Of a stretch of DNA of 30,197 nucleotides, positions 1-30,197 are shown piece by piece (within the stretch, counting starts at the first letter, position 1; each line of letters starts with the position of its first letter). The stretch covers positions 1-30,197 of IMG/VR virus record IMGVR_UViG_3300047163_000237; one strand, written 5' to 3'. Made by a program: the position numbers and the translations under genes. This stretch comes from a virus. Under the pieces are notes generated by a model. It was not told the DNA's origin and made no database searches. It worked only from the letters and a program-made list of their open reading frames with translations.

Positions 1-285
1 ATGACAGTTGAACAAATCCGCGCGTACATCCTCGACAACCTCAAGAAGACGGGGAAGAAGCCGGAAACGGTAATTACCACTGCATACGGAGACAAGGAAT
101 GGGGATTCATTCACCAGTACCGTATGATGGCGAACGTGAAGAAGGGCGACGTAACGTATGCCTCTCCTGAGTACGTTAGCCTGATGGTTATCTCTGAGTC
201 GGTTACTCCTAAGCTGAAAAGGCAGAGGGAGGAATCTATTGATATTGATCTTGAGGACATCGTTACTATCGCAGACGCCGAGTAA
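1..285 (+). CDS. Hypothetical protein, 94 aa
   Basis: This rightward gene begins with ATG at the first base of the window, so its upstream signals, and possibly more coding sequence, are not visible. The 94-residue product is charged, with a lysine-rich first half and an acidic C-terminus (IDIDLEDIVTIADAE). I see no signal peptide, membrane segment or known motif. It is followed 12 bases later by another small rightward gene and then a terminator, so the two probably form the end of one transcript. It converges on the leftward late block. Function unknown. Confidence 0.6.
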   Translation: MTVEQIRAYILDNLKKTGKKPETVITTAYGDKEWGFIHQYRMMANVKKGDVTYASPEYVSLMVISESVTPKLKRQREESIDIDLEDIVTIADAE

Positions 286-297
286 CCACTAACGACT

Positions 298-399
298 ATG
301 CCTACACCTAAGAAGACACAGCAGAAAGCCAAGCCCGCAAAGCCTCTGGTAACGATTGCTCAGGTAATCTCAGGAGGCAGCAAGAAGCGCAAGAAGTAA
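298..399 (+). CDS. Very small basic protein, 33 aa
   Basis: A 33-codon reading frame starts at ATG 298, 12 bases after the previous stop, and ends at TAA 397-399. The peptide is strongly basic: it starts MPTPKKTQQKAKPAKP and ends GGSKKRKK. Basic termini of this kind are common in small phage nucleic-acid-binding proteins, but no family is recognised. Its position between a gene and a rho-independent terminator 21 bases downstream supports it being transcribed. No clear Shine-Dalgarno sequence lies before the ATG, so translation is plausible but unproven. Confidence 0.45.
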   Translation: MPTPKKTQQKAKPAKPLVTIAQVISGGSKKRKK

Positions 400-420
400 C
401 CAGTAACAGCCAACGTATCG

Positions 421-452
421 AAAGGGCATCCTCTAACCGGGATGCCCTTTTT
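421..452 (+). terminator. Rho-independent terminator ending the rightward pair
   Basis: A perfect stem AAAGGGCATCC / GGATGCCCTTT with an 8-base loop is followed by a T tract on the rightward strand (TTTTTGTTTT). It ends the transcript of the two small genes before it. On the other strand the T tract is short, so it is probably not a good terminator for the leftward late block. The remaining 94 bases to 546 hold GC-rich short inverted repeats and no gene. Confidence 0.85.
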
Positions 453-546
453 GTTTTCCCCTATCGCGCTTCGCGCGTCCTGCCACGTCTGGCGCATCCT
501 GACGCCATCCCGCGCCGTCCGATACCGGAGGCAGGATCAGGACGCC

Positions 547-783
547 TTAAATCGAATCGTGGCGTTGCGCTTCCTCGCGTTCCTTCTTGTCTCTGCGCTT
601 CCTGTGCAGGACTTCAAGCGTAATGCTGTACGCCGTCATTACGAGAACGTATGCGCCAACGACAGCCGCTACCGTCTGCCAGATGGCAGGCACAGCCGCC
701 CATGACAGGAGAGCAAAGGGAATGGACACGCCTAGGACTCCCTTGGAGCCAGTGCCGATAAATGGAGAAAAGTATTCGTGCAT
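547..783 (-). CDS. Small membrane protein, holin candidate
   Basis: I choose the ATG at 783, four bases after the stop of the tail-tip gene; an earlier ATG at 819 would overlap that gene by 32 bases. The 78-residue product has one or two hydrophobic segments, about residues 14-31 (GVLGVSIPFALLSWAAVP) and 35-52 (TVAAVVGAYVLVMTAYSI). A highly charged tail follows (HRKRRDKKEREEAQRHD). Two membrane spans, a charged C-terminus and a place at the end of the tail genes fit a class II holin. No endolysin lies next to it and the family is not recognised, so the lysis role is inference. It is the last gene of the leftward block. Confidence 0.5.
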   Translation of the reverse strand: MHEYFSPFIGTGSKGVLGVSIPFALLSWAAVPAIWQTVAAVVGAYVLVMTAYSITLEVLHRKRRDKKEREEAQRHDSI

Positions 784-787
784 AAAT

Positions 788-1897
788 TTAAATGGGTATC
801 CAGACGCTATGCAGGGCATCCCACATAAAGCTTATGGTTGCGCCTCCCCCTCCTATGTAGTCAGGGCTTAGCACGCCAGTTACGTTCCCACTGTAGGTAA
901 TACTGCTTACGCTGCTGTTCACCGTGTAGGTAATCGTCTGGCCATCGAATGTACCGTTATCAAAAGTAAAGTTGATCGTGCCGTTAGCGTTAGTCAGCAG
1001 ATAGAGAATGTTGTTTGCTCCTGCTCCCGTAGTAACAATGTGTTGTGCGCTGTTCCCTGTGGAATTGCGCTGCACATTGATTCCCTGTCGCGTGTATCTG
1101 GCGTCAGACTCTACCGTAGTGTAGTAGGAGACGCCGGGAGTAGGAATCGAAGGAGCACCGTCTATAAGGTCATTCTGAATTGTAAAATTGCGCTGGTACA
1201 CGGTGAAGGCTTCGCCTCCCACCGGGATTACCTGAATTGAAAGCGTAGGGGAGATGCACGGCAGGTTGCCCATGACTTCCTCTATCGAAGCCGTATCAAG
1301 AGAGAGATTGCCTGTCAGCACGTCAGGACTAAATGAGGCAGTCCACGAATTTTGCAGCGCAATGGGATTCTGATTCAGTCTGACAATCTGCATTGCTGGC
1401 AACGTAGAGTCACCATCCTGTAGGACGTTGATAGGGACTGAGCTTGCAGGAGCCAGCGTAAGAGACGTGCCGATTAAAGCGGACTGAACGCCATTAACAC
1501 CGTTAGTAATCGTGTATGGCCCGCCACTATTGCCGAGTACGGTTGCTGTTCTCCAATTCGTTGTTAGAGCACTCTGGATAGTTGCCTGTACCTGTGCGGC
1601 TGTGGCGTTGTACGCGAGAGCAGAAGTAGTCTGGCTGGCGTCAGTATCCGTAATGGTAAACGTGCCTGCTGTCGGCTGTGCTCCTAGTTCACCTACTGCC
1701 ACCGTGACAGCAGCAGCAGAGTAATCAATGTCTGTGTAAGGAGGATTGCTGCCTGTCGCTTGCAGGAAGCGCAAAGCGAGAGTGACGGTATCCCCTTGGA
1801 ATACCGTAGGCATGATTGCTGGTACTGTGCTCGTAGAGCTTCGTACTAGCTGACGGTTTTGTACGTCTATGAAAAGTGAGACTGTAGGCTGTGCCAT
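788..1897 (-). CDS. Tail-tip or baseplate protein, receptor-binding candidate
   Basis: This 369-residue protein is Ser/Thr/Asn/Gly-rich and beta-strand-like, with no membrane segment. The N-terminal part (FIDVQNRQLVRS, then FQGDTVTLALRFLQ) resembles the start of phage baseplate upper proteins that hold fibres. Around residue 270 the stretch VESDARYTRQG resembles the short link found before trimeric fibre domains. The C-terminus ends in glycine-rich beta sequence (YIGGGGATISFMWDALHS). It is the last large gene of the tail cluster, where host-recognition proteins usually lie. A GTTGAC box lies 17 bases before its start, with no Shine-Dalgarno sequence. The exact role is uncertain. Confidence 0.5.
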   Translation of the reverse strand: MAQPTVSLFIDVQNRQLVRSSTSTVPAIMPTVFQGDTVTLALRFLQATGSNPPYTDIDYSAAAVTVAVGELGAQPTAGTFTITDTDASQTTSALAYNATAAQVQATIQSALTTNWRTATVLGNSGGPYTITNGVNGVQSALIGTSLTLAPASSVPINVLQDGDSTLPAMQIVRLNQNPIALQNSWTASFSPDVLTGNLSLDTASIEEVMGNLPCISPTLSIQVIPVGGEAFTVYQRNFTIQNDLIDGAPSIPTPGVSYYTTVESDARYTRQGINVQRNSTGNSAQHIVTTGAGANNILYLLTNANGTINFTFDNGTFDGQTITYTVNSSVSSITYSGNVTGVLSPDYIGGGGATISFMWDALHSVWIPI

Positions 1898-1914
1898 GAT
1901 AGCAGAGCCAAGGA

Positions 1915-1920
1915 GTCAAC
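1915..1920 (-). promoter_or_regulatory. GTTGAC box, 17 bases before the tail-tip gene
   Basis: The leftward strand reads TAG (stop of the previous gene), then GTTGAC, then a 17-base spacer without a Shine-Dalgarno sequence, then ATG 1897. It is one of ten identical hexamers placed before late gene starts. Confidence 0.6.
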
Positions 1921-2193
1921 CTAGTCGAACGGGAGAACTACGCCGTCTGTGTCGAAAGCATCAGGTCTAGTCTTCCTGATATGTGCGTCTATTTCCTCTA
2001 GCGTTAATTCGCGGGGAGCAGGGTCTACAGGTAGCTCTGAAAGACCTTCCATTGCCTTTGCTACCATCTGCTCTAGCCAGATACCTTTAGGGCATACGCT
2101 AGAATCTTCCTGAGTGAGAGGACGTACCGCACAACTTTTAAGCGTGCAAGTGGAGCAGACTAAGTTGCGCTCTGCTAGCTGCTGTAAGGTCAT
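1921..2193 (-). CDS. Small cysteine-rich protein, possible metal site
   Basis: The start ATG overlaps the stop of the preceding gene by one base (TAATG), so translation is probably coupled. The 90-residue protein has four cysteines near the N-terminus (C13, C16, C21, C34, spaced CxxC, x4, x12), suggesting a zinc or iron-sulfur site. The C-terminal half is acidic and proline-containing. No family is recognised. A small Cys-rich protein among tail-tip genes could be a minor structural part or an assembly factor. Confidence 0.6.
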   Translation of the reverse strand: MTLQQLAERNLVCSTCTLKSCAVRPLTQEDSSVCPKGIWLEQMVAKAMEGLSELPVDPAPRELTLEEIDAHIRKTRPDAFDTDGVVLPFD

Positions 2194-3077
2194 TAGGATA
2201 AAGTGGCATGGATTGGCCCTGTAACTCCTACGGTAGTTGTGCCCGTAGCCGTTGTAGTAGGGGCAGGCAGGGCAATCCAGTCCGAATAGATAGTAGTGCT
2301 CGCTGCTGTGTTTGCAGGTATCGTAATGCCTACAGTTTCGTTTGTGTACGTTGTTACGCCACCGTAGATATTCGCCATGCGATACGAGACGGTATAGTTT
2401 AAATCAGAGCGAGGCACAAAGCCGATTGATAAACCTAAGCGGTACTGTCCCCCTGTCAGGCTTACCGATGATCCATCATAGATACTTGTAGACGCTATAG
2501 GAGAGCTTTCCTCTAAAGGTAACGTGGCAAGCTTTGTTCTTGCGTTGCCCTGTACAGCAGAAAATGGGTAGGCGTCTGATAAAGCAGTCGAAAAGTTCTC
2601 AGTAACAACTATACCAGACTGTCCGGGGCAACTATGATAAGCCGTATCCGTTTCCCCCCAGCCAGTAGCGTTCCGATATGAAGCGCATGTATAGGAGACG
2701 GTAACGCCATCAGCGCAATACTCTGTGTGACCGGGAATGGCACAATCGTATGGCCAGTTGTTCAAAGGATTAGTGTAGGCAAACGGAACAACATTTCCGT
2801 TTGAGTCTACAATAGTATTGCTTGGGGTAACGGCCCCTGTAATGGGATCAACCGTATAAGTTATGGTGCCATCGGCAAAGCCACCAGCATCGGTGCTACC
2901 CTTATAAACAACAACAGCAGTCAGGTAATGAGGGGTGCCGTGATATTCGTTTGGTCCCGGCCCAGACCATGCAGCGTAACCATTCCAGTTTAAACCACAA
3001 GTAGCTGTCTGAGCATCAATGGAAATGCTAGGAGTCATGTTACAGTTACAAAACTGCCCATTAAAATTACGATCCAT
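2193..3077 (-). CDS. Tail-tip structural protein, unknown family
   Basis: The 294-residue product is rich in Thr, Ser, Gly, Asn and Tyr and lacks charged helical stretches, the usual look of beta-rich phage tail proteins. It has about ten cysteines in its first half (for example FCNCN near residue 9 and YDCAIPGHTEYC near residue 115), which is unusual for a cytoplasmically assembled protein and may indicate metal binding. The stop of the upstream gene lies three bases before its start, so it is translationally coupled to the two genes before it. Its role in host contact is inferred from position only. Confidence 0.55.
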   Translation of the reverse strand: MDRNFNGQFCNCNMTPSISIDAQTATCGLNWNGYAAWSGPGPNEYHGTPHYLTAVVVYKGSTDAGGFADGTITYTVDPITGAVTPSNTIVDSNGNVVPFAYTNPLNNWPYDCAIPGHTEYCADGVTVSYTCASYRNATGWGETDTAYHSCPGQSGIVVTENFSTALSDAYPFSAVQGNARTKLATLPLEESSPIASTSIYDGSSVSLTGGQYRLGLSIGFVPRSDLNYTVSYRMANIYGGVTTYTNETVGITIPANTAASTTIYSDWIALPAPTTTATGTTTVGVTGPIHATLS

Positions 3078-3080
3078 AGC

Positions 3081-3743
3081 TTAGACTCCCCACGGCCCTT
3101 GTAGAGAGTCATTGCAGACGCCAAAGTTCTGCGAACCTCCTACATACTGGAAAATTTGAACGCTTGCGCTGCCACTGCCGCCACCCGCAACCGTTGCGTT
3201 ATAGGCAAACAAGGATTGATACAGCGTACCTGTTCCCCCTCCACTGCCACTAGGGGAAGTTGTGCTGTCAGGAGCCGTAGAGTCAGTGCTGTAGTTAATC
3301 ATGTTGTCCGTAACGGTTATGTTTCCGTAAACGTCATAGCTAAAGTCTACCTGTGCGTAGACAACTCCTGTCCCTGCTGTGATTGTGAGAACAGGAGCAG
3401 GGGTATCGGTTAAGGCAGTGCCGTAGATGGTGGCAGGAAAGCCAGCGTGCGTGCCGGGATTTACAGTAACGCCGGGAGTGCTACCCGTACTGGCATCGAA
3501 TCCCTGATAGGGAAACGTAATGCCAGTAGAACTTGAAGACTGATTTGCTCCTGAGATGGAAATACCGCCAAGCCCTAGCTGTCTGATGCGTATGTTTGGC
3601 CCTTTTTGGATGTTCTCACCTCTCCACAACTGAGAGACGATGCCAAAAATAACTTTCAGCCATTTGCCTTCTACTAGATACCCTTTGCTGTCTTCTATCT
3701 TAGACGTGTCTGGCAAATCTTTAATGGAGAAATGGTCAGCCAT
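3081..3743 (-). CDS. Tail protein, unknown family
   Basis: The 220-residue protein starts with a charged segment (MADHFSIKDLPDTSKIEDSKGYLVEG) that may anchor it. It continues as Ser/Thr/Gly-rich beta sequence with an SGSGGGTG linker near residue 165. It starts three bases after the preceding stop and forms one coupled series with 3747-4472, 2193-3077 and 1921-2193. A glycine-rich linker between an N-terminal anchor and a C-terminal beta domain is typical of tail appendages. No specific homolog is recognised. Confidence 0.55.
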   Translation of the reverse strand: MADHFSIKDLPDTSKIEDSKGYLVEGKWLKVIFGIVSQLWRGENIQKGPNIRIRQLGLGGISISGANQSSSSTGITFPYQGFDASTGSTPGVTVNPGTHAGFPATIYGTALTDTPAPVLTITAGTGVVYAQVDFSYDVYGNITVTDNMINYSTDSTAPDSTTSPSGSGGGTGTLYQSLFAYNATVAGGGSGSASVQIFQYVGGSQNFGVCNDSLQGPWGV

Positions 3744-3746
3744 GTC

Positions 3747-4472
3747 TTAGGTGTTGTAGATAATCGTTGTTGCATCGCTGTTGAGTCCTCCTGTGAGAAG
3801 CCAAGTCTTCTGACAGTGGTAGACGTTGCCCTGCTGCGAGCTAGAGCCTCCTGTAAAGAGCCAGAAATAACCGTCAGGTGCGCTAGGTGCTGGCCCGTCA
3901 GGTGTTCCTATCTTCCCTACTCCTGTAAGATCAGGAGGGCTGTTGTCTATATACGAGCTAGACCATGTAGAACCAGCAAGTAGGTAGTCCTCTACACCTT
4001 CAAAAATGCTGCCAGTAGTCCAACCTTTGAAAACTGCACTGCTGCTGGTAGATACTGCACCCGTAGTAGGATCAACGAAGATTGCTCCATTAAGGGGACT
4101 GGCAGGAGTGCCTGCGATGTTGCTTACCCATAGCGGGTGCGTGCTGAGAGGTTCATTATGGGTAGCACGATCAAGCGAGTAAATCGGCTCTGGATAGTCG
4201 CCAGCTAATGGCCCTCTGTATTCAACCTCAAGAGTGCCTATGCCTGCCTTGTCTTCCGTTATGGTGTTTGTCCAAACGGTCAATAAGGGAAAGTCAGCGT
4301 GTGCAGTTCCTACTACCGTAAAAGAACTGTCTGAGATTAGGTCTACAAAGTTACCCCTGTACGTCTCTGTGAGAACGGCTACGCCTTCTCTACTAACCTT
4401 TAGTTTAGCTCCCGGTTGTCTAAGGATTGATCCTGACGGAATTGTGGGATACGTAGTATATGGACTGCTCAT
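3747..4472 (-). CDS. Tail protein downstream of the tape measure
   Basis: The 241-residue protein begins with a basic segment (LRQPGAKLKVSREGVAVLTETYRG) and becomes Ser/Thr/Gly/Pro-rich toward the C-terminus (DGPAPSAPDGYFWLFTGG). It follows the tape-measure gene, the position of the distal tail protein in siphoviruses, but no motif of that family is clear. It heads a four-gene coupled cluster. Its start has no Shine-Dalgarno sequence; a GTTGAC box sits 14 bases before the ATG. Confidence 0.55.
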   Translation of the reverse strand: MSSPYTTYPTIPSGSILRQPGAKLKVSREGVAVLTETYRGNFVDLISDSSFTVVGTAHADFPLLTVWTNTITEDKAGIGTLEVEYRGPLAGDYPEPIYSLDRATHNEPLSTHPLWVSNIAGTPASPLNGAIFVDPTTGAVSTSSSAVFKGWTTGSIFEGVEDYLLAGSTWSSSYIDNSPPDLTGVGKIGTPDGPAPSAPDGYFWLFTGGSSSQQGNVYHCQKTWLLTGGLNSDATTIIYNT

Positions 4473-4486
4473 GCCAGAGCAGCACA

Positions 4487-4492
4487 GTCAAC
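4487..4492 (-). promoter_or_regulatory. GTTGAC box, 14 bases before the post-tape-measure gene
   Basis: The box lies 2 bases after the tape-measure stop. The 14-base spacer TGTGCTGCTCTGGC carries no Shine-Dalgarno sequence. Confidence 0.65.
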
Positions 4493-4494
4493 TA

Positions 4495-6024
4495 TTAGCC
4501 AGCTATACCTATGGAGCTTTGGAGCTTCTTGAATGCAGCGTTAATCTCGGCAAGGTGCTTGGCTGCATCCTGTGCTGCCTTTAGCTGTGAAGCGTTGCCA
4601 TAGTTCGCACCTGATACCCTGCCTCCTAAGCCGAGCTTGGCCAGTGACGAGGCTTCACCGTGAAACATGGTGGCGTCTAGCTGTGCGGCAGCTACGGCTT
4701 GCTGTGCTTCCTTCTGCTCCTGCAAAATCTTTGTCTTCTGCTCTGCAAACTCCTTGGCTTGCTGATCTACTTTTAGCTGAGCTTCCTTCTGTGCCGTAAG
4801 GGACTTCTCCGCTTGCAACTGTAGGTTAAGGAGAGTCTGCTTATCGCCCTTGCCCTGTGCGGCTGCGAGTGCATCAGCATCCTTTTTGCTCTGTGCCTTT
4901 GCGTCGTCTAGGCGTTGCTTATCCGTCTCGCCTATCTCTTTGCGTCTCTCCTGCTCAGCAGTAATCTCTTTTTGAGTGGCCTTTACCTTGTCGTCTTGCG
5001 CCTTCTGTAGCTCTTTCTCTCTGGTAATGGCCTTCTCCCATTCAAGACGCTTCTGCTCTATGTCTACAGGGTCTTTGCCGAGTGTGAGAGCGTCACCGTA
5101 GGCAAACTTGGCGTGCTCTTCTTGCTGCTTAGCGAGCTTGAGTTTATCGGCGTCAGTGCCTCTGCTCATCTGCTCTGCATAGACATCGCGCTGCAAGCCC
5201 TCTACCTTGTCTGTAGTCTCCTTGGCTTTGCGTGCTGCTTCCTTGGCTGCAATCTGATCCTCTAATGAAATCTCCTGATTCAGAGCGTCTATAGTCTTCT
5301 CATCATGCTTTTCGCTGGCAGCGTCTAGCTTCTCCTGCATCTGCTGCTGATGCGCTAACGCCTCTGCCTCTTTCTCATGCCCTTGCAGTTTCAACTCTAG
5401 GACAGCGTTAGCATTGTTGATTTGCTTCGCTCCCTCGGCGTCTTCCATCTCATGCGCCTTCTGCTTAAGTTCGTTGTATTCCTCAGCGTCTTCCTTAACT
5501 ACCTCGCCAAGGTTTTTGCCTTCCTCGAAAGCCTGTACTACTACTTCTGCTCCTGCCTGTAGGGAGGACATCGCAGCGAGGTTATGCGCTTCTGCATCCT
5601 CATTTAGTTTCTTAATGGATTCCTGCACCTTCTCTACTGACTGGTGCGTTACGTCTGTGTCGATAGACAGAGCATCCTTGCCTGCCTTCTCCATTTTCTC
5701 GAAAGCCTCGTAGCCCTCGTAGACGCTCTTGACCAGTTCTGAGACTGCCATCAGAGCAATCATGCTGCCCATAGAGAGCTTTAAACCCTCTGCCATGTTT
5801 TCAAAGGCTCCCCCTATGGCTTCTGCTGAGTTAGTGCCATTAGCGGTAATGTCTTTGAAAGCACCCATGAAACGGGTATGCAGCGCACGCTCTGACTTTA
5901 CGCCTTCGATACCGAAAGACTCAGTAACCTTAGATGCTGACTCCTTGGCGTTTTCCTTCACTCGCTCCATAGCGGACAGGAAAGGAGCAGGTGTACCTCC
6001 TATGGTAAAATTTACGTCTCCCAT
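4495..6024 (-). CDS. Tape-measure-like coiled-coil tail protein
   Basis: I start at ATG 6024 (MGDVNFTIGGTPAPF), four bases after the upstream stop. GGAGG lies 12 bases before it; a TTG at 6043-6045 is less likely. The 509-residue protein has an N-terminal globular part, a hydrophobic segment around residues 85-105 (LSMGSMIALMAVSELVKSVY), then about 330 residues of highly charged Ala/Glu/Lys/Gln coiled coil, and a Gly/Ala C-terminus. This layout, and the position after a possible tail chaperone and before tail-tip genes, matches a tape-measure protein, which sets tail length. At about 0.15 nm per residue it would give a tail near 75 nm. No peptidase domain is seen. Confidence 0.75.
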   Translation of the reverse strand: MGDVNFTIGGTPAPFLSAMERVKENAKESASKVTESFGIEGVKSERALHTRFMGAFKDITANGTNSAEAIGGAFENMAEGLKLSMGSMIALMAVSELVKSVYEGYEAFEKMEKAGKDALSIDTDVTHQSVEKVQESIKKLNEDAEAHNLAAMSSLQAGAEVVVQAFEEGKNLGEVVKEDAEEYNELKQKAHEMEDAEGAKQINNANAVLELKLQGHEKEAEALAHQQQMQEKLDAASEKHDEKTIDALNQEISLEDQIAAKEAARKAKETTDKVEGLQRDVYAEQMSRGTDADKLKLAKQQEEHAKFAYGDALTLGKDPVDIEQKRLEWEKAITREKELQKAQDDKVKATQKEITAEQERRKEIGETDKQRLDDAKAQSKKDADALAAAQGKGDKQTLLNLQLQAEKSLTAQKEAQLKVDQQAKEFAEQKTKILQEQKEAQQAVAAAQLDATMFHGEASSLAKLGLGGRVSGANYGNASQLKAAQDAAKHLAEINAAFKKLQSSIGIAG

Positions 6025-6028
6025 GATC

Positions 6029-6601
6029 TTACACAGCCTCCGCAAATGCAGGGTTAGAGCGCAGAGTCTCTACCTCAAAATCACTCATCAAATTCTTGTT
6101 TGGGTAGCCTGCTGCTTCATTCTTGGCCATTGCCCATACGAGCATCTTGCCTAGTGGCATGTTCTCTATGTAGTCAGGGGTACAGCTATCCAGCAGGGAA
6201 GCTGCTGTTACGAGGAAACCGTCTAGCTTGCTGTCGTCGCTGGCCTTGTCGTTTTTCCAAAAGGGGAACTGTGGCAGGTAGTCCTCTACGTAGCGGTTGA
6301 ACGCTGCCAAGCCAACTTTAGGGGGCATCAGAGAAGTAACCTGTTTCCACATTGCCCACTCGTCAGACGCGAAGTTGCAAGCTTCCATAAACTCACTGTC
6401 TGACTTGGTAGAGCACGCGATAACGGCTAAGCGCATATCGTGCAACTCGACTGGCCCGCCAAAGATCAGAGGTGACTTGAGGGCAGTTAAAAGAATCCAG
6501 TGCCGTAGGCAGAAGGGCAGAAGCTCTCTGCCGAAAATAATGTGCGTCTGGTTAAAGAAGGCTTCGCACGTCGCCTCTGTCGCTGAAAGTTTGGGAGCCA
6601 T
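6029..6601 (-). CDS. Putative tail assembly chaperone
   Basis: I choose ATG 6601 because an AGGAG sequence lies nine bases upstream; a TTG at 6622 is in frame but poorer. The 190-residue, mostly helical protein (LSATEATCEAFFNQTHIIFG, then a Trp-rich middle, WAMWKQVTSLMPP) lies directly before the tape-measure gene, the place of gpG-type chaperones. No second overlapping frame is available for the gpGT frameshift product, since only four bases separate the stop from the next start. The chaperone role rests on position, size and helical character. An ATTGAC variant of the late box lies 16 bases upstream. Confidence 0.5.
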   Translation of the reverse strand: MAPKLSATEATCEAFFNQTHIIFGRELLPFCLRHWILLTALKSPLIFGGPVELHDMRLAVIACSTKSDSEFMEACNFASDEWAMWKQVTSLMPPKVGLAAFNRYVEDYLPQFPFWKNDKASDDSKLDGFLVTAASLLDSCTPDYIENMPLGKMLVWAMAKNEAAGYPNKNLMSDFEVETLRSNPAFAEAV

Positions 6602-6617
6602 ATACAACGGCTCCTGT

Positions 6618-6623
6618 GTCAAT
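6618..6623 (-). promoter_or_regulatory. ATTGAC, variant late box before the chaperone candidate
   Basis: A one-base variant of GTTGAC, 16 bases before ATG 6601. Here a real AGGAG sequence also lies in the spacer. Confidence 0.35.
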
Positions 6624-6628
6624 GCGCC

Positions 6629-6841
6629 TTACGAGGCAGGCAGGTAGGTAACTCTAAGAATTGCGCTACCGTCTGGCTGAAATTGCACGCTGATAGACTT
6701 AAGCTCAGAAGCCGTAACGCCAGCAGGCAAAGTGAAGATTGCAGACAGTGCGGTAAGATCAGTAGCTACGTCAGCAGCAGAAATCTTCAAAGGGGGAGTA
6801 GTCCGCACCTGTGCAGGAGCAGGAGGAATGACGATAGGCAT
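6629..6841 (-). CDS. Small tail-region protein, 70 aa
   Basis: The 70-residue protein starts three bases after the stop of 6845-7201, so it is probably translated by coupling. It has a proline-rich N-terminus (MPIVIPPAPAQVRTTPP) and a short beta-like C-terminal half (SISVQFQPDGSAILRVTYLP). No family is recognised. Its place between the tube-position gene and the chaperone candidate suggests a minor tail component. Confidence 0.55.
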   Translation of the reverse strand: MPIVIPPAPAQVRTTPPLKISAADVATDLTALSAIFTLPAGVTASELKSISVQFQPDGSAILRVTYLPAS

Positions 6842-6844
6842 ATA

Positions 6845-7201
6845 CTAGGGAAGCTTGCTGTTAGTCATCATCTTAAAGCCAACCTTCTTGACGTGTCCGG
6901 CATTGCCGAGAATCTTTACGTCTCCTGTAATCAGGTAGCTAATGTTGCCAGTGCCGAGAGTCGAGTTAGAGAAGTTGAAAGCGATGTTAGTCAGAGGTGC
7001 AGGTACGTTCTGATTAGGGAACAGGGAAACCTCTACATCAACTTCTGTCATCAAATCAACGCCGTTGATATAGGCAAGAATACCATCCTCATCTACGATC
7101 TTTTCCTCTTCACTGTACTTAGTGTCAGGGTCAAACTTTGAAACAACACCTAGAGTACAGGTGGGAAAATTCTTAACTTGAAGGGCGGATGCTGGATACA
7201 T
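6845..7201 (-). CDS. Possible tail tube protein
   Basis: The 118-residue protein is predicted beta-rich (VDLMTEVDVEVSLFPNQ, TGNISYLITGDVKILG) and soluble. Its order, after connector-like genes and before the chaperone and tape measure, is that of the major tail tube protein. It is shorter than most siphovirus tube proteins (about 140-250 residues), so this is tentative. ATG 7201 has a GTTGAC box 14 bases upstream and only a weak ACAGGT near the start. Confidence 0.4.
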   Translation of the reverse strand: MYPASALQVKNFPTCTLGVVSKFDPDTKYSEEEKIVDEDGILAYINGVDLMTEVDVEVSLFPNQNVPAPLTNIAFNFSNSTLGTGNISYLITGDVKILGNAGHVKKVGFKMMTNSKLP

Positions 7202-7215
7202 ACCTGTACCCGAAT

Positions 7216-7221
7216 GTCAAC
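7216..7221 (-). promoter_or_regulatory. GTTGAC box, 14 bases before the tube candidate
   Basis: It lies four bases after the TAG stop of the upstream gene and exactly 14 bases before ATG 7201. Confidence 0.65.
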
Positions 7222-7225
7222 CGCA

Positions 7226-7756
7226 CTAGGAATCAGCAGGACAGGAGCAGACGTAATAGTAAATCTCTGTCTCTATCTTATTGTCAGAGGTCTTAGTGTC
7301 CTCATCTTCGTAGACGATGGCAGACAGAGTGAAGTTTTGTACTACCCTTGTGTCTGTGCCAGAGGCAGGAGGATTAATCGGCGTAGGATCAATACCAAGA
7401 GGCTCTAGCAAGTCTCGCAGAACCTCTATTCTCTCCCTGTGTATGTCTTCTGCATCGGTCACTTGCTCGTCATAAATTTCTGTGGCGAGGCAAGCCGTTA
7501 ACTTCATTTCGTAGATGCCGCATACATTGTTTATCTGCTCTGGATTAGTCGCTGTGAACATCAGCGAGGGAGGCGAGACGACAGGAGCACTAGGAGCAGC
7601 AGGAGTCAGGGTAGAAGGGTTTACCTGTACCGTGTTGGCTGGCCCTGCAAGCCCTCCTGCATACACAGAGACGGTTTCTAAAACTGTGTCCGCTTGGTTT
7701 GCCTGTACGAAAGCGACAAACGCCTTTTCTGTCTGACTGGTAGGTGACTTCCTCAT
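7226..7756 (-). CDS. Connector or tail-completion candidate
   Basis: ATG 7756 is chosen over a GTG at 7768 because AGGTGG lies eight bases before it and the GTTGAC box then sits at the usual 14 bases. The 176-residue product has a mixed N-terminal half with a Pro/Ala/Ser linker (LTPAAPSAPVVSPP). An acidic helical middle follows (EQVTDAEDIHRERIEVLRDL), then a beta C-terminus ending YYYVCSCPADS. Its place between the morphogenesis gene and the tube candidate suits a tail terminator or completion protein, but no motif proves it. Confidence 0.5.
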   Translation of the reverse strand: MRKSPTSQTEKAFVAFVQANQADTVLETVSVYAGGLAGPANTVQVNPSTLTPAAPSAPVVSPPSLMFTATNPEQINNVCGIYEMKLTACLATEIYDEQVTDAEDIHRERIEVLRDLLEPLGIDPTPINPPASGTDTRVVQNFTLSAIVYEDEDTKTSDNKIETEIYYYVCSCPADS

Positions 7757-7770
7757 GGGAAGTGCCACCT

Positions 7771-7776
7771 GTCAAC
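7771..7776 (-). promoter_or_regulatory. GTTGAC box, 14 bases before the connector gene
   Basis: It lies 14 bases before ATG 7756. This is one of the few members with a Shine-Dalgarno-like AGGTGG directly after the box. Confidence 0.65.
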
Positions 7777-7780
7777 GTCT

Positions 7781-8551
7781 CTACTCCTTGCTCTGCAAAG
7801 CGTAGAACTTGCTGCCTAAAATCTTCTTGATGCGCTCAGTAAGCTTTATCTCTCTGTCTTTCAAAGCGTCTGCTGCTCCCGTTGCGCTTAACACCTGATC
7901 TGTGTAGTTCACTTCGTTACGGATGGTAATCGAAGGGTTCTCCTTGTCCGTATTGTCTATGACGCTGGCAGGGGTATCATGTTTGTAAATCCATGCCGGA
8001 ATACCTCTGATGCCTCCTAGCTTCTTGGCACAAGCTGCCCAGCCTCCTTTAGCAAAGCCTACCTTGCCTTTCTCCTTTGTCAGGAACGGCTTTAGACCTT
8101 TCTGTACTTGCAGGATCAGAGAGGCGACTACGCCACCTCCTACCTTGCCTCGCTTCCATCTACGGTTATGGGCAGTGCCACCGTCAAAAGGTTGAATAGG
8201 GGTATTGCGGTTAAGTCCCTTGCTGTCTCGTAAAATCTTTGAAGCCTTATCGTACTGGCGAGCTTGAAACGCTTTCCAGAAACCGTCTGCCATGTCTTTG
8301 TTTTCAATCTGTAGCTCTTTGAAAACGGCTGATGCCTGAGCGTAAACACGGTTGTAGTCTCTGGCCAAGGCTTCCTCTCCCTGCTTCTTGGCTGCATCGT
8401 CTAGGCCGAAAGGCTGTGTGTACTTGGCCAATTCAACGCACAGCAGACGTGCCTCCTGCACCATGATCTTAGCAGGCTCTTCCTTGGTAAGCTTTACGAT
8501 CTCTCGTAGCTTGCCGTCCATGCCTGAGAAATCTACATCAACCTTTAGCAT
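7781..8551 (-). CDS. Putative neck or tail-completion protein
   Basis: I choose ATG 8551 (MLKVDVDFSGMDGKLREI), which overlaps the previous stop by one base; a start at 8584 would overlap that gene more. The 256-residue protein is basic. It starts with the 'VDxxG' and long-helix pattern seen in HK97 gp10-like neck proteins, then has a basic middle (RRWKRGKVGGG) and a C-terminal helical tail (EIKLTERIKKILGSKF). It follows a head-tail joining candidate, which fits this role. It is longer than the usual 110-170 residues of gp10-like proteins. Confidence 0.45.
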   Translation of the reverse strand: MLKVDVDFSGMDGKLREIVKLTKEEPAKIMVQEARLLCVELAKYTQPFGLDDAAKKQGEEALARDYNRVYAQASAVFKELQIENKDMADGFWKAFQARQYDKASKILRDSKGLNRNTPIQPFDGGTAHNRRWKRGKVGGGVVASLILQVQKGLKPFLTKEKGKVGFAKGGWAACAKKLGGIRGIPAWIYKHDTPASVIDNTDKENPSITIRNEVNYTDQVLSATGAADALKDREIKLTERIKKILGSKFYALQSKE

Positions 8552-8874
8552 TACGCGGTTACGTCCTGTAGCTCTAGCTCCCATGTTGTCTGTGTCGGAC
8601 TGATGGTATCAATGCGGTACGTCCTGCTACGCTGCACCAGCAGCACGGTATTACCTATGGCAGGAGCAACGGGAGACTTGAGAATGTCGCACAGGGCAAT
8701 AGAGATGGTGGCATGAGCTACTGACTGAAAGCCTCCCATGTCTAGGGGATTATGTACGCTCTCTATCCCTACAATGCAGGGGTAGGTAATCCCGTTGATA
8801 GTAGCTGACTCTCCTACTAGACCTTGCAGGGTTCTAATGGCTCCTGACAGCTTGGCTTGTAAATTTGTTTCCAT
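8551..8874 (-). CDS. Head-tail joining protein candidate (gpFII-like)
   Basis: The 107-residue protein begins with a helix (AKLSGAIRTLQGLVGESATI) and ends with beta sequence in which a GNTVLLVQRSRTYRIDTIS segment recalls the GD-x5-F-x-V-x-x-V-S pattern of lambda gpFII. Size and place, just before a neck-type gene, agree. It begins 58 bases inside the end of the glycosyltransferase gene, an unusually long overlap. A TAAGG-type sequence and an ATTGAC variant box lie upstream inside that gene. The assignment is tentative. Confidence 0.45.
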   Translation of the reverse strand: METNLQAKLSGAIRTLQGLVGESATINGITYPCIVGIESVHNPLDMGGFQSVAHATISIALCDILKSPVAPAIGNTVLLVQRSRTYRIDTISPTQTTWELELQDVTA

Positions 8875-9662
8875 CTTGCCTTAGCCGCCTTGTCAATGCT
8901 TCGCAGGAAATCTCTAAGGATCGCTTTACCGTCTGCCTCTGTGGAGCCGAGACAACGCGAAGCGATGGCAGTAACTAGCATTTCGTCTGACAAGGGGTAT
9001 CTGATCCAGCCATGATGCCCAAGGAGTACGGCAGTATCTACGTAGACAGAGAAACCTAGTTGCCTGACGCGACGACAGAAGAGCCAGTCTTCCGAAAGGT
9101 AGCGGCTCTTGTCCGTTGTCTCTGCGATAACGCCAACATCAAAGAAGCTGATGCGCTTGTCTTTGAATTGATCGTCTGTGTATTCCAGCTTGCTCTTGAA
9201 CGCTTCGCGGTAAGCCTCAAGTATCTTGCGAGGAATCAACATGCAACCTGTGCCACACTCGGCAACCTTCAATAAATCGTCAGAGCCTACCGTCTCGCCG
9301 GGAAGTCTGTTGTAGCAGAAGCGAAGCTCTGCCGTTTTAATGGCGTACTGTCCGCACACTACAGCGTCTTCTCTGCGAGCATCTACAATGCGCTTAATAT
9401 CGTCTGGTACGAAGTCTAAATCAGTGTCGAGAAAGAGAAGGTAATCACACTCTGTCTTGTGCAGGAAATCATGCGTTAGGTTGTTGCGAGAGCGAGTAAT
9501 GAGGGAATCGCCGGGATTTACATGCACTGCAAAGCTAACGTCATCCCCCGCAAAAAGCTGATCCTTGGTAGTGACAAGGTGCATGAGGGACTGCCAAAAC
9601 TCATGCCGTGCGCCATCGTCTACAGGCAGGCAGATGCAGATGCTTACTGGCTTTTTGCTCAT
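8817..9662 (-). CDS. GT2-type glycosyltransferase in the head-tail gene block
   Basis: The 281-residue protein has the features of a GT-A fold enzyme. It starts with a beta strand (VSICICLPV). The nucleotide-sugar region is near RSRNNLTHDFL, and a DxD motif sits at residues 79-81 (LLFLDTDLDF). An SEDW acceptor-region motif lies at 190-193, followed by GHHG at 215-218. Such enzymes transfer a sugar from an activated donor. No membrane segment is seen, so it is cytoplasmic. It lies just after the cement gene and terminator, so a capsid or tail protein is a reasonable substrate, though host surface sugar is also possible. Its start has a GTTGAC box and no Shine-Dalgarno sequence. Confidence 0.8.
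   Translation of the reverse strand: MSKKPVSICICLPVDDGARHEFWQSLMHLVTTKDQLFAGDDVSFAVHVNPGDSLITRSRNNLTHDFLHKTECDYLLFLDTDLDFVPDDIKRIVDARREDAVVCGQYAIKTAELRFCYNRLPGETVGSDDLLKVAECGTGCMLIPRKILEAYREAFKSKLEYTDDQFKDKRISFFDVGVIAETTDKSRYLSEDWLFCRRVRQLGFSVYVDTAVLLGHHGWIRYPLSDEMLVTAIASRCLGSTEADGKAILRDFLRSIDKAAKARWKQIYKPSCQEPLEPCKV
8892..8897 (-). promoter_or_regulatory. ATTGAC, variant late box inside the glycosyltransferase gene
   Basis: It sits 17 bases before ATG 8874, within the coding region of the upstream gene. It is a one-base variant of the GTTGAC hexamer at a comparable spacing. Confidence 0.3.
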
Positions 9663-9676
9663 GCCAGAGAGGGAGA

Positions 9677-9682
9677 GTCAAC
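9677..9682 (-). promoter_or_regulatory. GTTGAC box, 14 bases before the glycosyltransferase
   Basis: It lies just downstream of a strong terminator and 14 bases before ATG 9662. The spacer TCTCCCTCTCTGGC is pyrimidine-rich and has no Shine-Dalgarno sequence. Confidence 0.65.
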
Positions 9683-9688
9683 CTGTGC

Positions 9689-9724
9689 AAAAAAGAAGGC
9701 TCTAGGAATTAACCTAGAGCCTTC
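9689..9724 (-). terminator. Strong terminator after the capsid and cement genes
   Basis: The leftward strand has a perfect 12-bp stem GAAGGCTCTAGG / CCTAGAGCCTTC with a 6-base loop, followed by six T residues. It lies 38 bases after the cement stop. Most capsid and cement transcripts should end here, so the tail genes would be expressed by read-through or from another start. Confidence 0.9.
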
Positions 9725-9762
9725 CCACTTATGAATTAGGAACAGACTAACGACTGACAGCT

Positions 9763-10173
9763 TTAGAAGCGGAGAGAGACAGTCACGTTGTTTGCTGAGA
9801 TGTTGCCGTTAATGGCAGAGATAGCAGCAAGTCCTCTGATGTACGCACGAGCCGTAGGAGGCAAGCGGAACTGATCTGAGGTAGTAACGGTAGTGTTCGC
9901 ATTAACCACCGTAGAGCCAAGCTCTGAGATGTTAGCGAATGTCACGCCATCTGCCGAATCTTGGATTACTACGGTGAGAGCACCAGCAGTACCAAAGTTA
10001 GCGAGAGGGTCAATGTCCACCTGTACGGCAAACTGCTCTGATGCAGAGTAGGACTGTCCGTTTAGGTAAAACGGAGTAGTAGTAACATTAGAGTTGTTAG
10101 TTGCCGGAAGCGTAGCAGAAGCAACAAAAGATGCGTCCTGTAGCTTGCGTTGATTTTCGAGTGTAAATGCCAT
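9763..10173 (-). CDS. Capsid cement protein, Bbp16-like
   Basis: The 136-residue protein is mostly beta, with an N-terminal arm (MAFTLENQRKLQDASF) and a C-terminal segment FRLPPTARAYIRGLAAISAI. Bbp16-type cement proteins share this arm plus beta-sandwich plan and the 'LP ... RY/AYIRL' ending, and are encoded directly after a Bbp17-like major capsid protein, as here. They sit on the outer shell and stabilise it. The start has AGAAAGAAC eight bases upstream. A strong terminator follows, consistent with a highly expressed capsid pair. Confidence 0.7.
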   Translation of the reverse strand: MAFTLENQRKLQDASFVASATLPATNNSNVTTTPFYLNGQSYSASEQFAVQVDIDPLANFGTAGALTVVIQDSADGVTFANISELGSTVVNANTTVTTSDQFRLPPTARAYIRGLAAISAINGNISANNVTVSLRF

Positions 10174-10181
10174 AGTGATTA

Positions 10182-10190
10182 GTTCTTTCT
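10182..10190 (-). promoter_or_regulatory. AGAAAGAAC initiation element of the cement gene
   Basis: AGAAAGAAC ends eight bases before ATG 10173. The 20 bases up to and including this ATG match 18 of 20 with the equivalent stretch before ATG 19918. AAGGAAC lies at the same distance before ATG 22739. Confidence 0.4.
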
Positions 10191-10194
10191 GTGA

Positions 10195-11130
10195 TTAGGC
10201 TTCTGTGTTGGTAATCGCGCTCGAAACTACGAGAGGCTGGCCAGCAAGCTCTGTAGGAGCAGGGGCATAGCCGGGATTACCTGTGCTTGATGCAGGCTGA
10301 TAGCCAACGGCTGAACGAGCCTGTTGCAGCGTGTAGCTACCTACTTCATTTACGAACCAGCGCAGACCTTGGCGGTACTGTGAAGGAATCTTAGAGAGAA
10401 GCTGATTACCAAGCGCATCAGTGAGAGGGTGCGTAGCATCAATGTGCTTAACGCGGTACACGCTGTAGAGATTGGCAACGGTAAGACCGAACCAGCCCTT
10501 AAAGCTAGATACCCATGCAGGTTGCTTCTGGAAACCAGAGGTAGAGTTACCACCTGTTACAACTTGCTGCTCTACGAAAGGAGGCAGAGCCATAGAACCA
10601 TTTTTGCCGACAGCGAGCGAAACGCCCTGACGGTGCATTGCCACGAGGTAGGCAGAGGTAGAAGCGTTAGCGGCTCCTCCTGCATCAATCTCGTAGTTAG
10701 TATCACCGTTAATCAGCGACACGTAACCGGGGAAGCCAAGGGCATCATTGCCAGTGCCGTAGTACATCTGCTGTGCGAGATGGAAGAATGCTGACTTAAC
10801 CGCGCCGTCTGCTTCTTGAGCGAGGAAGTCTCCTAGCTGATCTCCTGAGCCTTCCGCAGTAAGCGTAGGAATCTCAAGATTAACGAGCATAGGATACATA
10901 TCCTTTGTCTCTTGAACGTAGGTAGACTTGCTAGTAGTGACGCCTTGCCCGTGCTTGACGAATCCAGCAGCAGGAAGCGCAGTTCTGCGAGTGACCTTGT
11001 AGGAAGTTCCCTCTTTAGGAAGGGCTTCAATATATTGAAGCTCAGGGGCAAAGCTAATTGCTGATTCTACGAGTCCGATAACGGGATCAGAACCAGAGCG
11101 AGCCGCCAAGTCTAAAAGTGTATATGCCAT
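10195..11130 (-). CDS. Major capsid protein, Bbp17-like
   Basis: The 311-residue protein starts MAYTLLDLAARSGSDPVIGLVES and continues APELQYIEALPKEGTSYKVTRR, a pattern typical of the Bbp17-type major capsid proteins of Bordetella phage BPP-1 relatives, an HK97-fold group. Later features are KGWFGLTVANLYSVYR and a Pro-rich C-terminus. Its neighbours, a scaffold candidate and head protease upstream and a cement protein downstream, fit well. No N-terminal delta domain is seen, so scaffold function is probably provided by the separate upstream gene. The start has a purine-rich AACAAGAAAT stretch rather than a GTTGAC box. Confidence 0.85.
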   Translation of the reverse strand: MAYTLLDLAARSGSDPVIGLVESAISFAPELQYIEALPKEGTSYKVTRRTALPAAGFVKHGQGVTTSKSTYVQETKDMYPMLVNLEIPTLTAEGSGDQLGDFLAQEADGAVKSAFFHLAQQMYYGTGNDALGFPGYVSLINGDTNYEIDAGGAANASTSAYLVAMHRQGVSLAVGKNGSMALPPFVEQQVVTGGNSTSGFQKQPAWVSSFKGWFGLTVANLYSVYRVKHIDATHPLTDALGNQLLSKIPSQYRQGLRWFVNEVGSYTLQQARSAVGYQPASSTGNPGYAPAPTELAGQPLVVSSAITNTEA

Positions 11131-11138
11131 AGTAGTAG

Positions 11139-11714
11139 TTATTTCTTGTTGTTGATTTGTTCTGAGAAGGCAGCCGCAACACGGTCTAAGCCCTTAAGGG
11201 CAGTAGTTTTTCCGTCTGGCTTTGTTGCAATCGGCGTAGGGATACCTACGGCTGCAATTTCTCTAATGACTTGCTTAGGAAGCTCAGCTTTGAGCTTCTT
11301 ATTATCTGCTACGATTTTGGTAACGGACTTAGCTAGTGACTTGAGCTTTTCGGCTCTAGTAGCTTTGCTCGCTGATTCGTCGTTAGCGTCGTCTGAGTCG
11401 TCAGGGGTAGCGTCAGACTCGTCTGTAGAATCAGAGTCCTCTGTGCTGTCGTCTGACTCGTCAGAACCGTACTTGCTGATAAGCTCCTGCAAGTCGGCAA
11501 TGAACTTGTCCAACTCTGAGCTATCGTCAGCAGGAGCGTCTTCTGCGGGTGCTGTCTCGTCATCAGCCTTTGCAGATGCAAGAGCCTCTAACTTCGCTGA
11601 CAGTTCCGAAATTGTGTTGTTAGCTGTAGCGAGCGCAGCCTTTGTCTCATCAAGAGCAGTATTAGTCTTGGCTTTGAAAGCAGAGAAGTCGGGGATTAAA
11701 TCGGCAATCTTCAT
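11139..11714 (-). CDS. Acidic scaffold-like protein
   Basis: The 191-residue protein has an N-terminal amphipathic helix (LDETKAALATANNTISELSAKLEAL). A very acidic Asp/Glu/Ser region spans about residues 50-115 (ESDDSTEDSDSTDES is typical), followed by a basic helical C-terminal part. Helical, highly charged proteins encoded directly before the major capsid gene are usually scaffolds, and the basic C-terminus could bind coat subunits. It lies after an S49 protease gene, which may digest it. No family signature is clear. The long Asp-Ser run makes the opposite strand open too, but that reading is a shadow. A GTTGAC box lies 18 bases before its start. Confidence 0.6.
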   Translation of the reverse strand: MKIADLIPDFSAFKAKTNTALDETKAALATANNTISELSAKLEALASAKADDETAPAEDAPADDSSELDKFIADLQELISKYGSDESDDSTEDSDSTDESDATPDDSDDANDESASKATRAEKLKSLAKSVTKIVADNKKLKAELPKQVIREIAAVGIPTPIATKPDGKTTALKGLDRVAAAFSEQINNKK

Positions 11715-11732
11715 GTATGAAGACGCCGACGT

Positions 11733-11738
11733 GTCAAC
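11733..11738 (-). promoter_or_regulatory. GTTGAC box, 18 bases before the scaffold gene
   Basis: TTGACA here also resembles a sigma-70 -35 box, but no -10 box follows at 16-18 bases. The spacer to ATG 11714 is 18 bases, the longest in the set. Confidence 0.55.
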
Positions 11739-11775
11739 TAGGGGAGAATCCTAGTAGTGAAAACGGAAGGTATAA

Positions 11776-12714
11776 CTACGAAGTAGCAGGACTAGCTACC
11801 GTATTTGAAGGAGACTCAGAAGGAGTCTCACTAGGAGCAGCAGGCTCTTCTGCTGGCTCAGGGGAGAAATCAATTTCTTGCAAGAGTGCTTCGTAAGAGT
11901 CGTCTTTGCTGCCTAGCTGATCTACAAGACCATTCGCTAGAGCGTCGATACCTAAGAAGGTTTGTCCCTGCATCGCTGCATCAGGTACTACTGCCTCATT
12001 CAATGCACGCATGGTCACTACGAAGTCACGGAACAGGCCGAAAATGCGGTCTACCTGAGCCTGTAGCTGTGCTCTGTGTTGCTCGCTCAGGGAAGGAGCA
12101 AAGCCAATGGCCTTAAACGTGCCTCCTGTGTTAATTACAGGATCAGCTTTGATACCCTCTTGCTCCCACTGTGCAGCACGATCAATCCACGGCATGTAAA
12201 CGCCGATAGAGCCAATGTCTGCCGACTCCGTAGAGAAGACGCGAGTAGCACCAGCAGCGAGCCAGTAGGCAGCACTGCATATCTGAGAGTCTGAGAAGAC
12301 GAAAACGGGAATCTCTAACGCTGTCTGTGCGATAGTCTCGGCAAGCTCTGGCGTACCAGTGACCATGCCACCGGGGGAATCAATGCAAAGCAGGATGCCT
12401 TTGACGTTCTGAGCGACAAGAGCCGCTAACTCTGTCTGTACGTCCTTTGTGTCCGTGTTCCCACAAGACTTTTCAATCTTGCTGAGTCCTTGGCCTATTA
12501 CGCCTTTGACGTGTACATGACCTATGCCGTTTACATCAATGGCAGCAGGCTCTCTCTGTACGAAGAAGGCAGAGGCGTCTGTGTCGCTGTCTGCTTTAAA
12601 TTCGCCATTCGTGGCGAATTTGGTTTCTAAGAGTCTCTGTATCGACGCATGACCGCTAGGCGTAATCAGCCAAGGGCGATAGTAAATCTGTTCTGCTACA
12701 TGCTGTAAGCGCAT
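11776..12714 (-). CDS. S49-family head maturation protease
   Basis: The 312-residue protein is a signal-peptide-peptidase-A (S49) type serine protease as used by phages such as lambda (protein C). Visible motifs are the oxyanion strand IDSPGG at 111-116, the nucleophile Ser147 in the SQICSAAYWLAAGA segment, DIGSIGV at 166-172 and the general base Lys201 in TFKAIG. After the protease domain the last 30 residues are a Pro/Ser/Glu-rich tail. The enzyme would degrade scaffold and trim head proteins during procapsid maturation. It lies between the portal group and the scaffold candidate. A GTTGAC box lies 14 bases before the ATG, with no Shine-Dalgarno sequence. Confidence 0.9.
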   Translation of the reverse strand: MRLQHVAEQIYYRPWLITPSGHASIQRLLETKFATNGEFKADSDTDASAFFVQREPAAIDVNGIGHVHVKGVIGQGLSKIEKSCGNTDTKDVQTELAALVAQNVKGILLCIDSPGGMVTGTPELAETIAQTALEIPVFVFSDSQICSAAYWLAAGATRVFSTESADIGSIGVYMPWIDRAAQWEQEGIKADPVINTGGTFKAIGFAPSLSEQHRAQLQAQVDRIFGLFRDFVVTMRALNEAVVPDAAMQGQTFLGIDALANGLVDQLGSKDDSYEALLQEIDFSPEPAEEPAAPSETPSESPSNTVASPATS

Positions 12715-12728
12715 GTAGAGAAGGCGAA

Positions 12729-12734
12729 GTCAAC
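12729..12734 (-). promoter_or_regulatory. GTTGAC box, 14 bases before the head protease
   Basis: It lies between the stop at 12736 and ATG 12714. The spacer TTCGCCTTCTCTAC is pyrimidine-rich and has no Shine-Dalgarno sequence. Confidence 0.65.
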
Positions 12735-12735
12735 T

Positions 12736-12981
12736 CTAGTAGATTCGGCTGCTGTGACGGGGAGCAGGTTGCGGCTCTGAGACAATCGTAAGGTATGGCC
12801 ACTGCTTCGCTACGTTTTGGAACAGGTCAAAGTCAGGATCAGGACTGCCACCGTTAGTAACAGGGTGCGCTTTCGCTATCGCGTTCAAGAGTTGAGTAGT
12901 CGTCTCTTCACCATCAACGGTAAACGTCTGGTTGTCCAGTTTGCCAAGGGCAGACTTGCCAGCGATTTTAAAGGTTATCAT
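12736..12981 (-). CDS. Small hypothetical protein, 81 aa
   Basis: The start overlaps the stop of the zinc-peptidase-like gene as ATGA, so translation is coupled. The 81-residue protein begins with a likely beta hairpin (MITFKIAGKSALGKLDNQTF), then a helix (TTQLLNAIAKAHPV), and ends with a proline-rich basic tail. No family is recognised. Its place between the zinc-peptidase-like gene and the protease suggests a minor head role. Confidence 0.6.
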   Translation of the reverse strand: MITFKIAGKSALGKLDNQTFTVDGEETTTQLLNAIAKAHPVTNGGSPDPDFDLFQNVAKQWPYLTIVSEPQPAPRHSSRIY

Positions 12982-13949
12982 TGTAGGTAACTTCCTCTGA
13001 GAGCTTTTACGGTATGGTCAAAGTAGTCAGGATCATTCTTTGCAAATTCGATAGGGTCAGCGTGTAGTCTTTCGATTCCCATTGAAGTTACCTCTGTCGC
13101 GTAAGTTTTGCCAGACGCATCTTGATAAGTTTTACCTACGTAAGCGTTGTGGAATTTGTCTGGCTTAGTCACCTCGCTAGGGTCATAGGCTTTGTTGCCT
13201 GTAATGTCTCGTAGACGTTGCGGTTTCTCTCCTGCTGTTCTGCGAGCTACAAAGGCTGCTGACTGCTGCAAGACTTCAGGGTGATTAGCTTCTAGTACGT
13301 GTCCCATCTCATGCGCCATGACACTGCCTCTTTGCTCTGTCTGTTCCATAGCTACATACTTGCCCTCTGGATCAGCGTAGGAGCGTTCTTTGCCTGAGTC
13401 GAATAGCTCCACTTTATGAGGTATGTTTACGTCTCGCGTAGTGTACCTGTGATAGATGTCTATCCCTTCCTGTATCTTGTCAGCGTTCTTAAAGCCGGAA
13501 GGATCAGCAATAGGAGTGTTACCCCTGCTGCCTGCTGGCACTTCTACAAGTTTCCTCGCTCGCTCAGTAAGCGTGTTCTGCCTGTCGTTGTATTCGTTGT
13601 ACGCTTTTAGGCTCTTTTTCTCTGCCGAGTTGAGTTGCTTTGTCAGCTTGGCTCTCGCTTTAGGATCAGTCTCTACCTCAAGTGCAGACTTGGCTTCGTT
13701 GTACTGCTGGTTTGCCTGTGCGTTCTGCTGAGCAAGTCGCGTTGTAATGCGCTCGTGATCGTCTTGCAGCTTCTTTAGACGCTGCCTGATGCGAGAGGGA
13801 GGCGTCTTGCTGGCAGGAGACGGCTTAGGCTTGCCCTGAGAGCCGCTAGAGCCTCCGCAGGGGATGAATCTACCTCGCTCGTCTCGGCATGGCTCAAACG
13901 CTCGTATAAGCGCACCGTAGAGCCGTCTAGCTTGCGAGAGAGAGAGCAT
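12978..13949 (-). CDS. HExxH metallopeptidase-like minor head protein
   Basis: The 323-residue protein lies directly after the portal, overlapping it by 23 bases, where minor head (MuF/gp7-type) genes normally sit. It has an N-terminal helix with CRDERGRFIPC, a coiled coil at about residues 52-135, and a C-terminal domain with HEMGH at 213-217. A conserved-looking tail TEVTSMGIERL ... DPIEFAKNDPDYFDHTVKAL sits at 285-315, in which Glu286 is a possible third zinc ligand. Similar tails occur in phage head-associated zincin domains. It may be an injected or head-bound protease. The MuF fold itself is not evident, so substrate and location are unknown. Confidence 0.6.
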   Translation of the reverse strand: MLSLSQARRLYGALIRAFEPCRDERGRFIPCGGSSGSQGKPKPSPASKTPPSRIRQRLKKLQDDHERITTRLAQQNAQANQQYNEAKSALEVETDPKARAKLTKQLNSAEKKSLKAYNEYNDRQNTLTERARKLVEVPAGSRGNTPIADPSGFKNADKIQEGIDIYHRYTTRDVNIPHKVELFDSGKERSYADPEGKYVAMEQTEQRGSVMAHEMGHVLEANHPEVLQQSAAFVARRTAGEKPQRLRDITGNKAYDPSEVTKPDKFHNAYVGKTYQDASGKTYATEVTSMGIERLHADPIEFAKNDPDYFDHTVKALRGSYLQ

Positions 13950-15582
13950 CTGCTTCCCCCTTCATCTTCGTTAAGATGCCGTTAAAGTCGTTTAGTGCTC
14001 TGGCAAACTGCTCTTGCTGGTGAGGTGGCAGGAGCATGGCAGGGCGGGGAGCCGTTGCCTGTGCAGGTTGTGCAGGGGGATTCTGACTGCCTGAGAAGTC
14101 CTCTGGTGCGTCTGCGGGTGCAGCACCCGGCTTAGCCGGGAAGACGGTAAGGTATGGGATGCCTACCAGCTTGCATTGATCCATCTTGTACTTTTCCTCT
14201 AGGATGCGCTGCATAAGCTTAGGTTTGTAGTTCGTGCCTCGTGCGCTGTAGTAGTCCTGATAGGTAGTAAGGCCAGCTTCAATAGCTGAGATGTCAGAAG
14301 CAACCTGATTACGATCAATGTTAAGCTTGCACGGCCCCTGCCAGTGGCAGTGCCACCATTTAGGATCAGCACAAGCTCTGATACGTCCTTTGTTTATCAT
14401 TACTGATACCCACCAGACATAGACGCGACGGCAGAAAGCCGTAGCGATCTTCTTCTGTATATGGTCAAAAAGGAATTGTGCATCTGCGAGCATGATGCGT
14501 GCGTTTACGCCTCCTAGCTCTGAGAGATTCCAGACAACTTCCAAGGGTAGACCTGTGCTTACAGCTACATCTCTGTAGAGCCATTCGAGGTATTCAATGA
14601 GATTAACGGAAGGTCTTTCACTGGTAAGCAGCTTAATATCCTCGTCTGCTCCTAAATGAGCGATAGAGCCTCCTGCAAAGAAGTCCTCTGCTATGGCAGT
14701 CTTGCCTGTTGGCTCTCCTGAGCCGTCAGGGTTAGTAGCAGTTTGCAGAAGCTCTCTCAGACTGCCTGACAAGCCCGCTTCACCTACGCCTTTGCCTGCT
14801 GACTTCTTGTAAACGACTCCTAGGAGTGAGTGCAGCTTGATGCTCGCTACCTCAAGTCCTTTGATGTCGAGTGCATCTAGTGCGCTGTTGGCTCCCCCAT
14901 GAAAGGGGGAGATTGCACGCACCTGATTAGGACGTTTGTAGTCTGCTACATGGATCATGTTAGCAGCATCAACGTCTACGAAGCCTCCACCGTCCGTAGT
15001 CTGTATAGAGTAGGCAACTACCTTGCCATTGCGATTAAGCTTAACGCCATCCCAGTAGGTAAACTCTCCTGCCTCAAGAGAGCCGGGAGCAGCACCAGAC
15101 GAGCCAACGTAACGAACCTCGAAATTATCGAACATCTGAACCTGTGGAGATTCCACCTGTGCAGAGTTTACGAGTGCTGCAAAGGCTTCGCCCTCGCCAA
15201 AGAAGTTCTCTGCCGCGTAACGCTGCATATCAAAGAATGACCATCTCCCCATTGCATCGCAGACAGTGGGATTAGTTGCCCATTCAACGAAGCCCTCTCT
15301 AATGATCTCATTCCATTCTGTGTCTGTAGTCTCTGGAATAGGGTAAAGACCTTCACCTACGCTGTAGCGTCCTACCTTCTTAATCATGCTTCCGATGATT
15401 CCTAGGTTTGCCTCTAGCATCCTCTTTTTCTTGAGGATGGTTTCTCGCGTGTACTGAGTAAATTCCTTCTCTGCGAACTGTGGCCAAGCCAAGAAGCTGT
15501 TGCTTCTCTGTCCGTCGATCTTGGCAGCATCGTAGAGAGTGTTGCCTAGTGCCTGTAGGCGATTGCGTATTACTGCTTTCAT
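13927..15582 (-). CDS. Portal protein, lambda family
   Basis: The 551-residue protein matches the lambda gpB-type portal in length and order. It has an N-terminal helical part with TRETILKKKRMLEANLGIIGSM, wing strands (GEAFAALVNS), the region MIHVADYKRPNQVRAISPFH and LEVASIKLHSLLGVVYKK. The stretch around LEYLEWLYRDVAVSTGLPLEVVWNLS corresponds to the clip and stem part, followed by a Pro/Ala-rich C-terminus. Portals form the 12-subunit ring through which DNA is packed and ejected. The gene starts three bases after the previous stop and is followed by the zinc-peptidase-like gene. Confidence 0.9.
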   Translation of the reverse strand: MKAVIRNRLQALGNTLYDAAKIDGQRSNSFLAWPQFAEKEFTQYTRETILKKKRMLEANLGIIGSMIKKVGRYSVGEGLYPIPETTDTEWNEIIREGFVEWATNPTVCDAMGRWSFFDMQRYAAENFFGEGEAFAALVNSAQVESPQVQMFDNFEVRYVGSSGAAPGSLEAGEFTYWDGVKLNRNGKVVAYSIQTTDGGGFVDVDAANMIHVADYKRPNQVRAISPFHGGANSALDALDIKGLEVASIKLHSLLGVVYKKSAGKGVGEAGLSGSLRELLQTATNPDGSGEPTGKTAIAEDFFAGGSIAHLGADEDIKLLTSERPSVNLIEYLEWLYRDVAVSTGLPLEVVWNLSELGGVNARIMLADAQFLFDHIQKKIATAFCRRVYVWWVSVMINKGRIRACADPKWWHCHWQGPCKLNIDRNQVASDISAIEAGLTTYQDYYSARGTNYKPKLMQRILEEKYKMDQCKLVGIPYLTVFPAKPGAAPADAPEDFSGSQNPPAQPAQATAPRPAMLLPPHQQEQFARALNDFNGILTKMKGEADALSLAS

Positions 15583-15585
15583 GGG

Positions 15586-15957
15586 TTAGCGTTGAATGTT
15601 TCCAAACTGGCCATAGCTCAGGACTCGCTGAGAGGCTTTTACCTGCGAGATAGGAGGCACGATCATGGCTCCTGTGTTTGGATCAGTGGTTACAGGTGCG
15701 TCTATGCCTGTCTCAATGCGACGTAAGGCAAGCTCTGCAATCTCCATGATGTCCATACGGGACATATTCGGGGGCAGAGTCCAATTACCAGAGCTACCAC
15801 CTGTGGTAGTAGAGGTTAAAACTGTTGCGTCTCCACTAGTAACCGTTGTGAAGTTACCTAGCAGGAGGTTTAAGAGGAAATCGTTAGGGTTTGCCTGTGC
15901 ATTTGCGACACGCACAAAGACGCTAACGATGGTTTGTTTATCGTAGGGAGCAGCCAT
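15586..15957 (-). CDS. Small protein between terminase and portal
   Basis: I choose ATG 15957 (MAAPYDKQTIVSVFVRVANA); a TTG at 15972 is in frame. The 123-residue product has an N-terminal helix, a Ser/Thr/Gly-rich centre, then a helix MSRMDIMEIAELALRRIETG. In lambda the gene at this place is gpW, a head-tail joining protein, but gpW is about 68 residues and the likeness here is only positional. The GTTGAC box lies 15 bases before the ATG, overlapping the end of the terminase gene. Confidence 0.5.
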   Translation of the reverse strand: MAAPYDKQTIVSVFVRVANAQANPNDFLLNLLLGNFTTVTSGDATVLTSTTTGGSSGNWTLPPNMSRMDIMEIAELALRRIETGIDAPVTTDPNTGAMIVPPISQVKASQRVLSYGQFGNIQR

Positions 15958-15965
15958 TAACCAAG

Positions 15966-17801
15966 TCAGCAAGTCAACTTGGCTTTTACCCTGTCAGCTA
16001 AGGTCTTTAGTCCTCCCTTGCCTACAAGAGACTCTATGAGAGTGGGAATGATAAGCTGATACTTTTCGCAGTCTCCTAAGTGATTGTTTCCCTTGTCTGC
16101 CCATTTCGCCCCTGTCTTGTCCTGCTTCAAATACTCGTCTGTAAGCTGCTCTTCATAGTCCGTACCGATATTGCGAGGCAGATACCAGTTACCAGCTTCC
16201 TTACGTTTGATTTTGTTTAGGTACAGGTCATAGCGCAAAGCGTTATCGTCAAAACGGACTAGCTGAAAACGCTGCCCTTTGTGCTCCTGTTCTGACTCTT
16301 CTACAGTCTTTGTGAGTCCCTGTGTACGTGCTGCACCCTTTACCGGGATAAATTTGCCAGCAGACTTTAGGCAGAAGTCATAAACGCCAGACTCTCCCTT
16401 AGTTCGCCAGCCTGAGTCTATCAGGCAGAACATGGGAGACATGGGGTACTGCTTCGCACCTACCTTGTACGTCCTGTCTGCCACCTCGCTTAAAGCTTTC
16501 CAGTTTGGGAGTAGCTTGCCGTAATCGACTAGTGCGCTGCTGCTGTCGCTAAACCATGCTCTTACTATCCAGTGCAAAACATCAGCATTAACGTCTACCG
16601 TCAGACTCAATAGTGCTATGTCGTCTCTAGGTATCTGGCCTAGTAGGTACTCTGGCGAGTGAGAGACAATCGCCCTGATGTCCGTTTCGGTAGTGGTAAA
16701 GCTCTTCTGCTGGTGCGGTACTGCTAGCTCTTCATTTAGGAAGTTGCGTAGCTCTCCCGGTTTGCTTACCGATTGCAGGAACTTGACTGCGAGGTTTCCA
16801 AGGGTGCAAGCCTCATGGGGAGAGTACATCGACGGCAGACGCCTAGACGGTTTCCCTGATACACAGTTAGGGTTAGTGGGAATCCATCTCCCGTTAGCTA
16901 CCATCGCTGGCAGTCTCTCCTGCCCTAAGCGTGCCTTGCAGCAGGGACACTCAAGAGCAGCCGTCTTCCTGACTGTCTCGTAGTTGTACGAGCCGTCCGG
17001 CAGCTTCGCTTTCTTGTCCCATACCACTTGCCCTAGGAGAGTGTCAGGAAACCACTGCCTTACGTACTCAGGGTCAAACTCGATTGCAAAGGGCTTTCCC
17101 TTGCAGTCAGGACAGGTAACGAAGAAGAGTCGCCTGTCACCATCAAGAAACGCTTTCCAGATGGCTCCTGTTGTCTCTGTGGGAGTCCCTGTCTTGATTA
17201 CCTTGCTGCCAGCGTATGACTTTACGCGACTCTCTAGCATCGAGACGCCAGACTTTCCCTGCTTCGCCCATTTCGCTTCTACATCGTCTATCTCGTCTAT
17301 AATCAGAATCTCGGCAGACTTACCCTTAAGGCTGCTCTCTGATCCTGAGCCAATGAAGTACAGTACAGAGTTATCAAACTGCTGTTGTAGAATCTTAAAC
17401 TTGTCCTGATCTCTTTGCTTGTGCTGTAGAAGAGCAGGACTGCTCTCTACCATCGGTTGCCATTTGAGTTGTGAAAACTCCGTTGCGCCTTTGAAGGTAG
17501 GCAGCACCATTATTATGTTAGCTGGCTGCTGATCTATCCTATACGCGATACCTACAAAGACTCCTGTAGTCTTATAGACCTGTGCTGCGAAACAGTTCGC
17601 AGACTCAGAGACGCAAGGGTTACGGAAGTCCTCTAGTAGTTCCCTGATGTACGCGCAATGAGCAGTGCTGTACTGCCCTGCATTCTGTGTAACTGACGAG
17701 GGCAGGTAGACGTTTTGCTCTGCCCATTCCGTTACTGTCTGCTCAGGTCTAGGAGCAAGAAGGCTCCTGATGACTGCTGCCAAGTCTGTTGCTACGCTCA
17801 T
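15966..17801 (-). CDS. Terminase large subunit, GpA family
   Basis: The 611-residue protein is a packaging motor of the lambda gpA type (phage terminase GpA). The N-terminal ATPase has a degenerate Walker A around AAQVYKTTG (72-80) and a Walker B IIDE at 167-170. A GTPTETTGAIW segment near 205 corresponds to the coupling motif. Two Cys pairs (CPDC at 230-233 and CPCC further on) suggest a zinc-binding insert common in this family. The C-terminal nuclease shows acidic positions in SLTVDVNADVLHW, CLIDSGWRT and NNHLGDCEKY. It cuts concatemers and drives DNA into the procapsid. The gene starts with a GTTGAC box 14 bases upstream. Confidence 0.92.
   Translation of the reverse strand: MSVATDLAAVIRSLLAPRPEQTVTEWAEQNVYLPSSVTQNAGQYSTAHCAYIRELLEDFRNPCVSESANCFAAQVYKTTGVFVGIAYRIDQQPANIIMVLPTFKGATEFSQLKWQPMVESSPALLQHKQRDQDKFKILQQQFDNSVLYFIGSGSESSLKGKSAEILIIDEIDDVEAKWAKQGKSGVSMLESRVKSYAGSKVIKTGTPTETTGAIWKAFLDGDRRLFFVTCPDCKGKPFAIEFDPEYVRQWFPDTLLGQVVWDKKAKLPDGSYNYETVRKTAALECPCCKARLGQERLPAMVANGRWIPTNPNCVSGKPSRRLPSMYSPHEACTLGNLAVKFLQSVSKPGELRNFLNEELAVPHQQKSFTTTETDIRAIVSHSPEYLLGQIPRDDIALLSLTVDVNADVLHWIVRAWFSDSSSALVDYGKLLPNWKALSEVADRTYKVGAKQYPMSPMFCLIDSGWRTKGESGVYDFCLKSAGKFIPVKGAARTQGLTKTVEESEQEHKGQRFQLVRFDDNALRYDLYLNKIKRKEAGNWYLPRNIGTDYEEQLTDEYLKQDKTGAKWADKGNNHLGDCEKYQLIIPTLIESLVGKGGLKTLADRVKAKLTC
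15973..15978 (-). promoter_or_regulatory. GTTGAC box, 15 bases before the gpW-position gene
   Basis: This copy lies within the last codons of the large terminase gene, so the hexamer is kept inside coding sequence. The spacing to ATG 15957 is 15 bases. Confidence 0.6.
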
Positions 17802-17815
17802 TACTGAGCGAGTGC

Positions 17816-17821
17816 GTCAAC
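17816..17821 (-). promoter_or_regulatory. GTTGAC box, 14 bases before terL
   Basis: It lies 14 bases before ATG 17801 in the space between divergent starts (17801 leftward, 17858 rightward). No Shine-Dalgarno sequence is seen in the spacer GCACTCGCTCAGTA. Confidence 0.65.
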
Positions 17822-17833
17822 GCTGTACTTTCG

Positions 17834-17845
17834 ACGGTTTACCGT
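17834..17845. promoter_or_regulatory. Short inverted repeat between divergent genes, operator candidate
   Basis: ACGGT-TT-ACCGT forms two 5-base arms with a 2-base centre in the 56-base gap between the divergent terL gene and the opposite-strand membrane gene. Its place suits an operator for either gene. Short length means chance is possible. Confidence 0.25.
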
Positions 17846-17857
17846 TACCCTGTCGCC

Positions 17858-18346
17858 ATGAGTGATACAGTGCAGGGAGCCGTCATTGCCGTTTGTGGAG
17901 TCCTAGTAGGACTTCTAGTAGCCGCTTACAACAACCGTAAAGAACGCGAGGAACGCAAGAACGCTCTGTTTAGGGAAAAGTGCGAGACGATAGCTGACCT
18001 GATGACGGTTAGTGCTCAGTGGTACAATAGGCTTACACTCTGCTACTCATTCGAGGATTTAAAGAAATGTTCGCCTCCCCCTGAGAACATGAAAATAGGA
18101 ATGCTGGCGAAGCTCTACTTTCCTGCACTAGAGGACATCGCTATAGATCATGCTAACCTAATCGTTACTTACTATCACTACCTTTTAGACTTTGCTACGC
18201 CGATGGCAGAGCCTATGCCCATGTCTGTAGTTGCGAGGGCAGTAGGGCATGACAAGAAGGCTTATCTTGAGTGGGACAGGAAAATTACCGCTACGAAAAT
18301 GAAGCTGTTAGACGGACTGAGCGAACAAATTAAGGAGCACCTTTAG
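17858..18346 (+). CDS. Opposite-strand membrane-anchored protein between terS and terL
   Basis: I choose ATG 17858 (MSDTVQGAVIAV). The 162-residue protein has one N-terminal membrane span at about residues 5-24 (VQGAVIAVCGVLVGLLVAAY), followed by a basic stretch (NNRKEREERKNALFREK). The rest is a helical cytoplasmic domain with LAKLYFPALEDIAIDH and YYHYLLDF. It is transcribed against the flow of the packaging genes and its end overlaps the end of terS by four bases. Such placement is typical of a 'moron' expressed in the prophage, for example for superinfection exclusion. No family is recognised, so that role is inference. No clear promoter or Shine-Dalgarno sequence is seen. Confidence 0.7.
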   Translation: MSDTVQGAVIAVCGVLVGLLVAAYNNRKEREERKNALFREKCETIADLMTVSAQWYNRLTLCYSFEDLKKCSPPPENMKIGMLAKLYFPALEDIAIDHANLIVTYYHYLLDFATPMAEPMPMSVVARAVGHDKKAYLEWDRKITATKMKLLDGLSEQIKEHL

Positions 18347-18951
18347 AACTTAGTCGCTGCCTGACTGACTGAGCGCAAGAGCTTATCTCGCCACTCTGTC
18401 AGGGCTTGCTGTGCCGTCTCTGGTGACTGTGGATTGCATCTGGCTCGCTCAGACATGGGGAGAAGGTCTAAGGCGTTGCGTATCGGTATAAGAAGCTCTG
18501 CCATGATAGCCCTTGCCGTGTCCCTGTGGATCAGCTCGCCTGACTCCCTACGTATCGCCTGTGAGTCTCGCTCTGCTTCTACGAGTCCTTGATTAGCCCT
18601 CTGCCAGCTTGAGAGCAGGCTTTGCAGTTGTGCGTACTGCTTCGCGTTGATTGTGTTCCTGATGGTTTCAAAGATGCAGTATTCCATCTTCCTTGCTCGC
18701 TCTAGGCGTGCTTCCCATGTGTGCTCTGAGTCAGCAGGAGGCAGCAGCACAGGGGGAATGTCCTTCGCTGGCACTGTGGCAGTACCCGCGTCGGACTTCT
18801 TACGCTTCGCCCTTGGCTTGATGTTGCCAGCAATCCAAGTCTTTGCCTTGCCGATGTCATCAGTAGGACAGGGATTTACTTTCCTGCCCTTCCATTGTGA
18901 TAGCTGGCTCTTGCTGATGCCAAGGGCTGTAGCTAGTTCGTCTTGCAGCAC
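18343..18951 (-). CDS. Terminase small subunit candidate
   Basis: The 202-residue protein has an N-terminal helix-turn-helix (LATALGISKSQLSQWKGRKV, about residues 6-25), a basic linker (KPRAKRKKSD), and a helical region with RARKMEYCIFETIRNTINAKQY and a coiled segment LLSSWQRANQGLVEAERD. DNA-binding N-terminus plus oligomerising helices, upstream of terL, fit a Nu1-like small terminase that recognises the packaging site. The start is GTG 18951, five bases after the previous stop, so it is probably coupled. In-frame sequence continues upstream without an ATG. Confidence 0.7.
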   Translation of the reverse strand: MLQDELATALGISKSQLSQWKGRKVNPCPTDDIGKAKTWIAGNIKPRAKRKKSDAGTATVPAKDIPPVLLPPADSEHTWEARLERARKMEYCIFETIRNTINAKQYAQLQSLLSSWQRANQGLVEAERDSQAIRRESGELIHRDTARAIMAELLIPIRNALDLLPMSERARCNPQSPETAQQALTEWRDKLLRSVSQAATKF

Positions 18952-18956
18952 GGCTC

Positions 18957-19109
18957 TTAGTCGCGGCCAACGATTACAAGACGCTTCATTTTGCCAGACT
19001 TGTTATAAGTCATGGTCACGCGCTTACACTTCGTTTCATTGACTGCCTGTATCTCTTGAATCAACTCGTAGAGATGGTCTACTTTCGCTTTCGGTTTAGA
19101 TGTCTTCAT
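18957..19109 (-). CDS. 50-residue basic protein before terS
   Basis: A 50-codon frame runs from ATG 19109 to TAA 18957-18959. The product is basic (MKTSKPKAKVDHLYELIQEI, then ETKCKRVTMTYNKSGKMKR) with a helical N-terminal half and a beta-like C-terminal half ending LVIVGRD. It is preceded by a GTTGAC box at 15 bases and followed five bases later by terS, so it heads the packaging cluster. The stop-to-start spacing and the box both support it as a true gene. No family is recognised. Confidence 0.65.
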   Translation of the reverse strand: MKTSKPKAKVDHLYELIQEIQAVNETKCKRVTMTYNKSGKMKRLVIVGRD

Positions 19110-19124
19110 ACAGTTTACTAGGCA

Positions 19125-19130
19125 GTCAAC
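19125..19130 (-). promoter_or_regulatory. GTTGAC box heading the packaging cluster
   Basis: It lies 15 bases before ATG 19109 and is the rightmost copy, marking the boundary between the regulatory/HNH genes and the late genes. Confidence 0.6.
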
Positions 19131-19213
19131 CTAATAAACATGCACGTTTCAACCGGACGACGTTATAACCCCACTGTGTTTTCAGCCGCGTAGAAGACTT
19201 CCTACCGGGAGGG

Positions 19214-19226
19214 ATGCAACTTGCAT
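19214..19226. promoter_or_regulatory. Palindrome in the gap before the late genes
   Basis: ATGCAA-C-TTGCAT is a 6-base perfect inverted repeat with one central base, in the 135-base gap between the HNH gene (19245) and the 50-residue gene (19109). The gap is a likely place for the late promoter; TATAAC at about 19175 could be a -10 box, but I see no convincing -35. Confidence 0.25.
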
Positions 19227-19244
19227 GTTTCCAGTGTGCCACGA

Positions 19245-19733
19245 TCAACTAGCTAGCACAAGCTCAGAGATATTGAGATTAGCAAACTCTCCATGATACT
19301 CTAAAGCTGCTGCATCTCTTGCTATGGCTCCCTCTTTGGCTGTGTCATAGAGTCCTAGGTAGATGTCTCTACCGTGTATGGTAAGCTCAGCATACCACTT
19401 GCCAGCGTCTTTATCGAAGCTAACTCCTACATAGCCGGAAGTGTTAAGGCTGCTCCTAGTCCTGTTCCTGTTGTTCTCAGATGACGTACAAAGGCGTAGG
19501 TTGTCCCTACAGTTGTTGAGTCTGTTCCTGTTGATATGGTCTACCTGTTTATCGGCAGGAGCGTTCATTAGTACCCTGTGAAGCCAGAGCTTTGACTTGT
19601 CGGGCAATGAATGGACTACATAACCCTTGGCCGATACATACCATATACGCGCATCGTATAAAGGTGCATCAGCATCATCTAGGAGCACCGTAAACGTCTG
19701 CCCCTTGCGGTTAGTGATTGTGCGTGTCGTCAT
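19245..19733 (-). CDS. HNH endonuclease with AP2 domain (copy 1)
   Basis: I choose ATG 19733, which overlaps the previous stop by one base (TAATG); a longer frame upstream is out of context. The 162-residue protein has an HNH nuclease core (VDHINRNRLNNCRDNLRLCT, about residues 66-85) and a C-terminal AP2 DNA-binding domain (SGYVGVSFDKDAGKWYAEL ... IYLGLYDTAKEGAIARD). HNH-AP2 proteins are usually free-standing homing endonucleases that cut and spread within phage genomes. It is a clear paralog of 20110-20604, sharing the ending F/L-N-x-x-EL-x-LAS. Confidence 0.85.
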   Translation of the reverse strand: MTTRTITNRKGQTFTVLLDDADAPLYDARIWYVSAKGYVVHSLPDKSKLWLHRVLMNAPADKQVDHINRNRLNNCRDNLRLCTSSENNRNRTRSSLNTSGYVGVSFDKDAGKWYAELTIHGRDIYLGLYDTAKEGAIARDAAALEYHGEFANLNISELVLAS

Positions 19734-19918
19734 TAGTTCCGCTCTGCTGCATCGCATTTCTGGCACACAGGGTCTATCCATGCGCCTTCCTCGTCTCTGC
19801 ACAAGTGTAGGACTGCCTTGCCTGCAAAGCTCCTGCGATGGAATTTAAAGCCGCACTTGCAATGCCCGTTATCGTAAACGTCTTTGATAATCTCGTTTAA
19901 TCTGTCGTCTGCTGTCAT
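19733..19918 (-). CDS. Small Cys/His protein, possible zinc ribbon
   Basis: The 61-residue protein starts MTADDRLNEIIKDVYDNGHC and has CKC near residue 20 and a later VCQKC pair, plus histidines (FKFHRRSF, VLHLC). These spacings suggest a zinc-binding fold. It overlaps the HNH-AP2 gene by one base and is probably co-translated with it. AGAAAGAAC eight bases before its ATG closely matches the element before the cement gene. No family is recognised. Confidence 0.65.
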   Translation of the reverse strand: MTADDRLNEIIKDVYDNGHCKCGFKFHRRSFAGKAVLHLCRDEEGAWIDPVCQKCDAAERN

Positions 19919-19926
19919 AGTGGTTT

Positions 19927-19935
19927 GTTCTTTCT
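19927..19935 (-). promoter_or_regulatory. AGAAAGAAC initiation element before 19918
   Basis: AGAAAGAAC ends eight bases before ATG 19918. The stretch up to the ATG is 18 of 20 identical with that at the cement gene start 10173. Confidence 0.4.
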
Positions 19936-19937
19936 AG

Positions 19938-20105
19938 TTATAAGTAATCCCATGTATCTGGCTCGCTTCGCGGCACAGATGGCAGTACAGGGAGTTTGTC
20001 TATCAAGTCGGCAAGCATCCTGCCTTCGTTGCGTAGGATGACTGAGGGAGCGTTAAGCTTTGCCAGTTCAAGTATGCGCTGTGCGCGATAGATTATCTTT
20101 TCCAT
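19938..20105 (-). CDS. Small protein between the two HNH genes, 55 aa
   Basis: A 55-codon frame runs from ATG 20105 (four bases after the stop of the HNH-AP2 gene) to TAA 19938-19940. The peptide is a likely helix (MEKIIYRAQRILELAKLNAP, then NEGRMLADLIDKLP) with a proline-rich tail ending DTWDYL. Tight spacing with both neighbours supports a real gene. Function unknown. Confidence 0.6.
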   Translation of the reverse strand: MEKIIYRAQRILELAKLNAPSVILRNEGRMLADLIDKLPVLPSVPRSEPDTWDYL

Positions 20106-20109
20106 TCGG

Positions 20110-20604
20110 TTAGCTGGCTAGTGCAAGCTCAGGGAAGTTGAGACGTGCAAATTCTTTGTGCAAACGGATAGCCTCTCTGTCTCTGGCTACGGCTGCTTCT
20201 GCTGGCGTGTCGAATAAACCTAAGTATGTGTAACGTCCGTTAGCACCTATGGTTGCTTGCCACTTGCCGGAAGAATGACGGCATACGCCTTTATAGCCAG
20301 AGTTATTAGTATGGTGGATTCTGCGATTAGACCCGTTTTGAGACTTACTACATGCTCGCAGATTGGCTCTGCTGTTGTTCAGCTTGTTACCGTCCTTATG
20401 GTCTATGTCTTTGTTCCTAGGGTTGCGTAGCAACTCCCTGTGTAGATACGAGGTAGTAGTCTTGCCTTGTCCTAACTGTTTCGTTCTGGCGACGTATCCG
20501 TTTATCATATACCAGCAATGAGCATCGTATATGTCTGCATCTGCCTCGTCTAATAGCACGGTGAACTTATCACCGTTACGCTTCGTTATCTGTCTCGTTA
20601 TCAT
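20110..20604 (-). CDS. HNH endonuclease with AP2 domain (copy 2)
   Basis: The 164-residue protein has HNH residues in DIDHKDGNKLNNSRANLRAC (about 66-85) and an AP2 domain from NNSGYKGVCRHSSGKWQA through YTYLGLFDTPAEAAVARD. It begins with the same VLLDEADADIYDA-type N-terminal segment as copy 1. It is probably a homing endonuclease, most likely related to copy 1 by duplication or repeated invasion. It starts 29 bases inside the end of the upstream gene, an intrusive overlap that hints at insertion. Confidence 0.85.
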   Translation of the reverse strand: MITRQITKRNGDKFTVLLDEADADIYDAHCWYMINGYVARTKQLGQGKTTTSYLHRELLRNPRNKDIDHKDGNKLNNSRANLRACSKSQNGSNRRIHHTNNSGYKGVCRHSSGKWQATIGANGRYTYLGLFDTPAEAAVARDREAIRLHKEFARLNFPELALAS

Positions 20605-21217
20605 TCTCTGTGTCTCCTTCGTTTATTATTTGTTCTAGCTCCTCATCCGTCATCTCTTGCAGCCAAGGTTTATGCTTCTTGGCAAATTCTCCGTTGTCGT
20701 CTTTGATAATGTTTCGCACTAGCTCTACGCTGATTTTGAAGTAAGCAGCGAGGTTAAAGACGTTCCAGTAATCAAGCTCGTACATTTCCATGACCATACG
20801 GCTTAGCGTAGGCATGTCGTCTGTAGTAGGCAGATTGGTAATCGTAACAGCTTCTTCTAGTTCAAGTAGTCCTATGGTTCTCGCGTTAGACAATGCCTGA
20901 TGTATGACGGATTCATCGCAGTTAAGACTCTCCGCTATGGCTTTGATCTCTGCTCCTTGCCTGTACTTGTCTACGATCTCCTGCTTTTCATCGTAAGAGA
21001 TTTGCTCTAATCCCACGCGAAGCAGAATACCGTAACGCCTAGCAAGGTGTAGGATGTCTTCAATAGAATCTATCTTGTAATCTGTGCGAGCTTCTATCTC
21101 AGGGTTTGTCAGTCCGTGTAGGTGCATGTTTACTACTTCTGCCCTGTTCGCTGCTGACTTAGTATCGCTACGATCAGTCATAAGGAAGTCATCTGCCGTA
21201 ACAACTTTAGCTTGCAT
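20576..21217 (-). CDS. Putative DNA-binding protein with repeated HTH units
   Basis: I choose ATG 21217 (MQAKVVTADDFLM), 11 bases inside the upstream gene, with AAGGAGAAG upstream. The 213-residue protein has at least three helix-turn-helix-like segments: EVVNMHLHGLTNPEIEARTD, EIVDKYRQGAEIKAIAESLN and YWNVFNLAAYFKISVELVRN. The C-terminus is very acidic and ends NETDNEA. Serial HTH units plus an acidic tail suit a transcription regulator in an early or middle phage operon. No family is named with confidence. Confidence 0.6.
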   Translation of the reverse strand: MQAKVVTADDFLMTDRSDTKSAANRAEVVNMHLHGLTNPEIEARTDYKIDSIEDILHLARRYGILLRVGLEQISYDEKQEIVDKYRQGAEIKAIAESLNCDESVIHQALSNARTIGLLELEEAVTITNLPTTDDMPTLSRMVMEMYELDYWNVFNLAAYFKISVELVRNIIKDDNGEFAKKHKPWLQEMTDEELEQIINEGDTENDNETDNEA

Positions 21218-21626
21218 GGCGTTTCTTCTCCTTCGCATCTTTAAACGCTTGCTTCACCAGTGCGACAGGCAAACGTAATTCCTCGGCAATAGTCGCATCG
21301 TTGTACATACGCTTAGCTAAAACCTGTTCTACTTGCTCTGGCGTCAGTTCTGTTACCATCTGGCTTATGAAAGGTGTAGTAGCTGGCAGGTTCTGCTTAG
21401 GCTGTGTCTTTTCTGTCCCTGCTACTTTGTTCTTTGTCGTCTTAGTCTTCTTGCTTCCTGCTCCACTGACTGCTTTATGTATCGTGTTTCTTGAGACGCC
21501 AAAGTATTTAGCGACAGAGGACATAGTGTACGTCTTCACAAGCTCTTTTGCTTCCTGCTTATCTGCCTCTGTCAGCTTCTCAGCACGTCCCCTCTGCGAG
21601 AGCTTCAATACGCTTCTGTCTCTCAT
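21207..21626 (-). CDS. HTH protein with two helix-turn-helix segments
   Basis: The 139-residue protein has an N-terminal HTH (KELVKTYTMSSVAKYFGVSR, about residues 27-46), a basic lysine/threonine linker (SKKTKTTKNKVAGTEKTQPK), and a second HTH-like part (RMYNDATIAEELRLPVALVK). It starts four bases after the 60-residue HTH gene. The pattern resembles the resolvase/transposase-type HTH used in small phage regulators. It is likely a DNA-binding regulator. Confidence 0.6.
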   Translation of the reverse strand: MRDRSVLKLSQRGRAEKLTEADKQEAKELVKTYTMSSVAKYFGVSRNTIHKAVSGAGSKKTKTTKNKVAGTEKTQPKQNLPATTPFISQMVTELTPEQVEQVLAKRMYNDATIAEELRLPVALVKQAFKDAKEKKRHAS

Positions 21627-21630
21627 AGTC

Positions 21631-21813
21631 TTATTTCTTGCGCTTGGTAGCTACTGTCTTCTTGATGATGACTCTATACACTGTAGCGAGTGAGTATCCC
21701 ATAGCTTCTGCGATGGATAGCAAGCTGTAGCCTTTGTGATATAGCTCTACGATCTGCTCTCTTTCCTGTGGCGTAGTTCTACGCTGTCTTTTCTTCAATA
21801 ATGACTTGTTCAT
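21631..21813 (-). CDS. Small HTH protein, 60 aa
   Basis: The 60-residue, very basic protein is nearly all one helix-turn-helix: TTPQEREQIVELYHKGYSLL then SIAEAMGYSLATVYRVI (residues 13-49), like the Hin-type C-terminal DNA-binding domain, with basic arms on both sides. It starts one base after the upstream stop, so it is coupled. It probably binds DNA as a small regulator; no catalytic domain is present. Confidence 0.65.
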   Translation of the reverse strand: MNKSLLKKRQRRTTPQEREQIVELYHKGYSLLSIAEAMGYSLATVYRVIIKKTVATKRKK

Positions 21814-21814
21814 G

Positions 21815-22144
21815 TTACTTCTCTTCCTTCTCTATAATTGTAGGTATGATGTCTAACATCTTCATTGCCTGTGCGAATACTTTCGGCTTCGTATCCGTTA
21901 CACGATCAGCAAACTTGAGAGCAGCTACCTTTCGGTACTGCTCAAGCCATGCGTGTAGGTCAGGGGTGAAGACCTTCTCTGCTTCGCTTTCCAGATTGCT
22001 GCCTATGGGCAGAGTGTTTGCCCATACGTCTAAATGGCTCGCCAGTTCGCGTGCCTGTTGCACGGCAAAGACTGCTACCTCTAATGCCTTGTTACAGATT
22101 AGCTGTACGTCCTTATGCTTCTGCTCTAGTTCTGCGATGTCCAT
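21815..22144 (-). CDS. Helical hypothetical protein, 109 aa
   Basis: The 109-residue protein is mostly helical (MDIAELEQKHKDVQLICNKA, then VFAVQQARELASHLDVWANT) and ends in acidic residues (IIEKEEK). It starts one base after the stop of the DUF3102-like gene and lies in a tightly packed operon, where it probably works with the DNA-binding proteins around it. No family recognised. Confidence 0.6.
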   Translation of the reverse strand: MDIAELEQKHKDVQLICNKALEVAVFAVQQARELASHLDVWANTLPIGSNLESEAEKVFTPDLHAWLEQYRKVAALKFADRVTDTKPKVFAQAMKMLDIIPTIIEKEEK

Positions 22145-22145
22145 A

Positions 22146-22739
22146 CTAGTCTAAATCCTCGTACAGTTTCACCAGAGGCTCTAGCTGTGCCTTAAGCTGC
22201 TCCTTGGCGTCATCTTCCCACTCGTCTAACGGCTGCTTCTCGAATATCTCGGCAATCTTCCTGCGAGTATCAGCAATGGTCTTTGTGAAGACGGCAAAGC
22301 CGTTGAAATCGTGTAGCACCTGTGGCCCGTGTCCTTCGTTAGGCTCTTTCAAGCCGAGTCGCACAAGTACCTTGTGGTACTCCTTCAAACCGTCCAGAGA
22401 GTTAATCTGCTGGTAGTTCATTTCCTTCGCTACCTGCATACACCTGTTAGCGGTACGCTCTGAGATGTCAGGGCAGTTGTCCTGTACCCATTTCATAAAC
22501 TCACCGTGCTTTACCTGATCCTTTGCCGTGCGTAGGAGCGTACCTATGCGAATACGTTGATTCTCCATGAAGAGCCATACCTGTTGCGTCTGCTCTGCGA
22601 TAGTGCAGCACTCGGCATAGGTGTTGTTGATCTCTACTGCAAGAGCCTCTAGGGAGTCCTGCTTAAGCTGCAAGCGTTTCTCTGCCTGCTGCTGCTCTTC
22701 TTCTAATACTGTCAAAGTCTGTGTCTGTGTATCTGCCAT
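22146..22739 (-). CDS. DUF3102-like protein
   Basis: I choose ATG 22739 (MADTQTQTL), five bases after the upstream stop, with AAGGAAC eight bases before it. The 198-residue protein has an N-terminal coiled coil (LEEEQQQAEKRLQLKQDSLE) and a DUF3102-type core at about residues 63-107: RIGTLLRTAKDQVKHG then EFMKWVQDNCPDISERTANR. This family is common in phages and plasmids and is thought to bind DNA, often near partition or replication genes. A similar core occurs in the rightward gene 25502-25936. Confidence 0.7.
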   Translation of the reverse strand: MADTQTQTLTVLEEEQQQAEKRLQLKQDSLEALAVEINNTYAECCTIAEQTQQVWLFMENQRIRIGTLLRTAKDQVKHGEFMKWVQDNCPDISERTANRCMQVAKEMNYQQINSLDGLKEYHKVLVRLGLKEPNEGHGPQVLHDFNGFAVFTKTIADTRRKIAEIFEKQPLDEWEDDAKEQLKAQLEPLVKLYEDLD

Positions 22740-22744
22740 AATAG

Positions 22745-23200
22745 TTAGTTCCTTGTCGCGTTGTTTGCTTCGTTGATTGATTGTATGCGTGCGTCTCTGT
22801 ACTTCGTAGACGCCTTTGCTGACTTCATGTAGGTAGACGGCTCTAGGTCTAGTGACCTGCAAAAGGCTTTCGCACTCTTGCTGATAGCTGCTCTGCCTAT
22901 GCCGAGCGTGTCTCCTATGTCGTCCATTGATCTACCTGCACATACGCCACTGCCGACAGCAAACGCAACTGCCCATGCTTGGTTACGTGGATTATCTGCC
23001 TCTATGATGGAAGACAGAGCGTAGTTAATGATGTAGAGGAAGCGTTTAGAGGCTTCCCTGTATCCCTGTCGAAAGTCTTCCGGTTGAATCTCTGGCTCTA
23101 GGATGTCTACAGGATGCGTGAAAGTGGCAGCACGCTCTAACGCACGCTTGTACTCGCCATCCTCGTTAAAGTGCGGCTGCTCTCGCTCGTCTTGACTCAT
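22745..23200 (-). CDS. HTH protein, sigma-70 region 4-like
   Basis: The 151-residue protein has an HTH near its C-terminal part (GRSMDDIGDTLGIGRAAISK, about residues 88-107) preceded by helices (REASKRFLYIINYALSSIIE). The HTH resembles sigma region 4 or related activators, but a full sigma factor is not present. Its start has AGGAGG ten bases upstream, the best Shine-Dalgarno in the window. As the first sizeable gene of the leftward operon it is a candidate regulator of middle or late genes. Confidence 0.65.
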   Translation of the reverse strand: MSQDEREQPHFNEDGEYKRALERAATFTHPVDILEPEIQPEDFRQGYREASKRFLYIINYALSSIIEADNPRNQAWAVAFAVGSGVCAGRSMDDIGDTLGIGRAAISKSAKAFCRSLDLEPSTYMKSAKASTKYRDARIQSINEANNATRN

Positions 23201-23202
23201 GC

Positions 23203-23340
23203 TTAGACGCCTCCTGAGCGACGTTTAAGGCTCTGGTAGACTTCGTAGGTTACGTCAGTGAAGAAGAGCACCCATAGCCAAACGGGAGCGTGTAGCGTCA
23301 CCAGTAGGTAGACCGATAGCGCGAATAAAAAGATTGTCAT
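23203..23340 (-). CDS. 45-residue membrane protein
   Basis: A 45-codon frame runs from ATG 23340 to TAA 23203-23205, two bases before the next start. The peptide has one strong hydrophobic segment (MTIFLFALSVYLLVTLHAPV, then WLWVLFF) and a basic C-terminal tail (YQSLKRRSGGV), so it should sit in the inner membrane with its tail inside. The AGGAGG of the next gene lies inside its last codons, so the two are coupled. Function unknown. Confidence 0.6.
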   Translation of the reverse strand: MTIFLFALSVYLLVTLHAPVWLWVLFFTDVTYEVYQSLKRRSGGV

Positions 23341-23366
23341 AGTGTCTGCTGTATCAGCGACACACA

Positions 23367-23446
23367 CTCATTCCCTGTACTTCAAACGGCATCAACGGAG
23401 ACAGACCGCTTGCAGGATTCCCCTGCACAGCACAGCAGGGAATGAG
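23367..23446 (-). promoter_or_regulatory. Large leader hairpin before the early operon genes
   Basis: CTCATTCCCTG (23367-23377) and CAGGGAATGAG (23436-23446) form a perfect 11-bp stem closing a 58-base loop. The loop contains a second hairpin TGCAGG / CCTGCA (23411-23427). A small stem GCTG / CAGC (23348-23358) lies between it and ATG 23340. It lies in the untranslated leader, with no T tract, so it is a structured leader and not a terminator. Confidence 0.5.
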
Positions 23447-23448
23447 AG

Positions 23449-23462
23449 AGTATTGCTAAAGT
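23449..23462 (-). repeat. 14-base leader repeat, copy 1
   Basis: ACTTTAGCAATACT on the leftward strand lies just before the large leader hairpin. It differs at one base from copy 2. Confidence 0.5.
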
Positions 23463-23480
23463 AGTTCCGGTAGCAGCAAC

Positions 23481-23520
23481 ACTGTTCTAACGCTCTGACG
23501 TATCAGAGAATCAGAACAGT
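23481..23520 (-). promoter_or_regulatory. Second leader hairpin with a TACG loop
   Basis: The outer arms ACTGTTCT / AGAACAGT (8 bp) and inner arms CTCTGA / TCAGAG (6 bp) close a TACG tetraloop, a UNCG-type stable loop in RNA, with a small internal loop. It follows repeat copy 2 and the stop of a 27-codon frame. There is no T tract after it. Confidence 0.55.
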
Positions 23521-23531
23521 ATAGCTAAAGT
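23518..23531 (-). repeat. 14-base leader repeat, copy 2
   Basis: ACTTTAGCTATACT on the leftward strand, 69 bases from copy 1 with one mismatch. The TAG stop of the 27-codon frame lies inside it. Confidence 0.5.
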
Positions 23532-23608
23532 TTCGTTGTCGTTTCTCCTGTCGAGTGTTGATCGTTATCGTAGCCGTCTGGCTTGCTGGTAATCGTGGTT
23601 TCATTCAT
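23525..23608 (-). CDS. Possible 27-residue leader peptide
   Basis: ATG 23608 opens a 27-codon frame (MNETTITSKPDGYDNDQHST, then GETTTKL) ending at TAG within repeat copy 2. GAAGGAG lies 13 bases upstream, rather far. Its place, directly after the promoter candidate and before two hairpins, is that of a leader peptide for attenuation, but there is no codon run that would identify a sensed amino acid. Translation is uncertain. Confidence 0.35.
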   Translation of the reverse strand: MNETTITSKPDGYDNDQHSTGETTTKL

Positions 23609-23645
23609 AGTCTTCTGTCGTCTCCTTCTTGTCTAATGCTCCAAT

Positions 23646-23676
23646 AATATACAATCGTTAAGCGTTGTGTCTACAA
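23646..23676 (-). promoter_or_regulatory. Candidate promoter of the leftward early operon
   Basis: Leftward strand: TTGTAG (23671-23676) and, 17 bases on, TGTATA, or 19 bases on, TATATT (23646-23651). It lies about 40 bases before ATG 23608 in an AT-rich patch. Neither box is perfect, so confidence is moderate. Confidence 0.4.
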
Positions 23677-23692
23677 GAAAATGCTAGTTTGC

Positions 23693-23723
23693 GGGAATTA
23701 GCTATCTTGCCAGAGGGGAATTA
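23693..23723. repeat. Direct repeat GGGAATTA, possible operator
   Basis: GGGAATTA occurs at 23693-23700 and 23716-23723, a 23-base step (about two helical turns), directly upstream of the leftward early promoter candidate. This placement suits a repressor or activator site. Confidence 0.3.
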
Positions 23724-23756
23724 TTTTATCTATGAGAAATCGAGACGCATAGGAAG

Positions 23757-23971
23757 GCATCAGGGATGCAGGCAGGATCAGCAGACATGAGCGATGAAAA
23801 GTTACGTGAAAGTAGTATTCAACTAGGGACACGGCTTTACATCGGCATCTACGAAACTACGAAACGCTCTAGGATGCCCTAGGACGCATCGAAAGCTAAC
23901 CGTCCGCTATGATCGTATTGCAGGAGCCATCAAAACGGCTCAGGGATGCCGTAGCGATGCGCCAGCGATGC
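23757..23971. repeat. Cluster of GATGC/GCATC motifs, origin candidate
   Basis: Eight copies of GATGC or its complement lie at about 23757, 23765, 23845, 23873, 23886, 23945, 23956 and 23967. In 215 bases chance would give fewer than one. Several are extended to GGGATGC or GCGATGC. No gene is seen here. Clustered short sites beside large hairpins and before a Rep-like gene suggest a replication origin or a partition/regulatory site; this is inference. Confidence 0.4.
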
Positions 23972-24062
23972 GCGAAGCTCAAGACAACATCCTGTTTTGA
24001 CAGCTTCGCTCAGGGAAGTTGAAATAGACTTCCTCGTTTCAACTTCCCTGAGCACGCGAAGC
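23972..24062. repeat. Two competing large hairpins
   Basis: Arm CTCAGGGAAGTTGAAA (24009-24024) pairs perfectly over 16 bases with 24037-24052 around a 12-base loop. It is extended outward by GCTTCG (24003-24008) with CGAAGC (24057-24062) across a 4-base bulge. Alternatively AGCTTCGC (24002-24009) pairs with GCGAAGCT (23972-23979), continued by CAAGACA with TGTTTTG. The two folds share one arm and exclude each other. No T tract follows, so these are not simple terminators. They may be origin hairpins or a switch in a rightward transcript. Confidence 0.6.
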
Positions 24063-24116
24063 GTAGACAGGGTAGGACAGGTAGACCTTCCTGACGGTTG
24101 CAGTCATTCCCTCTCA

Positions 24117-24149
24117 GTGCAACGGGAGTGCGAAGCACGAGCGTTGCAC
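24117..24149. repeat. Nested inverted repeat
   Basis: GTGCAACG (24117-24124) pairs with CGTTGCAC (24142-24149), and inside it GTGC (24128-24131) pairs with GCAC (24135-24138) around GAA. It forms a nearly continuous hairpin or cruciform 55 bases from the larger one. From here to 24352 I see no further feature; a 62-codon GTG frame at 24188 looks spurious. Confidence 0.5.
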
Positions 24150-24352
24150 CATGAGTGAAGCTTTAGCGAACTATCTACAGGTAATCAGTGTATCGAAGAT
24201 ACTCTACTGGTAACGTCGGCTCCTTTTCGTTCACCGTTTCCGTCTCGTTTTCGTTATATCTTACACTGCTGCGAGAAGCCCAAAGTAGCTATCAAAACGT
24301 CATGGGTACTGCTTTCGATGCCTACAAGTTCAAATGCGGAAGTCCGTCCGCG

Positions 24353-24383
24353 TTGCTTCCTCTGAAAAACTCGTAGTTATAAA
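24353..24383 (+). promoter_or_regulatory. Candidate promoter of the rightward operon
   Basis: TTGCTT (24353-24358) and TATAAA (24378-24383) are 19 bases apart, a little wide. They lie 75 bases before the Rep-like gene in an AT-rich stretch. A second possible -35, TTGCAT, follows but has no good -10. Confidence 0.35.
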
Positions 24384-24458
24384 TAGTTTGTAGGTTTCAT
24401 TTGCATTAGCTCTGCTCATATACGAAAATACTAGCTACCGAATTACAAAAAAGGAGAC

Positions 24459-25478
24459 ATGAAGACTACGAAACGATACAAGAGCGGAGAGGCATACGCC
24501 GTGCCTGTCAGTTACGCTCAGGAGCTATGCACGAACGGAAGATACGTGCTGGCGAAGCTGGCGTATATGCAGCGTTACGCCAAGATGCGATTTGACGGTA
24601 AAGCATGGTTCGTTCTGCCGATGCGTGTTGCATCTGGTAAAGCTGACCGTAACTCGAAATACCGTGCGCTGGCTCAATACTTCCCTTGGATTGATCCTAG
24701 CAGTATCCAGAGGCTTGTAGAGAAGCTTAAGGATGCCGGATACATCAAGGTAGGACAGCACAACGCCAGACAGGGAGATAAGACGTTCTGGTATCACGTA
24801 CCGGAGAAGGTATGCAAAGCGGTTGCCGCTTCCATTAAGCGTTACTTCAATCCTGCTGAGGCAGCATCGCCCCTCAGCATCAACTGTGCGCTTGTCCTTA
24901 ACGTCGTCTATCGTGACTTCCATTTGAAAGTTACGAAGCAGGATCAACGTCTAGTGTTCAATTACCGTGCGCTGTCGAGAGACTTAGGTTTGCCTGTCTC
25001 GACAGTTCGCAGCGTGTTTGAGAAGTTGGAAGAGCAAGGATACCTGCTGCCTACGGTTGTCAGCGAGGGCAAGGCATACACGTTGAACGTGCCGAATCCC
25101 TGTTTATTGAAAGGGAATGGCCAAGGACGCAAGAGCGTATCCAAGGTCATTTACGTTGTCCTCATGGCAGCAGACGACTACAGCACAACGCAGAAGATGC
25201 TACAGGAGGGTAACGCCATCAAGCACGAGACGACACGTAAGGGGAAGCTGACTCAGCTACAGATGCTAGAAGAGTTTTACCTATGGCAGATAGAGCGTGA
25301 GCAGATTAAGACTGAGAAGAAAGCCGAGCGTGAAGCTGCGAAGCAGAAGCGTGTACGTCGTGCGTGCTTCCCTGACAAGGAAACTCGTAAAGTAGGAGAT
25401 GCTGCCATAGAAGCCGCATGGGACAAGAAGCTAGAGCGTAGACTACATGAGGTTAAGAGCCTCGCGTTATCAGTATAA
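24459..25478 (+). CDS. Replication-initiator-like winged-helix protein
   Basis: The 339-residue protein seems to have two winged-helix domains. One is at about residues 60-115 (FPWIDPSSIQRLVEKLKDAG, then YIKVGQHNARQGDKTFWY). The second is at about 165-215 (FNYRALSRDLGLPVSTVRSV, then FEKLEEQGYLLP). The duplicated winged-helix plan, basic charge and a helical Lys/Glu/Arg tail (EKKAEREAAKQKR) resemble plasmid and phage Rep initiators. It is first in the rightward operon, next to the hairpin and GATGC region that would be its origin. GGAG lies only two bases before the ATG, tighter than usual. A transcription regulator is the alternative. Confidence 0.6.
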   Translation: MKTTKRYKSGEAYAVPVSYAQELCTNGRYVLAKLAYMQRYAKMRFDGKAWFVLPMRVASGKADRNSKYRALAQYFPWIDPSSIQRLVEKLKDAGYIKVGQHNARQGDKTFWYHVPEKVCKAVAASIKRYFNPAEAASPLSINCALVLNVVYRDFHLKVTKQDQRLVFNYRALSRDLGLPVSTVRSVFEKLEEQGYLLPTVVSEGKAYTLNVPNPCLLKGNGQGRKSVSKVIYVVLMAADDYSTTQKMLQEGNAIKHETTRKGKLTQLQMLEEFYLWQIEREQIKTEKKAEREAAKQKRVRRACFPDKETRKVGDAAIEAAWDKKLERRLHEVKSLALSV

Positions 25479-25501
25479 TTGGAACAGAAACAGAACAGAC
25501 T

Positions 25502-25936
25502 ATGACAGAAGCAATAGAAATAAAGCCTAAGTTAGAAGAAGCAGAGCAAGAATGTATGTATCAACGTGCCGCGTTAGGTGCGTGGTTCTATGACAAGAAG
25601 ATTAGCTTAGAGCACGGTAAGTTTTTACCTTGGCTAAGGGCGACATGTGAAGGGTTGAACATGAGCTTTCGTACCGCTCAAAAGTTCATACGTTTAGTAA
25701 AGCCTAAGAAATGGGCAAGAGGCAGAAAGGTAGTGCCTAAGAGACGCCGTAAACAGCTTGCTATCAAAGCATCTGAGAACATGCGCCGCTTTACAGACAA
25801 GACGCTTGCGCTACTGAGACAAAGAAGAGCGCAAGGAGCTACCTATACTCAGCTAATGCAGGAGTTTGATATATCCTCCAAGGGTACACTTAACTACGCT
25901 TTGAACAGAAAGTACGTTACAGCAAAGGCAGCATGA
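25502..25936 (+). CDS. DUF3102-like protein with C-terminal HTH
   Basis: The 144-residue protein has a DUF3102-like core at about residues 22-67 (LGAWFYDKKISLEHGKFLPW, then AQKFIRLVK), a very basic linker (KKWARGRKVVPKRRRKQ) and a C-terminal HTH (LLRQRRAQGATYTQLMQEFD then ISSKGTLNYAL). The core parallels the leftward gene 22146-22739, both containing HG-x-F-x-x-W and an R-TA-[QN] turn. It may be a DNA-binding regulator or replication accessory. Purine-rich GGAACAG lies upstream and the next gene overlaps by four bases. Confidence 0.6.
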   Translation: MTEAIEIKPKLEEAEQECMYQRAALGAWFYDKKISLEHGKFLPWLRATCEGLNMSFRTAQKFIRLVKPKKWARGRKVVPKRRRKQLAIKASENMRRFTDKTLALLRQRRAQGATYTQLMQEFDISSKGTLNYALNRKYVTAKAA

Positions 25937-26595
25937 AGACAATTATCTACTCTGGCTACTCAGACAACAACTCTGAGCTAGCCATGCTCACACTACCGAA
26001 TAAGCAGCAGTACGCGGACAGACACGGCTACGAGGTTGTTACTGACAAGATGGAGTGGGAGCCGTTTAAGGTAGGGGGACTGCTCAGGCTCAGGGAGCTT
26101 CTGCCTACCGTAGACAACGTGCTTGCTGTCGGCTCAGACGTGCTCTTTATGAATCACAGGATGACGATAGAGAGTCTTGCTGTAGATGACAGAGCCGTAC
26201 TCGGCAGAGAGACAATAGGACTGTGGCCTATCAACAATGACGTATTCCTGTGGCAGAACAATACGAAGTGCAGGAAGCTACTGGACAGGATCATTGAGGA
26301 TGCTCCTATCTGGCTTCGCTATCCTTGGCTGTGGCAAGCTCACCTGTGGGACTTGATACAGGACGTGCCAGAGATTGCAGCAAGCGTGCGTATAGGCGAG
26401 CCAAGGGAGGTACAGAGCACAGTACATAATAACGATCTACACCGATGGCAGCTAGGAGACAGGATCATTCACCTACTGGACTGCTCCAATGACGAGAAGG
26501 TAGAGCTTTCTAAGGAATGGCTCCCGTATGCAGGAGAGCCAGTCTACACAACTGTCCTGCTAGCTCAGTTCGCACAACTGAGAGAGGCAGCTTAA
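25933..26595 (+). CDS. Second glycosyltransferase-like protein
   Basis: The 220-residue protein starts with a beta strand (MKTIIYSGYSDN), followed by LTLPNKQQYADRHGYEVVTD, a pattern typical of GT34-like and related nucleotide-sugar transferases. The metal-site strand is VLAVGSDVLFMNH (residues 63-75, with SDV in place of DxD), and NNDVFLWQNN (101-110) matches the 'N-G-VFLWRN' type acceptor motif. It has no membrane segment and overlaps the DUF3102-like gene by four bases (ATGA). Its place next to replication genes, away from the tail block, suggests a different substrate from the first glycosyltransferase, perhaps host surface sugar or modified phage DNA. Confidence 0.65.
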   Translation: MKTIIYSGYSDNNSELAMLTLPNKQQYADRHGYEVVTDKMEWEPFKVGGLLRLRELLPTVDNVLAVGSDVLFMNHRMTIESLAVDDRAVLGRETIGLWPINNDVFLWQNNTKCRKLLDRIIEDAPIWLRYPWLWQAHLWDLIQDVPEIAASVRIGEPREVQSTVHNNDLHRWQLGDRIIHLLDCSNDEKVELSKEWLPYAGEPVYTTVLLAQFAQLREAA

Positions 26596-26597
26596 CA

Positions 26598-26834
26598 ATG
26601 AAGCTTGTACTAAAGCGCACGGTCTATTCTTCATATCCCTACATTCGTGTCTGTCGTTTCGGTGGGATTCATCAAGAGGACAACATAGACAAGGCAACTA
26701 CGTTTGATTGTGTCGAGAGTGCTAACGCTTTCCTTACTCAGCACAGGGAACAGCTAGGCAGGTTCACATACCTAGACTACAGTGACGGCAAGATAATCCC
26801 TGTATCGCAGGAGCCTATCAGCTACGAGGTGTAG
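26598..26834 (+). CDS. Small hypothetical protein, 78 aa
   Basis: I choose ATG 26598, two bases after the glycosyltransferase stop. The 78-residue protein has a beta-rich N-terminus (MKLVLKRTVYSSYPYIRVCR) and an alpha segment near CVESANAFLTQHREQLGRFT. It is the last gene of the rightward operon. Its end overlaps the end of the opposite-strand gene 26818-27057 by 17 bases. Function unknown. Confidence 0.6.
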   Translation: MKLVLKRTVYSSYPYIRVCRFGGIHQEDNIDKATTFDCVESANAFLTQHREQLGRFTYLDYSDGKIIPVSQEPISYEV

Positions 26835-27057
26835 TCTTACGCTTCTGCTTCTTCTCAGCACGCACCCTGTCAGCGTCTACACGCACAGCCTGCCTAAAGG
26901 CTGCATCAATAGGCAAGTAGTAGCGCATACGTCCTCTCTTCTCTCTGAATATCAGAGAGTCATTCTTGATGGTCACTACGATAGGCTTAGCCTTCTGCCA
27001 TAGTACACGGTAGCTGTCTTGAGTTATCCTGCTTACTGCTTTGTCAGTGGTAGTCAT
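26818..27057 (-). CDS. Small basic protein with a probable leaderless promoter
   Basis: The 79-residue protein has a beta-like centre (KPIVVTIKNDSLIFREKRGR), a helix DAAFRQAVRVDADRVRAEKK and a basic tail (KKQKRKTTPRS). It lacks a clear helix-turn-helix. An extended -10 box ends six bases before the ATG, so the mRNA would begin at or very near the start codon, as for lambda cI from PRM. That, plus two palindromes just upstream, makes it a candidate for the lysogeny control protein of this element, although its family is not recognised. Confidence 0.6.
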   Translation of the reverse strand: MTTTDKAVSRITQDSYRVLWQKAKPIVVTIKNDSLIFREKRGRMRYYLPIDAAFRQAVRVDADRVRAEKKQKRKTTPRS

Positions 27058-27063
27058 CTACAC

Positions 27064-27072
27064 ATTATAGCA
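27064..27072 (-). promoter_or_regulatory. Extended -10 promoter giving a leaderless transcript
   Basis: The leftward strand reads TGCTATAAT, a perfect extended -10, then GTGTAG, then ATG 27057. Transcription would start near the A of the ATG. No good -35 is visible at 17 bases, which extended -10 promoters often do without. Confidence 0.6.
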
Positions 27073-27155
27073 AACTCATTTCTACAGTTTCTCTGCTACG
27101 CTCATATACGAAGCACTTACAAAACGTGCTCCCTCTGAGAAAATAATTTCTTGAC

Positions 27156-27173
27156 GCGATAACTAGTAATCGC
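27156..27173. promoter_or_regulatory. Palindromic operator candidate 1
   Basis: GCGATAACTAGTAATCGC is an 18-base near-perfect palindrome (one mismatched pair). It lies between the leaderless gene and the rightward small membrane gene. Its core resembles candidate 2. Confidence 0.45.
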
Positions 27174-27186
27174 TCGACACGGCACG

Positions 27187-27199
27187 GTTACTAGATAAC
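27187..27199. promoter_or_regulatory. Palindromic operator candidate 2
   Basis: GTTACTAGATAAC, whose complement GTTATCTAGTAAC shares a TAnCTAGTAA core with candidate 1. The CTAG centres are 28 bases apart. It lies ten bases before ATG 27209, so binding would affect that gene. Confidence 0.4.
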
Positions 27200-27208
27200 T
27201 TTGGCGTT

Positions 27209-27370
27209 ATGAACATCGTTAGAAACCTTATCGGGATACCCCTCGCGGGTATCGGAATTATCGGCGTTATCCTTGGACTGGCAGCGGCATCAACTAACTT
27301 CCTTGTGGGAGGGGCATTCTTTCTGATTGTTGGCTTGTCGATTTGCATTTTCCTTAAGCGTGTTAGCTGA
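27209..27370 (+). CDS. 53-residue membrane protein with two spans
   Basis: ATG 27209 opens a 53-codon frame ending at TGA 27368-27370. Two clear membrane spans are present, about residues 6-27 (NLIGIPLAGIGIIGVILGLA) and 30-49 (NFLVGGAFFLIVGLSICIFL), with a basic end KRVS. A good terminator follows 16 bases later, so it is a single-gene unit next to the operator candidates. It could act in superinfection exclusion or as a small lysis or toxin-like protein; this is inference. Confidence 0.7.
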   Translation: MNIVRNLIGIPLAGIGIIGVILGLAAASTNFLVGGAFFLIVGLSICIFLKRVS

Positions 27371-27386
27371 GTGACGACGCAAGAAT

Positions 27387-27421
27387 AGCCCTCCTTGCCA
27401 TTGCAGCAGGGAGGGCTTTTT
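27387..27421 (+). terminator. Rho-independent terminator after the two-span gene
   Basis: The stem AGCCCTCC / GGAGGGCT, with an inner TTGC / GCAG-like part, is followed by five T residues on the rightward strand. The same arms are used in the leftward terminator at 28124-28160. Confidence 0.8.
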
Positions 27422-27435
27422 GCTGTACTGAGCCA

Positions 27436-27570
27436 ATGAATCAACCTGATCTACCCGCATGGGCTTACTGGCTCCTTGTGCCAGTAGTGGTAGTCCTGCT
27501 GATCCTGTACGCGGTTATCAGGAGCGACAGTAGGCCAAGGTACGATAGGCCGAGACGAAAGAAGAAGTAA
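27436..27570 (+). CDS. 44-residue single-span membrane protein
   Basis: ATG 27436 opens a 44-codon frame ending at TAA 27568-27570. After MNQPDLPAWAYW comes one membrane span (LLVPVVVVLLILYAVI) and then a very basic tail (RSDSRPRYDRPRRKKK). The composition is typical of a real small inner-membrane protein. It lies after a terminator, so a separate promoter or read-through is needed; none is obvious. It is convergent with the truncated nuclease gene that ends six bases on. Function unknown. Confidence 0.6.
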   Translation: MNQPDLPAWAYWLLVPVVVVLLILYAVIRSDSRPRYDRPRRKKK

Positions 27571-27576
27571 CAGCCT

Positions 27577-27927
27577 CTACAGCAGTTCTTTTTGCTGCGA
27601 ACTGGACTCAGCTTTTGCCTTCTTAAAGTTCAAGTCTGGCTCTACATCAGGGTGTAGTGCTCTCTGAGTTTGGTTTAGTAGACCTTCAATCGTCAGGAGT
27701 TGAATACGAGGATACTTCTGCCCGATAAACTCACCTTTCTTAAGGTGATTCTCTCTCTGGTAGAAGCCAGCAGTAGCAGCGTCAGCTATCATGCCCTTGG
27801 TAGGAGTCTCTAGGGAGATGAATATACCTATATCTGCCTTCTCACGTTCTCTTACTGCCATCAGGGAGCGTATGTCATCAGCTTTGATGTTGCCTCCCCC
27901 CTTAACGCTAACGATGATCTTGAGCAC
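27577..27927 (-). pseudogene. C-terminal fragment of a methylase-linked Mrr-type nuclease domain
   Basis: This 116-codon frame has only a GTG start and a TAG stop just before it. The protein matches the C-terminal half of the Mrr-like endonuclease domain often fused to N6-adenine DNA methylases: KIIVSVKGGGNIKADDIRSL, then EREKADIGIFISLETPTKGM, AGFY, and YPRIQLLTIEGLL with a lysine-rich end. In complete proteins about a hundred residues with the first catalytic acid precede this point. Here that part is missing, so it is most likely inactive. It abuts another truncated gene at the same place, suggesting a deletion joined the two. Confidence 0.65.
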
Positions 27928-28099
27928 CCTGCTGCACTAGGTAGTAGTCTGCGATAGGCTCTGTGTCTCCGCAGACAGAGCAGCATTTGTCCGTACCTGC
28001 CTTTTTGATTATCGCTCTGGTTTGTTCTGCCTGCACAGGGTCAAACTTTTCCAGCAGGGAGAACCATTCGACGGTATGAGGGGTGACGCAATGAGCCAT
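27908..28099 (-). pseudogene. Truncated zinc-ribbon-type protein, N-terminal part
   Basis: A 63-codon frame from ATG 28099 gives HTVEWFSLLEKFDPVQAEQT, RAIIKKAGTDKCCSVCGDTE and PIADYYLVQQG. This resembles a common small bacterial protein with a first CxxC and, further on, a second CxxC ('LCDDC') that completes a metal site. Here the frame ends after DHR with no second pair. The breakpoint coincides with the 5' end of the nuclease fragment, in another frame with a 20-base overlap. It is probably a remnant, although a short functional protein cannot be excluded. Confidence 0.5.
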
Positions 28100-28123
28100 G
28101 CCCTAAGCTGTCACGATGCAGGC

Positions 28124-28160
28124 AAAAAGAAAGCCCTCCTGCATCGCTGCTAGGAGGGCT
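28124..28160 (-). terminator. Rho-independent terminator of the AT-hook gene
   Basis: The leftward strand has AGCCCTCCT / AGGAGGGCT around an 11-base loop, followed by TTCTTTTT. It lies 18 bases after the stop of the AT-hook gene. Confidence 0.85.
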
Positions 28161-28178
28161 GATCTTGGTTAGGGTAGG

Positions 28179-28706
28179 TTATTTCTTGAGGGCGAACGTA
28201 GCAGGAGCAACACGCTTCGCGGCCTTCTTACCTGCACCAGCGTAAAAGAACGCGGTTACGTTGGCTGGCTTGTTCCCGGTAGCAGCAGCTATCTCTGCAA
28301 TCTTGGCCCCTGCCTTGCCCTTGGACGCGAGAAAGGAAAGGATGGCTGCACCTACTGCCCCTCGCTTGCCCTTGGCCTTCTTAGGAGCCTTCCTTGCTCC
28401 TGTAGCTTTGATGTCAGAGACAGTGCCGATAGGCCCGATGTTTCTTGGCTTACGTCCACGCTTCGCGGTCTTAGGTGCAACGGGTGCTGCTGACGTGACG
28501 CCAAGGTTTACTAGCTGAGCTTCGAGAGCTTCTACGATGCCTCTAGCTTCTTTAAGTTTGTGCGTGACCGCTTCAATCTCTTTATCCTTCTTCTCTTTGA
28601 GAAGTTCTGAGAGTTGAGTGTAAGACAGACTGTTTAGGACAGTCTCCATTGCCTTAACTTCGCTCGCTATTTCCTTTTCGTCTTTCTTAGTTGGGGTATT
28701 GGACAT
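28179..28706 (-). CDS. Nucleoid-associated protein with AT-hook
   Basis: The 175-residue protein has three parts: a coiled coil at about residues 10-68 (SYTQLSELLKEKKDKEIEAV, then KLKEARGIVEALEAQLVNLG), an AT-hook KRGRKPR at 82-88, and a Lys/Ala-rich C-terminal winged-helix-like domain (GAAILSFLASKGKAGAKIAE, then IAAATGNKPANVTAFFY). Oligomerising coil plus minor-groove hook is the plan of H-NS-like silencers and phage-carried nucleoid proteins. It stands alone with its own terminator and may be expressed in the prophage to silence genes, though no family is proven. Confidence 0.75.
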   Translation of the reverse strand: MSNTPTKKDEKEIASEVKAMETVLNSLSYTQLSELLKEKKDKEIEAVTHKLKEARGIVEALEAQLVNLGVTSAAPVAPKTAKRGRKPRNIGPIGTVSDIKATGARKAPKKAKGKRGAVGAAILSFLASKGKAGAKIAEIAAATGNKPANVTAFFYAGAGKKAAKRVAPATFALKK

Positions 28707-28745
28707 GCCGGAAAGCTAGTGCCGTGACTAGGTAACGACAAGATC

Positions 28746-28784
28746 AAAAAAAATAGGGACTGACGATTAAGCCAGTCCCTATTT
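28746..28784 (-). terminator. Rho-independent terminator after the excisionase candidate
   Basis: A perfect 12-bp stem AAATAGGGACTG / CAGTCCCTATTT with a 10-base loop runs into eight T residues on the leftward strand. It lies four bases after the stop of 28789-29004 and separates the integrase unit from the AT-hook gene. Confidence 0.9.
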
Positions 28785-28788
28785 CCGC

Positions 28789-29004
28789 TTACTCTTTCAG
28801 CTTAGGCCAGCCGTCTAAGTTCGCTCTGTCTACTGCTAGGTCTAACGCCTTCCTATCGTAGGAGGTATTCTTGCTGTGTTGTATCAGCGGCTTTACCCAT
28901 CCTGCTTTAGTCAGACTGTTTAGATTAGCTTCGCCTCCTACGTACTGTCTTGCTTGTGGGAGGCGAAGCACCCTAGGAACTATCGCTAACTCTGCATACT
29001 TCAT
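28789..29004 (-). CDS. Excisionase-like small DNA-binding protein
   Basis: The 71-residue protein has an N-terminal helix-wing pattern (VPRVLRLPQARQYVGGEANL) followed by LTKAGWVKPLIQHSKNTSYD and RKALDLAVDRANLDGW. This is the MerR/Xis-like layout in which a short HTH is followed by a strand carrying S/K-x-x-x-YD and a last helix. Its size and place next to the integrase make it the recombination directionality factor candidate. It lies downstream of the integrase in the same direction, whereas xis is more often upstream. Confidence 0.6.
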   Translation of the reverse strand: MKYAELAIVPRVLRLPQARQYVGGEANLNSLTKAGWVKPLIQHSKNTSYDRKALDLAVDRANLDGWPKLKE

Positions 29005-29028
29005 GTCTACGCCTTACAGATGCTCTGT

Positions 29029-29069
29029 AGCACCTTACAGGGTGCTCCTAGGTCTAATCACCTAGGAGC
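29029..29069. repeat. Overlapping inverted repeats between integrase and excisionase candidate
   Basis: GCTCCTAGGT (29044-29053) and ACCTAGGAGC (29060-29069) form a 10-bp stem around CTAATC. An overlapping AGCACC (29029-29034) pairs with GGTGCT (29041-29046). The two share bases and cannot both form. No T tract follows on either strand. They may be recombination arm or Xis sites, or an RNA switch after the integrase stop. Confidence 0.5.
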
Positions 29070-29102
29070 TACTATCACTTTCCTGTCTATTCTGGTTTAG
29101 AA

Positions 29103-30197
29103 TCAAACCAGCAAATCAATCGCGTTGTCACTAGGCGCAAGGTGCGCGTAGTGCATCGTAGTAACCTGTACAGTGTCGCCAAGCCATAGAGCAACCTTGT
29201 AGATGCTGACGCCAGACTGAGCGAGGATAGAGGCAAAGGTATGCCGTGCGACGTGAGGGCAGAGCCAGCTAAGGTCTACCACGTTTTCACAATCCTCTGA
29301 CAGCTTCGCCTCTGCGAGCTTGCGCGTCTCCTGCCACCGTCCAGAGAAGTTGTAACGGTACTTACCCGTATTGTCCAAACGCTCAGGCTCCACAATGAAG
29401 GTACTGTCTGGCATCTCGAAAGTTTCGAGGAATGCCCTAAACGTCTTGCTGATGGGTACGGTACGGTTTTTCTTGTTCTTAGGGGTAAACGTATCCGTCT
29501 TGTGAATGCTGATGAAACCCTTGTCCAGATGGAACCAGTCAGGGCGAGCCTGTACGATCTCATTGAAGCGCATACCCGCATGAAACGCACAGAGCAGGAT
29601 AAACGTCATGGTGCTATCGTCGCCAGCAGCAGCAATGAAAGCGTCTCGCTGCTCTTTCGTGGCGAACACAGTACGGTTAGGTTGCGTGGCCTTGTTCAAC
29701 TTGAAAGGCTTGCAAGGGTTGTCAAAGCGCATCCTCTTTTCGACAGTCCACGCCATGACTGCCTTAACCGCACGGATGTAGGAGCGTGCCGAGTTTTCAG
29801 ACAGAGGCTTGCCGTTTTTCAGGGTGCGCTTGCGAAGCATCCCGTAGAAGCCCTCTACGTCTTCCGTAGTAACGGACTTGGCTTGCTTGTTCTTAACGAA
29901 CTTGGCGAACTGGTTCAACGCCAGCCGTGCCCATTTCGAGGTATTGCGCGTATGCTTCTCCGTGCTCTCCTTGCTGGCGATGTACTTGCCGATAGTGTCC
30001 GTAAAGGTTTCCGTCTGGTGTCCCTCCTTGGCGACAGGTACGGGTGCATTAGCCTTTGCGAGTGCAGCGCGGGTGATAGCGATTGATACATCATCGGTAG
30101 CAAGGGAGATGGCGCGACGTTTGCCGTTCTCTTGGATGCGATACCAGAATGTATTTCCACGTTTGTAAATTCCCTGAGCGAGTTTTGGATTAGCCAT
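29103..30197 (-). CDS. int: Tyrosine recombinase (phage integrase)
   Basis: The 364-residue protein has the full tyrosine recombinase plan. An N-terminal arm-binding segment (GIYKRGNTFWYRIQENGKRR, residues 9-28) is followed by a SAM-like core-binding domain at about 64-165 and the catalytic domain from 175. Visible catalytic residues are Arg210 (GMRFNEI), Lys240/243 in the beta hairpin, His315 and Arg318 (HVARHTFAS), and Tyr350 (MHYAHL). The position usually held by His in LGH is Asp341 (WLGD), a less common variant. The start codon is the last three bases of the window, so upstream signals and attP are not seen. The length is normal. It should integrate and excise the element. Confidence 0.93.
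   Translation of the reverse strand: MANPKLAQGIYKRGNTFWYRIQENGKRRAISLATDDVSIAITRAALAKANAPVPVAKEGHQTETFTDTIGKYIASKESTEKHTRNTSKWARLALNQFAKFVKNKQAKSVTTEDVEGFYGMLRKRTLKNGKPLSENSARSYIRAVKAVMAWTVEKRMRFDNPCKPFKLNKATQPNRTVFATKEQRDAFIAAAGDDSTMTFILLCAFHAGMRFNEIVQARPDWFHLDKGFISIHKTDTFTPKNKKNRTVPISKTFRAFLETFEMPDSTFIVEPERLDNTGKYRYNFSGRWQETRKLAEAKLSEDCENVVDLSWLCPHVARHTFASILAQSGVSIYKVALWLGDTVQVTTMHYAHLAPSDNAIDLLV

Follow-up and report, generated by a model that had tools for sequence, protein, structure and literature searches.

T7 promoters are sequences of ~23 bp that are read by the phage polymerase, and in the promoters of bacterial leaderless genes a -10 box lies ~10 nt before the start codon. In cluster K mycobacteriophages, short asymmetric repeats linked to gene starts (SAS and ESAS) occur ~11–19 times per genome, their function being unverified (PMC3203893; PMC12699233). 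The cluster K SAS is a 13-bp sequence, GGGATAGGAGCCC, that contains AGGAG, is located 3–7 bp from starts and is associated with non-structural genes only (PMC3203893; PMC12699233). In mycobacteriophages of cluster A (L5, TipsytheTRex), stoperators are many asymmetric, orientation-biased 13-bp sites that are located in short intergenic spaces and bound by a phage helix-turn-helix (HTH) repressor (PMC9283540).

The element examined here, a TTGAC box, is found ~14 nt before most structural genes across a branch of soil and water Verrucomicrobiota phages, and is nearly absent from the remainder of both strands. No description of an expression signal for Verrucomicrobiota phages was found in the literature searched. 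Like SAS and ESAS, the boxes have a single orientation, lie at a fixed short distance from starts that are mostly ATG, are limited to one phage group and are absent from the host, and in both cases some copies include the upstream stop codon. However, the box differs from the cluster K SAS in sequence, distance and gene class, as it has a core of 5–6 bp without a Shine-Dalgarno sequence, is located 14–18 nt from the start and is carried by structural genes in phages of another phylum. T7-type promoter sets also consist of many compact elements, one for each small late block and often near terminators, but they depend on a phage polymerase, and no RNA polymerase or sigma factor was found in the boxed 30–39 kb phages in the searches made. 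Promoters of leaderless genes resemble the box in keeping a constant spacing to the start codon, but the element so placed is a -10 box, whereas the box is a -35-like word at about -20 with no -10. Stoperators resemble the boxes in number, asymmetry and orientation bias, but a fixed distance to starts is not reported for them in the available text of PMC9283540, whereas the TTGAC box keeps such a distance and also occurs within genes, before nested starts.

In the window, which is the whole 30197-nt stretch of viral DNA analysed, the plus strand lacks GTTGAC and the minus strand contains ten copies (Table 1). These are exactly the ten positions reported in an earlier note made by eye, and the distances given there were also reproduced, each copy being 14–18 nt 5′ of a start codon (14 nt in six cases, 15 nt in two, 17 and 18 nt in one each). 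When all hexamers located 12–18 nt before an ATG or GTG opening at least 60 codons were ranked, GTTGAC was first, with 9 of 10 copies (p = 4e-12); the start following the tenth copy opens 50 codons. The ~15 copies said to be expected by chance became 12.8 for both strands under an order-2 Markov model, and GTTGAC was indeed absent from the rest of the window. However, very many words are avoided in this sequence, including GTYRAC (HincII-type) sites, and the absence is therefore weaker evidence than it looks. Purging in the window was dropped as evidence for this reason, and depletion had to be demonstrated in relatives. Two ATTGAC variants precede starts as had been proposed, but copies at 10009 and 4279 on the minus strand and at 19038 on the plus strand do not, leaving two of four minus-strand copies linked to a start. 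Most boxed starts were confirmed to lack a Shine-Dalgarno 4-mer, and the box itself does not qualify as a Shine-Dalgarno ribosome-binding site, which would be a purine tract 5–9 nt before the start that pairs with CCUCC. Late genes of the window without a box overlap or almost abut the preceding stop codon.

Table 1. Boxes and associated features in the window
Feature	Coordinates	Strand	Context
Box GTTGAC	1915–1920	-	17 nt 5′ of ATG, gene 788–1897; directly behind upstream stop codon
Box GTTGAC	4487–4492	-	14 nt 5′ of ATG, gene 3747–4472
Variant box ATTGAC	6618–6623	-	16 nt 5′ of ATG, gene 6029–6601
Box GTTGAC	7216–7221	-	14 nt 5′ of ATG, gene 6845–7201
Box GTTGAC	7771–7776	-	14 nt 5′ of ATG, gene 7226–7756
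Variant box ATTGAC	8892–8897	-	17 nt 5′ of ATG, gene 8551–8874; within upstream gene
Box GTTGAC	9677–9682	-	14 nt 5′ of ATG, glycosyltransferase-like gene 8817–9662
Intrinsic terminator (ggctctagg..cctagagcc + T run)	9693–9721	-	Ends 12 nt before box at 9677
Box GTTGAC	11733–11738	-	18 nt 5′ of ATG, scaffold-position gene 11139–11714; just before major head protein gene
Box GTTGAC	12729–12734	-	14 nt 5′ of ATG, head maturation protease gene 11776–12714
Box GTTGAC	15973–15978	-	15 nt 5′ of ATG at 15957; within 3′ end of terminase gene
Box GTTGAC	17816–17821	-	14 nt 5′ of ATG, terminase large subunit gene 15966–17801
Box GTTGAC	19125–19130	-	15 nt 5′ of ATG, 50-aa gene 18957–19109; head of late region
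HTH protein gene	22745–23200	-	Conserved in boxed phages; candidate box reader

Scans for relatives with single proteins (head protein, portal, integrase, terminase) returned nothing close. Terminase scans based on alignments succeeded and identified two large terminase clusters, together with prophages in two Spartobacteria metagenome-assembled genomes (MAGs). Positional conservation, which had been suggested as a check, was very strong: 139 of 159 and 91 of 93 TTGACA copies were start-linked in the boxed terminase clusters, versus 2/29, 10/78, 1/15 and 0/12 (~10%) in other terminase clusters, and control patterns read backward gave 0–2 matches per boxed record and strand. The position proposed for the box was upheld, but its core in the relatives is TTGAC(A) rather than GTTGAC; the base following TTGAC is an A in the relatives and is not conserved in the window. 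In a set of 102 non-redundant sites, the start codon (ATG or GTG) was located 13–17 nt past TTGACA in 100. At orthologous starts the box and its spacing were retained while both flanks had diverged, and a nested in-frame start between the portal and head genes carries a box in many lineages. Some boxes are followed by a start 20–41 nt away, including that of the head protein gene in prophage C18, and leaders of 34–41 nt are among these. The TGA of tTGAca is the stop codon of the upstream gene in only 22 of the 102 sites, and a stop-codon reinitiation signal was rejected. The earlier statement that no second box recurs was correct for the upstream side, where no recurrent element was found, but downstream a weaker G at +11 (GGC at +10 to +12) is aligned to the box rather than to the start. 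Among sites with spacers of 15–17 nt, enrichment persisted for G at +11 (p = 0.002) and A at +14 (p = 2e-4). A hairpin in the spacer was visible by eye at some sites of one prophage and absent in the window.

Antisense to the late genes, TTGACA was found 17 times in boxed phages L134–L186, where ~117 copies were expected, and 24 times in unboxed relatives (23.8 expected), and this depletion is limited to boxed phages. Within genes, 21 copies were observed against 60 expected after synonymous-codon shuffling, with control words near expectation, and non-boxed phages contained 186 copies (191 expected). Intrinsic terminators end 2–14 nt before a box in five phages, and in C414 the terminator lies directly against the box; this adjacency involves 5 of 66 hairpins (0.9% expected). 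Prophage C22 of a Spartobacteria MAG includes two divergent genes, each with a box, and ~46 bp between their start codons. The earlier note had left open a translation signal, an mRNA processing site and a regulator target, but the antisense purging, terminators at boxes, divergent pair and long leaders together favour an element acting at the DNA level over a translation or RNA-processing reading.

No enrichment of TTGAC was detected before the starts of 372 genes in ~0.5 Mb (26 stretches) of a Spartobacteria genome, and box matches across the whole genome were concentrated in prophages C18 and C22, so a host-wide signal was rejected. As for pairing with host 16S rRNA, which had also been suggested, two Spartobacteria 16S genes have an ordinary CCUCC tail and no GUCAAC, and pairing with the 3′ tail was rejected. 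GTCAAC does not occur in the window except as the complement of boxes; thus, only box antisense RNA from the phage could pair with the full hexamer.

The box resembles an unusually compact on-switch for late genes, and on this computational evidence it is probably, on balance, the core element of a late promoter specific to the phages. The boxes are on one strand, head blocks of late genes and are missing from host genes, as would suit phage late promoters, and the earlier proposal of a start-linked late-gene signal other than a normal -35/-10 promoter is supported. TTGAC(A) and the weaker G 11 nt further on would be recognised as DNA, most likely by a phage-encoded HTH protein working with host RNA polymerase. 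Transcription would start ~10–14 nt 3′ of the box, at or slightly before the start codon, giving most boxed genes leaderless or very short-leader mRNAs; leaders of up to ~40 nt would be found on a small number, among them the head protein gene in one prophage. In sites with long spacers, the A fixed at +14 hints at the mRNA 5′ end that a leaderless promoter would place at or within a few nt of the start codon. Transcription would begin anew at each box and cover a block of coupled genes, one to three in number.

The best candidate for the reader is the HTH protein listed in Table 1. At least 30 boxed loci contain a member of its family, and a search of ~80 unboxed terminase relatives returned none. 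However, the family was not found in the boxed prophages C18 and C22, and a weak homologue is encoded in an Akkermansia genome where the related prophage has no box, which count against the promoter reading. The predicted structure of the protein is of low to moderate confidence, and its fold matches were generic HTH domains, none significant; one of the weak matches was sigma region 4.

TTGACA is the canonical sigma-70 -35 hexamer, but it is very improbable that the box is a host -35 element, or a product of chance or composition, given the much stronger start linkage in boxed clusters, the rarity of control matches and the host genes without a box. No -10 is present at 17 nt, T being depleted at positions 17–22 past TTGACA over the 102 sites, and a canonical sigma-70 promoter was rejected. 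The missing -10 and upstream element, and the finding of no RNA polymerase or sigma factor in the searches made, also weigh against the late promoter, and the fixed distance to ATG or GTG and the nested in-frame starts would also suit a translation signal. Under that alternative, a phage protein or ribosome-associated factor on UUGAC(A) would direct initiation 14–18 nt downstream, in a host that uses little Shine-Dalgarno (with crude start calls, a Shine-Dalgarno-like 4-mer was present in only ~15% of the 372 genes). The tight spacing, the Shine-Dalgarno-free starts, the upstream stop within some boxes and the unboxed late genes, which could be translationally coupled, are in keeping with it, as are the boxed nested starts, since the nested phage lambda product Nu3 arises by internal translation initiation. 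However, purging of a strand that is not transcribed would have no obvious cause, the abutting terminators, divergent pair, long leaders and box-aligned second element would be left unexplained, and neither the 16S 3′ tail nor another GTCAAC in the window is available for pairing. A translation signal is considered unlikely, but not negligible.

It is less likely still that the boxes are stoperator-like operators, on which an HTH repressor or elongation roadblock would silence prophage late genes singly, as in cluster A mycobacteriophages. The many asymmetric sites, oriented alike throughout the late genes, and the HTH protein that tracks them are compatible with such a role, and repressor-bound stoperators are asymmetric and orientation-dependent (PMC9283540). 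The HMM of the HTH family also gave a weak match (E 0.02, 27 residues) to the immunity repressor of TipsytheTRex, but this match covers only the generic HTH, and GcvA scores better. A roadblock requires neither a fixed distance to starts nor a site within the protease gene that immediately precedes a nested start at the usual spacing, and one dependent on orientation would not drive antisense purging.

Taking the late promoter reading further, we tentatively suggest that the box may define a promoter class, possible but rather doubtful at present, in which one -35-like hexamer, located around position -20, stands without a -10 and a small phage HTH protein replaces the normal sigma contacts. 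Such promoters would produce leaderless late mRNAs gene by gene, with an internal promoter for the nested scaffold, throughout a clade of Verrucomicrobiota phages. Within this clade, the box can serve as a marker for real gene starts as well as for nested products, and the many sites, the candidate reader and the relatives that have lost the box make the choice between promoter and translation signal directly testable. A leaderless promoter lacking a -10, should the box prove to be one, would represent a compact route to late mRNAs in hosts that use little Shine-Dalgarno, and would be relevant to the long-unexplained start-associated repeats of mycobacteriophages.

All ten GTTGAC copies listed in the earlier note were confirmed at their coordinates; all are minus-strand, the plus strand lacks the hexamer, and the distances from box end to start codon were exact (14 nt for six copies, 15 nt for two, and 17 and 18 nt for one each). 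When every hexamer was ranked without bias by how many of its copies are placed 12-18 nt ahead of an ATG or GTG with an open frame of 60 codons or more, GTTGAC came first in the window (9/10 copies; p 4e-12); the tenth copy falls outside this cut-off, as the gene there has 50 codons. The two ATTGAC variants 16 and 17 nt ahead of starts were also found, along with two further minus-strand ATTGAC copies that are not start-linked. The window's unboxed late genes, described earlier as mostly coupled to the preceding gene, for the most part overlap the upstream stop or come very close to it. This would suit a translation signal, but it is expected under DNA and RNA models alike because a box outside coding sequence needs ~20 nt.

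One end of the 30.2 kb virus record carries an integrase, and the rest includes early genes and a late block that runs leftward; PHROG and Pfam matches identified terminase small and large subunits, portal, head maturation protease, major head protein, glycosyltransferase and HNH endonucleases. No close relative was found in the phage collection, where the top terminase match shared 28% identity. Two overlapping short ORFs (window 27577-28099), one weakly matching a restriction-endonuclease-like Pfam family, look on sequence alone like pieces of one broken gene. Short words are extremely purged from the window in the style of restriction-site avoidance, including many more than those counted in the table; other GTYRAC sites are nearly absent, yet ten GTTGAC boxes remain.

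Successive rounds of a terminase-alignment search recovered 80 viral loci, seven genome loci (including three Spartobacteria/Limisphaerales and two Akkermansia, all Verrucomicrobiota) and 60 additional viral loci. By the same ranking, TTGACA was the first hexamer in the closest relatives (7/7, 6/6, 6/6 and 5/5 copies start-linked), reaching 10/10 in the wider set. Positional conservation in relatives, proposed earlier as a check, was evident in two boxed terminase clusters (139/159 and 91/93 start-linked); counts in the largest unboxed clusters were 2/29, 10/78, 1/15 and 0/12. One supported clade (97/91) of the terminase tree holds all boxed phages, the window being a well-separated branch with GTTGAC in place of TTGACA. 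As the clade also takes in unboxed members, namely three viral loci and two Akkermansia prophages, the box was probably ancestral there and later lost or changed in them. A single Spartobacteria MAG (G003) holds two boxed prophages, C18 and C22. The second, related prophage C22 (L098, L099) has 12 boxed starts, a divergently oriented terminase and few recognisable early genes, and is possibly a remnant. In Akkermansia phage Moulinsart, TTAACA occurs 13 nt ahead of a few starts (L004 12510, 18122; 4/6 copies start-linked, p ~1e-3) and could represent a divergent version of the box.

Among 102 non-redundant TTGACA sites, the spacer to the start was 13 nt (26 sites), 14 (43), 15 (10), 16 (11) or 17 (10), and the start codon was ATG at 85 and GTG at 17. 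Neither a recurring second box upstream nor a -10 downstream was found, as noted previously for the window; the search for a conserved extension yielded nothing upstream, and downstream a weaker second element (G at +10, 50/102; G at +11, 66/102; C at +12, 57/102) in register with the box, not the start codon. At the 31 sites with long spacers (15-17 nt), G at +11 (17/31) and A at +14 (16/31) were still enriched. In the most frequent spacer class, +14 is where the A of the ATG falls, and a fixed A there would fit a transcription start site.

Boxed starts at 27 sites fall within, and in phase with, a longer open frame. One recurs in many lineages, amid differing surrounding sequence, in the gene lying between those for portal and major head protein (table), with a predicted C-terminal product of ~100-200 residues (mostly 129-176). 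In C22 this gene is a homologue of the window's protease gene, and at the equivalent place the window has a separate gene (11139-11714) with its own box. The arrangement resembles that of lambda C and Nu3, a precedent for a nested start, and by analogy the product looks like a Nu3-type scaffold.

Nested boxed starts, and short words depleted from the window
Feature	Location	Detail
Nested boxed in-frame start	L007 4854, L009 4967, L098 8485, others	gene lying between those for portal and head protein; many lineages
CCAGG/CCTGG	window 1-30197	0 observed vs 61 expected
CTGCAG	window 1-30197	0 observed vs 29 expected
CGACC/GGTCG	window 1-30197	0 observed vs 30 expected
GGACC/GGTCC	window 1-30197	1 observed vs 35 expected
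CTGAAG/CTTCAG	window 1-30197	1 observed vs 29 expected

Protein clustering of full-length boxed records against one unboxed relative left structural proteins and one HTH family (window 22745-23200), the candidate reader of the box, which almost every boxed record has and the unboxed relative lacks. Its HMM matched 30+ boxed loci and none of ~80 unboxed terminase relatives searched, and did not detect the family in boxed prophages C18 and C22, which may be divergent or incomplete; one homologue is encoded elsewhere in their host genome. A weak homologue occurs in Akkermansia, in a genome with a related prophage that has no box. Pfam, PHROG, NCBIfam, PDB sequence and fold searches gave generic HTH similarity alone. 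The HTH gene itself has a box upstream in some phages, and a tandem TTGACA pair ahead of it in L153 (2853-2899) suggests autoregulation. Three small HTH-like proteins in a row (window 20576-21813) are alternative candidate readers; one matches Sigma70_r4_2 above the Pfam cut-off, and no sigma region 2 match was found in those tested.

The mechanism best supported for the box, and a moderately probable one, is a late promoter whose mRNAs would be leaderless or nearly so. The main rival, a translation signal, would suit the tight box-start spacing and the nested in-frame starts but is rather unlikely. Antisense copies would be harmless if the box acted in mRNA alone, yet they are purged. Antisense TTGACA numbered 17 against ~117 expected in the boxed loci L134-L186, 24 against 23.8 in the unboxed relatives L187-L193, 186 against 191 in non-boxed phages and 121 against 151 in host DNA. 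When synonymous codons were shuffled within the genes of 13 boxed phages, observed and expected numbers were 21 versus 60 for antisense and 30 versus 63 for sense copies, with control words at 43 versus 55 and 41 versus 47. These counts are not independent, the phages being related; nonetheless the effect recurs across most lineages. Further hints of a DNA-level role are terminator hairpins that either abut the box or end 2-14 nt ahead of it (window, G034, C18, C22 and C414; 5/66 hairpins versus 0.9% expected), a divergent C22 gene pair with two boxes within ~46 bp, and several boxes 20-41 nt ahead of the start, including those of the C18 head protein gene and the G035 HTH gene. The proposed pairing with host 16S rRNA was not borne out, GUCAAC being absent from two host 16S genes, which have a normal CCUCC tail and share GUCAA at a single place, near position 1187. 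With starts called crudely, 372 Spartobacteria host genes gave no upstream TTGAC signal, and few (15%) had Shine-Dalgarno-like words.

Among described elements, the box comes closest to the start-associated sequences of cluster K mycobacteriophages, which are likewise start-linked and whose function is still unverified (PMC3203893, PMC12699233), and to cluster A stoperators, with which it may share an HTH reader (PMC9283540). It fits neither definition. A stoperator-like operator, ranked third, is improbable. The box is a real, clade-wide, phage-specific start-linked element.
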